Below are positions 1 through 64,000 of a stretch of 64,000 nt of DNA, in pieces. The stretch is from Acidobacteriaceae bacterium (GTDB lineage: Bacteria > Acidobacteriota > Terriglobia > Terriglobales > Acidobacteriaceae): positions 18,874 to 82,873 of the forward strand of contig JANYKL010000078.1 of NCBI GenBank assembly GCA_025361625.1. Reading direction: 5' to 3'. Below the pieces are notes generated by a model. The model ran no database searches. It worked only from the letters and a program-made list of their open reading frames with translations, and was not told the DNA's origin. Both the position numbers and the translations under genes were made by a program. Numbering within the stretch: the first letter of the stretch is position 1; every line of letters starts with the position of its first letter.

Positions 1-1559
1 TCGTGAGTCTGACCTTTGCTGTCGACCGCGAATCCAGGATAGATCGGTGCATTTCCGGGCCAATAAGGGTCGAGACGATTAAACCGGTCAAAATAATAGT
101 AGGCACTCAAAAATCCGAAGCCGGTGTTGGCATCCAGTCGTCCGCTGAATTTATTGTCATGAAGATTCGTCGATCCCGCGCTATTGACGTATTGTCCGGT
201 GCCGGAGGAATTAATACCACTATTGGCAGGGAGTACGTATTTCAAAAGATTTGCAGAAATTGGATTGAAAGCGCTGGACGATAATTGTGCGTTGGGAAAC
301 ACGCATTGAGAAGAGGTGGTGCAATCAACGCCGTAAGGCGAATTGGTGTTGGGATTGATTAATGTTTTTGTGAAGTAATATGGCATACCGCTGGATATAG
401 AGCTGTTACTCAGTTGGGTCTGAAGTGTGCTAGCCCAGGCTGCTCCATTTACGAGTGTCGGCTCCAGCACGTTCGCGTTGTTCACGCTGACCGTTTGGAC
501 AAAGCTGCTTGCGATCGCGGAAAAGTCTCCAGATTCAGTCGCCGCCGTGGGCGCTCCGTGAATAAGGTCAGTCTGGCCTTGAATAACGCGATTGCCCTGG
601 TAGTCGCCAAAAAAGAAAATTTTGTCGCGCTTGATCGGCCCGCCAAAAGTTCCGCCGAATTGGTTTTGATGATAAGAGCCGCGCTGACCGGCGTTGAAGT
701 AGTTCGCGGCGTCGAAATCGGTATTGCGCAGGAATTCAAATACGTTTCCATGAAAGCGATTCCCGCCCGACTTGGTTACAACGTTTATTTGTCCACCTGA
801 ATAATTGCCATACTCGGCATCAAAGTTGTTCGTCAGAATGCGGAATTCTGCAATCGAATCTAAATTGGGAATTGCACCGGCTCCGGAGAATCCCGTTTCT
901 TGCACCAGCATTCCGTTGAGAATGAATCCATTTTCGGACTCACGCATACCATTCACCGATAGCGCTCCCGAATTCAGATCGCCGGAAACCGGCGGGGCGG
1001 CAAAGCCCGCGGAGATAAATGGTCCAGCGTATGCGCCCGTCATTCCAGATGGCGATGGCACGACACCGGGCTGAAGCGCGAGCAGATCGGTGTAGCTTCG
1101 GGTGACCAGGGGAACGTCTGTCATCTCCTTGGCGGTAATGACCTCACCCATCTGGGTGGTTTCGGTATCCACATGTAACGCGTCGCTCGAAACCACGACC
1201 TGCTCCGAGCTTCGACCGATTTGCAATTTCGCATCCACCACCAGGGCCGAGTTCACATCAAGGACAATGCCCGTTTCTTCATAAGCCTTGAATCCCGTCT
1301 GCTGGATTCTTATCGAATACGTTCCCAGGGCCAGGGACTGGAACGAATAGAAACCTTGAGCATTGGTTGTCAGCGTAGTGCTGACTCCGGTTTCCACGTT
1401 TGTCGCGGTAACCGTGGCTCCGGCGACGGTTGCGCCGCTCGGGTCGGTGGCGGTTCCGGAAATACTAGCGGTAACGCTAGCCATCAGCCTTCCGCATGGA
1501 ACGAGCGCGAACGCAAAAACTAACAAACCTAGGCACTTGTTCAGCCTTGAAAGTTGCAT
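1..1559 (-). CDS. TonB-dependent receptor, Oar-like with N-terminal carboxypeptidase-regulatory (CarboxypepD_reg) domain, partial (runs off left edge)
   Basis: Reverse-strand translation from ATG at 1559: MQLSRLNKCLGLLVFAFALVPCGRLMASVTASISGTATDPSGATVAGATVTATNVETG...VPLVTRSYTDLLALQPGV...NGMRESENGFILNGM...NNFDAEYGNYSGGQINVVTKSGGNRFHGNVFEFLRNTDFDAANYF; open to the window edge; absent from the ORF track. Confidence 0.9.
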   Translation of the reverse strand, partial: MQLSRLNKCLGLLVFAFALVPCGRLMASVTASISGTATDPSGATVAGATVTATNVETGVSTTLTTNAQGFYSFQSLALGTYSIRIQQTGFKAYEETGIVLDVNSALVVDAKLQIGRSSEQVVVSSDALHVDTETTQMGEVITAKEMTDVPLVTRSYTDLLALQPGVVPSPSGMTGAYAGPFISAGFAAPPVSGDLNSGALSVNGMRESENGFILNGMLVQETGFSGAGAIPNLDSIAEFRILTNNFDAEYGNYSGGQINVVTKSGGNRFHGNVFEFLRNTDFDAANYFNAGQRGSYHQNQFGGTFGGPIKRDKIFFFGDYQGNRVIQGQTDLIHGAPTAATESGDFSAIASSFVQTVSVNNANVLEPTLVNGAAWASTLQTQLSNSSISSGMPYYFTKTLINPNTNSPYGVDCTTSSQCVFPNAQLSSSAFNPISANLLKYVLPANSGINSSGTGQYVNSAGSTNLHDNKFSGRLDANTGFGFLSAYYYFDRFNRLDPYWPGNAPIYPGFAVDSKGQTH

Positions 1560-1990
1560 TATTCCCCCTGTTGACGAGCGATCCAGCGCTTTATTGATGC
1601 CGATGTTTTGTTCAGCCCACGGTTTTGCGGAAGCGAAAAATGCGCCTGCTAACCGCTTATTACGTTGCAGAGGATTTAAATGTAGACCTCTTATTTTGTC
1701 AAGATCATTATTCGCTTCGAATGTGTTCTTGGTTGGGCCTTCGCGCTGCTGGAGATGATCCAATCTCAAAGCCGCAGATTCACGCGTCCTCAACCCACAC
1801 GCGAGTATCAATTCAAGCAATGCCGGTCGCGTTTTCCTTTTAATCGCTGACGATCGGGGGCTTGCCAAACTGCTTAACCCTTCTCCGCAGTCACCCAATT
1901 GCGGAGGCGCACTCCAACTTCTTCACGCCTTTAACGCGGCGATCCCAGCCGCCAAGTCGGCGCTGAAGAGACCACAGTCGGCGACGTCTT

Positions 1991-2095
1991 ATGGGAGCTG
2001 GCGCACGGGTCACAGAGAAGCATTATTCGCCCTGGCTCGCAGCAAGGCAGGAGCAATTTGAAGGGGATGTTCGGCGTACTTGGGGCGCAGATTTG
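1991..2095 (+). pseudogene. C-terminal remnant of a tyrosine recombinase/phage integrase
   Basis: Translation GARVTEKHYSPWLAARQEQFEGDVRRTWGADL matches the catalytic-Tyr C-terminus of XerD-like integrases (xVTEKHYSPWVxARQxQLExDVRRxW); no upstream catalytic domain is readable. Confidence 0.6.
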
Positions 2096-2168
2096 GTGGC
2101 GCTCACTCGACGAAGGGTACGTCTGAGGTACACGGGAGAAGGGAGTCTGGCAACTACTGACAAAAGGT

Positions 2169-2536
2169 TGGTGGAGGCGGCGGGAGTCGAACCCGCGTCC
2201 GAAAATGTTACTGGTCAAGAGACTACATGCTTATTCACGTTCATGCCCTGGGCATTACCCCAGGACGTTCGCGACCTCCGCTCAGAACGGACAAGAAACG
2301 GATGCCGCTAGCCTGTGATCTTAACCTCCCGCCCCAGACGTAGACAGGAAGAGCAGCCCGCTGTGTGACGTCCGCTCGCAGCCCACGGGCGAAGCTGCGG
2401 AAGACGGCAACTTAATTAATTAAGCTGCGTATGCCATCTGTTGATTGGCAATTATCATTTTGCACGCGATTACAGGTGTATGCACCCTGGCATGCCTCTT
2501 GGCCGCAAGCATCTCCGTCGAAGCCGTGACGCCCCC
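2169..2536 (-). ncRNA. ssrA: tmRNA (transfer-messenger RNA)
   Basis: Minus strand: 5' GGGGGCG...GGCTTCGACGG and 3' GGACGCGGGTTCGACTCCCGCCGCCTCCACCA; 7-bp acceptor stem pairs; tag ORF GCC AAT CAA CAG ATG GCA TAC GCA GCT TAA (ANQQMAYAA*) at 2449-2420. Confidence 0.95.
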
Positions 2537-2709
2537 ACTGGTGGGAATTGGCCTTTAAAGAACTACTTCTATTGTAGGGCCTCAAGTCAAGAAGTCAAAT
2601 GACGCCGGTGACGTCCCCCTCGCCCCCGGCCCCCGTGCAATAAGAAGCCAGCCCTACCTCAACCAACCCTAAATCGTTTAAAGTTGTCGGCAGCACACGC
2701 GCTGAATTT

Positions 2710-3591
2710 ATGAAGATTGAGAAGCTTTTGAAGCGCTATCGAATTGAAAGCGGAAAAGACTTCCGGCTCAAGGATTATGATCCGGGCGATACCCACGGGT
2801 TAAAGTCCGAATTCAAGTCGCAGGCAAAGCTTTTGCTCGCCGATGGAGTGCAAAAACTAAGCACACTGCAAGACATGTTTGCCGCCCAGGACCGCCGGGC
2901 GCTCCTCATTATCTTTCAGGCGCTTGACGCAGCCGGCAAAGATGGCACCATTAAGCACGTCATGTCTGGCGTAAATCCGGAGGGCGTGGATGTGTATTCC
3001 TTCAAAACGCCCTCGAGCGAAGAACTGAATCACGATTTTCTTTGGAGGAGCGCTCGCCTCTTGCCGGCAAGAGGAAAGATCGGCATCTTTAATCGCTCTT
3101 ATTACGAAGAGATGCTTATCGTGCGTGTCCATCCGCAGATACTAGAGAACGAGAAGCTCCCAAAAGAATTGATTACCAAACATATCTGGCAAGAGCGCTT
3201 TGAAGATGTCAATTCTTTTGAACGCTATCTTGCGCGCAATGGAATCGTGGTGCTCAAGTTTTTTCTGCATCTCTCGAAAAAAGAACAGAAGAAACGATTC
3301 ATGGAGCGCCTTGATAATCCAAAAAAGAACTGGAAATTTTCTTCCGCCGACGTGAGGGAGCGCGAGTGTTGGGGCGACTATCAGACTGCTTATGAAGATG
3401 TCATCCAGAACACGGCAACCAAACACGCGCCCTGGTATGTAGTTCCGGCAGACAATAAGTGGTTTGCACGGCTCATCGTCTCGCAGGCCATTGTGGACAC
3501 GCTCGAAAGTTTCAACCTAGCCTATCCCAAGGTAAGCGGAGCCGCTAAGGCAGACCTCGTCAAGGCACGCCAGACACTGGAGAACGAATAA
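2710..3591 (+). CDS. polyphosphate kinase 2 (PPK2) family protein
   Basis: LLIIFQALDAAGKDGTIKHVMSGVNPEGVDVYSFKTPSSEELNHDFLWR...GKIGIFNRSYYEEMLIVRVHP: PPK2 motifs. Confidence 0.92.
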   Translation: MKIEKLLKRYRIESGKDFRLKDYDPGDTHGLKSEFKSQAKLLLADGVQKLSTLQDMFAAQDRRALLIIFQALDAAGKDGTIKHVMSGVNPEGVDVYSFKTPSSEELNHDFLWRSARLLPARGKIGIFNRSYYEEMLIVRVHPQILENEKLPKELITKHIWQERFEDVNSFERYLARNGIVVLKFFLHLSKKEQKKRFMERLDNPKKNWKFSSADVRERECWGDYQTAYEDVIQNTATKHAPWYVVPADNKWFARLIVSQAIVDTLESFNLAYPKVSGAAKADLVKARQTLENE

Positions 3592-3712
3592 CGTGTAACG
3601 AGCGGATTAAAAAATAAAAAGTAACGTAGTGCAGTAAAGAATAACGACGGACGCAGTAACGAATAACGCAGTACCAATTAGCGACTAACGAATTAATGCA
3701 GTAACGGGCGAG
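3583..3712. repeat. degenerate tandem repeat around gcagtaacgaataac, starting at the PPK2 stop codon
   Basis: aacgaataacg at 3583-3593 (contains the PPK2 stop) recurs exactly at 3658-3668; related units at gcagtaaagaataac, gcagtaccaatta, gcagtaacggg. Confidence 0.7.
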
Positions 3713-3717
3713 TCCGC

Positions 3718-4344
3718 CTACTTCAGAACTATCGGCAAAGGCTGATCGTACGGCTGGATCGAAACCGTGAGAGACTTTCTCCGGTCAAATTCCTCTTTCG
3801 TCATCTTGAAACTGACAATGATCGTAGCTTTTTGTTCCGCTCCCGGCAGCATTTTACTCTCTGGAGCGAGCGCCGGTTCGGCACTCTCCTTAAGCGCCGG
3901 AAAAGCCTGGAAGTAACGATCAAGATCGACCACCGACGCCGCTTCATCTTCGTTGATCTTTCCCTGGGAGGTCGTAAGCTGGGCTTTCAACGTATGAACC
4001 CACAACGGCTTTTCCCCCGTATTTCGCAGCGTGAAAGTCACGGCCGCCAAAACGATGTTCTGTCCGGGCACATCCACCGCCTGAACAAAGTGAATCGCTC
4101 CCGCGCCCTGCGGTTTTGCCCGCTCCTTGAAAGACACAATACCGACTATGACTAAAATTCCGATAATGCAGGCCAAGACAATTCGGGCCGGCGGAAGTGT
4201 CCGCTTGGCCGTGCCAAATTCTTCTCCAATGCGGAATTCGGTCGCAGGCTCGGCAGTTGGCGTTCTGGCGACATCAGACGCCAGATCACACGGCGGCGAC
4301 GGCACCGTCGAGTCGGCTTCGTCGTTGCTATGCTCTTCGGGCAT
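3718..4344 (-). CDS. hypothetical protein with one predicted transmembrane segment near the N-terminus
   Basis: MPEEHSNDEADS...ARIVLACIIGILVIVGIVSF...AAVTFTLRNTGEKPLWVHTLKAQL; long ORF, start chosen at the internal MPEE. Confidence 0.65.
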   Translation of the reverse strand: MPEEHSNDEADSTVPSPPCDLASDVARTPTAEPATEFRIGEEFGTAKRTLPPARIVLACIIGILVIVGIVSFKERAKPQGAGAIHFVQAVDVPGQNIVLAAVTFTLRNTGEKPLWVHTLKAQLTTSQGKINEDEAASVVDLDRYFQAFPALKESAEPALAPESKMLPGAEQKATIIVSFKMTKEEFDRRKSLTVSIQPYDQPLPIVLK

Positions 4345-4557
4345 TCGGCAATTGTAGTTGACGCCCAAGCCTCAAGAGGCTCGATACTCCATTTTGCCCT
4401 CGCAGAAGCGAGCGCCGATCGCAAGCTCTTTTGGAACTTTCCGAGAGCAGAATCCCGGCGATACTTTAATAGCTTTCCTGCAGGCTTTATAATTCCATCG
4501 TCTGCTGCCCGACGCACAATCTATGGCCCTCATCTTTATTACTGCCGTCGTGACCTT

Positions 4558-5313
4558 TTGAAGCTTCGCCCAGGAGTTGAAGTTTCCAGCCAATCCGACA
4601 TCGGCTGTGCGCGCCTCAATAATGAGGATTCTTTTGGCTACTGGGAATCCGATGACGATAAAGATTTCGCGCGCAAGGGGCGATTGGCGGTTGTGGCCGA
4701 TGGCATGGGCGGCTACGAAGGCGGGCAAGAAGCGAGCCGGCTGGCGGTAGATAATGTTGTCGAGGTCTATAAAGAGTTCGACGGCGGACCTCAAGAAGCC
4801 CTCGTCTCCGGACTTCAAACTGCCCACGAAGCCATCCGTAAACATAGCTTTGAACACCCAGAACTGCACGGAATGGGAACCACTTGCACCGCGGCGGCGA
4901 TCGTGAACTTGCAACTTTTTTTTGTTCACGTCGGTGACACGCGCCTATACCTCATCCGCGACGGCGAAATGATTCGTGTCACTCGTGACCACTCCTACGT
5001 CGGGCGTTTGGTCGAGGCCGGAATGATCACTCCCGAGCAGGCGGAAGTCCATCCGCAACGCAATGTTCTGACGTCTGCCGTCGGCACGAATCCTGACTTG
5101 GTGATGGACGCATCCGAGGCCCCCACCCCGCTGCAATCTGGCGACGTGGTCATGCTTTGCAGCGATGGACTTTGGGGGCTCGTGCGGGATGGCGAAATGC
5201 TGAATGCTTTAAAAAATAAGGACGTTGAGAAAGCTGGGCGCGCCTTGATCGATCTCGCGCGTCAACGCGGTGGCCCCGATAATATTACGGTGCAGATTCT
5301 CCGCCTGCACTGA
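4558..5313 (+). CDS. PP2C-family serine/threonine protein phosphatase (Stp1-like)
   Basis: SDIGCARLNNEDSFG...VVADGMGGYEGGQEASRLAVD...HVGDTRLYLIRDGEMIRVTRDHS...LCSDGLWGLV...GGPDNITVQIL; TTG start preferred over track start 4330. Confidence 0.92.
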   Translation: MKLRPGVEVSSQSDIGCARLNNEDSFGYWESDDDKDFARKGRLAVVADGMGGYEGGQEASRLAVDNVVEVYKEFDGGPQEALVSGLQTAHEAIRKHSFEHPELHGMGTTCTAAAIVNLQLFFVHVGDTRLYLIRDGEMIRVTRDHSYVGRLVEAGMITPEQAEVHPQRNVLTSAVGTNPDLVMDASEAPTPLQSGDVVMLCSDGLWGLVRDGEMLNALKNKDVEKAGRALIDLARQRGGPDNITVQILRLH

Positions 5314-5321
5314 AGTCATTC

Positions 5322-5377
5322 CTGGTCTAACAAAGCTGGTCCAACAATGCTGATCCAGCGATTCTGATCCAGAATCG
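5322..5377. repeat. 4 x 14-bp degenerate tandem repeat downstream of the PP2C gene
   Basis: ctggtctaacaaag|ctggtccaacaatg|ctgatccagcgatt|ctgatccagaatcg. Confidence 0.9.
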
Positions 5378-5471
5378 TGTTCTTGAAATGCCGCCGCGAG
5401 CGCTTTCGCGCGCTCCCATGACCGACTTTTCGTCTTTCGCTTTGACGGAAATTCATTTCTAATGCTCCGCT

Positions 5472-6986
5472 ATGAAAGCTATGTTCTCGTGGAAACTCTG
5501 CAGCCTCGTCGCCCTGGCAACTCTCTCTTCGCTGCTATTCGCGGCTGAAGCAGCCACACCCGCCGAGGCCCCAGACAATCAGCAGGCGCTACGCCTTATC
5601 ACCGAGGCTTTGAAGTCTTCTTCGCTCGAAACCAATCTCCGCAGCCTGACCGATGAGGTGGGAGGGAGAATTCCGGGCACCCCCGCATTTCAGCGCGCAA
5701 CCGAATGGGCGACATCGGCTTTCAAAGAAGCTGGCGGAGAGCGAGTCCATACCGAAGAGTTTTCCATGCCGCATTCCTGGAGCGAAGGCACGACCTCGAT
5801 GACAGCGTCGCTCTATTCCGGAACTACGTTTCCGGTTCGTGCCGTGTCCGTGGCGTGGGCACCCGCATTGGAACACGCCACGCACGTTCCGATCGTAGAT
5901 GTCGGGGAAGGATCTGAGGAAGATTTCGCCCGTGTTGGAGATATTTCGGGCAAAGTCTTGCTGGTGCACACCAAAGTGCTCGTTACATGGGACGACCTTT
6001 TCCTCGAGTACGAGCGCGCGCCACAGATTATCGGACGGGCAGTAAAAGGCCGCGCAAAGGCCCTCGCATTCATGGCCACGCGTGATCGCGGCATTCTCTA
6101 TCGCCATACGAACTCCGTATCGGGCGAGATTGATGCTCTGCCGCAACTCGTCGTCGCGCGTCAGGACGGAGAACGCATCGCCCGCCTTCTCGCAACCGCG
6201 CATCCCATTTGGGCCGACATTTCTATTCCCAATAAAATAGGAGGACCGTTCAAGACTTGGAATGTCGTAGCTGAAATTCCTGGCACTGAGAGGCCGCAGG
6301 AATTTGTTATTCTCGGCGCCCATCTCGATTCCTGGGATCTCGGTACTGGAGCGCTCGACAATGGATGTAACTCAGCTCTCGTGATTGACGCCCTCCGTGC
6401 CATCAAAAACTCCGGACTGAAGCCGAAGCGTACGATCCGTTTCGTTCTTTTTTCAGCCGAGGAAGAGGGCCTGCTCGGCTCTCGAGCATACGCTACCTCG
6501 CACCGCAAGGAACTCGACAATGCTGCTGGTGTCGTCATCTTCGACTCCGGTATCGGCAAGACCACGACCTTCTCGAGCGGCGGACGCAAAGACGTAGTTG
6601 CCGCGGCTACCGCAATGCTCGCTCCCTTAGAAAAATTTGGCGTTACCAAGGCAGAGCCAACCGCCGAGGCCGGAACCGATCACTTCGATTTCATGCTCGA
6701 AGGTGTGCCAACCTTCGTAGCCGATCAGGATGAAGCAAACTACATGGAGAACTACCACGCGACTACCGACACCTACGACAAAGTCGATTTCACCCAGCTC
6801 AAAAAGAACGTCGCTGAAGCCGCTTATTTCACCTTCGCCCTGGCAAATGCCGAAACCCGCGTCGGCCCCCGGATAAGCCGCCAGCAAATAGAAGAAACTC
6901 TCCATGAGTCGAAGCTCGATCAAGAGTTGAAGAACATGGGAATGTGGGACGACTGGGAGAAGGGAAAACGCGGTAGAGAGCAGTAG
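5472..6986 (+). CDS. secreted M28-family zinc peptidase (PA domain-containing)
   Basis: Signal peptide; VILGAHLDSWDLGTGALDNGCNSALVIDALRAI...RFVLFSAEEEGLLGSRAYA...AGTDHFDFMLEGVPTFV. Confidence 0.9.
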   Translation: MKAMFSWKLCSLVALATLSSLLFAAEAATPAEAPDNQQALRLITEALKSSSLETNLRSLTDEVGGRIPGTPAFQRATEWATSAFKEAGGERVHTEEFSMPHSWSEGTTSMTASLYSGTTFPVRAVSVAWAPALEHATHVPIVDVGEGSEEDFARVGDISGKVLLVHTKVLVTWDDLFLEYERAPQIIGRAVKGRAKALAFMATRDRGILYRHTNSVSGEIDALPQLVVARQDGERIARLLATAHPIWADISIPNKIGGPFKTWNVVAEIPGTERPQEFVILGAHLDSWDLGTGALDNGCNSALVIDALRAIKNSGLKPKRTIRFVLFSAEEEGLLGSRAYATSHRKELDNAAGVVIFDSGIGKTTTFSSGGRKDVVAAATAMLAPLEKFGVTKAEPTAEAGTDHFDFMLEGVPTFVADQDEANYMENYHATTDTYDKVDFTQLKKNVAEAAYFTFALANAETRVGPRISRQQIEETLHESKLDQELKNMGMWDDWEKGKRGREQ

Positions 6987-7007
6987 TACCTGTGTAAGAT
7001 TCAGACT

Positions 7008-7922
7008 GTGCTTCTTTTTTGGATACTCTTCAACTTATTTGTAGTCGCGATGCTGGTGCTCGACCTGGCGGTAATGAACCGGCGTCCAGAGGCACCAAAG
7101 TTCCGGCAGGCGCTCGCCTTGTCGGCGGTTTGGATCGCATTAGCCGCCAGTTTCGGCGTATTGGAATTCTTCTGGCACGGTCGCGCCCAGGCGCTGCAGT
7201 TCGTCACCGGATACGTGATCGAACTTTCGCTCAGCGTCGATAACCTTTTTGTCTTCTTGCTCATCTTTCGCTACTTCAAAGTACCCAGCGAGCATGAGCG
7301 AAAAATTTTATTCTGGGGAATTCTAGGCGCTCTTGTCATGCGCGGCGTTTTTATTGCCGCCGGAGTCGGGCTGATTCAACGCTTTGAGTGGATCACCTAC
7401 ATTTTCGGGGCCGTCCTCGTCTTTTCGGGTGCAAAGTTGTTTTTCCAGGGCGAAGCCCAGGTGGACCCCGACAACAACCTTATTTTGAAAGTTTTCCGCA
7501 AGTTTGTTCCGGTAACGAATGAATATGCCGGAAGCAAATTTTTTATCCGCCGCGAAACTCTCTACGCAACCCCGCTCTTTGTCGTACTTTTGATCGTCGA
7601 GACCACCGACATTCTTTTTGCCGTAGACTCCATTCCAGCAGTTTTAGCCGTCACGTTGAATGCCTTCATCGTCTATACCTCGAACGTCTTTGCCATTCTT
7701 GGCCTACGCTCCATGTACTTTGCCATGGCCGGAATGCTCGACCGCTTCCACTATCTGCATTACGGACTTTCAATCATATTAATCATCGTGGGCTTGAAGA
7801 TGCTTGCATCGCACTTTCTCACCATCCCTACCGAGTGGACTCTCGGGGCTGTACTCCTGGTGCTCGCAGCGTCCGTAGTAGCTTCAATTCGCAGGCCGCG
7901 CCAGGCACAACCATCTTCATGA
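7008..7922 (+). CDS. TerC family membrane protein
   Basis: ELSLSVDNLFVFLLIFRYFKVP...VETTDILFAVDSIPAVLAVT...YTSNVFAILGLRSMYF: TerC/Alx motifs. Confidence 0.92.
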   Translation: MLLFWILFNLFVVAMLVLDLAVMNRRPEAPKFRQALALSAVWIALAASFGVLEFFWHGRAQALQFVTGYVIELSLSVDNLFVFLLIFRYFKVPSEHERKILFWGILGALVMRGVFIAAGVGLIQRFEWITYIFGAVLVFSGAKLFFQGEAQVDPDNNLILKVFRKFVPVTNEYAGSKFFIRRETLYATPLFVVLLIVETTDILFAVDSIPAVLAVTLNAFIVYTSNVFAILGLRSMYFAMAGMLDRFHYLHYGLSIILIIVGLKMLASHFLTIPTEWTLGAVLLVLAASVVASIRRPRQAQPSS

Positions 7923-9010
7923 TCAAAATTCCAGTTTCAACTCCCTCGCGATCTTACGAAGTCCTCATCGGTAGCGGATTGATCAGCCGCGCGGGGGAGT
8001 GTCTTCAAGGCGAGCTTCAAGGCCGGAAGGCAGTCATCGTCACCGCGGCCCCGGTGCGAAAGCGATGGGGCAAACTGCTTGCAAAATCACTGCAATCTGC
8101 CGCGATAACCGTTGATCTGCTCGAAATGCCAGACGGAGAGACCGCCAAGCGTCTCTCCACGCTAGAGACGTTGGCAGAAAAATTACTCAAACTTGGCGCC
8201 GACCGTGACAGCGTGCTGATCGCTCTTGGTGGAGGCGTAATCGGCGATGTCACCGGATTTCTTGCGTCCATCTACATGCGCGGCATCGATGTGGTTCAGG
8301 TTCCAACCACCGTCGTTGCCCAGGTCGATGCCGCCATCGGTGGCAAGACCGGAGTCGATCTCGTAACCGGCAAAAATTTGCTGGGGACATTTCATCAACC
8401 CAATGCGGTATTAGTCGACCCCGATGTGCTCGAAACGCTTCCGCCCCGCGAGTATCGGGCCGGCCTTTACGAGTCGCTTAAATGTGGGGTGATCGGCGAT
8501 CCCTTACTTTTCGGCTTGTTTGAAGAGCGTTCTCGCGAGATTCTCGATCGCGACCCGGAAGTGGTCGAGAAAATAATCGCCGATTCCGTAAAGTTGAAAG
8601 CTTCTGTCGTCAGTGCCGATGAACGGGAGGGCGGGTTGCGGCAAGTCTTGAACTTTGGCCATACCATCGGCCACGCGCTCGAAGCCGAGACGAAATACAC
8701 GCAGTTACTTCATGGCGAGGCCGTAGCGTGGGGCATGGTTGCAGCCACGCGCATCGCGCTCGCCTCCGGGACACTCGACACCGTAACCGCTGTACGAATC
8801 ACGAACGCTGTCATGAATCTTCACAAGCTTCCGAGAATGAAATTCAATGCCGCAAACATAGTAAAGAGATTGCGCTCAGACAAGAAGACCCGGCACGGCA
8901 TCGTCCATTTTGTTTTGCCAAGAGAGATCGGCAAAGTTGAGATTGCGAGCGATGTGCCTGAGCCGATTGTCCGCTCCGCCGTAGATGAAATCCAAAAGCT
9001 CTCGCGCTGA
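7919..9010 (+). CDS. aroB: 3-dehydroquinate synthase
   Basis: DSVLIALGGGVIGDVTGFLASIYMRGIDVVQVPTTVVAQVDAAIGGKTGVD...KNLLGTFHQP...GHTIGHALEAETKYTQLLHGEAVAWGM; ATG overlaps the terC stop (ATGA). Confidence 0.96.
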   Translation: MIKIPVSTPSRSYEVLIGSGLISRAGECLQGELQGRKAVIVTAAPVRKRWGKLLAKSLQSAAITVDLLEMPDGETAKRLSTLETLAEKLLKLGADRDSVLIALGGGVIGDVTGFLASIYMRGIDVVQVPTTVVAQVDAAIGGKTGVDLVTGKNLLGTFHQPNAVLVDPDVLETLPPREYRAGLYESLKCGVIGDPLLFGLFEERSREILDRDPEVVEKIIADSVKLKASVVSADEREGGLRQVLNFGHTIGHALEAETKYTQLLHGEAVAWGMVAATRIALASGTLDTVTAVRITNAVMNLHKLPRMKFNAANIVKRLRSDKKTRHGIVHFVLPREIGKVEIASDVPEPIVRSAVDEIQKLSR

Positions 9011-9091
9011 GGCACGACCTCGCTGGACACACTACATAAGAACGAAGTACAAAATCGAAGTTAACTACAAACGAAATCCGGTAACGGCACC

Positions 9092-9844
9092 ATGGGCTTA
9101 GACGAGAATCAGCGAGTAGTCGGGGCGACTCCGGTGGGCACGGAAGATCGCGCCTCGGCCTCAAAAGCGGTGCGCGACATGTTTACCTCGATTGCTCCGC
9201 GCTATGACCTGCTGAATCACATTTTATCGCTGAACATCGATCGGTTGTGGTGGTGGCGCACCGCGCGACAATTCGATGAAATCCTGAAGCGTCCCGGAAT
9301 GAAAGTGCTTGACCTGTGCTGTGGGACGGGCGATATGACCTTCGCGCTCAACCGCCGCGCCGGCCCTTCTACCACGATCTTTGGAGCCGATTTTTCCCAC
9401 GCCATGATCGAGCGAGCATCCCAGAAGGGAAGCGCCACAAACCTGCGCTGGATCGAAGCGGACGCTCTATCCCTGCCATTTTCCGATGCTCGCTTCGATC
9501 TTCTGACTTCTGCTTTTGGGTTTAGAAATCTCGCCGATTACGATGCAGGATTGCGCGAAATCGTGCGCGTTCTCACCCCCGGCGGCCAGTGCGCCATTCT
9601 CGATTTCGGAGAGCCCGGCGGATGGATCGGGCACGCATATCGAATTTACTTCAAGAAAATTCTTCCCACGATCGGAACGCTACTTTCCGGAGTTCGCGGA
9701 CCGTATGCGTATCTCCCCGCTTCGGTCGAGCGTTTTCCTGCGCCTGCGGAAATGTTAGAGCGTATGCGCCAGGCAGGTTTTCGCGAAGCCACTTGGACGC
9801 CTTATACCTTTGGCGTTGCCGGACTTTACCGGGGATTCAAATAG
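9092..9844 (+). CDS. ubiE: demethylmenaquinone/ubiquinone methyltransferase UbiE/MenG
   Basis: VRDMFTSIAPRYDLLNHILSLNIDRLWWWRTAR...VLDLCCGTGDMTFAL...SAFGFRNLADYDAGLREIVRVLTPGG. Confidence 0.94.
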   Translation: MGLDENQRVVGATPVGTEDRASASKAVRDMFTSIAPRYDLLNHILSLNIDRLWWWRTARQFDEILKRPGMKVLDLCCGTGDMTFALNRRAGPSTTIFGADFSHAMIERASQKGSATNLRWIEADALSLPFSDARFDLLTSAFGFRNLADYDAGLREIVRVLTPGGQCAILDFGEPGGWIGHAYRIYFKKILPTIGTLLSGVRGPYAYLPASVERFPAPAEMLERMRQAGFREATWTPYTFGVAGLYRGFK

Positions 9845-10922
9845 CCGCCGCAGTCGAAAGCTGCGTTGGCGAACTAGCGAAAGAGTCCGCAAACGCCTCG
9901 GCGTTCGTCTTCTTGATCACCATCTCGTAGTCGTCACCGAGAAATCGCTTCAGCCGCTCCGTGTTCATGATGTATTGACCGGTCATGTAGGGTGTCGCAT
10001 CTGGCGGGATGGCCGAAAGTTTTAAACTCCACAGAAGTTCCAGCACGCGGCGCATCCCCCATCTGCCGGGAACGCGTATAAGCTTCGCCTTCGCCATCTC
10101 GATGCACTGCCCAAAGGTTAAAGACTCTCCCCGCCCCGCAACATTCAAGATCGTCAAGCGCTGAGCCTCGGGATCGCGAGTGAGAATCCACGCGATCAGG
10201 CGCGCCATGTCGTCGACATGCACAAACTGAATTTTGTGATCCAGATATTGCCGCCCGTACGGAAGCATGCAGGGCAGGCGTTTTGACGACGCTCGCATGC
10301 GCGCCGCATATCGGCCCTTTCCGTTAGGAGTACCACGAAACGCCCCCATCAGGTAATTCTCAACCGAGGCTCCCGCAAAAATGTGAGGCCGCAGAATAAA
10401 GACGCCACACCCACGAAGCGCGGGGGCGCGCTGCTGCACCACCAGGTCGCTTTCCTTCTTGTGAAGCGCATACGGAAGAGTATGTGCCGAGAGCGGCGCG
10501 TCTTCTTCGACCGCAGCCGGAAGGTCTGATCCGTAGGCGGAAACGCTGCTCGGGAAAATAAATTGTCGAACGATGCTGCCCGCCGTTCGATTCGCTTCGG
10601 TGATGGCTTCAATCACCCGGGCGGTTCCGCCCACGTTGATCCTCCACATCCGATCGACGTCTAAAACGCCAGAGCGTTGCGGATCAATTACGAATGCAAG
10701 GTGAACTACCGATATCGGCTGAATCTCGCGGAGCAGAAGCAGCAACTCGCGCGTGGATTCTTCATTGCCCAGGTCGAGCGATACGAATTGTGAAACGGTG
10801 CATTGTGTCGGCGGCGTGACATCGACGCCAACCACCTGATAATCGGAAAGCATCGGGACCAACCTCTGCCCGAGGTTGCCGGAAACACCCGTAATCAGAA
10901 TTGCTGGTTTTGAGCTATTCAT
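9837..10922 (-). CDS. NAD-dependent epimerase/dehydratase (extended SDR)
   Basis: ILITGVSGNLGQRLVPML...FPSSVSAYGS...YALHKKESDLVV; Rossmann GxxGxxG and YxxxK. Confidence 0.88.
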   Translation of the reverse strand: MNSSKPAILITGVSGNLGQRLVPMLSDYQVVGVDVTPPTQCTVSQFVSLDLGNEESTRELLLLLREIQPISVVHLAFVIDPQRSGVLDVDRMWRINVGGTARVIEAITEANRTAGSIVRQFIFPSSVSAYGSDLPAAVEEDAPLSAHTLPYALHKKESDLVVQQRAPALRGCGVFILRPHIFAGASVENYLMGAFRGTPNGKGRYAARMRASSKRLPCMLPYGRQYLDHKIQFVHVDDMARLIAWILTRDPEAQRLTILNVAGRGESLTFGQCIEMAKAKLIRVPGRWGMRRVLELLWSLKLSAIPPDATPYMTGQYIMNTERLKRFLGDDYEMVIKKTNAEAFADSFASSPTQLSTAAAI

Positions 10923-10987
10923 TCAAACGCTTGGCATTATTCATGCAGAAGTTTTCGCTTGTCATGCCGAAGCTCGGCCCTATTCAT
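10901..10987. repeat. ~22-bp degenerate tandem repeat that re-copies the start-codon region of the SDR gene
   Basis: Minus strand units ATGAATAGGGCCGAGCTTCGGC | ATGACAAGCGAAAACTTCTGC | ATGAATAATGCCAAGCGTTTGA | ATGAATAGCTCAAAACCAGCAA; ATGs at 10987, 10965, 10944, 10922. Confidence 0.7.
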
Positions 10988-11046
10988 CCAGACCAGGTCC
11001 CCTCCGTGGAGTCTGCTACTTTCATCGACCCAGGGTGTCGAGAGCA

Positions 11047-12162
11047 TCAGTCCGGATCTTCGGCCTGCTCCGGCGGAGGTGTAGGTCCGCGGCGCGGCGC
11101 CGGTATCTGCGATTGAGTTGCGCCAAAATACGCGTCGTTCATCTCCACATTATTCTGGTAGCTGCTCATACTATCGCGGTAGCGCTTGCTTGAAAGGGTG
11201 CTGCGAATCTCCGCTTTCACATCCTCGAGCGGCAAAACGCTTTTCGTGACAATCTTGTAAATGTAATATCCGCTTGCATCAGGAAGCACGTCTGAAACTT
11301 CGCCGGCTTTCAAATCCATGATGCTTTTATGAGAAGCCGGAAGCGTGTTGCGTCGCACTTTTTCCGACGCAGTTGGCGGAGGATTTCCCGGCAACCCCGC
11401 CGCGACATAAGCCTCTTTCTGCAACTTGTCCGGATCTTCGCCCTTCACAAGGCGAGCGTGCAGATCGACGCTCAATTTCTGCATTGCTGCTTCATCCGCT
11501 TTTCGCTGCGCCTCGGTGGGAGCAGTCGTCGCTGTCACTGCGGGTTTCATTCCTGCCTTAGTCGCTGTCGTTGCAGGACTTTTGGCAGAAATTTGTTTCG
11601 AGATCTGTTTCGTATGAGGAACAAAAATCTTGGCGATCGTCGCCTTCTCATAAGCAGGTTGATTCTGCTGGTAATACTCGTTCAGGTCGGCATCAGAGAT
11701 CTTGCCTGCGTCCTCTTGCAGTGCGTGGCTCAGCGCGAGCGAAAGAATCTGCAAGCGGGCGAAGCGCATGGTTTCAGCAAACTTCGCGTCTTTGTCAAGG
11801 CCGCGTTTTTCCGCCTCCGTCGCCATTCTTAGCATCGTCGTGTATTTGTTGGCCAGATTTCGTCGTACCGCCGGAGGCATGTTCGGTTGCAGCGCATCCA
11901 CCAACTTGTCGAACTCCGCGCGCGTGATCACTGTCTTGCAGGCATCGTTTTGTTTACCGTCGCTGCAGAACCCCTTGAGCGTTATCACGGGATCACTCGC
12001 CGCGACCTCAGCCTTGGGAGCTTCAGTCGGAGCTGCAGGGCCGCTCGGAGCCGTCGCCCCTGGTTCCGCCTTTTCCCCAGCCGGAGGGGCAGCCGGGGGT
12101 TGCGAAGTCTGGCCGAAAGCCATGCTCGCAAGTAATAAACAAACGCAGCTAAGATTACGCAT
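11047..12162 (-). CDS. PpiC/parvulin-type peptidyl-prolyl cis-trans isomerase, secreted
   Basis: Signal peptide MRNLSCVCLLLASMAFGQ; RAEFDKLVDALQPNMPPAVRRNLANKYTTMLRMATEAEKRGLDKDAKFAETMRFARLQIL...LKAGEVSDVLPDASGYYIYKIVTK. Confidence 0.85.
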   Translation of the reverse strand: MRNLSCVCLLLASMAFGQTSQPPAAPPAGEKAEPGATAPSGPAAPTEAPKAEVAASDPVITLKGFCSDGKQNDACKTVITRAEFDKLVDALQPNMPPAVRRNLANKYTTMLRMATEAEKRGLDKDAKFAETMRFARLQILSLALSHALQEDAGKISDADLNEYYQQNQPAYEKATIAKIFVPHTKQISKQISAKSPATTATKAGMKPAVTATTAPTEAQRKADEAAMQKLSVDLHARLVKGEDPDKLQKEAYVAAGLPGNPPPTASEKVRRNTLPASHKSIMDLKAGEVSDVLPDASGYYIYKIVTKSVLPLEDVKAEIRSTLSSKRYRDSMSSYQNNVEMNDAYFGATQSQIPAPRRGPTPPPEQAEDPD

Positions 12163-12351
12163 TACGGAAACTCCTCCACTCGCTGTTCGCGGCCCATTTG
12201 CTGTCAAGTTTCATTGCTGTGCAAGTTCCCACTGGGCCAGGTCAAATCTCATTTGCTGTTCAACTCCCAACAATCCGCTTTAAAATTGAACAATCCAAAG
12301 ACCGATGTCATCGTAGCATGACGCAATGTTGCTCGGGGAACACCGAAGGCG

Positions 12352-13818
12352 TTGGATTCGAACGAATCCAAAGCTATAAAGGCGGGTATGTCTGAGGCAC
12401 AAGCGGCGGCCAGAACGGGATTGATGCGCAAGGAGAAGCGAACCGCTGCCGGCAACTCGGTACTGGCCGCCGTGGTCATCACGACTCTCAAGATTGTCGT
12501 CGGAATATCGACCGGTTCCCTCGGCATTTTATCCGAGGCTGCGCATTCTGGCCTGGACCTCGCAGCCGCTCTGGTAACGTTCTTTTCTGTGCAGGTTTCT
12601 GACAAGCCCGCCGATGCCGACCATCAGTATGGCCACGAGAAGTTTGAAAACTTTTCCGCGTTCATCGAGACCGCCTTGCTTCTACTTACCTGCGTTTGGA
12701 TCGTCTACGAGGCGGTCAAGCGTCTCTTCTTTCAAAGTGTGGAGATTGAACCGAACATCGCTGCATTCGCCGTGATGTTCCTATCGATCGCGGTGGATGT
12801 TTGGCGTTCGCGTGCCCTCGGCCGGGTCGCGGCGAAATACGATAGCCAGGCGCTTGAGGCCGACGCGCTTCATTTTTCGACCGATGTTTGGTCGAGTTCG
12901 GTCGTCATCGCCGGCCTTGCCCTCGTGTGGCTTGCGAGAAGTTATCACGTTCATTGGTTGTTTCGCGCTGACCCGGTCGCCGCGCTCTTTGTGGCGGGCG
13001 TGGTTATTTCCGTCAGTTGGCGGCTCGCAAGAAAAACCGTCGACGCGCTGCTCGATGCCGCGCCCCCAGGAGTTCGCATCCAGATTCAAGAACGCCTTCG
13101 AACCGTCGAGGGCGTGCTCGATGTCGACCGCGTGAGATTCCGCAAGGCTGGCAACCGTTTCTTTGCAGACGTATCCGTTGGATTGGAACGCAATTCCACC
13201 TTCCAGCGCTCACAGCAAGTGTCCGATGCGGTGACATCGCGTGTGCAAGAGGTTCTTCCCGGGGCCGATGTTGTCGTGCATTCCGTTCCACGAGCGGGGA
13301 GGGCTGAAAATATTTTCGATCGGATCCGTGGAGTAGCCACGCGCCACAACTTCAACGTCCATGACGTGAGCGTGCAGGATCTGAACGGCCAGTTGCATGT
13401 CGAACAGCATCTCGAACTGGACGAGCGTCTCAGCATGAAGCACGCCCACGACGAAGTCACTCGCCTGGAAACAGAAATGCGCATCGAGGTGCCCGAAATC
13501 TCGACCATCCTCACCCACATCGAAAGCGAGCCTGCAACCATCGAGCGCGGCGAGCAGATTGTTCGCGAACCTAAGCTCGAGCAGCGACTCAAAAAGATTG
13601 TGAAACAATTTCCTGAAGTGATCGATGTCCACGATTTTCACTTTAAAAAAGTGAGGGCGCGCCTCTACGTTTCTTGCCACTGCACTTTGCCAGACGACAT
13701 GCCGCTTTCGCGTGTTCACGATCTGCAGACGTCGCTTGAAACACGCTTCAAGCATGACGCTCCAGAATTATTCAGAGTTCTCATACATCCGGAACCAGTC
13801 ACCGATAACCGCCGCTGA
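12352..13818 (+). CDS. cation diffusion facilitator (CDF) family transporter
   Basis: GILSEAAHSGLDLAAALVTFFSVQVSDKPADADHQYGHEKFENFSAFIETALLL...ADPVAALFVAGVVI; CDF signature with long C-terminal cytoplasmic domain. Confidence 0.93.
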   Translation: MDSNESKAIKAGMSEAQAAARTGLMRKEKRTAAGNSVLAAVVITTLKIVVGISTGSLGILSEAAHSGLDLAAALVTFFSVQVSDKPADADHQYGHEKFENFSAFIETALLLLTCVWIVYEAVKRLFFQSVEIEPNIAAFAVMFLSIAVDVWRSRALGRVAAKYDSQALEADALHFSTDVWSSSVVIAGLALVWLARSYHVHWLFRADPVAALFVAGVVISVSWRLARKTVDALLDAAPPGVRIQIQERLRTVEGVLDVDRVRFRKAGNRFFADVSVGLERNSTFQRSQQVSDAVTSRVQEVLPGADVVVHSVPRAGRAENIFDRIRGVATRHNFNVHDVSVQDLNGQLHVEQHLELDERLSMKHAHDEVTRLETEMRIEVPEISTILTHIESEPATIERGEQIVREPKLEQRLKKIVKQFPEVIDVHDFHFKKVRARLYVSCHCTLPDDMPLSRVHDLQTSLETRFKHDAPELFRVLIHPEPVTDNRR

Positions 13819-13879
13819 CAGGGCCGCGAGCCGCATCGACGCTTGCGACCGCTGGCAGCGACGGACGAAAGGGAAGTGC

Positions 13880-14281
13880 ATGATCGCAGCATCCGTAAAT
13901 TGGACTGACAACGAGCGCTACGTTGGAGCCGCGACATCGCGGCATGCCATTGTGCTAGACACAGCGAAAGAAAAAACCGCCAACAGCCCCATGGAATTGG
14001 TCTTGATCGGTTTGTGCGGCTGCACTGCGTCTGATGTGGTCGGAATTCTGCGTAAGAAGCGTGAGAAGTTCACTGCGCTCGAAGTCAAGGCAAGCGCCGA
14101 GCGAGCTGACGGCTACCCGGCCATCTACACCTCGATTCACTTGACGTACGTCGTGACCGGCGAGGTTTCAAAAAAAGCAATAGAAGATGCCGTGAAACTC
14201 TCGAAAGAGAAATATTGCTCCGTCTCAGCCATGCTTGAGAAATCCGCGAAGATCACTTACACGATTGAGCAAATAATGTGA
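13880..14281 (+). CDS. OsmC family protein
   Basis: SPMELVLIGLCGCTASDVVGILRKKREKFTALEVKASAERADGYPAIYTSIHLTYVVTG...AVKLSKEKYCSVSAML. Confidence 0.9.
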   Translation: MIAASVNWTDNERYVGAATSRHAIVLDTAKEKTANSPMELVLIGLCGCTASDVVGILRKKREKFTALEVKASAERADGYPAIYTSIHLTYVVTGEVSKKAIEDAVKLSKEKYCSVSAMLEKSAKITYTIEQIM

Positions 14282-15264
14282 GCGGAAAGCGCGATCCGCT
14301 GCGGGGCTACTTGTTTATCGGTGCCGCCACCTTTCTTTGGGGAGTTTCAGCCACCATGGGCCGCGCCGCCTTTACCGGGCATTTGCCCGCCTGGCTCGGA
14401 GCGTCCCTGAATTCTTCGCTGCCCAATTCACTCAAAAACATCGATCCCCTGATCCTGTCGCAGAGTCGTGCAACGTTGTCGTTAGCTGTTCTCTTTCCGA
14501 TCTTGTTACTACGCAGAGGGCCGGCGCAGCTCGCCGTCCCTCTGCGCGACGCCTTAAGATTCTTCCTGCTTGGAGTCTTCGGCATCGCCGCTTCGAACTA
14601 TCTTTATTACCTGGCGATCCAGCGAACAAACGTGGCGACAGCGATCATTTTGCAGTACACAGCCCCGGTTTGGGTCTTGATCTATACCGCTTTGCGTTCC
14701 AGTCAACGGCCGTCGTCCATCAAGATATTGGCCGTTGCATTGTCCGTCGCCGGATGTGCGCTAGCCGTCGGGCTTGTCGGCTCTGGCGGGCTTCGGCTGG
14801 ATGCCGTCGGAGTGATCGCCGCGCTGTTGGCAGCATTTTCTTTCGCGTTTTATAACATTGGCGGGCACTCCGTTCTCGCGCGCTATGATCGCTGGAAGGT
14901 GCTGCTCTGGGTCTTGTTCGCCGCCGCGCTTTTTTGGATTGTTGTCAACCCTCCGCAGAAAATTGTCGCCGCGCATTACGGGTTGGGCCAGTGGGTCTTT
15001 CTATTGCTCTTCTCCCTTGTATCCGTGCTCGGACCGTTTTCCTGTTACTTCGCTGGACTCCAGCACCTGGAACCGACGCGCGCTATCGTCACAAGTTGTT
15101 TGGAACCCGTCTTCAGCATCGTCATAACGGCCCTGGTGCTCGGTGAACTGGTCCGGCCTGTGCAGACCGCAGGCATTGCGTTGGTACTCGGGGCGATCGT
15201 GCTGATTCAGTTGCCGGGACGAGGAGAAGGGCCGGACCAAATGGTGCTCGAGCCCGTGGAGTGA
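14278..15264 (+). CDS. DMT/EamA family transporter
   Basis: ~10 hydrophobic segments; two EamA repeats; RDALRFFLLGVFGIAASNYLYYLAIQRTNVATAIILQYTAPVWVLIYTAL; GTG start overlaps the OsmC stop. Confidence 0.88.
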   Translation: MSGKRDPLRGYLFIGAATFLWGVSATMGRAAFTGHLPAWLGASLNSSLPNSLKNIDPLILSQSRATLSLAVLFPILLLRRGPAQLAVPLRDALRFFLLGVFGIAASNYLYYLAIQRTNVATAIILQYTAPVWVLIYTALRSSQRPSSIKILAVALSVAGCALAVGLVGSGGLRLDAVGVIAALLAAFSFAFYNIGGHSVLARYDRWKVLLWVLFAAALFWIVVNPPQKIVAAHYGLGQWVFLLLFSLVSVLGPFSCYFAGLQHLEPTRAIVTSCLEPVFSIVITALVLGELVRPVQTAGIALVLGAIVLIQLPGRGEGPDQMVLEPVE

Positions 15265-15388
15265 GCCCTCAGGAAGCCAACCGCACCGGCGAAAGTAAAA
15301 TCTTCGCCCTCAAGAAAACAATTCTCAATTTCAATGCGGGTAATAGCAATCCCGCGTCCATCCACATTCGCCCAAGCGGTGCCCCTAG

Positions 15389-16354
15389 TTACAACGCGCC
15401 CGCACGTTTTTTCAAATGCTTGAAATATCTCTCCGCTTTTCGCACATCGCGTCCAATCTGCTCTTTCAAAGCTTCAACCGACGGAAATTTGATCTCGTCG
15501 CGAAGGCGATGCAGAAAGTAAACCTCAACCCCAGTTTCCGCAGTGAGTTCGAGCGGATGAAAGTTCAAAAGGTGCGACTCGATGGCGAAGGAATCGCTGC
15601 CGAAGGTTGGGCGGTTGCCAACATTCGTAACCGAGTCAAAGCACTCAGCCGTCGCGCCGGCCCCAACGCGAGTGCGAGTGATATATACCCCATCTTTCGG
15701 AACCAGTTCCTCATAGCGCGATAGGTTAATGGTCGGGACGGTGTACTTCGAACCATAGCCGCGGCCTCGTCCCGGAGTCGAAAGAATGCTGAAGGGGCGA
15801 GCGAGCAGATGACGTGCTCGGCTCACCCTGCCTTCACGTAACAACTTACGGATCTGGCTGCTGGATACGGCTTCTCCACGCAACCGCATCTCGGGATAAT
15901 CGCGCACCACAAAATTCATCTGCTCGCCGAACTCTCGCAAGGTGTCAATGTTGCCCTCAGCTCGATGACCGAAGCGAAAGTTGTACCCCTCATGAACTTC
16001 AATCGGGCGCAGCCGATTATTCAGGATTTCCTTGACGAATTCGAAGGGCGTCATTATCGAAAGATCCCGCGAGAAGGGGAGCACCACCACCGCGTCAATC
16101 CCGGTCTTTTCGAGCAACCGCAATTTCTCTTGCATCGGAGTCAGAAGCTTCAGGTCGTTGCCCGGGCGCAATATGCGGGTTGGGTGAGGATCGAAGGTCA
16201 CCGCAACCGATTTTGCGGCAGCAACTTTTGCGCGCTCCACAATTTCGGCGAGGACCTTGCCGTGAGCTCGATGAACGCCGTCAAAGTTCCCCACGCTGAC
16301 CACGGTTCGACCGAGATCTACAGGAATCGCGTCGAGGCTGCGGAAAACTTGCAT
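15389..16354 (-). CDS. ribF: bifunctional riboflavin kinase/FAD synthetase
   Basis: VVSVGNFDGVHRAHGKVLAEIVERAK...VTFDPHPTRIL...SSSQIRKLLREGRVSRARHLLARPF...GRGRGYGSKYTVPTINL. Confidence 0.95.
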   Translation of the reverse strand: MQVFRSLDAIPVDLGRTVVSVGNFDGVHRAHGKVLAEIVERAKVAAAKSVAVTFDPHPTRILRPGNDLKLLTPMQEKLRLLEKTGIDAVVVLPFSRDLSIMTPFEFVKEILNNRLRPIEVHEGYNFRFGHRAEGNIDTLREFGEQMNFVVRDYPEMRLRGEAVSSSQIRKLLREGRVSRARHLLARPFSILSTPGRGRGYGSKYTVPTINLSRYEELVPKDGVYITRTRVGAGATAECFDSVTNVGNRPTFGSDSFAIESHLLNFHPLELTAETGVEVYFLHRLRDEIKFPSVEALKEQIGRDVRKAERYFKHLKKRAGAL

Positions 16355-16391
16355 AGGTTGAATCGATAACCGGGAAATAACCGGACAAAGA

Positions 16392-17165
16392 TTAGATTTC
16401 AAATTCCAGCTTCATCCCGTCGAAAGCCAGTTTTACGCCTTCAGGCAGTAGCGCGTTGGTCTCCTCGTGCGGCAGATCGTGACAAATGTGGGTGAAGAAT
16501 GTCCGCTTGGGTTGAACGGCCTCGACGATCTTCAACGATTGTTCCACGGTGGAGTGTGTCGGATGCGGCTTGTAGCGCAGCGCATCGAGAAAAAGAATGT
16601 CGAGGTCGCGCAATTTTGCGATTGTCTCTTCCGGAACTTCGCTGTGATCGGTCAGATATGCGGCTGATCCGAATCGAAATCCGAGAATCGGAGTGACCCC
16701 GTGAATCACCGTCAAAGGCTCGAATCTCGCCCCGAAGAGTTCAAGCGTGCCGTCAATCGGATGCATCTCCACCTGAGGCAATCCCCCAAATTTGTAGGTT
16801 GGCTCGAAGATGTAGCGAAACATCGTACGCATAAAATCGCACGCCGCAGGGGTCGCGAAAAGCGGCATCTTGCCTGGCTTGTGGAGATAAGTAAGCGGCC
16901 GGAGGTCGTCGATCCCTAGAATGTGATCGGCGTGAGTGTGGGTATAAAACACGGCGTCGAGTTGTTGAATGTTTTCACGCAGCGCCTGTTCGCGAAAATC
17001 AGGAGTGCTGTCGATCATCACCTGCCGCCGGTTGTAGCCGATTAAGATTGATGGGCGTGTGCGGCGGTCCCGAGGGTCGCGCGAATGGCAGACGGCGCAG
17101 TCGCAGCCAATCGTTGGTACACCCATCGATGTGCCACTACCGAGAACCGTCAACGTTGCCTGCAT
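16392..17165 (-). CDS. MBL-fold metallo-hydrolase (PhnP/RNase Z-like)
   Basis: LTVLGSGTSMGVPTIGCDCAVC...VMIDSTPDFREQAL...YTHTHADHILGIDDLRPL...FLDALRYKPHPTHSTVEQSL. Confidence 0.88.
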   Translation of the reverse strand: MQATLTVLGSGTSMGVPTIGCDCAVCHSRDPRDRRTRPSILIGYNRRQVMIDSTPDFREQALRENIQQLDAVFYTHTHADHILGIDDLRPLTYLHKPGKMPLFATPAACDFMRTMFRYIFEPTYKFGGLPQVEMHPIDGTLELFGARFEPLTVIHGVTPILGFRFGSAAYLTDHSEVPEETIAKLRDLDILFLDALRYKPHPTHSTVEQSLKIVEAVQPKRTFFTHICHDLPHEETNALLPEGVKLAFDGMKLEFEI

Positions 17166-17791
17166 CAGCCCTTTGTGCCCGTGTGCTGCCCCGGCGTTTG
17201 CGGAGCCCTGGCGAGAGCATTCGTGACTTCGACGTACGCCATGCGCAATTCATAGAGGCAGTTCTGAAGAAACCCTTTTTCCTTCGGAGTCAGGTTTCCC
17301 TTTGTTTTTTCTGAAATCATGTCCAGGGTATCGATCGTCTGTCGAGCGCCAATAAGGTCGACGCCCGGCTGTCCGCCCTGTTCATGCATCATTCCCATCT
17401 GCATCATCGCCGTCATATAAAGCGATGCCATAAAACGCTCGAAACTCATCTCGAGTTCTTTCGCGGAGTGCCCTTCGAGTTCCACGCTTTTGTCGAGATC
17501 GCGCGCTGACTGCTTGTAGGCATCATGTTGCGCTTGCTGTTCAGAATCGGTTGGAGGTTCCGGACCATCCAATTCGGATTCGGCTTCCGCTTCTGGAGCG
17601 CCCGAGGTTACGGGCTGCGCTTCCCCAGTAGGCGCAGCGGTCGGCGCCGGCGGATTCTCAAGTGCTACAGCAGCGGTTACGGGAATGGTAGAAACCTGCT
17701 CGTCGGTCGAGTCGCGAAGCTCTCCGTCCGAAGTGAACAGTCGCCGGTCGCTTACCTTAAATTCGCTTTCTTCTTTTCTTTTTTTAGCCAT
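17165..17791 (-). CDS. DUF1844 domain-containing protein
   Basis: SFERFMASLYMTAMMQMGMM...DLIGARQTIDTLDMISEKTKGNLTPKEKGFLQNCLYELRMAYVEV. Confidence 0.85.
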   Translation of the reverse strand: MAKKRKEESEFKVSDRRLFTSDGELRDSTDEQVSTIPVTAAVALENPPAPTAAPTGEAQPVTSGAPEAEAESELDGPEPPTDSEQQAQHDAYKQSARDLDKSVELEGHSAKELEMSFERFMASLYMTAMMQMGMMHEQGGQPGVDLIGARQTIDTLDMISEKTKGNLTPKEKGFLQNCLYELRMAYVEVTNALARAPQTPGQHTGTKG

Positions 17792-17908
17792 AGGATTGTC
17801 CTGACTGTCGTCCTGATATCGATGATTTGAAAACCTGAAATGATTTCAATCTTATTTGCGCCGAAGGCTTAGATTTTTAAGCGCCCCGGTGATGGTTCTG
17901 AATGATCG

Positions 17909-17947
17909 CCCCCGTCGTCGCTCCCGTCACTCGCTCCCGTCACTAGC
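17909..17947. repeat. 3 x 13-bp degenerate tandem repeat spanning the stop of the YgfZ-like gene
   Basis: Minus strand GCTAGTGACGGGA | GCGAGTGACGGGA | GCGACGACGGG; the second unit contains the TGA stop (..S D G S E *). Confidence 0.8.
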
Positions 17948-18985
17948 TCGAATGACGGGGAGGGATGCCACCGTCAATTTCGCCGCTCCAGCAACCAATT
18001 CCTTGCCCGCCGCTTCACGCCGAAGGTACCCGAGCGCCACGCTGCGATCTCCGTCAGCAAAAGGCAAGACCGCGCAGCTTGTCACTTCGCCGACTTGCTT
18101 CTCTCCGGCCACAATCTTCGTCCCTGCCTCCGGTAACGGTCCAGAGACTTCAAACGCCCCGAACTGACGATGCACCGCTCCTCGAGACCGAATTCGTTCC
18201 ACAATTTCTTGCCCCAGATAGCAGCCCTTCGTGAAACTCAGCGCGCGATTCTGCCCGGTCTCTTGTGGCAGATCGCGATCGCGAATGTCGACTCCGAATT
18301 GAGGGATGCCTCGAGAAATACGAAAAGCGTTAAGAGCTTCCGCACTCACGGGCAGTCCACACTGCCGTCCGAGTTCCTGCCAAAGTTGATCGCGATGTTC
18401 ATGTTCTATCCAAACTCGCCACGAGTCGCCCAATTCTTCTTCCGAACGAACGACGGTAATTGGAATCTCGCGCCACCGCGTCTCGACAAATTGCAAACCC
18501 GTAAACTCAGGAACGACGATGCCGGAGCCCTCTAGAACTTCTCTCGCCTTCGAACCCGTCAAACCAATGGATGAGAGCAACTCAGTAAGGTCGGTAATCT
18601 CCACGTCGTCCGCAATGATGTAGCGATCGAACAACTGAAGAACTTTTTCTCGTTGCCCGCTTTCGGTCTCAACCAGCAGAGATTCGCCGCGTTGAAATGC
18701 GTAAAGATCGGCCTGAATCCGGCCCTGAGCGTTGAGTACAAAAGAATAGACACCTTGATTCCTGGCGAGATCACGAACGTTGTTCGAGATCATTCCGTTG
18801 AGCCAGCGCACCCGGTCCCCGCCGGTAATGGCTAGCTTGGCCTGTCCGCTCAGATCGTAAATCGCGCACCCCGAAAGCAAGGCCGCAAACTCCACGCGCG
18901 TCGATTCGCCTAAGCCAGCGGGCGTTGCGCTATCGTTAAAATTGGCGTCCGCGGACGCCGCAACAGAGGTCATAGGCTCACCCAT
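17927..18985 (-). CDS. ygfZ: YgfZ/GcvT-like folate-binding protein
   Basis: KLAITGGDRVRWLNGMISNNVRDL...FTKGCYLGQEIVERIRSRGAVHRQF: K-G-C-Y-x-G-Q-E signature. Confidence 0.92.
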   Translation of the reverse strand: MGEPMTSVAASADANFNDSATPAGLGESTRVEFAALLSGCAIYDLSGQAKLAITGGDRVRWLNGMISNNVRDLARNQGVYSFVLNAQGRIQADLYAFQRGESLLVETESGQREKVLQLFDRYIIADDVEITDLTELLSSIGLTGSKAREVLEGSGIVVPEFTGLQFVETRWREIPITVVRSEEELGDSWRVWIEHEHRDQLWQELGRQCGLPVSAEALNAFRISRGIPQFGVDIRDRDLPQETGQNRALSFTKGCYLGQEIVERIRSRGAVHRQFGAFEVSGPLPEAGTKIVAGEKQVGEVTSCAVLPFADGDRSVALGYLRREAAGKELVAGAAKLTVASLPVIRASDGSE

Positions 18986-19030
18986 GATTATATCGAAGTG
19001 ACAATATGGACATGACTATATCGACGTGAC
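18983..19030. repeat. 28-bp imperfect direct repeat including the ygfZ start codon
   Basis: catgattatatcgaagtgac (18983) vs catgactatatcgacgtgac (19011), 18/20 identical. Confidence 0.75.
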
Positions 19031-19194
19031 CAAAGCGAGGCCGCGCCGACGGGCCGCCAATACCCTTTCGTAGAAACCTAGGATGCACGTGTGCCACGTC
19101 TCCTCGGCCAGAAGTCAAAGCACAATCGTCTCGACCAATACCCCATCCGCCGCGGTGGTTTCTGAACTGTTCTGCCCTGTGCTAACGTGCCAAC

Positions 19195-20280
19195 GTGGCC
19201 GCTCTTAAAAAGATTGCCGCGATTCCGGGCGATGGCATCGGGCAAGAAGTCATTCCGCAAGCGCTTAAGGTCGTGCAAGCGACCGGAGCGGCAATTGAGT
19301 TCACCCAATTCGATTGGGGCGCCGATCGCTTCCTCGCCGACTCGACCACCGTCCCAACGGATGGTTTCACCATGCTGGCGCGCGATTTCGAGGCCATTCT
19401 CGTCGGCGCTTTTGGGGACCCCCGCATCGCTTCGAATATTCATGCCAAGGAAATCCTCTTGGGCATGCGCACCAAGATGGACCTTTTTGCCAACGTCCGA
19501 CCCGTGCGTTTGATGGATGAATCGCTGTGTCCCCTGAAATCCGTGAAGCCGGAAGATCTGGACTTCACCGTCATCCGCGAAAATACCGAGGGTGTGTACG
19601 GCGATTCCGGCGGAGTGTTCAAGCTGGGAACTCCAGACGAAGTTGCCATCCAGGAGGACATCAACACCCGAAAAGGAGTGGAGCGAATCATTCGTTATGC
19701 CTTCGAATATTGTTCGAACAGCAAGAAAATGAATGGTTCGCCGCGGCGTCGTGTGCTGATGTGTGACAAGTCGAACGCAATGACTCACGCCGGCGGATTG
19801 TGGCAGCGAACCTTTAAAGACGTCGCCCGCGATTTTCCGAAGATTGAGACCCAACACATGTACGTCGACGCCTTGTGCATGCAAATGGTGCGAGATCCGC
19901 GCAACTTTGACGTAATTGTGACCAATAATATGTTTGGCGACATCATCACCGATCTTGCTGCCGGCCTTCAAGGTGGGCTGGGAGTAGCGGCCAGCGGAAA
20001 TCTGCGTCCTCGGCACACTTCCATGTTCGAACCCGTTCACGGTTCGGCCCCGCCGATCGCCGGCAAGAACGTGGCGAATCCACTTGGAGCAATCTTGACC
20101 GCAGCCATGATGTTGGCGCACCTCGGTCTCGACCAACCCGCCCGCAAAATCGAATCGGCCGTGCTTGCCGCCGTGCGCGAAAAAAAGACTACCGCGGACA
20201 TCGGCGGCACTCTCGGCACCGAGCAAGCCGGAGAGTGGATCGCAAGCAAAGTTTCGACCAGTAAAGATCTCGACTACTAA
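19195..20280 (+). CDS. isocitrate/isopropylmalate/tartrate dehydrogenase family protein
   Basis: IAAIPGDGIGQEVIPQALKVV...DFTVIRENTEGVYGDSGG...DKSNAMTHAGGLWQRTF...IVTNNMFGDIITDLAAGLQGGLGVAASGN; GTG start. Confidence 0.93.
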   Translation: MAALKKIAAIPGDGIGQEVIPQALKVVQATGAAIEFTQFDWGADRFLADSTTVPTDGFTMLARDFEAILVGAFGDPRIASNIHAKEILLGMRTKMDLFANVRPVRLMDESLCPLKSVKPEDLDFTVIRENTEGVYGDSGGVFKLGTPDEVAIQEDINTRKGVERIIRYAFEYCSNSKKMNGSPRRRVLMCDKSNAMTHAGGLWQRTFKDVARDFPKIETQHMYVDALCMQMVRDPRNFDVIVTNNMFGDIITDLAAGLQGGLGVAASGNLRPRHTSMFEPVHGSAPPIAGKNVANPLGAILTAAMMLAHLGLDQPARKIESAVLAAVREKKTTADIGGTLGTEQAGEWIASKVSTSKDLDY

Positions 20281-20298
20281 GCTCGACCACTAAAGATT
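20254..20298. repeat. 3-unit degenerate repeat spanning the dehydrogenase stop codon
   Basis: tcgaccagtaaagatc | tcgactactaagc | tcgaccactaaagatt; the TAA stop is in the middle unit. Confidence 0.75.
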
Positions 20299-20320
20299 AA
20301 GTCTGCCAATACGAGGGAGC

Positions 20321-21949
20321 ATGAAAGTCGTGAATGTTTCTGGCCGCGCTCTTTTTTTGTCCTTAACATTAACGTCTTTTGCATTTCTCGCGGTTTTTGC
20401 AGCAACTTGCGGCGACGCGTGGAGTCAACTGGATCGTCCAGAAGGTCCGCCGGCCGAAGATCGACCCGCTCCATCCGCGAGAGGCTCGCAACCGAACCCC
20501 GAGCCCCCAGCTCTCGAAAAGGTCGCGCCCGAAAAAATCATCTCTCCCAAAGAAGCGAAAGAACTATTCCGCTCTGTCGATGAAATTTTGCAATTTGCGA
20601 GCGAAGATACCGGGCTCCCGATCAAGCGAAAGGTTAACCGCAGACTAACCAAGCGAGATGAAGTGCAAGCCTATATCGAAAAAAACCTCCGCGAAGATAA
20701 GGACGCACAGCGCCTCGAGCGCTCATCCGCGGTCTTGAAAAAATTCGGCCTACTGCCTCGCAACTTCAATCTTTCTACATTCCTCGTGCAGATGCTGCGC
20801 GAGCAGGTCGCGGGATATTACGACCCGAAGACGACCTCAATCAACCTGTTGAACTGGCTCGATCAGGATCAGCAAAAGCCGGTGCTTGCCCATGAATTGA
20901 CGCACGCGCTGCAAGACCAATCGTTCGGCCTCGAAAAGTTCATGAAATCTCCGGAGGATGACGACTCCGCTAAGAGGTCGAAAACTCCGACCATCGACGA
21001 CATTCGAACCGATGAGCAAAGTTCAGCGAGACAAGCAGTCGTCGAAGGCCAGGCGATGGTCGTTCTTCTTGATTACACCCTCGCGCCCACCGGCAAAACG
21101 CTCCTCGACTCTCCGCAGATCGTTGAAGCTTTAAAGCAGGGCATGCTGGTGGGGTCAGCTGATTCACCCGCCTTTCGCGATGCGCCGATTTTTTTAAAAG
21201 AAGAGTTGACCTTCCCCTACCGCTTCGGGCTCGATTTCACCGCCGCTCTGCTCAAGGCCGGCGGCAAGCAACTCGCCTATGCCGGCGCCTTCACGAACCC
21301 TCCAAAGACGACCCGCGAAATCATGGAGCCTCAAACATATCTGGAGCGCGAAACGCTCGAACCTTTAAAAATTATCGACATGCAGAAAGATTTCAAAGAC
21401 TACGACGCTTTCGATATCGGAGCGATGGGAGAATTTGACGTCGACATTCTTGTCGAGCAATTCGGCGGGCGGGACGAGGCGGATGCGATCTATCCGGAAT
21501 GGCGGGGCGGATACTATTTCGCCGGAAAATCGAAGGCAGACAAGAATGCTCCCATCGTCATCTGTTACGTGTCCCGCTGGTCCGACGCGTCGAAGGCGGC
21601 GGAATTCGCGGCGGTCTATGCCAAATCACTCGCGAAACGCTATGACAAACGGCAAGGTCTTGGCGCGGATGGCAAGATCGAGGAGGCCGCCCCTCCGCCC
21701 GAGTCATGGCGCACGCTGCGAGGTCGCCACGCCTGGCTTACCGAAGAAGGAGTTGTAACCATCGAGGTTCGCGATGACACCGTGATGGTAAGCGAAGGCT
21801 TCGATGCCGCAACGACCGAGCGTGCCACCGATGACCTTTGGCCGTCAGAGGATAGGAACCAGCATGAAAGCGACAAGAAAGATCGCGACAAGCATGATGG
21901 CGACAAGAATGACAACAAAGTCCAGCAGCCTTCGCCCGTTAACCCATAA
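20321..21949 (+). CDS. secreted hypothetical protein with gluzincin-like HExxH motif
   Basis: N-terminal hydrophobic signal; GYYDPKTTSINLLNWLDQDQQKPVLAHELTHALQDQSFGLEKF (HELTH); D/K-rich C-terminal tail SDKKDRDKHDGDKNDNK. Confidence 0.75.
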   Translation: MKVVNVSGRALFLSLTLTSFAFLAVFAATCGDAWSQLDRPEGPPAEDRPAPSARGSQPNPEPPALEKVAPEKIISPKEAKELFRSVDEILQFASEDTGLPIKRKVNRRLTKRDEVQAYIEKNLREDKDAQRLERSSAVLKKFGLLPRNFNLSTFLVQMLREQVAGYYDPKTTSINLLNWLDQDQQKPVLAHELTHALQDQSFGLEKFMKSPEDDDSAKRSKTPTIDDIRTDEQSSARQAVVEGQAMVVLLDYTLAPTGKTLLDSPQIVEALKQGMLVGSADSPAFRDAPIFLKEELTFPYRFGLDFTAALLKAGGKQLAYAGAFTNPPKTTREIMEPQTYLERETLEPLKIIDMQKDFKDYDAFDIGAMGEFDVDILVEQFGGRDEADAIYPEWRGGYYFAGKSKADKNAPIVICYVSRWSDASKAAEFAAVYAKSLAKRYDKRQGLGADGKIEEAAPPPESWRTLRGRHAWLTEEGVVTIEVRDDTVMVSEGFDAATTERATDDLWPSEDRNQHESDKKDRDKHDGDKNDNKVQQPSPVNP

Positions 21950-22016
21950 AAACCGTCTTGTATAATCACAAGTTCTCAGAACTTCGGCGAGATCCCCGGT
22001 TCAATCAGGAGCGCAA

Positions 22017-22880
22017 TTGCAGCAAGCGGAGATAGGAATTATTGGCGGCAGTGGTCTGTATCACATGCCGGGATTCAAGGATCCATACGAGCAACGGCAG
22101 CAAACGCCCTTCGGCGATCCATCTGACTCGTATATTCTGGGAAGCCTCGCCGGACGCAAAGTTGCCTTCCTCGCCCGCCACGCGCGTGGGCACAAGCTCC
22201 TGCCAAGTGAATTAAATTTCCGCGCCAACATTTACGGATTTAAGCAGCTTGGAGTGGAGAGGATCATTTCCGTTTCAGCCGTCGGCTCTCTAAAAGAGGA
22301 GCACAAGCCTCTCGACTTCGTGATCCCCGATCAATTCTTTGACCGCACGCGCCATCGCATTGACACTTTTTTCGGAGACGGGATCGTTGCCCATGTTGGC
22401 TTTGGCGATCCCGTGTGCGGAGAGATGACAAACATTATCAACCAGGCCTGCGCCTCCGCGAACGTCACCGGAAAACTCGGCGGCACCTACGTTTGCATGG
22501 AGGGCCCGCAGTTCTCGACCAAGGCAGAATCCAACGTCTATCGCAGCTGGGGAGCTGATGTCGTTGGCATGACCAACCTGCAGGAAGCGAAATTGGCGCG
22601 CGAAGCGGAGATCTGCTACGCGACCGTTGCCATGGTGACGGACTACGACTGCTGGCATCCGCACCACGACTCCGTAACCGTAGACCAGATAGTCGCGGTG
22701 CTTACCAAAAATGCCGAAAACGCTGCAATGGTTGTGCAGCACTCGGTCGCGGCAATGCCAACTGCCCGATCCTGCAAGTGTGGATCAGCTCTCGCTCACG
22801 CCATTCTTACCGATCCCGCGAAAATTCCATTGGCCACAAAGAATAAGCTCAAGCTGATCTTAGAGAAATATTTGACCTAA
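22017..22880 (+). CDS. mtnP: S-methyl-5'-thioadenosine phosphorylase
   Basis: [15 protein letters not shown]...[42 protein letters not shown]...[59 protein letters not shown] start. Confidence 0.95.
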
Positions 22881-23043
22881 TCATCGCTGCCCGGCAGGGC
22901 GCTGTCTGATTTCGCTATTCGCGATAACGAGTATTGTTAATCAGTATTTTCAATCAGAGTTTTTTCAGTAGTCGGTACTTTGAATCTAGTCTTACTCTTA
23001 CTGCCGACTTACTGCGCCTTACAGCTTTTTATTGCGGAGAATC

Positions 23044-23967
23044 ATGAGCATTCTGGTCGTAGGTTCCGTCGCATTCGACACCATCGCCACGCCTTCCGGA
23101 CGAGTGACAGATATCCTCGGAGGAGCCGCCACGTACTTCTCTTTGGCAGCCAGCTATTTCACCGAGGTGCGAGTTGTTGCTGTCGTTGGAGACGATTTCA
23201 CCGCCGAGAACGAAGCCGTCTTCACCAAACGCGGGATCGACACTCGCGGAATCGAGCGAACGAAGGGAAAAAGTTTTCGCTGGGGAGGCCGGTACCTCGA
23301 TAATCTCAATGAAGCCAAAACTGACTTTACCGAACTGAACGTGTTCGAGAAATTTCAGCCGCGAATTCCCAAAGAATACGCCGATACCCAGTTCCTCTTT
23401 CTCGCAAACATTCATCCATCGCTTCAACTGGCGGTCAGGCAAGAAATGAACAAAGTGAGCTTGACCGGCGGCGACACCATGAATTTCTGGATTCAAGGAA
23501 CGCCTGACGAATTAAAACAAACTTTGAAGTCGGTTGACGTTTTGCTCATCAATGACACCGAGACGAAAATGCTGGCCGCAGAAAAGAATCTTTTGCGCGC
23601 CGCCAATAAGGTTATCGCTCTGGGGCCAAAGGCGCTGGTCGTGAAGCACGGCGAATACGGCGCCACGATATTTTTCCGCGAAAACGCTTTCGGAGTCGGG
23701 TCCCATCCTTTTCGCGCTCCTGCCTTGCCTATCGACGAGGTCAAAGACCCCACCGGCGCGGGCGATTCCTTTGCCGGAGGCTTCTTGGGTTACATCGCCT
23801 CTCAAGGCGAGATCAATCGCGAAGTGTTGAAGCGGGCCTTATTTTACGGTGGCGTGATGGGATCATTCGCCGTGGAGCGCTTTGGAACAGAGCGCCTGCA
23901 ACAGTTATCCCGCGAAGAAATCGATGCCCGCTTTGAAATCTTTCGCGAACTCACTCACCTGGATTAG
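23044..23967 (+). CDS. PfkB-family carbohydrate/nucleoside kinase
   Basis: SILVVGSVAFDTIATPSGRVTDILGGAATYFSLAAS...KDPTGAGDSFAGGFLGYIA. Confidence 0.9.
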   Translation: MSILVVGSVAFDTIATPSGRVTDILGGAATYFSLAASYFTEVRVVAVVGDDFTAENEAVFTKRGIDTRGIERTKGKSFRWGGRYLDNLNEAKTDFTELNVFEKFQPRIPKEYADTQFLFLANIHPSLQLAVRQEMNKVSLTGGDTMNFWIQGTPDELKQTLKSVDVLLINDTETKMLAAEKNLLRAANKVIALGPKALVVKHGEYGATIFFRENAFGVGSHPFRAPALPIDEVKDPTGAGDSFAGGFLGYIASQGEINREVLKRALFYGGVMGSFAVERFGTERLQQLSREEIDARFEIFRELTHLD

Positions 23968-24022
23968 CTTGGCGTGCTGGATAACGTTCGATAAAGTGAA
24001 AAAGCAAAAGCGCGACGCTATC

Positions 24023-25723
24023 GTGACAAAACAAGCCGGCACCCCGCCCGACATTAGTGTTGCGCAGCTCGGCGGCTTGGCCTTGCTAACTTCTCTCTTC
24101 TCTTTTTTTTATTACTACCAGCATCACGACCTTCTTCTTTATGGAGACGCCGTTGCTCATATCAACATTGCTCGCCGCGTGTTCGACTCTCAAACCCCCG
24201 GATTACTCCAGTTGGGCACCGTGTGGCTCCCACTGCCTCATCTGCTTATGATCCCGTTTGTTTTCGCCGATAAGTTATGGCAAAACGGCGCCGGAGGATC
24301 TTTTCCCTCAATGGTCGCCTATGTGTTCGGCGTAGTCGGGATCTTTCAACTGGTGCGAGGCTTTCTCGCCTCTAATCTGGTCGAGAAGCCAGAAGAAAAG
24401 ATGGCGGCGTCGGTTGGGGCGTGGATTGCCGCGTTCGTCTACGCCGCGAATCCGAACCTGATCTACCTCCAGACGACTGCGATGACCGAATCGCTTTATC
24501 TTTGTCTGTTCATCTGGGCAGTTGTTTTTTTTGCCAGGTTTCTCGAATTATCGAGCCGTGAAAACTCGCTAAGCCATTCCAAAGCGCACACCAAGACAAC
24601 AGCGATGAATGATCTCATGCGTTGTGGATTATGTCTCGCGGCAGCTGAACTGACTCGATACGACGGATGGTTTCTGGCTGGTGGGCTCGCAATTTGCGTC
24701 CTCGCTTCCGTGGCGGCCAGAAATATCAGCAGCGATCGAAACGACATCCGCACAGCTCGAAAATTCGCCAGTATGTTTCTTGGGATTATCGCTTGCCCCC
24801 CGCTGCTATGGCTCGCCTACAACCGTGCCATCTACGGCAATGCTCTTGAATTCGCCACCGGATCGTTCTCAGCCAAAGCCATCCAGTCGAGGGTCAATGC
24901 GCCCAACCCCGCCCTGCACAACCTGCTCACCGCCGGCACATACTTTTTGAAATCGGCGCAATTGAATATGGCCGCAGCGAACTGGGGCCGCCTCTGGCTC
25001 GCCGCTGCGATCTGCGCGCTTCTCCTCATCACATTCAAAATGCGCCGACGCGCATTGCCGTTCTCTTGCCTGTTGCTTCCAATACCTTTTTACGCATATT
25101 CCATTGCCTATGGATCGGTGCCGATTCACGTTTCTACCTGGTGGCCGTTCGCCACTTTTAACCAGCGCTATGGTCTTCAACTGCTTCCGCTCTTCGCAGT
25201 CTCCGCCGGATTGCTGGCCGCTTTTCTGTTCCGGTTGAGCGCCGGTCAAAGACACAGATGGAAAATTGCGACAGCTCTTCTCGCCTTAGTGGTGGTCAGT
25301 TACGCGTCCGTATGGCGAGCCGAGCCGCAATGTTTTACTGAAGCGCGCAGAAATTGGGCGCTGCGACACCCGCTGAACGCTTCTGTGCAGCGCTTGATTG
25401 CCACCTTCCCGCATCAATCTATCTACCTGATGGATCTGAGCGAACACGTGGGCGTAATGGAGCAGGCTGGCATTCCGCTACGCCAGGTGATCAACAGCGA
25501 AAACCGGCGCTTATGGATGAGGCCGGACGACCCAAATGGGGTGTGGGAGAGGGCTTTGGCTGATCCCGTCAGGCATGTGGACTTCGTGATTGCCTTCGAT
25601 GGTGACCTGGTAGACAGGTTGGTCGACAAGTCAAATCTTTTCGAATATGCGGAACTGGATGCAAGCGGACAAGGGTCGGCAAAGATTTATGCCACTAACC
25701 GCCTGCCGGCGCACGCGCAGTAA
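24023..25723 (+). CDS. multi-pass membrane protein, GT-C glycosyltransferase-like
   Basis: Many hydrophobic segments; LLLYGDAVAHINIARRVFDSQTPGLLQLGTVWLPLPHLLMIPF; GTG start chosen after the preceding gene's stop. Confidence 0.75.
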   Translation: MTKQAGTPPDISVAQLGGLALLTSLFSFFYYYQHHDLLLYGDAVAHINIARRVFDSQTPGLLQLGTVWLPLPHLLMIPFVFADKLWQNGAGGSFPSMVAYVFGVVGIFQLVRGFLASNLVEKPEEKMAASVGAWIAAFVYAANPNLIYLQTTAMTESLYLCLFIWAVVFFARFLELSSRENSLSHSKAHTKTTAMNDLMRCGLCLAAAELTRYDGWFLAGGLAICVLASVAARNISSDRNDIRTARKFASMFLGIIACPPLLWLAYNRAIYGNALEFATGSFSAKAIQSRVNAPNPALHNLLTAGTYFLKSAQLNMAAANWGRLWLAAAICALLLITFKMRRRALPFSCLLLPIPFYAYSIAYGSVPIHVSTWWPFATFNQRYGLQLLPLFAVSAGLLAAFLFRLSAGQRHRWKIATALLALVVVSYASVWRAEPQCFTEARRNWALRHPLNASVQRLIATFPHQSIYLMDLSEHVGVMEQAGIPLRQVINSENRRLWMRPDDPNGVWERALADPVRHVDFVIAFDGDLVDRLVDKSNLFEYAELDASGQGSAKIYATNRLPAHAQ

Positions 25724-25786
25724 TTCGGCACATGTCTCGCAAATTCGGGGCTGGTGATAAAATCCGCAGCTAATCGGCGTAAAATC

Positions 25787-26488
25787 GTGAACCCACATCA
25801 CATTTACGAAATGCTCCACAATCAAGCGGGAGGCGCTCTCAGTTCGACTCTGGCGCGTCTGGTCTTAGCAACGATCTTGGGCGGACTCATCGGCCTGGAG
25901 CGGCAATTGCGGCATAAGCCTGCGGGATTGCGCACGAATATGTTTATCTGTTTCGGCGCCGCAATGTTTACGATTCTGTCCAAACAATTGGCCGGCACGG
26001 AGTCTGACAGTGCGCGTATTGCTGCTCAAATCATTCCAGGTATCGGTTTCATCGGCGCCGGCTCTATCTTGCACGCCCGCGCATCGGTGACCGGACTTAC
26101 CACCGCCGCAACCCTTTTTGTGGTCGCCTCCATCGGCATGGCTGCTGGCGGCGGCCTTTACCTGATCGCCTGCTGGGCTGCCGCGATGATTTTGGTGTCG
26201 CTCGAAGTTCTCGGCCGCATCGAATCACGCTTTGCTTTAAAAATGTTTGTCGCGACCTTTCAGGTTACGGGACGAAGCATCGATGGCATGTTGCGCGAAG
26301 TCAATCGCGTCCTTGACGGCGAACAGGTGAAGATGCAAAGCATCCACATTGCTGAAGCGCCGCCAGACTTTCGACTAGTATTTTCGGTGAACTGTGAGCA
26401 CGAGGAGGGAAGAGTCCTGTCGATCCGTCTGCGCGAATCGGATGCCTTCGCCAGTGTAACCGCGCTCGGCGCCATTGAACACGAATGA
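25787..26488 (+). CDS. MgtC/SapB family protein
   Basis: ILGGLIGLERQLRHKPAGLRTNMFICFGAAMFTI...IAAQIIPGIGFIGAGSILHARASVTGLTTAATLFVVASIGMAAGGGLY. Confidence 0.93.
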   Translation: MNPHHIYEMLHNQAGGALSSTLARLVLATILGGLIGLERQLRHKPAGLRTNMFICFGAAMFTILSKQLAGTESDSARIAAQIIPGIGFIGAGSILHARASVTGLTTAATLFVVASIGMAAGGGLYLIACWAAAMILVSLEVLGRIESRFALKMFVATFQVTGRSIDGMLREVNRVLDGEQVKMQSIHIAEAPPDFRLVFSVNCEHEEGRVLSIRLRESDAFASVTALGAIEHE

Positions 26489-27303
26489 GCGTCATCTCTT
26501 TCACTAAGGCCACAGCATGCGGTAACACTTTTATCCTGATTGACCGCATCGACAGCGATCCCAACAACCCTCCTCAGTCTGACGCGGACCTCTCCTTTTT
26601 GAGCCACTGCTTATGCGATCCGCACTTCGGAGTGGGAGCGGACGGCGTGGAATGGCTTTTCCCGGATACTGAAGCCGACGTGCTCGCTCGACTTTTCAAC
26701 GCCGACGGCTCAGAGGCGGAAATCTCGGGCAACGGTACCCGTTGCGTCGCTGCCGAGATTTGTTCTCGCGCGCATTCCGATCGTAGCGAGCGCGAAGTCG
26801 TCATCCGGACGGGCGCAGGTATCAAGACTTGTCGGCTCACCGCCCGCCGCGGCAATACGTTTGAATTTGAAACCGATATGGGAGTGCCGCAGATCGCGGG
26901 CGACCTGCTACTCGAGACAATGTGGGTGAAAGCCACGGGTATGCAAGTCTCGATGGGGAATCCGCACTACGTAATTTTTGTCGGGAATTTTCGCGACGGT
27001 TGGCAAAAAGAGGCGTCGCTCATCGGCAGCCAGCCCCAGTTTGAGCAGGGAACTAACGTCGAATACGCCACGGTTCGCGGCCCGAATGAAATTGAAATTC
27101 GTCTGTTCGAGCGCGGAGTCGGTGAAACCCCATCTTCCGGCACCGGGTCCTGCGCAGCGGCCGTCGCAGCCATTGCAACGAATCGCGTCGTGTCTCCCGT
27201 AACTGTCATAGCTCCGGGCGGGTCGCAGACCGTACGTTGGGAGGATCGCGTATATCTAAAAGGTGCCGCCACGATCATCTGCAAGGGCGAATTCTTCATT
27301 TAA
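26485..27303 (+). CDS. dapF: diaminopimelate epimerase
   Basis: FTKATACGNTFILID...GVGADGVEW...FNADGSEAEISGNGTRCVA...MGNPHYVIF...ERGVGETPSSGTGSCAAAVAA. Confidence 0.96.
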   Translation: MSVISFTKATACGNTFILIDRIDSDPNNPPQSDADLSFLSHCLCDPHFGVGADGVEWLFPDTEADVLARLFNADGSEAEISGNGTRCVAAEICSRAHSDRSEREVVIRTGAGIKTCRLTARRGNTFEFETDMGVPQIAGDLLLETMWVKATGMQVSMGNPHYVIFVGNFRDGWQKEASLIGSQPQFEQGTNVEYATVRGPNEIEIRLFERGVGETPSSGTGSCAAAVAAIATNRVVSPVTVIAPGGSQTVRWEDRVYLKGAATIICKGEFFI

Positions 27304-27324
27304 AATGAAACACTTCCGAAAGCG

Positions 27325-28281
27325 ATGGCCTCTATCCCAACTCGCATAAAACCCCCGTCGTTGCGTCGCGGAGACAAAGTCGCCGTCGTTGCCCCAGCGT
27401 CGAACATCAAGCGAGACGCCCTGGAGAAAGGCTGTTACGGCTTACGGAATCTAGGTTACGAACCGGTTTTCTCTGAATCCATCTTTGATCGCGACCTTTA
27501 TTTTGCGGGCTCCATTCAACGGCGCGTACGTGAATTGGAAGAAATGTTCCTGCGCGAAGACGTGCGAGCAATCATCTGCGCCCGCGGAGGATACGGATCA
27601 AACTACCTTTTGCCGGGACTGAGCCCCGCCGCCCTCAATCTTAAAAAAATCCTTAACCACCCGAAAATCTTTGCCGGGCACAGCGATCTCACCTCCTTGC
27701 TCACCACCTTCACCGACGCGCTGAACCTGGTTACATTTCACACTCCGATGGTGAACAAAGATTTCGCGGCTGAAGATGGAGTCGACCTAGCCTCCTGGCG
27801 CAGCGCCGTCGAAGGTTCGAATGAATGGGAAATTGGCGCGGGTTCGGGTGCGAGGCCGCTGATTCCGGGACAAGCCGAGGGAACTCTCTACGGCGGCTGT
27901 CTCTCTATCCTGGTGGCGGGCATGGGCACGCACTACGACATTCAAACCGCCGGCACAATTTTGTTCCTCGAAGACGTCGCTGCCAAGCCTTTTCAAATCG
28001 ATCGCATGCTCATGCAAATGAAATTAGCGGGTAAATTCAAGGGCGTGCGCGGCATCGTCTTCGGCGAGATGCTCGATTGCGTGCAACATTCCACACAAGA
28101 CTACACGCTAGAGGAAGTAGTGATGCGAGTCGTCGGCGACCTCGGCATACCCGTGGCATTTGGACTGCGTTCCGGACACGTTACGCGCGCCAACATCACT
28201 TTGCCCTTCGGCGTCAGAGCGCAGCTTGAGGTCTCCGGCGACGTAAAATTGACAATTCTAGAGGCCGCAACCGCCGGGTAA
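27325..28281 (+). CDS. ldcA: LD-carboxypeptidase (S66 family)
   Basis: RRGDKVAVVAPAS...AIICARGGYGSNYLLPGL...FAGHSDLTSLLT...YGGCLSIL...FLEDVAAKPFQIDRMLMQMKLAGKFKGVRGIVFGEM. Confidence 0.93.
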   Translation: MASIPTRIKPPSLRRGDKVAVVAPASNIKRDALEKGCYGLRNLGYEPVFSESIFDRDLYFAGSIQRRVRELEEMFLREDVRAIICARGGYGSNYLLPGLSPAALNLKKILNHPKIFAGHSDLTSLLTTFTDALNLVTFHTPMVNKDFAAEDGVDLASWRSAVEGSNEWEIGAGSGARPLIPGQAEGTLYGGCLSILVAGMGTHYDIQTAGTILFLEDVAAKPFQIDRMLMQMKLAGKFKGVRGIVFGEMLDCVQHSTQDYTLEEVVMRVVGDLGIPVAFGLRSGHVTRANITLPFGVRAQLEVSGDVKLTILEAATAG

Positions 28282-28332
28282 CTCAATCTGTATATCCAAA
28301 CTCGACCAACCAATTAAAATGAACACACTTAC

Positions 28333-29802
28333 ATGACAAAGCAGAAGCACGTTCACCTCATCGGCATTTGCGGCACCGCCATGGCATCGCTCGCCGGAAT
28401 GCTGCAGGAGCGAGGCTATCGCGTTACCGGCTCAGATGCAGCTTCGTATCCTCCGATGTCAACATTTCTTGACGCGCTCGGCATCACCGTGGCGCAGCCG
28501 TTCTCTGACGCGAACCTCGATCCCCGGCCAGACTTGGTTGTGATTGGTAACGCACTCTCCCGCGGTAACGTGGAGTTGGAGCGAGTTCTCGACGAGCGGA
28601 TTCCGTTCTGCTCTATGCCACAGATTTTGCATGACGAATTCCTGGTCGGGAAAGAAGTGCTTGTAGTCGCCGGAACCCACGGTAAGACGACAACAACCTC
28701 CATGCTCGCTTGGATTTTCGAGTCAGCAGGCATGCGCCCATCCTTCTTGATTGGCGGCATTGCAGAAAACTTCGGACGCAGTTTCGGCTTGGGCGACGGC
28801 AAGCATTTTATTTTGGAGGGGGACGAGTACGACACCGCCTTCTTCGACAAAGGACCAAAGTTTCTCCACTACTTTCCCGACAAATTGGTTCTCACCTCGG
28901 TCGAATTCGATCACGCCGATATTTATAAAGATCTCGACGCCGTAGAGACTGCGTTCAAGCGACTGGTGAATCTCGTGCCTCGGCGCGGACGCATCATCGC
29001 CTTCGATTCCTCCCAGCCTGCAAACCAAAATATCGATCGTTGCCTAGCCAAGGCATTCTGCCCGGTCGAGCGCTATGGTCCGGCAGATCAAGCGAAGAAC
29101 GGCTCCGGTTGGAGAATCACGAACCTAAAGTTAGAGGAGAGCAAGACGTCGTGGTCAGTGCTACGTGACGGCAGGCCTTGGGCAGACTTTGAGTTTCCGT
29201 TGGGGGGCGAGTACAACGTTTGGAACGCAACTGCCGCCGCCGCGATGGCGAGTCATTGCGGAATTCCTGAAGAGGCGATTGCACAGGCACTCAAGTCATT
29301 TCGCAGCGTCAAGCGCCGCCTCGAAGTGAAGGCCGAGGTCAATGGCATCACCATCATCGACGACTTTGCCCATCATCCCACGGCCATAGAGCAAACCATC
29401 AACGCCTTGCGAGCGCGCTATCCGAAATCGCGCCTGTGGGTCATTCTCGAGCCGCGCTCGAATACGCTTCGCCGAAATGTCCTGCAAGATGCGCTTGCGA
29501 ATAGCCTCTCGCTTGCCGATCAGGTCATCGTCGCTGCGATCTTCAAATCCGAAGCCATCCCTGAAGCTGAACGGCTTGATCTGGAACGGGTTGTGAGCGA
29601 TATCCAGAAACGCGGCAAGCAGGCCCGCATTCTCGCCGACGCCGATTCCATTGTCGCAACGATCGCGCCGGAATTACGCGACCGCGATGTGGTTGCCATC
29701 TTATCCAATGGCGGATTCCGCGGCATTTATGAGAAGCTACCCCAACGATTGCGCTCGCTCGGGAGCAAGGCAAAAGAATCGGCACAGAAGAGTTCCGGAT
29801 AA
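28333..29802 (+). CDS. mpl: UDP-N-acetylmuramate:L-alanyl-gamma-D-glutamyl-meso-diaminopimelate ligase
   Basis: HLIGICGTAMASLAGMLQERGYRVTGSDAASYPPMSTFLDALGI...VVAGTHGKTTTTSMLAWIFESAGMRPSFLIGG...DDFAHHPTAIEQTINALRARYP...LEPRSNTLRRNV. Confidence 0.95.
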   Translation: MTKQKHVHLIGICGTAMASLAGMLQERGYRVTGSDAASYPPMSTFLDALGITVAQPFSDANLDPRPDLVVIGNALSRGNVELERVLDERIPFCSMPQILHDEFLVGKEVLVVAGTHGKTTTTSMLAWIFESAGMRPSFLIGGIAENFGRSFGLGDGKHFILEGDEYDTAFFDKGPKFLHYFPDKLVLTSVEFDHADIYKDLDAVETAFKRLVNLVPRRGRIIAFDSSQPANQNIDRCLAKAFCPVERYGPADQAKNGSGWRITNLKLEESKTSWSVLRDGRPWADFEFPLGGEYNVWNATAAAAMASHCGIPEEAIAQALKSFRSVKRRLEVKAEVNGITIIDDFAHHPTAIEQTINALRARYPKSRLWVILEPRSNTLRRNVLQDALANSLSLADQVIVAAIFKSEAIPEAERLDLERVVSDIQKRGKQARILADADSIVATIAPELRDRDVVAILSNGGFRGIYEKLPQRLRSLGSKAKESAQKSSG

Positions 29803-29898
29803 GTCAGCGTGGCTTTTTCAAGCGCGCATTCTATCCGCGCTCTATCAATCACGGTTCTATCCGCGTTTTACCAAAACAGGCTTGGGGTGAATTTCTAG

Positions 29899-30606
29899 GT
29901 GTTCCGCACCATACTCATGCTGCTGCTCTGGGCTGCCGCCCTGCCATTCGCGGCCGTCTTCGGCATTCCCTGGACTTATCTCACCAAAGACATCACCTTC
30001 CTCTATCGCAGCTGCATGCTCGCCGCCTACGCCGGAGTACGACTCGCAGGGATCAGAATAAAAACCATTGGCCTCGAAAAAATTGATCCGGCGCGAACTT
30101 ACATTTTCATGTCGAATCACATCTCAAACCTCGATCCTCCCGTCACCCTGCCCCTCATCCCTCGCCGCACCTCGGTGATGGTGAAAAAAGAATTATTTAA
30201 AGTTCCAATTCTTGGCCCCATCATGAGAATCGGCTCCCTTGTCCCGGTTGATCGCGGTAACCGCGATGCCGGAGTTTCGGCCGTGCGTGAGGCTGTAAAG
30301 ACCATCAGCGGGGGATTGAATATGACGATCTACGTGGAGGGCAAGCGATCCTTCGATGGCAAAATGTTGCCCTTCAAAAAAGGCCCCTTTTACCTCGCGG
30401 AAGAATGTAAAGTCCCAGTCGTCCCCATCACAATCTCCGGAACTCAGGTCGCCATGCCGAAAGCGCGTTTCTCCATTCGCCCCGGGTTAGTGACGGTACA
30501 GTTTCATGATCCGATCGAACCCGTCGACTTTGGCGATCGCGACTGCTTGATGGCGAAGGTGCGTGCGTCGATCAACGCTGGATTGCCCCACGACTTGAGA
30601 GACTGA
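29899..30606 (+). CDS. 1-acyl-sn-glycerol-3-phosphate acyltransferase family protein
   Basis: FMSNHISNLDPPV (HxxxxD variant NHISNLD)...YVEGKRSFDGKMLPFKKGPFYLAEECKVPVVPITISGT; GTG start. Confidence 0.9.
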   Translation: MFRTILMLLLWAAALPFAAVFGIPWTYLTKDITFLYRSCMLAAYAGVRLAGIRIKTIGLEKIDPARTYIFMSNHISNLDPPVTLPLIPRRTSVMVKKELFKVPILGPIMRIGSLVPVDRGNRDAGVSAVREAVKTISGGLNMTIYVEGKRSFDGKMLPFKKGPFYLAEECKVPVVPITISGTQVAMPKARFSIRPGLVTVQFHDPIEPVDFGDRDCLMAKVRASINAGLPHDLRD

Positions 30607-30663
30607 TCGGACTTGAGAGACTAATCGGGCTCGAGAGACTAATCGCGACTTGAAGACTAATCA
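30592..30663. repeat. 4 x 18-bp in-frame tandem repeat, each copy carrying a stop codon
   Basis: gacttgagagactgatcg | gacttgagagactaatcg | ggctcgagagactaatcg | cgacttgaagactaatca = DLRD*S DLRD*S GSRD*S RLED*S in the frame of the acyltransferase. Confidence 0.9.
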
Positions 30664-30710
30664 GCCTCCGCTTTCGCGAAAGACCTTCCGCCTTAAGCCA
30701 TGACCCCTGG

Positions 30711-31745
30711 CTAAACCTGGTCTGCTTCCTGACTGCGTTCCGTCAATTTTCTTACTGCTTTTGCAATCTCGGGAAGCTTGGCATAGGCCGCGCAACATTT
30801 CAGCCATAAGCGATGATCAATCGCGGGAGCCCCGCTGACCATCGCTCCCGGCGCTACATCATGCGGAATGCCGCTCTGGGCGATCGCCACCGCTCCGTCC
30901 CCAATCCTGACGTGCCCAGAGACACCGACCTGCCCCAAAAGAATGACGTGATTGCCTACATCCGTCGTGCCCGCGAGGCCGACCTGCGCGCAAAGAAGGG
31001 TATCGTGCCCGATAGTGCAGCTGTGCCCGACGTGGACCAGGTTATCGACCTTGGAACCACGACCGATGCTGGTCTCCCCGATGCTGGCGCGGTCAATGCA
31101 GGCGTTCGCTTGAATTTCTACGTCGCCATCAATGACGACATTTCCTGATTGCACGATCTTGTGCCAGCGATTTCCACCTTGTTCATCTTTATATTGCGCA
31201 AAGCCAAACCCGTCCGAGCCGACGACCGCTCCGTTCTGCAGCCGAACGTTATCGCCTAATTCGCAAAACTCGCGCACTACGCCGTGCGCATGGCAGAAGA
31301 AGTTATTTCCGATCCTTGCTCCGCGATAAATGACTGTGTGGGCCAGCATCACAGCGTCGTCCCCAATCACGGCATCCTCGTCGATCACTACATAAGGGCC
31401 GAGGTGCGCGTTCTTCCCCAGCTTCGCTGATTTGTGAACGACTGCCGTCGGGTGAATGCCAAACGCATAATCTGGCGGCTGATAAAAAAGTTCAATCGCT
31501 TTCGCCCATGCGAGATAAGGATTCTTGCTGCGCAGCATCCCGGCTGAAATCGAAGGAAAATTTTCGGCCACGATCACAGCCGTCGCTTTCGTGGACCTCG
31601 CTGCGACGTTGTATTTCGGATTGGACACGAAGGTCAATTGCCCAGAGGCAGCTTGTTCAATACCGGCCACTCCGGTAATTTCCGCGTCAGGGGATGCGTT
31701 TTCTAAGCGAGCGTCAAGCGCTTTGGCAATGTCAGATAGTTTCAT
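30711..31745 (-). CDS. lpxD: UDP-3-O-acylglucosamine N-acyltransferase
   Basis: LTFVSNPKYNVAARSTKATAVIV...IHPTAVVHKSAKLGKNAHLGPYVVIDEDAVIGDDAVMLAHTVIYRGARIGNN...SDGFGFAQ...GNVVIDGDVEIQANACIDRASIGET: hexapeptide repeats. Confidence 0.96.
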   Translation of the reverse strand: MKLSDIAKALDARLENASPDAEITGVAGIEQAASGQLTFVSNPKYNVAARSTKATAVIVAENFPSISAGMLRSKNPYLAWAKAIELFYQPPDYAFGIHPTAVVHKSAKLGKNAHLGPYVVIDEDAVIGDDAVMLAHTVIYRGARIGNNFFCHAHGVVREFCELGDNVRLQNGAVVGSDGFGFAQYKDEQGGNRWHKIVQSGNVVIDGDVEIQANACIDRASIGETSIGRGSKVDNLVHVGHSCTIGHDTLLCAQVGLAGTTDVGNHVILLGQVGVSGHVRIGDGAVAIAQSGIPHDVAPGAMVSGAPAIDHRLWLKCCAAYAKLPEIAKAVRKLTERSQEADQV

Positions 31746-31813
31746 GGCAGTCTCGTCGAGATTGTAGCGGAAGCTACGAGTGCAAATCCGATGCGCGCGG
31801 GTCGCGCTGCAAT

Positions 31814-31880
31814 CAGTCTGACCGAACTCAAGTGCTCGAACTTCTAGTGGCTCGAACTATTGCCCGAACTACTGCTCGAA
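31814..31880. repeat. 5-unit degenerate tandem repeat beginning with the last codons and stop of the flanking minus-strand gene
   Basis: Minus strand TTCGAGCAGTAG | TTCGGGCAATAG | TTCGAGCCACTAGAAG | TTCGAGCACTTGAG | TTCGGTCAGACTG. Confidence 0.88.
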
Positions 31881-32348
31881 CAATGTGACTTGGCGGGTGT
31901 CAGGTTGTCCGCCTCTTCGACGGCGGTTCGCTGCTCCGATCACGGCTATGACCACCAGGGAAGATAACGCGTCGCGGGGAACGAAAACGCGCTGGGCGTT
32001 CGAGCGCAGGTCAGGCGGGTTCATCAAAAAACCTTCATCTGGATTTTGTGTGAGATCGTTTGGCAGAATGCCTTCGATCACGTCACTGTCTTTAAATTTC
32101 AAACGGACCCATAGGCCTTCCGTTCGAGGCCGGGTGGTAAAAGTCTTCCGCGTCATCAACTCGCCATCTGAAAACTCACGCACAAAATAGACCGCTTTGA
32201 TCTCATGCAGGTCGATTCCGACTACGTTTCCCGATGTGCTGAGCAACTCAAGTTTGCCTTCGACCACAAAATTAGAAGGAGACACGAAGCCGCTGATCGA
32301 GTCGCGGTCGTGTTTCCGTACAATCACTTTTTTGTGCGTAGAAGGCAT
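31869..32348 (-). CDS. hypothetical protein
   Basis: 160-codon ORF; MPSTHKKVIVRKHDRDSISGFVSPSNFVVEGKLELLSTSGNVVGIDLHEIKAVYFVREF; coherent soluble protein, family not recognised with certainty. Confidence 0.75.
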   Translation of the reverse strand: MPSTHKKVIVRKHDRDSISGFVSPSNFVVEGKLELLSTSGNVVGIDLHEIKAVYFVREFSDGELMTRKTFTTRPRTEGLWVRLKFKDSDVIEGILPNDLTQNPDEGFLMNPPDLRSNAQRVFVPRDALSSLVVIAVIGAANRRRRGGQPDTRQVTLFEQ

Positions 32349-32602
32349 GATCTCCGCTTGGATTCTCGCACTTTCCGCGCAAATTCAACCGGAATTAGCA
32401 CCATTTGCGTCGGGACAGTAGCCAAACGGTAAACCTTGTGGTATTTTCTCTTGTTTACTAAAAGTGGGTTTTTACGATATAAGTCTAATGGCTAGAGGGA
32501 GTTAGATTCATTAGGCGACCGGCAACTACAGTTCCGGTCCCCTCCCTGTGGAAAATCTGTGGATAACGCCTCGGACCAGCATCCGCAGGCGGCTAGGAAG
32601 GC

Positions 32603-34306
32603 ATGGCCGATTACATATATACGCTGGAAACCCGGCTTTCGCCGGATCAGCAAAAAGCGGTAAACCTCGTCCAGGACGCCTCTAAGGCGGCGGGACTGAA
32701 CCTCTATCTCACCGGCGGCGCCGTCCGCGACATCATTACTGGTTTGCCCATTCGCGACCTCGACTTCACCGTCCAGGGCAATGCACTCAAGTTGCAAAAG
32801 GATCTGGAGCGCGCTGGGGCAGAGATTGGCCATATCGACAACGATCTGCGATCGCTGCTCCTCACGCTGCCCGGAGGCGTGCGCGCCGAGATCGCTATGG
32901 CCCGCTCCGAGCAGTACGACAAGCCCGGCAAGGCCCCGCAGATTTCTCCCGCAACGATTATTGACGATTTGCGCCGCCGCGATTTCACCATTAATGCCAT
33001 GGCGCTTTCTCTCAATGAAGGGTCGCGTGGATTGCTCATGGATCCCTTCAACGGTGCCGCCGACATCGAAGCGAAAGTCATCCGCGTATTGCATAATTAC
33101 GCATTTCTTGAAGAGCCATCGCGCCTGATTCGTGCCACGCGCTTCAGCACCCGCTTTCACTGGCCGCTCGAAGAGAGAACCCAGACGCGCTATCAGTCGG
33201 GAAAAGAAAATACCTATATCGAGCACATCCGCAGCGCCGCGATTGGCTACGAAATCGAGCAAATTGCCTACGAGGATGACGCCCTCGGAGTGCTGAAGGC
33301 CTACGAAAAAGAGGGCTGGCTTGAAGTTTTAAATCCGCACTGGAGCTCCGCCAAAGTCGATACCGCGTCCCTTGCGGCGCTGGCAAAGGCGCGGCAACAA
33401 ATGAACGAGCTTGGGTATATGCCCGACCCCGCGCCGGCGGTCTTGCATTTCCTGACCGCGCGCCTGGGCGATAAAGACGTAGCCGATTTGCGGCGTGCGA
33501 TCCCACGCAAAGATCTCGTTGAATCCTGGAAAGAATTAGAGGCGGATGCGAAAAGCCTGTCGAAGCGATTGATGGGCAAAGAAGCTTCGACCCCCTCGCG
33601 TACCTGGCAGCTCTTGTCCGCATCCCGCCCGGAGCTGATTTTATTTCTCTCCATTACGGCGCGGCAGCAGAGCGTGTCGCAGAAAATAAAAAACTTTTTC
33701 ACCAAGTGGCGGCAGGTGCAGCAGAAAGTTCCACTGCCTGAAATGACGGAGTTGCACATCACCCCGCAATTCCCCGCATACCAGAAAATTGCGAACGACG
33801 TGTTCCTGCTGCTCTTGGATGGCAAGTTACGTTCGCGAACCGAAACGCTGAAATATCTGAAGCCTCTCGCGCCGCCACCACCGCCTCCACCGCCGCCGGC
33901 GCCGGCGAAACGAGGTCGCGGGGCTAAAGCCGCCGCCGCTGCTGCCGCCGGAGCAGCCCCCGTAAAAGCTGGGAAGGGAAAGAAAAAAGCATTAGAAGCA
34001 CCCGCCATGGCAGCGCCCGCCGCTACCACGACTGGAAAGCCGGGAAAGAACCTCGCGCCCGCTAAATCGCAGCCGAATGCCGCGTCGAAAGAGCTGCCAG
34101 GTAAGCCGCAGCAAAAAGAACCTTCGTCGCAGGCTGGTAAGAAAGTAACCAAGCCTGCGCCTGCCCAACCGAAAGGGGTCGGTAAGGCCAAGAAGCCCTC
34201 CAGCCCCGCGAAGCCAAAGGCGAAGCAAAACGCGAAGACGCCCGTCAAGCAAAAGGCCAAGCAAACGATGAAGCCAAACGTGAAGCAAAAAAAGAAAGGC
34301 AAATAA
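32603..34306 (+). CDS. CCA-adding enzyme/poly(A) polymerase family nucleotidyltransferase with Lys/Ala/Pro-rich C-terminal tail
   Basis: LYLTGGAVRDIITGLPIRDLDFTVQGNA...DLRRRDFTINAMALSL...GLLMDPFNGAADIEAKVIRVLHNYAFLEEPSRLIRATRF; tail PPPPPPPPPAPAKRGRGAKAAAAAAAG...KQKKKGK. Confidence 0.9.
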   Translation: MADYIYTLETRLSPDQQKAVNLVQDASKAAGLNLYLTGGAVRDIITGLPIRDLDFTVQGNALKLQKDLERAGAEIGHIDNDLRSLLLTLPGGVRAEIAMARSEQYDKPGKAPQISPATIIDDLRRRDFTINAMALSLNEGSRGLLMDPFNGAADIEAKVIRVLHNYAFLEEPSRLIRATRFSTRFHWPLEERTQTRYQSGKENTYIEHIRSAAIGYEIEQIAYEDDALGVLKAYEKEGWLEVLNPHWSSAKVDTASLAALAKARQQMNELGYMPDPAPAVLHFLTARLGDKDVADLRRAIPRKDLVESWKELEADAKSLSKRLMGKEASTPSRTWQLLSASRPELILFLSITARQQSVSQKIKNFFTKWRQVQQKVPLPEMTELHITPQFPAYQKIANDVFLLLLDGKLRSRTETLKYLKPLAPPPPPPPPPAPAKRGRGAKAAAAAAAGAAPVKAGKGKKKALEAPAMAAPAATTTGKPGKNLAPAKSQPNAASKELPGKPQQKEPSSQAGKKVTKPAPAQPKGVGKAKKPSSPAKPKAKQNAKTPVKQKAKQTMKPNVKQKKKGK

Positions 34307-34462
34307 GTTCGCCGCCTGCGGCCAGCACATGTCTTTGATCGCGCTGTGGGTTAGGCCGCGAGCAGTGATTAATGGGCCAAGCGTCCTGATTCAGTTTCTC
34401 GGGACCCTGTTGTTGGGATCTTCCCTCAGTTCACCCTCGTTGAAGGCGCCCCTTGCTCTCAA

Positions 34463-35178
34463 CTACGCTGTGTCCTGAGTATCGAATGATAGGAAATTAG
34501 CTAGATGGTTCTTGGTGACGCGATAGCACTCGCATGCAGCTTTTTCGAGCCGCTCGCGATCCACAATCCTGATTTCTCCCCTGATATAGGTGATCAGCTT
34601 TTTCTTTTTCAACTCTCCCGCCGTAAGTGTCACCGTACTCCGCGTCACCCCCAGCATGTGCGCAAGAAACTCCTGCGACATCTTGAAGACGTCTGTACCG
34701 GACCGGTCTGCGGTGATCAACAACCATCGTGCCAACCTTTGGTTGAAGTTATGTATTGCATTGCAACCAGCGGATTGCGTTGCCTGCACCAGTTGGGCTT
34801 GCACGTATCGCAGCGCAAGCCTCTCGAACGCTTCACCGCGCGCAAACTCCGATAAAGCGTCTTCGAGTGTGATACTGTATCCCCAGCTCTCAACTTGGGT
34901 GTATACGCGATTGAGTGCCAGCTTCGTGCCCATCAGCGCAGACACGCCGATCACAGATTCGAACCCGAACATCCCTACCTCGACCTGCCTTCCATTTACA
35001 AAGGTAGTGGTCATGGACGCCATGCCCTCTTCTAAGAAGTAAAGCTTCCGTATGGCCTTTCCCGTATCTTCAATTTCCTGCCCCACCTTGAAGCGCACCG
35101 TCTCAGGTGCAAACGTCCAATCACTCCGGCATCAAAGGAGCTTAATAACGTGTTCTTGTAGGTGGATTCCTCTTCCAT
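34463..35178 (-). pseudogene. Crp/Fnr-family transcriptional regulator with apparent single-base frameshift near 35100
   Basis: Frame 1 from ATG 35178: MEEESTYKNTLLSSFDAGVIGRLHLR; frame 2 from 35098: VRFKVGQEIEDTGKAIRKLYFLEEGMASMTTTF...SQEFLAHMLGVTRSTVTLTAGELKKKKLI; adding one C in AGAC(C)GGTG fuses both as ..GRLHLRPVRFKVGQEIE.. Confidence 0.75.
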
Positions 35179-35316
35179 ATTTTATTCGCTCCATTCCAGG
35201 CCATTGTAGCCCCTGATGTTCGATATCGAACGCACAATGTTGGGTTCCGGGCAGACAGCCGAGCGAATTGCGATTAGGGTCGACCTTAAGAGCAGAAGCT
35301 TCAGGGAGTTTTTAAG

Positions 35317-35739
35317 ATGCCCCGAACCCGAGTCCTGGTGGTGGACGATCACGATGTTGTCAGATATGGAATTTGCAAACTTCTATCGGACGATCCCGAG
35401 TTGGACGTAATCTGCGAAGCCACCACCGGAGAAGAAGCGGTGGAGAAGGCGAAAGAACATCTACCAGACTTAATCCTCCTCGATATCTCCTTGCCTGGCA
35501 TAAGCGGTCTCGAAGCTGCGTGGCGCATTCGACATATTTCGCCCTCATCCCTCATTCTCTTCGTGAGCCAGCATGATGCGTCCTATGTTGTTAAAAAAGC
35601 CTTGAGCGTAGGCGGGCACGGGTATTTGCTGAAGTCCACGGCGGGTGAAGAACTTATTGAGGCAATACGAACCGTGCTCAGCGGCAAACAGTTTGTGAGC
35701 AAGAGGCTGGCAGGGGAGAGCAGTCCAGAGTTCGCCTGA
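35317..35739 (+). CDS. response regulator, NarL/DegU-type receiver domain only (no HTH output domain)
   Basis: RVLVVDDHDVVRYGICKLLSDDPELDVICEATTGEEAVEKAKEHLPDLILLDISLPGISGLEAAWRI...GGHGYLLKSTAGEELIEAIRTVLSGKQFVSKRLAGES then stop. Confidence 0.88.
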   Translation: MPRTRVLVVDDHDVVRYGICKLLSDDPELDVICEATTGEEAVEKAKEHLPDLILLDISLPGISGLEAAWRIRHISPSSLILFVSQHDASYVVKKALSVGGHGYLLKSTAGEELIEAIRTVLSGKQFVSKRLAGESSPEFA

Positions 35740-35771
35740 CTAGAGTTCGGCCGACCATAGTTTGGCCAATG
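35727..35771. repeat. 3 x 15-bp in-frame tandem repeat beginning at the response-regulator stop
   Basis: agagttcgcctgact | agagttcggccgacc | atagtttggccaatg; in frame GAG TTC GCC TGA CTA GAG TTC GGC CGA CCA TAG TTT GGC CAA TGA. Confidence 0.9.
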
Positions 35772-35829
35772 AGGACGAGGCGTCCTAATAAAAAGACGTT
35801 ATAGCTCCCTGGCCTGCGCTTGAACAAGG

Positions 35830-36006
35830 TTACGAACTCGGAGGAAAGAATTTTTGGCTCTGGTCCTGCAATCGCTTCAGGCGATCTTCTTTCTCTTGAA
35901 GCATCCGATCGATTTCCGCAACCAGTGCGGATAGCTTTTCGGGGTCCTGTTCTTTTGCAGCCAGCTCGCAAAGCTCTTGCCAACGCTCTTTGGTCTCACC
36001 CTGCAT
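35830..36006 (-). CDS. small hypothetical coiled-coil-like protein (58 aa)
   Basis: MQGETKERWQELCELAAKEQDPEKLSALVAEIDRMLQEKEDRLKRLQDQSQKFFPPSS; charged, heptad-like. Confidence 0.7.
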   Translation of the reverse strand: MQGETKERWQELCELAAKEQDPEKLSALVAEIDRMLQEKEDRLKRLQDQSQKFFPPSS

Positions 36007-36289
36007 GGTTCCTCCAATCAAGAGGAGTTTTTTTCTTTCCTGAATCTTCGGCAGCGCGTTCTGAGGCAGGCTCTTTCTTGATCGATGCCTGACGAAGATC
36101 GCCCACCGTCCCGGCCCAACCACAGCTCAAGCAATCTACAAATGATTTGCTATTCCATACCGGAGACGTGCTCGAGTCGATGTCCGTCCCTGCGGAGGTG
36201 AGCAGCACCTCGGCATTTGCCGTGACCAGAAGGTCCGTGCCCTTCTCACAATTCGGGCAGAGGTACCCGTACTGATTGCCGACATCCAC
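35996..36289 (-). CDS. small zinc-ribbon-like hypothetical protein
   Basis: GYLCPNCEKGTDLLVTANAEVLL...FVDCLSCGWAGTVGDL: two CxxC pairs. Confidence 0.6.
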   Translation of the reverse strand: MDVGNQYGYLCPNCEKGTDLLVTANAEVLLTSAGTDIDSSTSPVWNSKSFVDCLSCGWAGTVGDLRQASIKKEPASERAAEDSGKKKTPLDWRNHAG

Positions 36290-36470
36290 AGTTCAAATGT
36301 GGTATGCAGACTGCCATAATTTTTCAAGCTATAACGCTGAGCGGAATCCTTATGGCGCCGCCCAAGGCCGGTTCGCCTGCGTTTTCCTCTTGCGGTTGCA
36401 CCAAATCGGGGCATTGCGTGATCTCATCCAGCCAGTAGAATGAGTTTGACCCCTAAAAAGAAAATCATTC

Positions 36471-39400
36471 ATGTCTGAATTCGTACATCTCCATCTTCAT
36501 AGTGATTACTCCATGCTCGACGGAGCCTGCGACGTCGAGAAGCTGGTCGAACGTGTCCACGAGCTCCGCATGCCGGCCGTGGCCATGACCGATCACGGGA
36601 ACATTTTTGGCGCGGTGCACTTCGTGAATGCCGCCAACAAAGTAGGCGTGAAGCCGATCGTCGGCTGCGAACTTTACATCTGCAAAAAAGATGACCACGT
36701 CATCACCCGCACTCCTCCCGATGGCGATACCTACAATCACCTGCTCGTCCTGGCCGAAAATGAAGAAGGCTATCGCAATCTCGTAAAGATCACCTCTGAA
36801 GCGTCGCTACACGGCTTCTACTACAAGCCCCGAGTAAGCAAAAAGTTTTTGGCCGATCATTCCAAGGGATTGATAGGGCTTTCCGGTTGCCTTAAAGGCG
36901 AAGTCGCCGAGCGCCTGATGGAAGGGAACTACGACGCGGCCCAATCGGCCGCCGGATTTTATCGCGATCTATTCGGCAAGGATAATTTTTTCCTGGAAAT
37001 TCAAGATCAGGGCCTGGAGATGGAGCACCGCATCCGAGCCGGCCTTTTCAAGCTGGAGCAAGATATCGGCCTCCCCATGGTCGCCACGAACGATAGCCAC
37101 TATCTCTGTGAAGACGACGCGCACGCGCAGGATGTAATGCTCTGCATCCAGACCGGCAAGTCGATTCAAGAAACCAATCGGATGAAGTTCGAAGGCACGC
37201 AGTTTTTCGTCAAGAATGCAGCCGAAATGTTGCGTGTCTTCAAAGACGCGCCCCAGGTGCTCTCGCGGACAATGGGCATTGCCGAGCGTTGCAACATGAA
37301 GCTCGAAAAGCTTCCCACTCCGTTTCCGCACTTCGATGTGCCCGATGGTTTTACCCTCGACAGCTATTTTGAACACGTAACGCGTCAAGGTTTCGCCCGC
37401 CGCATGGAAAATCTGCGCGGTGCCGCCGCGAGCGGCAAGCTGAAACATTCCGTGAGCGAGTATGAACAGCGTTTGGCCCGGGAAATCGACATCATCCAGC
37501 AGATGAAGTTTTCCGGCTATTTCCTGATTGTGTGGGATTTTATTCGCCATGCACGCGAACTGAAGATTCCGGTCGGCCCCGGGCGTGGATCGGCCGCCGG
37601 AGCCGTCGTCGCCTACTCGCTTGGCATCACCGACATCGATCCCCTGCAGCATGAACTTCTGTTTGAGCGCTTCCTTAACCCCGAGCGCATTTCGCTGCCA
37701 GACATCGACATCGATTTCTGCATGAATCGCCGCGGTGAGGTCATCGAGTACGTCACGCGCAAGTACGGTCGAGAGAATGTCGCGCAGATCATCACCTTTG
37801 GCACCATGGCGGCCAAAGCGGCAATCAAAGACGTAGGCCGCGCCATGGACATGCCGTACAGCGACGTAGACCGCATCGCGAAGATGGTGCCGACCACGCT
37901 CAATATAAAACTCAAGGACGCTCTAACCGAGTCGGTCGCGCTGCAAGAGGCTTATCAGAAAGATCCGCAGGTAAAGCAGTTGCTCGATACCGCGCTCAAG
38001 CTCGAGGGTCTTGTGCGTAACTCCGGCGTTCATGCGGCCGGAGTAGTGATTTCACCGCGTCCGTTGATTGAGCTCGTCCCCCTGCACAAGACAAAAAACG
38101 CCGAAATCGTCACCGCCTTCGACATGGTAGCGATCGAAAAGATGGGCCTGCTGAAAATGGATTTCCTCGGGCTCACGACGCTCACCATTCTCGACGATAC
38201 CTTGAAGCTGATCGCGCAGAAGGGAACGACTCTCAATCTCGATGATGTTCCGCTCGAAGATCCCGTGACGTACGAGAAGGTCTTTCACAAGGGGCTGACC
38301 TCGGGCGTCTTCCAGTTTGAATCATCGGGCATGCGCGATGTCTTGCGTCGCTATCAACCCAACTCGATTGAAGATTTAACCGCGCTCAATGCGCTCTACC
38401 GTCCTGGCCCGATTCAGGGAGGAATGATTGACGACTTTATCGAGCGAAAGCACGGGCGCCGCAAGATTGAATACGAACTGCCGCAGCTGAAAGAAATCCT
38501 TGCGGAAACGCTCGGCGTTTTTGTCTACCAGGAACAGGTGATGCAGGCCGCCAACAAACTTGCCGGCTATTCGCTCGGTGAAGCCGATCTGTTGCGCCGT
38601 GCCATGGGCAAAAAGAATGCCGATGAAATGGCGAAGCAGCGCGAACGTTTTGTGCAAGGCGCGACCAAAAATGGCTTCCCCCCAAAGAAAATTGAGAAGA
38701 TTTTCGACCTGATGGCGCAATTTGCCGGGTACGGCTTCAATAAGTCTCACTCCGCCGCATACGCGCTACTGGCCTACCATACCGCGTTTTTAAAAACACA
38801 TCATCCTGTCGACTTCATGGCCGCGCTCCTAACCTCGGTCACCGGAAGCACCGACGACGTCGTGAAGTACATTAACGAATGCCGCGAGATGGGAATTGCT
38901 GTCGAGCCTCCCGACATCAACGTGAGCGACGCAAACTTTACACCGCACGGTACCGCGATTCGCTTCGGCTTGGCGGCCGTGAAAAACGTCGGCGGCAACG
39001 CCATCGAATCCATAGTGGCGGCCCGCAAAAAGCTGGATCGCAATTTCAAATCGTTCTACGAATTCTGTGAGGTGGTTGACCTGCGCCTCCTCAACAAACG
39101 TGTGCTTGAGTCTTTAATCAAAAGCGGCGCGATGGATGGCTTTGGGCGGCGCGCGCAACTGATGCAAGCCCTCGATACGGCAATTGAGCACGCGCAGAAA
39201 ACACAACGCGACGCCGAGTCTGGCCAACACGGCTTATTTGGCGTGTTCGCCGACGAGACCGCCGAGCAGGCCAACGAATCGCTGCCCAACGTTCCCGATT
39301 GGGATGAGCACGTGCGTCTTTCCGCCGAAAAAGAAATACTCGGCTTCTTCATTACCGGCCATCCGATGGAAAAATACAAAGAGAAGCTCACCGACCTGAA

Positions 39401-39953
39401 TGCGATCTCAACGCAGGATATTTGCGCCATGAAACGGTCGACTGCGAAAGATGAGAACATCACGACGGCGGGCTTGATATGCGGCGTGCGCGTAGCGAAG
39501 TCAAGAAAGGGCGACCTCTGGGCCCAAGCGGCTCTTGAAGATATGTCGGGCACCGTCGAGTTGCTGGTTTTTCCAGAAGCCTATCGAAAGCTTGCAGAGA
39601 AGATGAAGTTAGAAGTTCCGGTTTTGATTCGTGGCGGAGTGCGCATCGAAGAGGGCGCCAATCCAAAACTCACCGCCCATGAAATTATCCCGCTCGATGA
39701 GGTCAACGTTCCTCTCCCCCGGGCGCTGCGCATCCGCATTCCTTCTGGAAGCGCAACCGATAGCACCGTCGATGCCCTCCATAACTTGTTCAACGAGCGC
39801 AAGGGTGAAGCCAAAGTGCTCTTCGATGTGGAGCGCGAGGGCGATTTCATGGTCGTCATGGAGGCCCAAGGCTATAATGTGATGCCAGACCGTAATTTCC
39901 TCGGCCGCGTCGAGGAGCTTTGTGGACGAGGCAGCGTCCGGGTGATCCTGTAA
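36471..39953 (+). CDS. dnaE: DNA polymerase III subunit alpha
   Basis: FVHLHLHSDYSMLDGACDVEKLVERV...PVGPGRGSAAGAVVAYSLGITDIDPLQHELLFERFLNPERISLPDIDIDFC...GYGFNKSHSAAYALLAYHTAFLKTHHPVDFMAALLTS. Confidence 0.98.
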   Translation: MSEFVHLHLHSDYSMLDGACDVEKLVERVHELRMPAVAMTDHGNIFGAVHFVNAANKVGVKPIVGCELYICKKDDHVITRTPPDGDTYNHLLVLAENEEGYRNLVKITSEASLHGFYYKPRVSKKFLADHSKGLIGLSGCLKGEVAERLMEGNYDAAQSAAGFYRDLFGKDNFFLEIQDQGLEMEHRIRAGLFKLEQDIGLPMVATNDSHYLCEDDAHAQDVMLCIQTGKSIQETNRMKFEGTQFFVKNAAEMLRVFKDAPQVLSRTMGIAERCNMKLEKLPTPFPHFDVPDGFTLDSYFEHVTRQGFARRMENLRGAAASGKLKHSVSEYEQRLAREIDIIQQMKFSGYFLIVWDFIRHARELKIPVGPGRGSAAGAVVAYSLGITDIDPLQHELLFERFLNPERISLPDIDIDFCMNRRGEVIEYVTRKYGRENVAQIITFGTMAAKAAIKDVGRAMDMPYSDVDRIAKMVPTTLNIKLKDALTESVALQEAYQKDPQVKQLLDTALKLEGLVRNSGVHAAGVVISPRPLIELVPLHKTKNAEIVTAFDMVAIEKMGLLKMDFLGLTTLTILDDTLKLIAQKGTTLNLDDVPLEDPVTYEKVFHKGLTSGVFQFESSGMRDVLRRYQPNSIEDLTALNALYRPGPIQGGMIDDFIERKHGRRKIEYELPQLKEILAETLGVFVYQEQVMQAANKLAGYSLGEADLLRRAMGKKNADEMAKQRERFVQGATKNGFPPKKIEKIFDLMAQFAGYGFNKSHSAAYALLAYHTAFLKTHHPVDFMAALLTSVTGSTDDVVKYINECREMGIAVEPPDINVSDANFTPHGTAIRFGLAAVKNVGGNAIESIVAARKKLDRNFKSFYEFCEVVDLRLLNKRVLESLIKSGAMDGFGRRAQLMQALDTAIEHAQKTQRDAESGQHGLFGVFADETAEQANESLPNVPDWDEHVRLSAEKEILGFFITGHPMEKYKEKLTDLNAISTQDICAMKRSTAKDENITTAGLICGVRVAKSRKGDLWAQAALEDMSGTVELLVFPEAYRKLAEKMKLEVPVLIRGGVRIEEGANPKLTAHEIIPLDEVNVPLPRALRIRIPSGSATDSTVDALHNLFNERKGEAKVLFDVEREGDFMVVMEAQGYNVMPDRNFLGRVEELCGRGSVRVIL

Positions 39954-39988
39954 CCAAATGATTTCGTAAAGCTAAGGTAAAAGCTAAC

Positions 39989-41092
39989 TTGAGACGATCA
40001 AAAGATAAATCTCCCGATCAGGTCAGCGAAGCAATCGAGCAGCCAGAGCATGTCTCGGCCCTTGCCGGAGCGGATCTTATGTTGTCGATGATGGAAGAGC
40101 ATCACCCCAAAAAAAACGGCAACAAGAGGACGGGGAATTCGGGATTAAAAGCTCAGCAGGAACTTGTCAGAATCGAAGCTCAGATTACACGCCTGCAGTC
40201 CATGCAAGGGCAGAGCGGAGACACCCCGCAGCAGATCGAGCGATTGAACCAGCGCGTAAATGATCTGCGCCGCGAAGTCGCCTCCCAACTGAACGCCTGG
40301 GAACGAACGGAATTGGCGCGTCACCCGCAGCGCCCTTACACCCTCGACTATGTCGAACGCATCTTCACCGATTGGAGCGAGATTCACGGCGACCGCGGCT
40401 TTCGAGACGACCCCGCTATCGTCTGCGGAATGGCCCGCTTCCACGGCGAAGAAGTAATCATCGTAGGGCAACAGAAAGCGCGCGACGCCAAGCAACGTAT
40501 TTACCGCAACTTTGGTATGCCGCATCCAGAGGGCTATCGCAAAGCTTTACGCGTGATGAAGATTGCCGAAAAGTTCAAGCGGCCGATCTTTACATTCGTG
40601 GATACCGATGGCGCCTACCCGGGCCTGCACGCCGAAGAGCGCGGCCAGGGAGAAGCCATCGCGCGTAATTTGCTGGAAATGGCACGGCTCGAAGTTCCGA
40701 TTGTCACCACCGTAATCGGCGTAGGCGGTAGCGGCGGAGCGCTCGCCATCGCGGTTGCCGATCGCGTGCTCATGATGGAGAACGCCGTCTACTCGGTCAT
40801 TTCTCCGGAAGGCTGCGCTTCGATTATGTGGCGCGATCCCACCAAAAAAGATCTAGCCGCGGAAGCGATGAAGATCACCGCCAAAGATCTTAGCGCGCTC
40901 GGTTGCATCGACGGCATCGTCCCCGAACCTCCCGGAGGAGCACACACCGATCACGCCCAGGCGGCGGAGTTGCTCAATACAGCTTTGCAGCAGAATCTGG
41001 CTGCCATCAAGCATCTTCCCGCGCCCGAGTTACTCGAAACGCGCTACCGGAAGTTCCGCGATATGGCGCAGTTCTTCGAAGTTGAAGCGTAA
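39989..41092 (+). CDS. accA: acetyl-CoA carboxylase carboxyltransferase subunit alpha
   Basis: AWERTELARHPQRPYTLDYVERIFTDWSEIHGDRGFRDDPAIVCGMARF...FGMPHPEGYRKALRVMKIAEKF...FVDTDGAYPGLHAEERGQGEAIARNL...YSVISPEGCASIMWRD. Confidence 0.97.
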   Translation: MRRSKDKSPDQVSEAIEQPEHVSALAGADLMLSMMEEHHPKKNGNKRTGNSGLKAQQELVRIEAQITRLQSMQGQSGDTPQQIERLNQRVNDLRREVASQLNAWERTELARHPQRPYTLDYVERIFTDWSEIHGDRGFRDDPAIVCGMARFHGEEVIIVGQQKARDAKQRIYRNFGMPHPEGYRKALRVMKIAEKFKRPIFTFVDTDGAYPGLHAEERGQGEAIARNLLEMARLEVPIVTTVIGVGGSGGALAIAVADRVLMMENAVYSVISPEGCASIMWRDPTKKDLAAEAMKITAKDLSALGCIDGIVPEPPGGAHTDHAQAAELLNTALQQNLAAIKHLPAPELLETRYRKFRDMAQFFEVEA

Positions 41093-41098
41093 GTCCCC

Positions 41099-41126
41099 GC
41101 CGCTTGACTCTTGCCGCTTGACTCTT
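41099..41126. repeat. perfect 2 x 14-bp tandem repeat downstream of accA
   Basis: gccgcttgactctt | gccgcttgactctt. Confidence 0.95.
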
Positions 41127-41133
41127 AGTGACG

Positions 41134-42057
41134 CTAACGGGCCTGCGGATGGATCTCAACTGTCGACCAGGTTTTAGCGGCGGCGTGACACAACGGTTCC
41201 AGCAAACACTCGGCGCACTTCGGACTGCGCGCCAGGCAGAGCTTCCGTCCATGCCAGATGACCTGGTGCGAGAAATTGGTCCACCGCTCCTGCGGAATCA
41301 ATCCCATCAAGTCATCTTCAATCTTGGGCGCATCCTCATGCTTCGTCAGCTCAAGCCGTCGCGAGATGCGAGTCACGTGAGTATCAACCACCAGTCCAAT
41401 ATTTTTCCTAAACCATGTCCCAAGAACCACGTTCGCTGTTTTTCGAGCGACACCGGGCAGGCTCAGTAACTCGTCCATGGTTTTAGGAACCTCGCCGCCG
41501 AATTCCGCGACCAATTTGCGCGCCGCGCCCACCAGTGATTTTGATTTATTCCGAAAAAATCCAGTGGACCGGATGTCAGGTTGCAACTGTTCGGGATCGA
41601 GGGCCGCGAACCGGGCGACCGATGGATACTTCTCAAAGAGAATCGGCGTGACCATGTTCACGCGAACATCTGTACATTGCGCCGAAAGAATTGTCGCGAC
41701 CAGCAACTCCCACGCATCACGATGGGTCAGGGCGCAGGTCGCTCCCGGGTAGAGCTCGTCGAGCCCGGCTAGAATTTTCTGAACACGCTCGGGCGCGATT
41801 GGATTGTACCCCGAGGCCGCCTTTTTCTTCGCCCTTGGCGAAATCGACTTCGCATTAACTCCCTTGCGGGCGAGGCCAGCGCCTCTGCTGTTAGAGCCAG
41901 TACTCTTGCGATCGGAACCGGCTGGCACTTTTCTTCCAGCTTCCTTTCCATCCTCGCCCGGCTTGAGCCTTGAGGCCTTCAATCCCGAAACCCGCTTTCG
42001 GACCGCCCCCTCCTGTCGGCCGCTGCGGCTAGGCCGGCGCGGAGCATTCCTCTGCAT
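41134..42057 (-). CDS. nth: endonuclease III with basic N-terminal extension
   Basis: WELLVATILSAQCTDVRVNMVTPILFEKYP...LPGVARKTANVVLGTWF...VDTHVTRISRRL; FeS cluster CLARSPKCAECLLEPLC. Confidence 0.95.
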   Translation of the reverse strand: MQRNAPRRPSRSGRQEGAVRKRVSGLKASRLKPGEDGKEAGRKVPAGSDRKSTGSNSRGAGLARKGVNAKSISPRAKKKAASGYNPIAPERVQKILAGLDELYPGATCALTHRDAWELLVATILSAQCTDVRVNMVTPILFEKYPSVARFAALDPEQLQPDIRSTGFFRNKSKSLVGAARKLVAEFGGEVPKTMDELLSLPGVARKTANVVLGTWFRKNIGLVVDTHVTRISRRLELTKHEDAPKIEDDLMGLIPQERWTNFSHQVIWHGRKLCLARSPKCAECLLEPLCHAAAKTWSTVEIHPQAR

Positions 42058-42206
42058 CGTTCATCTCCTGAATTGATCGAGCATTAGTATTAAGAGAACA
42101 ATGGTAACAAACGCAACGTTCGGCTTGCGTTGTGCCCGACGTAACCGCGTTGCAATTGACGACCCAACGGACGCGTGAGTACTCTGAGAACTAAAGGAAA
42201 ATACTA

Positions 42207-42431
42207 GTGGCCGTTAAAAGCATAAAACTCGGACAGGTCTGGCGCCAGGATGAAACCGGACGCGATCACCTCGTCACGAAAGTTTACAGCGAAGTATTTT
42301 CGCAATACGTCGTATTGCGACCCGCCGAAGTTACCGCGCCCGACGCGCCAGTCATCAAAGTTAAGGTCGCGAAAGCAACGGATGGCGTCAGCTTGCCCGG
42401 CTTTAGCTTCACCCAGGATGGGAGCTTTTGA
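42207..42431 (+). CDS. small hypothetical protein (74 aa)
   Basis: GTG start; MAVKSIKLGQVWRQDETGRDHLVTKVYSEVFSQYVVLRPAEV; coherent, non-overlapping, with upstream purine-rich ctaaaggaaaa. Confidence 0.65.
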   Translation: MAVKSIKLGQVWRQDETGRDHLVTKVYSEVFSQYVVLRPAEVTAPDAPVIKVKVAKATDGVSLPGFSFTQDGSF

Positions 42432-42470
42432 CCGCCGGACAATTTCACCATCGCCCCATCGGCGATCTAA

Positions 42471-42501
42471 ATCACGGCAATCTCAATCATGGGCAATCTC
42501 A
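42471..42501. repeat. 15/16-bp imperfect tandem repeat downstream of the small ORF
   Basis: atcacggcaatctca | atcatgggcaatctca. Confidence 0.8.
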
Positions 42502-42555
42502 ATCTATGACTGATCTCCATTTCACGATAGCAGCCTGATCAACTTCGCCATTATT

Positions 42556-42602
42556 TTCGACTTCGACTTCGACTTCGACCGATCACTGATGACCGATGAC
42601 TG
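42556..42602. repeat. 4 x ttcgac followed by 7-bp repeats that contain the dedA start codon
   Basis: ttcgac x4 (42556-42579) then atcactg|atgaccg|atgactg; the last unit holds the dedA ATG. Confidence 0.75.
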
Positions 42603-43225
42603 AAAAAATTCTCACCATCCTGTTTGGTTTTATCAGCGCTCTCATCGCCACTACCGGTTACCTCGGCATCACGCTGCTGATGGCGATTGAGTCGGCATGC
42701 ATTCCGCTTCCCTCGGAACTGATCATGCCCTTCGCCGGATACCTCGTCTACACCGGGAAGATGCACCTGCTCTGGGTGGCGACCGCCGGAGCCATCGGCT
42801 GCAACCTTGGTTCACTCCTCGCTTACGAAATCGGCCATTATGGCGGGCGGCCATTGGTCGAACGCTACGGCCGCTGGATTCTCATGGGCCGCCGCGAACT
42901 CGATTGGGCCGATCACTTCTTTCAGAGCCGTGGAGAACTCGCCATCGTTATCGCACGAATGTTGCCCGTGATCCGCACATTTATCGCGCTCCCCGCCGGT
43001 ATCGCGCGCATGCCTCGAGCTAAATTTCACATCTACACTTTTATCGGATCGTGGCCGTGGTGTTTTGGCCTCGCTTATCTCGGCATGAAACTTGGCGAAA
43101 ACTGGCGCTCTCTCGGCAAGTATTTCCATCAGTTCGACGCCATCATCGGAGCCGTGATTGTCGCCGCCGTTGCCTGGTTTGTCTGGTCGCACTGGCAACA
43201 TCGGCTAGGCGCCAACGAAGGCTAG
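42596..43225 (+). CDS. DedA family membrane protein
   Basis: GYLGITLLMAIESACIPLPSELIMPFAGYLV...GAIGCNLGSLLAYEIGHYGGRPLVERYGRW...ARMLPVIRTFIALPAGIARMPRAKF. Confidence 0.93.
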   Translation: MTEKILTILFGFISALIATTGYLGITLLMAIESACIPLPSELIMPFAGYLVYTGKMHLLWVATAGAIGCNLGSLLAYEIGHYGGRPLVERYGRWILMGRRELDWADHFFQSRGELAIVIARMLPVIRTFIALPAGIARMPRAKFHIYTFIGSWPWCFGLAYLGMKLGENWRSLGKYFHQFDAIIGAVIVAAVAWFVWSHWQHRLGANEG

Positions 43226-43306
43226 CCGCCGCGCTTCGCTTGGCCGTCGTGCACAATTTGGGCGCCCCATCGAGTGAAAATGTAAGGCCCAATTTGATCT
43301 TCCGAT

Positions 43307-43696
43307 CTAGAGCTCCACTGGCCGAGCCAGCTGCGATGCGACCAGCTTCCACTGACCATTTTCCCGACGTAACACATCGAGATAAACGTATCGAACGCTT
43401 GATCTTTTTCCATTCGATTCCACTTCGTCCGATTCAGACCCGTGCACGACAGCCGTGTCTCCAAAGACGCGAATTACCCTCGACGTCGAAACGATTGAGG
43501 GATAGCGGATCGCTCTCGACCGAACACTTTCGAGTACATCCCGTTTGGTAAAAGCCTTCCCGGATTCGTTGTACTGAACATACTCGTCCGCGAATATCCG
43601 CTCCAGCACCGTGACGTCTGCACTCATCAACGCTCTATCGCCGGCCTCATGCAGCTCCAAAATCAGCTGCTCATCTTCAACGCACGCAAGGTCCAT
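43307..43696 (-). CDS. nuclear transport factor 2/SnoaL-like (DUF4440-type) protein
   Basis: ILELHEAGDRALMSADVTVLERIFADEYVQYNESGKAFTKRDVLESVRS...FGDTAVVHGSES...ENGQWKLVASQ. Confidence 0.82.
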   Translation of the reverse strand: MDLACVEDEQLILELHEAGDRALMSADVTVLERIFADEYVQYNESGKAFTKRDVLESVRSRAIRYPSIVSTSRVIRVFGDTAVVHGSESDEVESNGKRSSVRYVYLDVLRRENGQWKLVASQLARPVEL

Positions 43697-43842
43697 TCGT
43701 TCTCCGTTTCCTTCTCCGTATGAGACCATCTTCTCCCGTCTCGTCTACGAGTAGCCTGAAATCCATCGGCCACTCGCCAGTGACTTCCTCACTCTTCCAC
43801 AAGTGTGTAATCTTTCGCTAGTGTGACTTTGCCTGTGACCGA

Positions 43843-44580
43843 ATGGGATTTGTAAACTACCTTTTACACCCTTGGGGTTTCTTACTACAGGGAATCGCGA
43901 TCGTCCATTTCATACGGCGACGCCCCGACACGTATTGGATTTTCATTATTTTATTTCTAGGGCCCCTTGGCGCAATCATCTACCTTCTAGTCGAAGCCGC
44001 GCCTGACCTGGGTTTGCTGGGCCAGTCGTTTAAATTTTTACCGCGTCGCAAGCGCATCAACGAGTTGGTGGAAGCGATTCGCGATAACCCCTCGGCAGGG
44101 AACTATGAAGAGCTGGGCAACCTCTACATGGACGACGGCAAACTTGCAGCCGCAAGAACTGCATTCGATAAGGCGATTGCTGCCCGCGCCGATACGATCG
44201 ATCCGTTCTACCGCCGCGGAGTGTGCGCCGTTCTCCTGCATGACGCCGCGGCCGCGATTCCCGACCTCGAACGCGCGGTCAATAAAGAATCTGAGTATGA
44301 CTTCCAACGCGCGGCCGGATTATTGGCTCACGCCTACTCGCAGACTGGGCAAAAAGAGAAAGCTGAAGCGCTCTTTCGCAAAGTCACAGTGACTTCGACT
44401 TTGTCGGAGACGTATCTGAACTTTGCCGAACTGCTGGCTTCTGAAGGCCGCAATGCCGAGGCCCGCGAATGGGCGCAAAAAGTGTTAGACAAAAAGACCA
44501 ACATGCCTGGATATCTCAAACGACGTGAACGTCCCGCTTTTCGCGCCGCCAAAGCCATGTTGAGACGGTTGCCGCGTTAA
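43843..44580 (+). CDS. membrane-anchored tetratricopeptide repeat protein
   Basis: N-terminal hydrophobic segments (YWIFIILFLGPLGAIIYLLVE); NYEELGNLYMDDGKLAAARTAFDKAIAARADTIDPFYRRGVCAVLLHDAAAAIPDLERAV. Confidence 0.82.
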   Translation: MGFVNYLLHPWGFLLQGIAIVHFIRRRPDTYWIFIILFLGPLGAIIYLLVEAAPDLGLLGQSFKFLPRRKRINELVEAIRDNPSAGNYEELGNLYMDDGKLAAARTAFDKAIAARADTIDPFYRRGVCAVLLHDAAAAIPDLERAVNKESEYDFQRAAGLLAHAYSQTGQKEKAEALFRKVTVTSTLSETYLNFAELLASEGRNAEAREWAQKVLDKKTNMPGYLKRRERPAFRAAKAMLRRLPR

Positions 44581-44601
44581 TACAATTACAGCTTCAGGCA
44601 A

Positions 44602-45879
44602 ATGTTTCAACCAATGCCTTCGCTTTGTCCGGTGCTATCCTTCAGTCGAATGAACGTTGCCTACCTTGAATGCACTCGATGCGGAGATCATCTCTCTCCC
44701 GACCGTCCTCAGAGTATCTGCCCAAAAGATGGTGGAGTGCTTTTTGCGCGCTACGACCTGGATAGTCTCAAAGAAAAATTTCGTACCGCGGATTTAGCGG
44801 GCCGCGTCGCCAGCATGTGGCGTTATGCCGAGGTGCTTCCAAATGTGCAGCCAATCACTCTCGGCGAAGGCTTCACGCCAATGCTGCCGAGCCGCGAATT
44901 TCCAAATGTGTTTATCAAGGATGAAGGGCTGAATCCGACCGGGTCATTCAAGGCCCGGGGCATGTCGGCTGCCGTCAGCATGGCGAAACACTATGGGCTG
45001 AAGAATTTGGCTGCGCCTTCCGCCGGAAACGCCGGTGGCGCTCTCGCAGCCTATGCCGCGGCCGCCTCCATTCAGGCCCATATCTTCATGCCGAAAGACG
45101 TTCCCCTGGCGAACCGCATGGAATGTAACTTCCACGGCGCCCACCTAACCCTCGTCGACGGATTGATCAGCGATTGCGGACGCATGGTTGCCGAACGGAA
45201 AGATAAAGAAGGTTGGTTCGATGTCTCGACTCTTAAAGAGCCACATCGCGTCGAGGGCAAAAAGACGATGGGCTATGAGATAGCCGAGCAATTGAATTGG
45301 AAGCTGCCGCAAGCAATTATTTATCCTACGGGCGGCGGCGTCGGCATGATCGGCATGTGGAAGGCCTTCGATGAAATGCAGCAGCTTGGCTGGATTGGCT
45401 CCGAGCGCCCGAAGATGGTTTCTGTTCAAGCCGCCGGGTGCGCGCCGATCGTCAAGGCCTGGGAAGCAGGGACGTCCTCTTCCGAAATGTGGCCTGATGC
45501 TTCCACGTTTGCAGCCGGTTTGCGCGTTCCAAAAGCCTACGGAGACTATCTGATTCTCGACATCATCAAGAAAAGCCGTGGCATTGCCGTTGCCTCCACA
45601 GACGAAGAAATTCTGCAAGCGACGCGGCACTGGGCAAGCGTTGAGGGAGTCTTCGCTGCTCCTGAAGGCGCAGCCTCTCTTGTCGCCTATCGAAAGTTGC
45701 GCGCCAGCAATTTTCTGAGCGCTGACGACACGGTAGTACTCTTTAACACCGGATCTGCGTACAAGTATCTCGACCTGCTTGAGGCAAAAAAGATCGAGGC
45801 ACACAATATCGAAGAAAATAAGGCGCAGTCAACGCCTCCCGCGTCGCGAAATATCGGCGGTATCATCGGCCCATACTAG
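44602..45879 (+). CDS. thrC: threonine synthase
   Basis: LECTRCGDHLSPDRPQSICPKDGGVLFARYD...FIKDEGLNPTGSFKARGMSAAVSMAKHYGLKNLAAPSAGNAGGALAAYAAAA...IYPTGGGVGMIGMWKAFDE. Confidence 0.94.
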   Translation: MFQPMPSLCPVLSFSRMNVAYLECTRCGDHLSPDRPQSICPKDGGVLFARYDLDSLKEKFRTADLAGRVASMWRYAEVLPNVQPITLGEGFTPMLPSREFPNVFIKDEGLNPTGSFKARGMSAAVSMAKHYGLKNLAAPSAGNAGGALAAYAAAASIQAHIFMPKDVPLANRMECNFHGAHLTLVDGLISDCGRMVAERKDKEGWFDVSTLKEPHRVEGKKTMGYEIAEQLNWKLPQAIIYPTGGGVGMIGMWKAFDEMQQLGWIGSERPKMVSVQAAGCAPIVKAWEAGTSSSEMWPDASTFAAGLRVPKAYGDYLILDIIKKSRGIAVASTDEEILQATRHWASVEGVFAAPEGAASLVAYRKLRASNFLSADDTVVLFNTGSAYKYLDLLEAKKIEAHNIEENKAQSTPPASRNIGGIIGPY

Positions 45880-45906
45880 CCCGTCCGTAAAGTCGGCCCA
45901 TATTAG
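45866..45906. repeat. 27-bp-period in-frame direct repeat of the thrC terminus plus stop
   Basis: tcggcccatactag at 45866 and tcggcccatattag at 45893: I G P Y * ... V G P Y * in the same frame. Confidence 0.85.
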
Positions 45907-45945
45907 TATCGTGTTTAGCGAGATCGTGTCTCGCCGCAGATTCTC

Positions 45946-46602
45946 ATGTCCTCAACCTCTCCCAACGATGCTTATGAACGCCAGCGACAGGAAATGGTGC
46001 GGCTGCACCTCGCCGGCGGTGGCATTCACGATGTTCTTGTATTGAATGCCATGCGCCTTGTGCCGCGCCATGAATTCGTTCCTGAGAGTGCCCGGCAAGC
46101 ATCGTACGAAGATCGCTCACTTCCGATCGGTGAAGGGCAGACAATCTCGCAGCCCTACATGGTCGCGTTGATGCTTGAGCATTTGGCTTTGCGGCGCACC
46201 GATCGCGTTCTCGAAGTTGGCACCGGATTGGGTTATGTAACAGCGTTGCTTTCCACGCTCTGTGGCGAAATTTATTCCGTGGAACGGATCCCGGAGCTCG
46301 CCGCAGCCGCGCAACAGACTCTACAACGCCTGCATTATCTCAACGTGAAAATTAAAACCGGCGACGGGCGCATGGGTTGGAGCGAGCACGCTCCTTTCGA
46401 AGCAATTCTAGTTTCCGCCGCCACTCCCGAAATCCCCCCCGATCTCTTTGCGCAACTCCGCGAAGGAGGGCGAATGGTTTTGCCAATCGGCCCTCCATCC
46501 GAGCAAACCCTGCAATTGGTTCGCAAAATCGGTGGCCGCCTCGAGGTTAAAGTCTTCGACCACTGCCGCTTCGTGCCTCTGATCGAGGGTCCGGCTGGCT
46601 AG
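45946..46602 (+). CDS. pcm: protein-L-isoaspartate O-methyltransferase
   Basis: VPRHEFVPESARQASYEDRSLPIGEGQTISQPYMVALMLEHLALRRTDRVLEVGTGLGYVTALLS. Confidence 0.95.
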   Translation: MSSTSPNDAYERQRQEMVRLHLAGGGIHDVLVLNAMRLVPRHEFVPESARQASYEDRSLPIGEGQTISQPYMVALMLEHLALRRTDRVLEVGTGLGYVTALLSTLCGEIYSVERIPELAAAAQQTLQRLHYLNVKIKTGDGRMGWSEHAPFEAILVSAATPEIPPDLFAQLREGGRMVLPIGPPSEQTLQLVRKIGGRLEVKVFDHCRFVPLIEGPAG

Positions 46603-46896
46603 CTGTGCTTCCCGTAAACAAAAACTCTCAGTGAAAAGCCGCGCATGTTCGCCCTCCAGCGCCCTGCTACAAAGGCGCCAAGGTCACCACCATGGGCTGG
46701 GCCCATGACCGTAGGTCCCCGCGAGTTCGGCGGAATTCTCAATTAATGTAATCAGCCCGGTTACGCCAGTCACCGCGCGACGACCGTCGGCTTGACGCAA
46801 AAGGAAATCCGCGCAGACATCGTACAAGAGAGTTAGGCGCCGGAAGAGATAACTACATCTGCATGATAGGTGATGGCGAAGAGCGCGGGAAAACCA

Positions 46897-47993
46897 TTAC
46901 ACCGTTACCGTTTTCGGTGCACATGCGGCTCGAGGGGGCGTGCTCGCGGACGACTGCTGCCGGAAGAACTGATGGAGAAGCGCTGGCAGGCCGAGGCTCA
47001 ATACGGTGAGTATTGCCACGAAGAGTTGGAGTCGGGGCGAAGAAGTCTTAAGGAGATTAGCTTCGAAACGGGTGACAAGCAGGGAGAAGGCAAACACTTG
47101 CAACGAGTGGCCACCCAGCAGGTTCAGGAAACGGAAGAAGCGCAGCTTCATCGCCGCCAAGTCCACCGACCGCGGGATCCACCAGACGAGATATGCGAGG
47201 CAGGCCGCGTCGAGAAATCGGACCGGGTTGTGATTCGGATGCCCATCGAATCGAAATATCGGATTTATTCCCCAGAGCGTAAGTAAGTGGCGGTCCACCA
47301 TAAGCAGCACAGAGCCCACCACGCACGCCACCAGTAGAATCCGTGACTTGGCAACGCTGGCAGCTCGCGCGCCCGCGACGCGATAACCAATATATTGCCC
47401 GGCAACGAAGTAGGCCTGCCACGCGCATAGATTGAAACCCTCCCGGTCGAGGCCCGCTGCTATCGACCTTGCGTCTCCAAGTCCGAACTGCGCACCCGCC
47501 CACAGGCCCGCGCTGATCCCTCCGATGAGCCAAGCGCGCCCTTCCGTGAATTGCTGCAGGACGATGGGGCTGAATGCCAGAAATACGCAATACATCGGCA
47601 GAATTCTGTCGAAGCCGACTTGATTCCACAGTAAAGCCCCGTAGATGAATGTTTGCCAGGGGTGAACCGCCCGATGCCGGCGTAATAGGCACCCAGAATT
47701 CCCAGAACAAGCAGGCCCATGTGGGTCAGGTAGATCGTCCGGGTGCGATAGAAGATTTTGGTCACCATGGCGGAACTTCCGCTTCTCTGTCCTAGCGGAA
47801 GGTAAACCCAGGCGGAAACCAGTCCCGACAGAAAAATGAAGCCATCCGGAGACGAGGCATACCCGAAGGTGTACTCGGTGAAGCGTGCCAGGGGGTTGGG
47901 AAAATGCGCCAATGTCATCGCCACCAGGAAGTACCCGCGCAACGTATCGACGCGCCAATCCCGCCCCATATGCAACTCCATTGCAATCAGCAT
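46897..47993 (-). pseudogene. OpgC-like membrane acyltransferase split by an apparent frameshift near 47660
   Basis: N-part (frame of 47993): MGRDWRVDTLRGYFLVAMTLAHFPNPLARFTEYTFGYASSPDGFIFLSGLVSAWVYLPLG..; C-part (frame of 46897): PWQTFIYGALLWNQVGFDRILPMYCVFLAFSPIVLQ..; one extra C in ACCCC gives ..GIGRFTPWQTFIYGALLWNQ.. Confidence 0.8.
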
Positions 47994-48108
47994 GCCGCAG
48001 AAAGTGGCGAAAATCGGGACAAATCGCTCGTTTATTGGCTTGGGTACGCAAGATATTTCCTGCTCGGCACCCCCATTTCACTAACCACCTCTCAGTGGGC
48101 CTCTTGTT

Positions 48109-48176
48109 TTCCGATTTTCGTTTAATCAGATTGGCGATTTTCGTGGAATCTGGTTTTTAGGTTTTCTGTAATCTGA
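48109..48176. repeat. ~22-bp degenerate triplicate repeat in intergenic DNA
   Basis: ttccgattttcgtttaatcaga | ttggcgattttcgtggaatctgg | tttttaggttttctgtaatctga. Confidence 0.65.
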
Positions 48177-48354
48177 ACCTGCTTTCTGGCGTTTTGAATT
48201 TTGTCTAGCCTCGCCTGAGCCAAAATTCGAAGTAGATGCGAAGAATTTCAAATTCGACGCGATAGAGAGGCGAGCTGGCACCCTAGCCTTTCTCCCTGTA
48301 AAACGCGGCATCGAACCAGCCTCCTTCGATCTTGATTGGAGTCAGGGTTATCTC

Positions 48355-49242
48355 ATGCAGCTGTTTTACAATCGAGGCGTGTCGTTATTGCGGAATTTAA
48401 AAGTCACGCTTGAGATGATCAAGTGGGAGCACTCAATCTTTGCCCTCCCGTTTGCTTTATGCGGAGCGATGCTTGCCGCTGGAGGCTGGCCAGCCTGGCG
48501 TCAGATTGCATGGATCGTGCTTGCGATGGTCTCGGCCCGCTCCGCTGCCATGGCTTTTAACCGCCTGGCCGACGCCACCATCGATGCCGCGAATCCACGA
48601 ACCGCCACGCGAGCCTTGCCTGCCGGGCACCTAACTGCGGCCTTCGTTAGCGCATTCGTGCTTATCTCATGCTCGATTTTTGTTATCGCAGCCTGGCAGT
48701 TGAATCGAATGACTTTGATGCTATCGCCGGTCGCGCTCGCCGTAATTCTTCTGTACTCCTACACCAAACGTTTCACCAGGTGGTCGCATCTGGTTCTCGG
48801 ATTTGCGTTGGGGATTGCTCCTGCCGCCGCTTGGATCGCGGTTCGTGGACATCTCGATCCGCGCATCTTACTGCTGACCGCCGCCGTCATGTTCTGGGTC
48901 GCCGGCTTCGACGTCATGTATGCCTGTCAGGATTACGACTACGATCGGACCCACGAACTGCATTCTTTGCCGCGCTATTTGGGAATCAGGAATGCCCTGA
49001 TCCTCGCGCGATTGTTTCACCTGATCATGCTCGGCTTGCTGATCACACTGGTATTCACCTTTGGCCTGGGGAAACTCGCGTTAATCGGCGTGATGGCGGT
49101 CGCCGCGCTTTTGCTGTACGAACACACTCTCGTCCAGCACGATGATCTGACGCGCCTGAATGCAGCCTTTTTCACCATGAACGGCGTGATTTCCATTGTG
49201 TTCTTCGCTTTTATCGCCGCAGACCAACTTCTGCATTTGTAA
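48355..49242 (+). CDS. UbiA family prenyltransferase
   Basis: MIKWEHSIFALPFALCGAMLAAGGWP...ARSAAMAFNRLADATIDAANPRTATRALPAG...AGFDVMYACQDYDYDRTHELHSLPRYLG. Confidence 0.94.
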   Translation: MQLFYNRGVSLLRNLKVTLEMIKWEHSIFALPFALCGAMLAAGGWPAWRQIAWIVLAMVSARSAAMAFNRLADATIDAANPRTATRALPAGHLTAAFVSAFVLISCSIFVIAAWQLNRMTLMLSPVALAVILLYSYTKRFTRWSHLVLGFALGIAPAAAWIAVRGHLDPRILLLTAAVMFWVAGFDVMYACQDYDYDRTHELHSLPRYLGIRNALILARLFHLIMLGLLITLVFTFGLGKLALIGVMAVAALLLYEHTLVQHDDLTRLNAAFFTMNGVISIVFFAFIAADQLLHL

Positions 49243-49405
49243 CCGCAACCTCTTCTATCGGCGCTGGGACGGGGCCGAAATGCCCCGTTTTGCGGATCAA
49301 GGTATCCCAGGATTTCTGGTCGCGAATGTTGTGTTTCCTGACCCAAGCCGACGCCACAGCAAAGGGACAGCAAAGGCAGATAAGCAACAGAGTTGTCCTT
49401 CTCAT
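49211..49405 (-). CDS. candidate small secreted protein (64 aa)
   Basis: MRRTTLLLICLCCPFAVASAWVRKHNIRDQKSWDTLIRKTGHFG...; signal-peptide-like N-terminus; strong Shine-Dalgarno CAGGAGAGGAAAATG upstream. Confidence 0.45.
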   Translation of the reverse strand: MRRTTLLLICLCCPFAVASAWVRKHNIRDQKSWDTLIRKTGHFGPVPAPIEEVAVTNAEVGLRR

Positions 49406-49691
49406 TTTCCTCTCCTGATCAAAAGTTTTAAAACGCGTTGTGTTTCATGGGAAAGCTCTGGGGGAGGGATACAGGTGGCCTCAATACGAGGCCGCCCGAT
49501 TCGCGGCGAGCAGAACACGATTCCATTTTGGCGAATGCCCCGACTTATAGTTCGAGTCTTGGCTAAAGTCTTGATGCGATCTTGCCCCCCGTTCGCGATG
49601 TGTATATCGTGGCGGTGCGGACTGAATCCTCGCTACGTGGCGCGGAGAGTGGCGGGGATGGTTCACTTGAAGTGGCATCGAATAGGTTGTC

Positions 49692-50618
49692 ATGAATTTA
49701 AAAATAGTCGGCGTTGGCGAAGTACTTTGGGATTTGCTGCCGACCGGTCCAAAGCTGGGGGGCGCACCTGCAAATTTCGCCTACCATTCTCATGCGCTCG
49801 GAGCACACTCCTACGTGATCACTCGCGTGGGCGATGATGATCGAGGACGCGAAATCATCCGGCGCTTTCGCGAAATGGGGATACGGTCGGTCGCGATTCA
49901 GGTAGACGAAAAAGCTCCAACCGGAACCGCAACGGTCAAGTTATCCGGCGACGGACTCGCTCATTTCACTATCCAGGAGAATGCGGCCTGGGACTGTATG
50001 GAGGCCACGAACGAGGCGATTGGCCTGGCAGCCAGCGCCGACGCCATTTGTTTCGGCAGCCTAACGCAGCGCAGCGAAACTTCGCGACGCGCAGTTGAAC
50101 AAATTGTATCTGCTGCCGCGCGAAAGTCTCTTCGAGTGTTCGACATCAATCTCCGGCAACACTTTTATTCACGCGAGGTGATCGAGCGCTCGCTGCAATT
50201 AGCGAACGTGGTGAAGCTGAACGATGACGAACTTCCTACCGTCGCAGAGATGCTTGCCCTCGAAGGCTCGACGGAAAATCAACTCAAGAGCCTTGCGTCG
50301 CAATTTGATTTGCAATTGGTCGCGCTGACCCGTGGCCCGAACGGCAGCCTTCTGTATAGAAGGTTGACTGACGACGAAGGCAATTGGTCTGATTGCGCCT
50401 CAACGCCAGTGAAAGTTGTCGATACGGTTGGAGCCGGAGATTCATTTACCGCCGCCATGGTCTTGGGATTACTGCGAAAGATGAGCCTGGACGAAATCAA
50501 TTCAATTGCTAATCAGGTCGCCTGCTACGTGTGCTCGCAAGCAGGCGCAACCCCTGCATTGCCACCAGAATTTGCACATAAATTTGCCACGTTTTCGCGA
50601 AAGATTGATCCCGAATAA
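49692..50618 (+). CDS. PfkB-family carbohydrate kinase (fructokinase-like)
   Basis: VGVGEVLWDLLPTGPKLGGAPANFAYHSHALGAHSYVITRVGDDDRGREI...VDTVGAGDSFTAAMVLGLL. Confidence 0.92.
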   Translation: MNLKIVGVGEVLWDLLPTGPKLGGAPANFAYHSHALGAHSYVITRVGDDDRGREIIRRFREMGIRSVAIQVDEKAPTGTATVKLSGDGLAHFTIQENAAWDCMEATNEAIGLAASADAICFGSLTQRSETSRRAVEQIVSAAARKSLRVFDINLRQHFYSREVIERSLQLANVVKLNDDELPTVAEMLALEGSTENQLKSLASQFDLQLVALTRGPNGSLLYRRLTDDEGNWSDCASTPVKVVDTVGAGDSFTAAMVLGLLRKMSLDEINSIANQVACYVCSQAGATPALPPEFAHKFATFSRKIDPE

Positions 50619-50777
50619 GCTAAATAGTTGCCATCCCCCCCATGCTATAATTTCCTTTCGCCTGAACGTTTTACATCGAGGCTAATTCAGTGATTCCTCT
50701 GCGGGCGGACGCAAAATTTCGAGAATCTTCTCAACTTCTGTTCTCGTTGTGACAAAGAACGACACGAGGTAATTGCT

Positions 50778-51524
50778 ATGTCCGGGCATTCTAAATGGGC
50801 AACCATCAAACATAAAAAAGGCGCACTCGACGCCAAGCGTGGCAAAATCTTTACCCGCCTGATTAAGGAAATCGCGATGGCAGCGAAGTCCGGCGGCGAT
50901 CCGGATATGAATCCCCGCCTCCGTACCGCCATTCTCGCTGCTAAGGCTGAGAACATGCCGGCCGACAATATCAAGCGCGCCATCCAGCGCGGTACCGGCG
51001 AATTACCCGGGCTTACCTACGAAGAATTCACGCTCGAGGGTTACGGCCCGGGCGGAGTTGCGCTGCTTGCCGAGATTTCTACCGACAATCGGAACCGCAC
51101 CGTTAGTGAGATTCGTCACGCCTTCGGCAAAAACAATGGCAACATGGCTGAGGCCGGAGCTGTGTCATGGATGTTTAAGAAGAAGGGCGACATCGTCATT
51201 CCGAAGTCCGCTGCGAAAGAAGATGACTTGATGAATATCATCCTCGAGTCGGGCGGGGACGATTTGAAAGACGAAGGAGAGAACTGGGAAATTCTCACTG
51301 CTCCTAGCGCCTACGAAGGCGTGCTGGAAGCAGTGAAGAAAGCCGGCATCACTCCCGTTTCATCAAGCGTGAGCATGGTTCCCGATAATTACATAAAGCT
51401 TGAAGGGCACCAGGCTACACAGATGATTCGATTGCTCGAAGCGCTCGAAGATAACGATGACGTGCAAAACGTGCATGCAAATTTCGACATCGATCAGAAA
51501 CTTCTCGAAGAAGTTGCCGGATAA
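50778..51524 (+). CDS. yebC: YebC/PmpR family DNA-binding regulator
   Basis: [74 protein letters not shown]. Confidence 0.97.
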
Positions 51525-51566
51525 AATCATCTACAAAATCCGACAAACAGTTTTTCGGATCTACGA

Positions 51567-51593
51567 GCCGCCCACTGAGGGGCGGCTTTTTTT
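51567..51593 (+). terminator. Rho-independent terminator after yebC
   Basis: GCCGCCC ACTGAG GGGCGGC TTTTTTT: 7-bp GC stem plus T7. Confidence 0.92.
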
Positions 51594-51780
51594 GAAGTCT
51601 TGCAATAAATTTATTGACGGTTTTTCGGGACGGCCAATGTAATGTCTTTTCAACACAGCTGTGGAAAAGTTTGTGGAAAATGCGGACCTCGCTTCCATAA
51701 ACCCATGCGAATCAGAAGTTTCAGCATTCTGCACTGACTAGGGTGCTTACTGTATTGATTGAGGCAAGGGATATCTCACG

Positions 51781-52554
51781 GTGAAACTTAGGCTTGATAA
51801 ATTGCTCGTGGAAAGAGGCCTTGCGCCATCGCGAGAGCGATCGCAGGCACTCATTCTAGCCGGAAAAGTTCTTGTCGACGAGCAAAAAATTGAGAAGGCG
51901 GGCGCCTCGGTAGACGCGGAGGCTGTCGTACGTTTGCTCGGAGAAGATCTTCGTTACGTCAGCCGCGGAGGTTTGAAATTGGAACGCGCCTTAGAACACT
52001 GGAAAATCGATCTCCACGAAAAAGTGTGTCTTGATGTCGGCGCTTCAACCGGCGGCTTCAGCGATTGCATGCTGCAACACGGCGCTAAGAAAGTCATAGC
52101 CGTGGACACAGGGTACGGACAACTCCACCTCAAATTGCGCGACGACTCGAGAGTTCGTCTGCTGGAAAAAACCAATGCAAGATATCTTCAGCTAACCAAT
52201 GTCAACGAGCCGATCGACTTTATCGCCATGGATGTCTCGTTTATTTCAGCGACCCTTGTCTTGCCGGCGGTGATCGCCGCAGCCTTCCCGGAGTCTCAGT
52301 CGCAGACGCAAGGTTGCGCCCGCGAGATCGTTGTCCTGGTTAAGCCGCAGTTTGAAGCGCGCAGGGAACTCGTAGGTAAAGGCGGCATAGTTCGCGACGA
52401 GTCGACGCAACGCGCGGCCGTAGCCAGGGTTGAAGCGGCTCTAACTCTGCTCGGCGCCAACGCAATAGAATGCATCGATTCTCCGATTCTTGGTGGTGAA
52501 GGCAATCGCGAATTTCTTTTACACGCGGGGTTTGCAACCCGCACCCCAGAATGA
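51781..52554 (+). CDS. tlyA: TlyA family rRNA methyltransferase/hemolysin-like (S4 domain)
   Basis: MKLRLDKLLVERGLAPSRERSQALILAGKVLVDEQKIEKAG...YVSRGGLKLERALEHW...CLDVGASTGGFSDCMLQHGAKKVIAVDTGYGQL; GTG start. Confidence 0.94.
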   Translation: MKLRLDKLLVERGLAPSRERSQALILAGKVLVDEQKIEKAGASVDAEAVVRLLGEDLRYVSRGGLKLERALEHWKIDLHEKVCLDVGASTGGFSDCMLQHGAKKVIAVDTGYGQLHLKLRDDSRVRLLEKTNARYLQLTNVNEPIDFIAMDVSFISATLVLPAVIAAAFPESQSQTQGCAREIVVLVKPQFEARRELVGKGGIVRDESTQRAAVARVEAALTLLGANAIECIDSPILGGEGNREFLLHAGFATRTPE

Positions 52555-52622
52555 TTGGGTACAATCGGAAGTCCACGCGCGAGGCGACACTTGTGCGTTG
52601 AAGCGACGCTGCCCAAAAAACA

Positions 52623-53507
52623 ATGGCCCCTGCCCTCGAAAGCTCACACGGCAAAAAAATCTTCGCTATCATCTCGAAGCCCGACCGTCCCGATCTGAGT
52701 GACGTTCTGCCGCAACTCCAGGAGTGGCTGGAACAGCGGAATTATGCGGTCATAATGGATGAAGAAAGCGCCATTTACTTTCCCGCTGCAAAGCTTGTTC
52801 CCCGCAGTCAGTTGGCCCAGCACTCTCCAGACATCGCACTGGTGCTCGGCGGTGATGGAACGTTGCTCTCTGCGACCCGCGCCGTAGCCGAGGTAGGCAC
52901 CTTAATCCTGGGAGTCAATCTCGGAACGCTAGGATTCATGACTGAGCTCGCCCTACCCGATTTGTATCCGGCTCTCGAAGCCATCGAAAAGAAAAGTTAC
53001 ATTGTCGATGTGCGCTCCATGCTGCGAGGCACGTTGCTTCGCGGGAACGAGACCGTCGCGAGCCACGCCGCGTTGAACGAAGTTGTGATCAGCAAAGGCG
53101 CGATCGCGCGATTGAATCACTTCGAATTATTTGTCGACTCAGAATTTATTTCCAGCTATCGCGCCGATGCGTTGATCGTCGCAACCCCCACCGGCTCGAC
53201 CGCGTATTCGTTGGGGGCTGGCGGACCAATCGTCAGCCCTGACGTTGATGCTCTCGTTCTGACTCCGGTATCTCCCCACGGGTTAACGCATCGTCCCGTG
53301 GTCGTGCAAGACACGGTTGAGATTTCGATTCGAGTCAATACCGGCAAAGAAGAAGCATTTCTCAGCTTTGACGGACAGGTAGGAATGCCGGTTCAAGATG
53401 GCGACGTTGTGCGATGCGTGAAGGCGGAGCACTCCGCCAGGCTTTTACGTTTCAAGAAAACATTCTTCGAAGTACTGGCCACCAAACTCAAATGGGGCGA
53501 GCGTTGA
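52623..53507 (+). CDS. nadK: NAD kinase
   Basis: DIALVLGGDGTLLSATRAVA...ILGVNLGTLGFMTEL...ADALIVATPTGSTAYSLGAGGPIVSPDVDALVLTPVSPHGLTHRPVVV. Confidence 0.96.
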   Translation: MAPALESSHGKKIFAIISKPDRPDLSDVLPQLQEWLEQRNYAVIMDEESAIYFPAAKLVPRSQLAQHSPDIALVLGGDGTLLSATRAVAEVGTLILGVNLGTLGFMTELALPDLYPALEAIEKKSYIVDVRSMLRGTLLRGNETVASHAALNEVVISKGAIARLNHFELFVDSEFISSYRADALIVATPTGSTAYSLGAGGPIVSPDVDALVLTPVSPHGLTHRPVVVQDTVEISIRVNTGKEEAFLSFDGQVGMPVQDGDVVRCVKAEHSARLLRFKKTFFEVLATKLKWGER

Positions 53508-53534
53508 GTCTCATCCTCGAGACAAGGAAAATTC

Positions 53535-55229
53535 ATGAAACGATGTCTAACTCTCTTGTTTTTCGTTGCGATTTCGTTAACAGCGTTTGGCCAACCTAAA
53601 CCGGCGGCGGACCTCATCATTCAGAATGCGCGTGTGTGGACTGTTGACGCTTCGCAACCCGAGGCCGAAGCCGTAGCGATTCTCGGCGAACGCATCGTTG
53701 CAGTGGGCTCGAGCCAGCAAATCCAGAGCTGGAAAGGGACGCATACTTACGTCGTGAATGCGGGCGGCAAGCGGCTGCTGCCTGGCTTTAATGACGCTCA
53801 CGTCCATTTCCTGGACGGGGGGTTACAACTCGACAGCGTTCAACTCAACGATGCAACCAACGCGCAGGAATTTGCTCGACGCATCCGCGAGCGCGCCGCA
53901 AAGACGGCTAAAGGCGAGTGGATGTTGAACGGCGATTGGGACGAGACCAAGTGGACTCCCGCTGAAATGCCGACCAAGGAGCTTATTGATTCATCGACCT
54001 CCGATATTCCCGTTGCCGTCAGCAGATATGACGGTCACATGGTGCTGGCGAATTCTGCCGCGTTGAAAATTGCAGGAATCACTGCGCAGACGCCGGACCC
54101 GGATGGCGGAGTCATCATGCGCGACAAAAACGGCAACCCTACCGGCGGCCTGAAAGATGCCGCGCAAGACATGTTATTTAAAGCTATCCCTGCTCTAAGT
54201 CATGATCCCCGCCGCCACGCGATAGAGCGTGCTCTCGAACACGCCGCTTCAGTGGGCGTGACCAGTGTTCAAAACATGAACCCCGACTATGCGGATATCG
54301 CGATTTACAACGAACTGCTCGATGAAGGGAAACTGACGACGCGCATTTATGCAGCTCCGCTGATCACGCAGGTCGACGATCAGGTGAAGATCGGCATCAA
54401 GCGCGCTTTTGGAAGCTCCTACCTACGCATCGGCGCGTTAAAAGCCTATGCCGATGGCTCGCTTGGTTCGGCGACAGCTTATTTTTTCGAACCCTTTTCT
54501 GACAAGCCGGGCAATCGCGGACTACTTTCGGACGAAATGCATCCTGTCTCGCTCATGCGCGATCGCATGATGCGGGGTGATGATGCGGGACTTCAACTCT
54601 GCACGCACGCCATCGGAGACGCTGGAATATCTGCGATCCTTGATATCTATTCGGAGATCGAAAAGCAGCACGGGGTTCGCGAACGTCGCTGGCGTATCGA
54701 GCACGCGCAGCACATGGCGGCCAAAGATTTTGATCGTTTTTCTAAGCTGAAGGTTATTGCCAGCGTGCAGCCTTATCACGCTATCGATGACGGCCGCTGG
54801 GCCGAGGGTAGAATCGGTCACGACCGCGCGTCTCGTACTTATGCCTTCCGGACTTTTCTCGACCACGGAGTTAGACTGGCGCTGGGTACCGATTGGAGCG
54901 TTGCTCCATTAAACCCCATGCTCACGCTTTACGCAGCAACTACACGAGCCACGCTCGATGGCAAGAACCCCGGCGGATGGTTCCCTGAGCAGAAGCTAAC
55001 CATTCAAGAGGCGATCGAGGCCTACACGATGGGATCGTCATACGCTGAGTTTCAAGAAAAAGAAAAAGGCTCGATTACGCCGGGAAAGCTCGCAGATATG
55101 GTCCTGCTGAGCGACGACGTGCTGAAAATCGACCCTGTAAAAATTCGCGACGTCAAAGTTCTCAAGACGTGGGTCGGAGGCAAGTTGATCTTCGACGCCG
55201 ATGTTTCGCGCCATTCCGCGTCTAACTAG
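53535..55229 (+). CDS. secreted amidohydrolase (YtcJ-like)
   Basis: Signal peptide; PGFNDAHVHFLDGGLQLDSVQL...HAIGDAGISAILDIYSEIEKQHGVRERRWRIEHAQHM...LGTDWSVAPLNPMLTLYAATTRAT. Confidence 0.92.
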   Translation: MKRCLTLLFFVAISLTAFGQPKPAADLIIQNARVWTVDASQPEAEAVAILGERIVAVGSSQQIQSWKGTHTYVVNAGGKRLLPGFNDAHVHFLDGGLQLDSVQLNDATNAQEFARRIRERAAKTAKGEWMLNGDWDETKWTPAEMPTKELIDSSTSDIPVAVSRYDGHMVLANSAALKIAGITAQTPDPDGGVIMRDKNGNPTGGLKDAAQDMLFKAIPALSHDPRRHAIERALEHAASVGVTSVQNMNPDYADIAIYNELLDEGKLTTRIYAAPLITQVDDQVKIGIKRAFGSSYLRIGALKAYADGSLGSATAYFFEPFSDKPGNRGLLSDEMHPVSLMRDRMMRGDDAGLQLCTHAIGDAGISAILDIYSEIEKQHGVRERRWRIEHAQHMAAKDFDRFSKLKVIASVQPYHAIDDGRWAEGRIGHDRASRTYAFRTFLDHGVRLALGTDWSVAPLNPMLTLYAATTRATLDGKNPGGWFPEQKLTIQEAIEAYTMGSSYAEFQEKEKGSITPGKLADMVLLSDDVLKIDPVKIRDVKVLKTWVGGKLIFDADVSRHSASN

Positions 55230-55265
55230 CCGGGCATCTAATTGGCCGAAATCTGACTAGCCGAT
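55218..55265. repeat. 3 x 16-bp tandem repeat spanning the amidohydrolase stop and reaching the next gene's ATG
   Basis: gcgtctaactagccgg | gcatctaattggccga | aatctgactagccgat; in-frame stops TAG, TAA, TGA. Confidence 0.88.
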
Positions 55266-56175
55266 GAATCATGAAATTGAAGAAACCACAGCATTCAATG
55301 AGAGAAATCCCGGCCTCGTTGAGCGCATTTTCGCCGCAGGTGAAGTAAGTCTCAATTATGCCGAGGGGCCGCCGAACGGCCCTCCCCTGGTTCTGTTGCA
55401 CGGGCTCGGACGGCGCTGGCAAGTCTTTCTGCCGATTGTTCCTGCCCTGAGCTTGCGTTGGCACATCTTCATTCCAGACCTGCGTGGCCATGGCAAGTCT
55501 TCTCACGTTGCGCGTGGCTATCACGGCCCTCAATTCTGTGGTGATATAGCCAAGCTCCTGCGCGACCGCATCGGCAAACCCGCGATACTCTTCGGGCACT
55601 CTCTTGGTGGAATGCTGGCGATGTCAATCGCATCAGATTACGGCGATCTTGTGAGGGCGTTAATTCTCGGAGACAATATGATTGTCGGCCGTGACTTGCG
55701 CCATCCCATGTATACCGCGCTTTTCGCGGGTCTGCGAGATGCGGCTCGAACCGGAGGTTCGGTAGAGCAGATCGCTAAACAGATTGGCAGCATCATTTTG
55801 CCTGTGCCGGGGACGAGCGAATCGCTTGCGATTCGAGAGCTACCCGGAAACGACGAGCCCTACCTGCTGGCATGGGCTCGCTGCGTGCAGATGGTTGATC
55901 CTGACACTTACGAGATGACTCTCGATGGCTCTTCGCTGGAAGGGTGGAACGGGGAAAATGTTCTGCGAAAAATCAAATGCCCGACTCTACTCTTGCAAGG
56001 CGCTCCTCAAATGGGCGGGTTAATGTCAGATTCCGACGCAGCGCTCGCCGCCCGAATCTTGCCCCATCATGCGCACGTAAAGTTCAAGAACCTTGGACAC
56101 GCGCTTTTCATTCAACAGCCGGAACCCGTGCTGCGAGCGGTAAATAATTTTCTGGAATCGCTCGAAGTGTCGTGA
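55264..56175 (+). CDS. alpha/beta hydrolase
   Basis: PLVLLHGLGRRWQVFLPIVPALSLRWHIFIPDLRGHGKSS...ILFGHSLGGMLAMSIASDYGD. Confidence 0.92.
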   Translation: MNHEIEETTAFNERNPGLVERIFAAGEVSLNYAEGPPNGPPLVLLHGLGRRWQVFLPIVPALSLRWHIFIPDLRGHGKSSHVARGYHGPQFCGDIAKLLRDRIGKPAILFGHSLGGMLAMSIASDYGDLVRALILGDNMIVGRDLRHPMYTALFAGLRDAARTGGSVEQIAKQIGSIILPVPGTSESLAIRELPGNDEPYLLAWARCVQMVDPDTYEMTLDGSSLEGWNGENVLRKIKCPTLLLQGAPQMGGLMSDSDAALAARILPHHAHVKFKNLGHALFIQQPEPVLRAVNNFLESLEVS

Positions 56176-57471
56176 TTATTTTTCTATTCGAAGCTGATCC
56201 TCGACCGTCTCGCGCCGGCGAATCAGCTTGTACTCTGCTCCATCGACCAAGATTTCTGGCGGTTTTCCTCGGGTGTTGTAATTCGACCCCAGTACAGACC
56301 CGTAGGCGCCGGCGTCCATAATTGCGAGCAGATCGTTTTCATTCACGACCGGAAGTTTGCGATTGCGTGCGAAAAAATCCCCCGTTTCGCAAACCGGACC
56401 AACGACGTCCGTCGTTTCCTTCTTGCCGGAGGATGAGAGTCTCGCGGGAACTATCTGGTGGTACGCGCCATAGAGTGACGGCCGAATCAAGTCATTCATC
56501 GCGGCGTCGACTATAAGGAAGCGCTTCTTGCGGTTCGTCTTGCGATAGAGCGCCCGCGTCACGAGCGCGCCGGCGGGGCCGACGATCGACCGGCCCGGTT
56601 CAAGCAACAAATGCACTTTCATTCCCTGGAACGGCTTTGTAATGGCGCGAGCGTACGCTCCAATCTGTTTCGCGAAAGCTGTCTGTACTCCTTCGTAGGC
56701 GATCCCCAATCCGCCGCCCGCATCGACGAATTGAATTTCGTGGCCTTGATGAAGAAGCATCCGCACCAGTTCAGCAACACGCTCCATTGCCTCTGCGAAC
56801 GACTTCAGGTCGGTAATCTGGGATCCAATGTGCACACTCACGCCGGCGACACGCAGGAAGCGCTCTTTGGCTGCCTGCGCGTAGAGGGTTTTGGCTTCTG
56901 ATACGGGTACTCCAAACTTGTGTTGGCGAAGACCGGTTGAAATGTAGGGATGGGTCTTCGCCGAAACATCGGGATTGACCCTGATCGAAATTGCCGCTCG
57001 CTTCTTCAAACGCTTTGCGGTTGCGGCGAGCAAGTGAAGTTCTGACTCGCTCTCAACATTAAACAACATGATTTTCGAGCACAAAGCCAACTCAATTTCA
57101 GTTTCCGTTTTGCCAACGCCCGAAAATACCGCGCGCTCTGCGGCATGGCGATCGATGCGCAAGATGCGTTGTAGTTCTCCACCGGAAACGATGTCAAAGC
57201 CTGAGCCTTCAGCGGCGACCAACCGCAGGATTCCCAGCGTCGAGTTTGCTTTAACGGAATAACAGACGGTATGACGAAGATCCTTGAACGAGTGGGCAAA
57301 GGCTTGTAACCGTTGCCGGATCATCTGCGTCGAATAGACATAGAGCGGGGTACCGTAACGGCCCGCCAACGACGCCAATCTTATTTTTTCGCAATAAAGT
57401 TCTTTGTCGAGCCGGCCACGATACTCAAAAGCGGGGGGGCGAAGCCCGTGATGATTGATAGCCGCTGTCAC
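56176..57471 (-). CDS. lysA: diaminopimelate decarboxylase
   Basis: YGTPLYVYSTQMIRQRLQAF...VCYSVKANSTLGILRLVAAEGSGFDIVSGGEL...GVSVHIGSQITDL...FVDAGGGLGIAY...LEPGRSIVGPAGALVTR...VGPVCETGDFFARNR. Confidence 0.96.
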   Translation of the reverse strand: MTAAINHHGLRPPAFEYRGRLDKELYCEKIRLASLAGRYGTPLYVYSTQMIRQRLQAFAHSFKDLRHTVCYSVKANSTLGILRLVAAEGSGFDIVSGGELQRILRIDRHAAERAVFSGVGKTETEIELALCSKIMLFNVESESELHLLAATAKRLKKRAAISIRVNPDVSAKTHPYISTGLRQHKFGVPVSEAKTLYAQAAKERFLRVAGVSVHIGSQITDLKSFAEAMERVAELVRMLLHQGHEIQFVDAGGGLGIAYEGVQTAFAKQIGAYARAITKPFQGMKVHLLLEPGRSIVGPAGALVTRALYRKTNRKKRFLIVDAAMNDLIRPSLYGAYHQIVPARLSSSGKKETTDVVGPVCETGDFFARNRKLPVVNENDLLAIMDAGAYGSVLGSNYNTRGKPPEILVDGAEYKLIRRRETVEDQLRIEK

Positions 57472-59246
57472 CGCGGCAGGCCAGGATCGGGTTTGACTTT
57501 AATCGCCAGCACGGTCTGATCGTCGAAGGTGTCGACGCCCGTCGCGTGGATCTTAACTGCCTTAAAGATGTCGCTCACTACACAGTCAGCCGATTTCTGC
57601 GAACAGTTGGCGACAATCTCCGCGACTCGATCCTGTCCAAATGAGTGCCCATGACGATTGCGGGCGTCGAGAATTCCATCGCTGTAGAAGACGAACAAAT
57701 CTCCGGGATTTGCTTTAAAGCTGAATTCGTCGTATTCGACTACATCAAACAATCCCAGAGGCAGCCCGGTGGCCTCAATAAAATTGACCTTCCCCTCGCG
57801 AAGATGGATGGGACGCGGCAATCCAGAATTTGCGATCAGCAACTCCCGTTTTTCGTCATCCCACACGGAATAAATGATTGAAACAAACTGGGCCGCAATA
57901 CGCCGCTCTGCCAGGGAAAGATTTACCGCCGAAAGCATCTCCGCCGGGCCTGGCTCAATCGGAGCATGCGATCTAAGAATTCCGCTGACCAGGGCGGCAT
58001 AAATGGCGGCGGGCGCGCCCTTGCCGCTCACATCGCCGATCGCTATACCAAGGCGCCCTTGAGAATAGGGTACAAAATCGTAGAGATCTCCACCAATCGC
58101 CCTCGCCGGAACAAACTTGGCGGCCACGTCGAGGTGGTTCATTTGAGGCGGAGAGGCAGGCAGCAGCCGGAACTGAAGTTCGCGGGCTAACGCAAGATCA
58201 CGCTCAAGGCGCTGCTCTTGCCGCTCAATTTCTTCGTAGAGCCGCGCGTTCTCAATGGCGATAGCGAGTTGCGCCGCCAGCGTGGTCAACACTCGCTTAT
58301 GGTCCTCGGTGAAATAGTTTTTCTTGACGTGCTCAAGATCCAACACGCCGATCACCTTCTCTTGGTAGATAAGCGGAACTGCCAATTCCGATAAAGTCTC
58401 GGGATTGACCTCGATGTAGCGGGAATCGCTTTTAACATCGCGCACCAGGACGCTTTCCTTTTGCTCGGCGGCATAGCCGACAACTCCTTGACCGATTGGA
58501 ATGTCATGCTTAAGGTGGAGCCGTTCTGCAAAGCGTTGTGAGAATCGGTGTTGTAACTTCTCCCCCGCCGCGTCGAGCAGCAGGATGCTAAACATTTGAT
58601 AGTCGATAAGCCGGTTAAGCAATTCGGCGATGCGCTTTAGAAGCTGGTCGAGGTTCAGAATCGAGCTGAGCTCGCGGGCAATTTCATTCAGCAGTAAAAG
58701 TGTGCGCGCCTGGCGGGTGACGCGCGTATGCAAGCGGGCGTTTTCAATCCCAACTGCCATACGTGAGCCGATCAGCGTCAGCAGCCGCTTATGCTCCTCG
58801 GTGAAATAGTTTTTCTCCCGGGCCTCGATATCGATGACGCCAATCACTCTGTTTTTTACGATCAGCGGCAGCGCGAGCTCTGACTGTATGTTGGGAAGCC
58901 CTTCGAGGTAAGAAGAGTGTTTTGTCGTATCCGAAACCAAAACTGTTTGCCTCGTCTGAGCGGCTAGGCCAGTCACCCCTTCGCCAACTTTTACGCGCAA
59001 GCGTTCCGCAACTCCTTCGGGATAGCCCACGTGGAAACGTACGTAGAGTTCCTGGAGCTGTTCGTTTAACAAAAAAATGGCAAAAATTTCGTAGTCGATG
59101 ACCTTGCGTACGATCTCCGCAACGCGCTTCAGCGATGTTTCCAGATCGAGCGTGGTATTCACCACGTCGGCAACTTCCAGAAGCAGAGGTTCTACTTCCG
59201 ATAGACGTTCGGGTGGCAAAGCGGACGTTTTCACAACCTCAATCAT
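57468..59246 (-). CDS. tandem-GAF SpoIIE-type protein serine phosphatase (RsbU-like)
   Basis: Two GAF units (LPLIVKNRVIGVIDIEAREKNYFTEEHKRLLTLIGSRMAVGIENARLH; VPLIYQEKVIGVLDLEHVKKNYFTEDHKRVLTTLAAQLAIAIENARLYEE) then RAIGGDLYDFVPYSQGRLGIAIGDVSGKGAPAAIYAALVSGILRS. Confidence 0.94.
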   Translation of the reverse strand: MIEVVKTSALPPERLSEVEPLLLEVADVVNTTLDLETSLKRVAEIVRKVIDYEIFAIFLLNEQLQELYVRFHVGYPEGVAERLRVKVGEGVTGLAAQTRQTVLVSDTTKHSSYLEGLPNIQSELALPLIVKNRVIGVIDIEAREKNYFTEEHKRLLTLIGSRMAVGIENARLHTRVTRQARTLLLLNEIARELSSILNLDQLLKRIAELLNRLIDYQMFSILLLDAAGEKLQHRFSQRFAERLHLKHDIPIGQGVVGYAAEQKESVLVRDVKSDSRYIEVNPETLSELAVPLIYQEKVIGVLDLEHVKKNYFTEDHKRVLTTLAAQLAIAIENARLYEEIERQEQRLERDLALARELQFRLLPASPPQMNHLDVAAKFVPARAIGGDLYDFVPYSQGRLGIAIGDVSGKGAPAAIYAALVSGILRSHAPIEPGPAEMLSAVNLSLAERRIAAQFVSIIYSVWDDEKRELLIANSGLPRPIHLREGKVNFIEATGLPLGLFDVVEYDEFSFKANPGDLFVFYSDGILDARNRHGHSFGQDRVAEIVANCSQKSADCVVSDIFKAVKIHATGVDTFDDQTVLAIKVKPDPGLPR

Positions 59247-59333
59247 AGCAGCCGATTCTCAGGTGTTCCTGCACGGTGATGAGCACTGATAAGTGCCCTG
59301 TCCAGATAATCGGGAAGCTCTTACCGCCGCCGA

Positions 59334-59891
59334 TCAGGGATTCTGCACAATGCACACATCGGGCAGATTGCGATATAACTCGGCATAATCCAAGCCATAG
59401 CCCACCACGTACTCGTCTGGAATGGTAAACCCGATGTAGTGCGCTTCGATCGGCAGTTTGCGGCGGGAGGGCTTATCGAGCAGCGCCGCGATGTGCAACG
59501 ACTTCGGCTGATGCGCCCGCAATAATTTCGAAATGTAGTTCAGCGTGAGTCCGGTATCGAGAATATCTTCCACAAGTATGACGTTGCGCCCTGCGAGAGA
59601 CTGATCTAAATCTTTCGTCAGGCGAACTTCGCCGAGAGAATCCCATGCCGCGTGCCCAGCCGGATCATCCCTCGCGATCGGACGGTTGCCGTAACTCGAT
59701 ACGCCAATAAAATCGAAGGTCGCATTTAAAGAAACATTGCGCGCCAAATCGCTCAAAAAAATCGCGGCGCCCTTCAACACTCCAACGAAAATAATCGCTT
59801 GGCCGCGGAAATCTCGGTCGATTTCTGCTCCCATTTCAGCGACCCGTTTCGCGATCGTCTCTCGTGACAGCAATACTTTGAGTTCGGGCAT
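59334..59891 (-). CDS. hpt: hypoxanthine phosphoribosyltransferase
   Basis: FVGVLKGAAIFLSDLARNV...DFIGVSSYGN...GRNVILVEDILDTGLTLNYISKLLRAHQPKSLHIAALLDKPSRR...YVVGYGLDYAELYRNLPDV. Confidence 0.96.
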   Translation of the reverse strand: MPELKVLLSRETIAKRVAEMGAEIDRDFRGQAIIFVGVLKGAAIFLSDLARNVSLNATFDFIGVSSYGNRPIARDDPAGHAAWDSLGEVRLTKDLDQSLAGRNVILVEDILDTGLTLNYISKLLRAHQPKSLHIAALLDKPSRRKLPIEAHYIGFTIPDEYVVGYGLDYAELYRNLPDVCIVQNP

Positions 59892-60045
59892 TTAGGAGAC
59901 TTTTATACACGAGTTTGCGACCGACTGGAATGCTTCTGGTGGCTGCTTCGCGGTCGACCGTGTCTGGCGGGTTTGCGCACTTAGCCAGCACTAACTAGAA
60001 TGCTTAGTTCGGCCTTATTCTAGGGGTATTTTCGGGAGTATTACC

Positions 60046-60753
60046 GTGAATTTAAAAGGGATTGAACTGACCTGGCTAGGGCACGCCACGTTTCGCATTA
60101 AAACCCCGGAAAATAAAATCTTTTACGTTGATCCTTGGATTGCACACAATCCGATGTGCCCTGAGCCTGAGAAGAAGGTCAAGCAGATGGATGTGATGGT
60201 CTGTACCCACGGCCACTTCGATCATATTGGCGACGCGGTGGACCTCGGTAAAAAGCTCAAACCAATTGCGGTTGGCATCTTCGAACTCTGCACTTGGCTG
60301 CAGAAAAAAGGCGTCGAGCAGATTGCCCCCATGAACAAGGGGGGCACGCAGACGGTTGCTGACGTAAAAATCACCATGGTGCACGCCGTCCACTCGTGCG
60401 GCATTCAGGATGGCGACGAAATCGTCTATGGCGGCGAAGCTTGCGGATATGTAATGGAGTTCTCAAACGGAATCAAGATTTACCACGCAGGCGATACAAA
60501 CGTGTTCAGCGACATGGCAATGATTCGCGATCTCTATGCGCCAAAGATTGTCATGCTTCCGATCGGCGACCACTTTACAATGTCTCCACGCGAGGCTGCG
60601 TACGCCTGCAAGTTGCTGCAGCCGGAGAGGGTGATCCCGATGCACTTCGGAACCTTCCCGCAACTCACTGGCACTCCGGCAGAGTTACAAAAACTTGTTC
60701 CGCACGTCAAAGTGCTCGAGTTGAAACCAGGGGAAACTATTTCCGAGGCCTAA
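60046..60753 (+). CDS. UPF0173-type metal-dependent hydrolase (MBL fold)
   Basis: LTWLGHATFRIKTPENKIFYVDPWIAHNPMCPEPEKKVKQMDVMVCTHGHFDHIGDAVDL...YHAGDTNVFSDM...IGDHFTMSPREAAYACKLL. Confidence 0.93.
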   Translation: MNLKGIELTWLGHATFRIKTPENKIFYVDPWIAHNPMCPEPEKKVKQMDVMVCTHGHFDHIGDAVDLGKKLKPIAVGIFELCTWLQKKGVEQIAPMNKGGTQTVADVKITMVHAVHSCGIQDGDEIVYGGEACGYVMEFSNGIKIYHAGDTNVFSDMAMIRDLYAPKIVMLPIGDHFTMSPREAAYACKLLQPERVIPMHFGTFPQLTGTPAELQKLVPHVKVLELKPGETISEA

Positions 60754-60825
60754 TATCCGACGCTCAATGAAGGTCTATTTGAGTCGGGCCATGTACAGTT
60801 ATTCACGTTCGCGTAAGGAGTGTGT

Positions 60826-61488
60826 ATGAGCAGCAACCCGATCCGCCCTGAATGGCGCATGGGAGGAATTACTACCTCCCATGTTGAAGACTACCTTTAT
60901 GAGATGCTTCCCGTTCGTGATGAGGTTCTCACCGAGATGGAGGAAGACGCGACTAAGAACGACTATGCGATCGTGGGCCCGGTCGTCGCGCGTGTGCTCT
61001 ATCAGCTTGCGGTTATCAGCAAAGCTAAGAGAATTTTCGAAATGGGGTCCGCGATTGGTTATTCAACAGTTTGGTGGGCGCGGGCGGTTGGCGACGGCGG
61101 ACAAGTCGTCTATACGGACGGGGATCCCAAGCGGGCGGAGAAGGCGCGCTGCTACTTTGAGCGGGCGGGAGTCACCAATCGCATCCAAGTTCGCGTGGGA
61201 GACGCATTGGAATTTCTTTCCGAAGAGAAAAACCAGTACGACATTATCTTTAATGACGTCGACAAGATCGATTACCCCCGAGTTTTCAAATTGGCCATGC
61301 CACGTCTTAAGAGCGGAGGCCTTTTCATTTCTGATAACGTTCTTTGGAGCGGCAAGCTTCGCAACCCGAATCCCGATGCTCAGACCAAAGCCATTGCCGA
61401 GTTCAATAAGTTAATTTTTTCATCGCCCGATCTCTTTACGACCGTCCTTCCCATTCGCGACGGTGTGGCGGTTTGCATGAAAAAGTAA
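60826..61488 (+). CDS. class I SAM-dependent O-methyltransferase
   Basis: PVVARVLYQLAVISKAKRIFEMGSAIGYSTVWWARAVGDGGQVVYTDGDPKRAEKARCYFERAGVTNRIQVRVGDALEFL. Confidence 0.9.
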   Translation: MSSNPIRPEWRMGGITTSHVEDYLYEMLPVRDEVLTEMEEDATKNDYAIVGPVVARVLYQLAVISKAKRIFEMGSAIGYSTVWWARAVGDGGQVVYTDGDPKRAEKARCYFERAGVTNRIQVRVGDALEFLSEEKNQYDIIFNDVDKIDYPRVFKLAMPRLKSGGLFISDNVLWSGKLRNPNPDAQTKAIAEFNKLIFSSPDLFTTVLPIRDGVAVCMKK

Positions 61489-61553
61489 TGGCCTCATGAT
61501 CCTTTCGGTCGCGTAACGGATGTTAAAATTGTCCTTCCGTCGCGCCAGCTCGA

Positions 61554-62642
61554 ATGAAAACTGTCAGCCAAGCACCAATCGAGCAAGTTCCCGAAATTCT
61601 TCCTCGCCCACAGGTAAGCTCCAGGCCAGGTTCCGCATACGATTTGCTTGTCGTAGGTGCAGGGCCGACCGGCATGGCCTGCGCAATTGAGGCTCAGAAG
61701 GCTGGATTCAACGTCGTAATTGTCGATAAGGGATGCCTTGTCAATTCCATCTACCACTATCCTAATAGTATGGTTTTCTTCACAACCCCTGAGTTGCTGG
61801 AGATTGGCGACATCCCCTTCACCACCGCGTCCCCTAAACCCAACCGTCTTGAGGCGCTCGAATACTACCGGCGGGTTGCCGAACGCTACGAATTGCAGGT
61901 GCGCCAGTATGAGTGGGTGAAGACAATCACCGGCAAAGATGGAGATTTTCGAGTGACGACGACCGATCGTCACAGCGCCATCCATGACTATCAGGCCCGG
62001 AAGATTGTGCTTGCCACCGGCTACTACGATCTGGCAAACAGGCTCGAAATTCCGGGCGAGGACTCCGAAAAAGTCTTTCACTACTATCGCGATCCGCACC
62101 CCTATTACGACGCCGATGTTCTGGTGATCGGCGGCAAGAATTCAGCCGCTGAAGCCGCGCTGGACCTTTGGCGTCATGGAGCTCGCGTAACCATCGTTCA
62201 TCGCGGCGAGAAGATGCACAACAACGTGAAGTACTGGGTGCGCCCTGACATCGATAACCGCATCAAAGCTGGCGAAATTGCCGCGTACTTCAGCAGCACG
62301 GTGCGGGAAATCAACAACGACTGCGTCGTTCTGCGCACGCCAGTAGGCCCGGTACGAATAAAAACCGACTTTGTCTTCGCACTCACCGGATACCATCCAG
62401 ACTATGATTTCTTGCGCAGTACCGGGATCGAACTTTCGAACGAACAACTACGCCCGGTGTGCGACCCCGAGACGCTGGAATCGAATGTTCCGGGAATCTA
62501 CGTTGCCGGCGTCATCGTTGCCGGGTCGCGAACCAGCGAGATTTTTATTGAAAACGGCCGCTTCCACGGAAAATTGATTGCCAACCACCTGCGCGAAAAA
62601 ATGGGAGGCGGCAACCAGAATCTTCCTCTCGACGCCACTTAG
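61554..62642 (+). CDS. YpdA-like putative bacillithiol disulfide reductase (FAD/NAD(P)-dependent)
   Basis: DLLVVGAGPTGMACAIEAQKAGFNVVIVDKGCLVNSIYHYPNSMVFFTTPELLEIGDIPF...DVLVIGGKNSAAEAALDLWRHGARVTIVHRGEKM. Confidence 0.88.
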   Translation: MKTVSQAPIEQVPEILPRPQVSSRPGSAYDLLVVGAGPTGMACAIEAQKAGFNVVIVDKGCLVNSIYHYPNSMVFFTTPELLEIGDIPFTTASPKPNRLEALEYYRRVAERYELQVRQYEWVKTITGKDGDFRVTTTDRHSAIHDYQARKIVLATGYYDLANRLEIPGEDSEKVFHYYRDPHPYYDADVLVIGGKNSAAEAALDLWRHGARVTIVHRGEKMHNNVKYWVRPDIDNRIKAGEIAAYFSSTVREINNDCVVLRTPVGPVRIKTDFVFALTGYHPDYDFLRSTGIELSNEQLRPVCDPETLESNVPGIYVAGVIVAGSRTSEIFIENGRFHGKLIANHLREKMGGGNQNLPLDAT

Positions 62643-62698
62643 TCTTAACCCTCGCCCTCCTCGCATCGGAGCCTCTCACGCTGGTTTATACTGAACCC

Positions 62699-64000
62699 AT
62701 GCCGGGAGCGAGCGACAAAACATTTTATTTAGAGACCTTTGGCTGCCAGATGAACGCTCATGACTCCGAGAAAGTCGTGGGAACGCTGTTGCAGCAAGGC
62801 TACCAGCAGGTTCCGAGCGTCGAGGAAGCTGGACTTGTTCTCTACAATACGTGCTCTATCCGCGACAAGGCCGAGCAGAAGGTTTTCAACCGGCTCTCGG
62901 ATTACAAGAAATACCGCGCGCAAGGCAAGCAGTTTGGCGTGCTTGGCTGCGTCGCGCAGCAGGAGGGCGAGAAGATTTTTGAACGAGCCCCATATGTCTC
63001 AATGGTCTGTGGCTCCGCCTCTTACCGGTATCTGCCGCAAATGTTGGTACAGCTTGAAACCGGCCAGACGCGTGTCACGGGGCTGGATGATCGCCAGACC
63101 GATGAATGCTTCGAAACTGAATTTACAGCGCGCACGAACCCCCACCGCGGCTACATCACTATCATCGAAGGATGCGACAAGTTTTGCGCGTATTGCGTCG
63201 TGCCTTACACGCGCGGGAAAGAGCGCAGTCGGACTTCAAGCTCGGTTCTTCACGAGGCGCGGCAAATGGTCGATCTTGGCTACACAGAAATCCAATTGCT
63301 GGGGCAAAACGTAAACTCCTACCACGATCCTGATCAAAAGAAAACGTTTGCGGAATTGTTGGCCGCGCTTGCTGAGATCGGTGGAATCCGAAGAGTTCGA
63401 TTTACGACGTCGCACCCTCGTGATTTCGGCCGCGACATTGTCGAGGTCATGGATGCCACCCCGGTGCTGTGTGACCACGTGCATTTGCCAGTTCAAAGCG
63501 GATCGACGCGAGTCCTTAACGCGATGCAGCGCCTCTACACCCGTGAAGATTATCTCGAGCGAGTCGGATGGATTCATTCCGCGCAACGAGATCTGTCGCT
63601 CACCAGCGACTTGATCGTCGGATTCCCGGGCGAGACTGAAAAAGAATTTGAAGAGACATTGAGCCTGATGGACATCGTCGGCTACGATAGCGTCTTCACC
63701 TTCAAGTACTCGGCGCGACCGAACACCCCAGCTCTCGGGCTGGAAGATGCAATTGCCGACGAAGAGAAAGCACGCCGTTTAGCCGAGGTAAATAGCAGGC
63801 AAAAGCAAATCGGCGCGCGCCGCAATCAACGTCACGTCGGGCAGATTCTAGAGGTGATGGTGGAAGGGAAGAATGAGGCCCGTGCCCAGTGGCTGGGCCG
63901 CACCTCGCAGATTAAAGTAATGAATTTCACCGCTCCCGCAGGGGCTGATCTAAAGCCGGGAAGTTACGTTCCAGTTCGCGTCACGGCGAGCTTTCCGAAT
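62699..64000 (+). CDS. miaB: tRNA-2-methylthio-N6-dimethylallyladenosine synthase, partial (runs off right edge)
   Basis: KTFYLETFGCQMNAHDSEKVVGTLLQQGY...GYITIIEGCDKFCAYCVVPYTRGKERSR...FTTSHPRDF...HLPVQSGSTRVLNAMQRLYTREDYLERV; absent from the ORF track. Confidence 0.96.
   Translation, partial: MPGASDKTFYLETFGCQMNAHDSEKVVGTLLQQGYQQVPSVEEAGLVLYNTCSIRDKAEQKVFNRLSDYKKYRAQGKQFGVLGCVAQQEGEKIFERAPYVSMVCGSASYRYLPQMLVQLETGQTRVTGLDDRQTDECFETEFTARTNPHRGYITIIEGCDKFCAYCVVPYTRGKERSRTSSSVLHEARQMVDLGYTEIQLLGQNVNSYHDPDQKKTFAELLAALAEIGGIRRVRFTTSHPRDFGRDIVEVMDATPVLCDHVHLPVQSGSTRVLNAMQRLYTREDYLERVGWIHSAQRDLSLTSDLIVGFPGETEKEFEETLSLMDIVGYDSVFTFKYSARPNTPALGLEDAIADEEKARRLAEVNSRQKQIGARRNQRHVGQILEVMVEGKNEARAQWLGRTSQIKVMNFTAPAGADLKPGSYVPVRVTASFPN

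Follow-up and report, generated by a model that had tools for sequence, protein, structure and literature searches.

Short, locus-specific tandem repeats at high density in the intergenic DNA of an Acidobacteriaceae genome

The intergenic DNA of the genome studied here, that of a soil acidobacterium, carries hundreds of short tandem arrays at more than ten times the density found in E. coli, and genome-wide these arrays are intergenic without being anchored on stop codons. Taken as a whole, the observations are best explained by short tandem duplication throughout the genome followed by a selection filter, a reading that we consider likely. The window, a stretch of 64,000 nucleotides (G000:C162:18874-82873), is part of a 3.83 Mb draft genome in 196 contigs that is MAG-like in appearance and whose nearest relatives with a name are MAGs from soil and peat in the Acidobacteriaceae/Terriglobia. 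We compared the window with 1.19 Mb of its own genome (about 31% of one draft, hereafter the genome sample), 0.4 Mb of the congener G016, 0.4 Mb of order-level relatives (two) and 200 kb of E. coli K-12; rates for congeners other than G016 were computed on individual loci and pooled. The outside controls are few, and the genomes compared are one per species, the nearest relatives being about 75–80% identical. Genes were called with our own ORF and hexamer caller, which is reliable for stops and approximate for starts. Arrays were called by TRF with score cut-offs of at least 40, 45 or 50 according to the analysis, and individual sites were checked by a direct, ungapped diagonal test against 500 dinucleotide shuffles. 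The arrays considered in the window are the following.

3560..3690, plus strand: degenerate and irregular array, containing TAACG, that covers the stop of gene 2710-3591 (TRF 3642-3673, period 15; P = 0.016); the weakest class of evidence among the window sites
5322..5357, plus strand: 14 bp unit in 2.6 copies, lying 9 bp 3' of the stop at 5313 (TRF score 51; P < 0.002)
17906..17949, minus strand: 13 bp unit in 3.5 copies across the stop (17927) of gene 17927-18985, reaching 23 bp into that gene (TRF score 60)
18990..19030, minus strand: 14 bp x 2.9 array immediately 5' of the start of gene 17927-18985 (TRF score 47)
20254..20293, plus strand: 13 bp unit repeated across the stop at 20280, 12 bp into the gene (TRF 20269-20293)
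22930..22963, no strand assigned: arrays with 13 bp units inside gap 22880-23029 (TRF), absent from the earlier list of sites and of the same class as those on it
30592..30662, plus strand: 18 bp x 3.9 array at the end of the 29899-30606 gene, which appears to encode a PlsC-like acyltransferase; unit 1 is the gene end including its TGA, and subsequent copies carry an in-frame TAA (TRF score 105)
31823..31881, minus strand: 12-16 bp arrays over and past the stop of the 31869-32348 gene (TRF 31823-31858 and 31853-31881)
35725..35767, plus strand: 15 bp unit in 2.9 copies across the stop at 35739, which the later copies do not carry (TRF score 51)
41099..41126, plus strand: perfect 14 bp x 2 duplication, 7 bp past the stop at 41092 (TRF 100% match), with zero junction homology (run length equals period)
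42457..42504, plus strand: 16 bp x 3.1 array 3' of the stop at 42431 (TRF score 68)
42556..42603, plus strand: four copies of TTCGAC followed by a 14 bp unit in 1.9 copies that runs into the start codon at 42596, hence start-spanning (TRF)
45863..45909, plus strand: 27 bp unit in ~1.7 copies, repeating the gene end with its stop (45879); below the TRF threshold (diagonal test period 27, P < 0.002)
55218..55265, plus strand: indel-containing array of a 15-16 bp unit across the stop at 55229 (ungapped test weak, P = 0.024); the unit and its indel were seen by eye

A sequence-only reading of the window had named 14 sites at which gene ends or starts coincide with diverged tandem repeats. Eleven of these stand clear of the shuffles in the diagonal test (P ≤ 0.002), and the other three do so weakly (3583, P = 0.016; 10901, P = 0.032; 55218, P = 0.024). 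TRF arrays lie at or adjoin ten of the named sites (5322, 17906, 18990, 20269, 30592, 31823/31853, 35725, 41099, 42457 and 42577). Units measure about 10–20 bp, with a mode of 12–15 and lag-spectrum peaks at 11–16, and are present in 2–5 copies that are 74–100% alike. Among 108 units we found no enriched k-mers and no common motif, in agreement with the earlier claim that the units are locus-specific and do not form a dispersed family.

At a TRF score of at least 45, gaps in the genome sample hold 77 arrays in 170 kb (0.45/kb), compared with a mean of 1.0 after shuffling. Dinucleotide-shuffled intergenic DNA yielded 0.006–0.010 arrays/kb, and E. coli K-12 intergenic DNA yielded 0.034 arrays/kb (1 array in 29 kb, score at least 45). 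The window, at 0.57 arrays per intergenic kb, is typical of its own genome. With the score lowered to at least 40, the genome sample shows 0.62 arrays/kb in gaps versus 0.10/kb in genes; in the high-GC control Nonomuraea, many arrays fall in coding DNA as well and the intergenic sample is tiny, which makes this control uninformative. The 196-contig, MAG-like state of the draft and a probably chimeric contig in a related assembly might suggest that the arrays are an assembly artefact of a metagenome-assembled genome. We regard this as highly improbable, given that the copies have diverged from one another (a point already made in the sequence-only reading, and one with which we agree), that arrays also occur in independently assembled relatives, that lengths inside genes are multiples of three only, and that the E. 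coli control and the shuffles are low.

Anchoring on gene ends, the central proposal of that reading, did not survive, as placement is uniform once it is conditioned on the gap. Raw array coverage does peak 15–75 bp past stops, at about 5% versus 2–3% upstream of starts, and in codirectional gaps 39 arrays occupy the stop half versus 11 in the start half (P = 9e-5). When arrays were randomly re-placed within their own gaps, however, the number observed near the stop was 16 against 14.1 ± 1.8 expected in convergent gaps (P = 0.2) and 14 against 15.7 expected in codirectional gaps (P = 0.8); coverage of convergent gaps is even. Density depends on gap length, with 1.0–1.3 arrays/kb in gaps under 200 bp and 0.16/kb in gaps over 500 bp. 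The raw peak past stops is thus a consequence of gap geometry and short gaps, combined with exclusion from coding DNA and some avoidance of starts. One result runs counter to this explanation: at a score of at least 50, convergent arrays lie slightly nearer stops than a uniform placement predicts (mean-distance P = 0.008, n = 15). Boundary-anchored slippage, in which some machinery favours gene ends (for example at sites of transcription termination or replication-transcription conflict), would account for the raw peak and for the 39:11 excess on the stop side of codirectional gaps. We consider it unlikely, in view of the uniform gap-conditioned placement, the dependence of density on gap length, and the fact that duplications arise in genes too, where those in multiples of three alone survive. 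Of the boundary-biased slippage suggested earlier, the duplication process is real and the boundary bias is absent.

How stop codons come to be re-copied is illustrated by the 18 arrays that span them. When a duplication runs across a stop, copy one still holds the original stop: the protein stays as it was, and what the extra copies repeat is the gene's final codons together with the stop. Intrusion into the gene is accordingly expected to be at most one unit, as found in 16/18 cases, although the remaining 2/18 intrude by more than one unit. Exact duplications inside genes have lengths that are multiples of 3 bp in 18/18 cases, as against 10/28 outside genes (coding versus intergenic, P about 1e-8). 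The protein ending at 30606 terminates in LPHDLRD, and most orthologues terminate in LPAELRE or similar with the same end residue; this match identifies the first unit as the ancestral gene end. At one congener locus (L209) the stop of the 30606 orthologue has been duplicated independently, with a 13 bp unit, and the repeats found there in other congeners are different again. In congeners the stop orthologous to that at 41092 is followed by no comparable array, and in 19 congeners no 14-bp direct array was seen behind the stop orthologous to that at 5313, where three of the 19 carry inverted heptad (7-bp) repeats.

Successive in-frame stops had been reported at five sites, and these fared unequally. 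At 30606, in-frame TAA codons recur at codons 6, 12 and 18 in register with the repeat; at 31869 an in-register TAG occurs at codon 4; and at 45879 the 27 bp period supplies an in-register TAG at codon 9. The case at 55229 is loose, its in-frame stops at codons 4 and 9 arising from a different position in the unit, and the case at 35739 is not sustained, as the next in-frame stops (codons 7 and 11) lie outside the 15 bp register. The copies at 30606, 31869 and 45879 are what selection for fail-safe tandem stop codons would produce, yet genome-wide there is no excess of such stops: the fraction of genes with a secondary stop within 20 codons is 0.527 in frame 0 versus 0.542 and 0.516 in the other frames. 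Nor are periods in multiples of three significantly more common in stop-spanning arrays (9/18) than in purely intergenic ones (36/87). A systematic study of tandem-stop enrichment in eubacteria was likewise negative (PMC6764699), in agreement with our frame-0 count. We therefore reject fail-safe stops, proposed earlier, for this genome, and give that explanation a close to negligible chance of being correct.

A further suggestion was that the arrays mark transcript 3'-end structures. Folding of arrays compared with shuffles gave a mean z of -0.24 and a median of 0.09 (flanks 0.07), indicating no extra structure, and 0/109 arrays in the window's genome have an inverted partner; on these two results we set the suggestion aside for this genome. 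Structures of this type, whether terminators, processing hairpins or relics of hairpin elements, find a parallel in congeners that carry inverted repeats with heptad arms at stops, also behind the stop orthologous to that at 5313. Since fold z is about 0 here, no array has an inverted partner, and 173 kb of intergenic DNA holds no heptad-armed inverted repeats, we judge them very unlikely as the source of the arrays.

The process that we favour, genome-wide duplication followed by selection, would operate as follows. A mutational process would duplicate arbitrary DNA in tandem across the genome in units of about 10–20 bp; some duplications would grow to 3–5 copies, and the copies would later diverge. 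Within coding DNA only duplications in multiples of three would remain, and rarely, while start-proximal DNA would be somewhat avoided and arrays would persist in the remaining gap DNA, mostly 3' of genes. With units in multiples of three, stops in the extra copies would fall in frame. The arrays themselves appear to be neutral. What looked like a gene-end code then becomes a measurable mutational signature of frequent short tandem duplications in intergenic DNA, with a clean record of the selection filter (multiples of three only inside genes, the original stop kept), and array-bearing gaps may be of use in strain typing and in studying sequence gain at gene 3' ends.

We suggest that the initial duplication often arose without microhomology, for instance by misaligned synthesis or by fill-in and joining of staggered ends, and not by classical slippage between pre-existing repeats. 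Two-copy exact intergenic duplications have junction homology of 0–1 bp in 16/21 cases, where a blunt model expects 83%, which speaks against slippage between pre-existing repeats being the only route. As a counter-point, homology of 3–5 bp occurs in 4/21 intergenic (3–4 bp) and 6/17 coding duplications, somewhat above the blunt model, and slippage therefore probably contributes. Near-zero junction homology also fits Ku-dependent end joining, with fill-in of staggered breaks, as the specific cause, as does the presence of Ku in this genome and most relatives and its absence from the control E. coli. Two genomes, G008 (99% complete) and G018 (92%), have no Ku match, and loci L045 and L044, assigned to them respectively by contig coordinates, nonetheless hold non-heptad arrays; Ku as the specific cause is therefore improbable, and as a required factor it is unsupported. 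Missing mismatch repair was also discarded as a cause, MutS being present in the genome.

Our search of the literature on tandem repeats in Acidobacteria turned up nothing specific. Bacterial minisatellites, or VNTRs, are locus-specific direct repeats of ~10–20 bp in 2–5 copies, mostly intergenic and in multiples of three if coding, and the arrays described here resemble them in unit, copy number, intergenic site and coding lengths. With direct tandem units of about 10–60 bp that are locus-specific, the arrays are classed here, from one genome per species, as VNTR-like minisatellites of bacterial intergenic DNA, present at an unusually high density; minisatellite loci are usually far fewer per genome than the 0.45–0.62 per intergenic kb seen here. 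Among published patterns the closest is that of Borg elements, in which tandem repeat units are virtually all unique and repeats in ORFs are all divisible by three, as few of those between genes are; most of these repeats are perfect, A-rich and bordered by partial repeats, and they sometimes begin within an ORF end (PMC9879509). Unique units and coding duplications divisible by three (18/18) are shared with our arrays, but the latter have diverged copies, only a mild AT shift and little homology in their flanks (mostly 0–1 bp), and they reside in a bacterial chromosome. STRRs are heptanucleotide repeats, intergenic and short. The TAACTGA repeats of Beggiatoaceae and cyanobacteria are intergenic and have a fixed 7 bp unit of one sequence (PMC4679880). 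Both kinds resemble our arrays as intergenic short direct repeats, some over stop codons, but periods here are 11–18, no unit is held in common and 7 bp periodicity is not characteristic. GTAG REPs are extragenic palindromes able to supply a stop codon (PMC3733652). As extragenic repeats that supply stops they are similar, a likeness that bears on the congener hairpins; REPs, however, are dispersed palindromic families, and our arrays show no palindromic structure and no dispersal.

Non-heptad arrays occur genus-wide, at 0.376 arrays/kb here, 0.325 in the pooled congener loci and 0.061 in G016 (score at least 50). Congeners additionally carry 7 bp-periodic arrays (lags 7/14/21), many of them paired as inverted repeats; such heptad arrays make up 18/25 in G016 versus 3/109 in the window's genome. 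Among unique heptad-armed inverted repeats in congeners, 13/15 are no more than 10 bp from a stop (P = 5e-5 versus uniform placement), and none was found in 173 kb of intergenic DNA of the window's genome, where at least 10 were expected. The hairpin arms span 18–37 bp and consist of diverged 7 bp units, with locus-specific sequences, many having GGTCTYA-like heptads. Heptad-armed inverted repeats were located in congeners at the following loci.

L042:9864-9973
L045:15430-15487
L048:10228-10311
L049:1520-1600
L050:9870-9971
L053:20022-20091
L215:2215-2272
L229:1389-1486
L231:1391-1496
L136 and L141, both in G016

These hairpins may be terminators, REP-like elements or both; a limited literature search found no description of stop-anchored hairpins with heptad arms, and the class merits follow-up. 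A bolder proposal, which we hold to be doubtful, is that Terriglobia possess a distinct and unusually active 10–20 bp tandem-duplication pathway, largely independent of microhomology, along with stop-anchored heptad hairpins, confined to the congeners, that form or insert behind stops. If true, the two together would amount to a lineage-specific mode of gene 3'-end construction.

Heptad arrays also occur at orthologues of the gene ending at 30606. In L210 and L211 the gene's own stop is the first TAG of the array (TAGTCGTTGGTCGTTAGTCGTTGG), and in L223, L219 and L220 the gene has extra C-terminal codons apparently derived from heptad repeats, e.g. gccagtagccagtag. Separately, locus L245 (G094:C44:48450-50933) comprises 2,484 bp at a contig end that are 100% identical to window positions 38500-40983, while the rest of its contig is 69–81% identical; the switch in identity falls inside dnaE, and the contig is therefore probably chimeric. 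As an exception to the species-specific character of the arrays, a 15 bp array is kept between two congeners (L044:16593-16624 and L045:18672-18703), where it nearly fills the gap between two genes.
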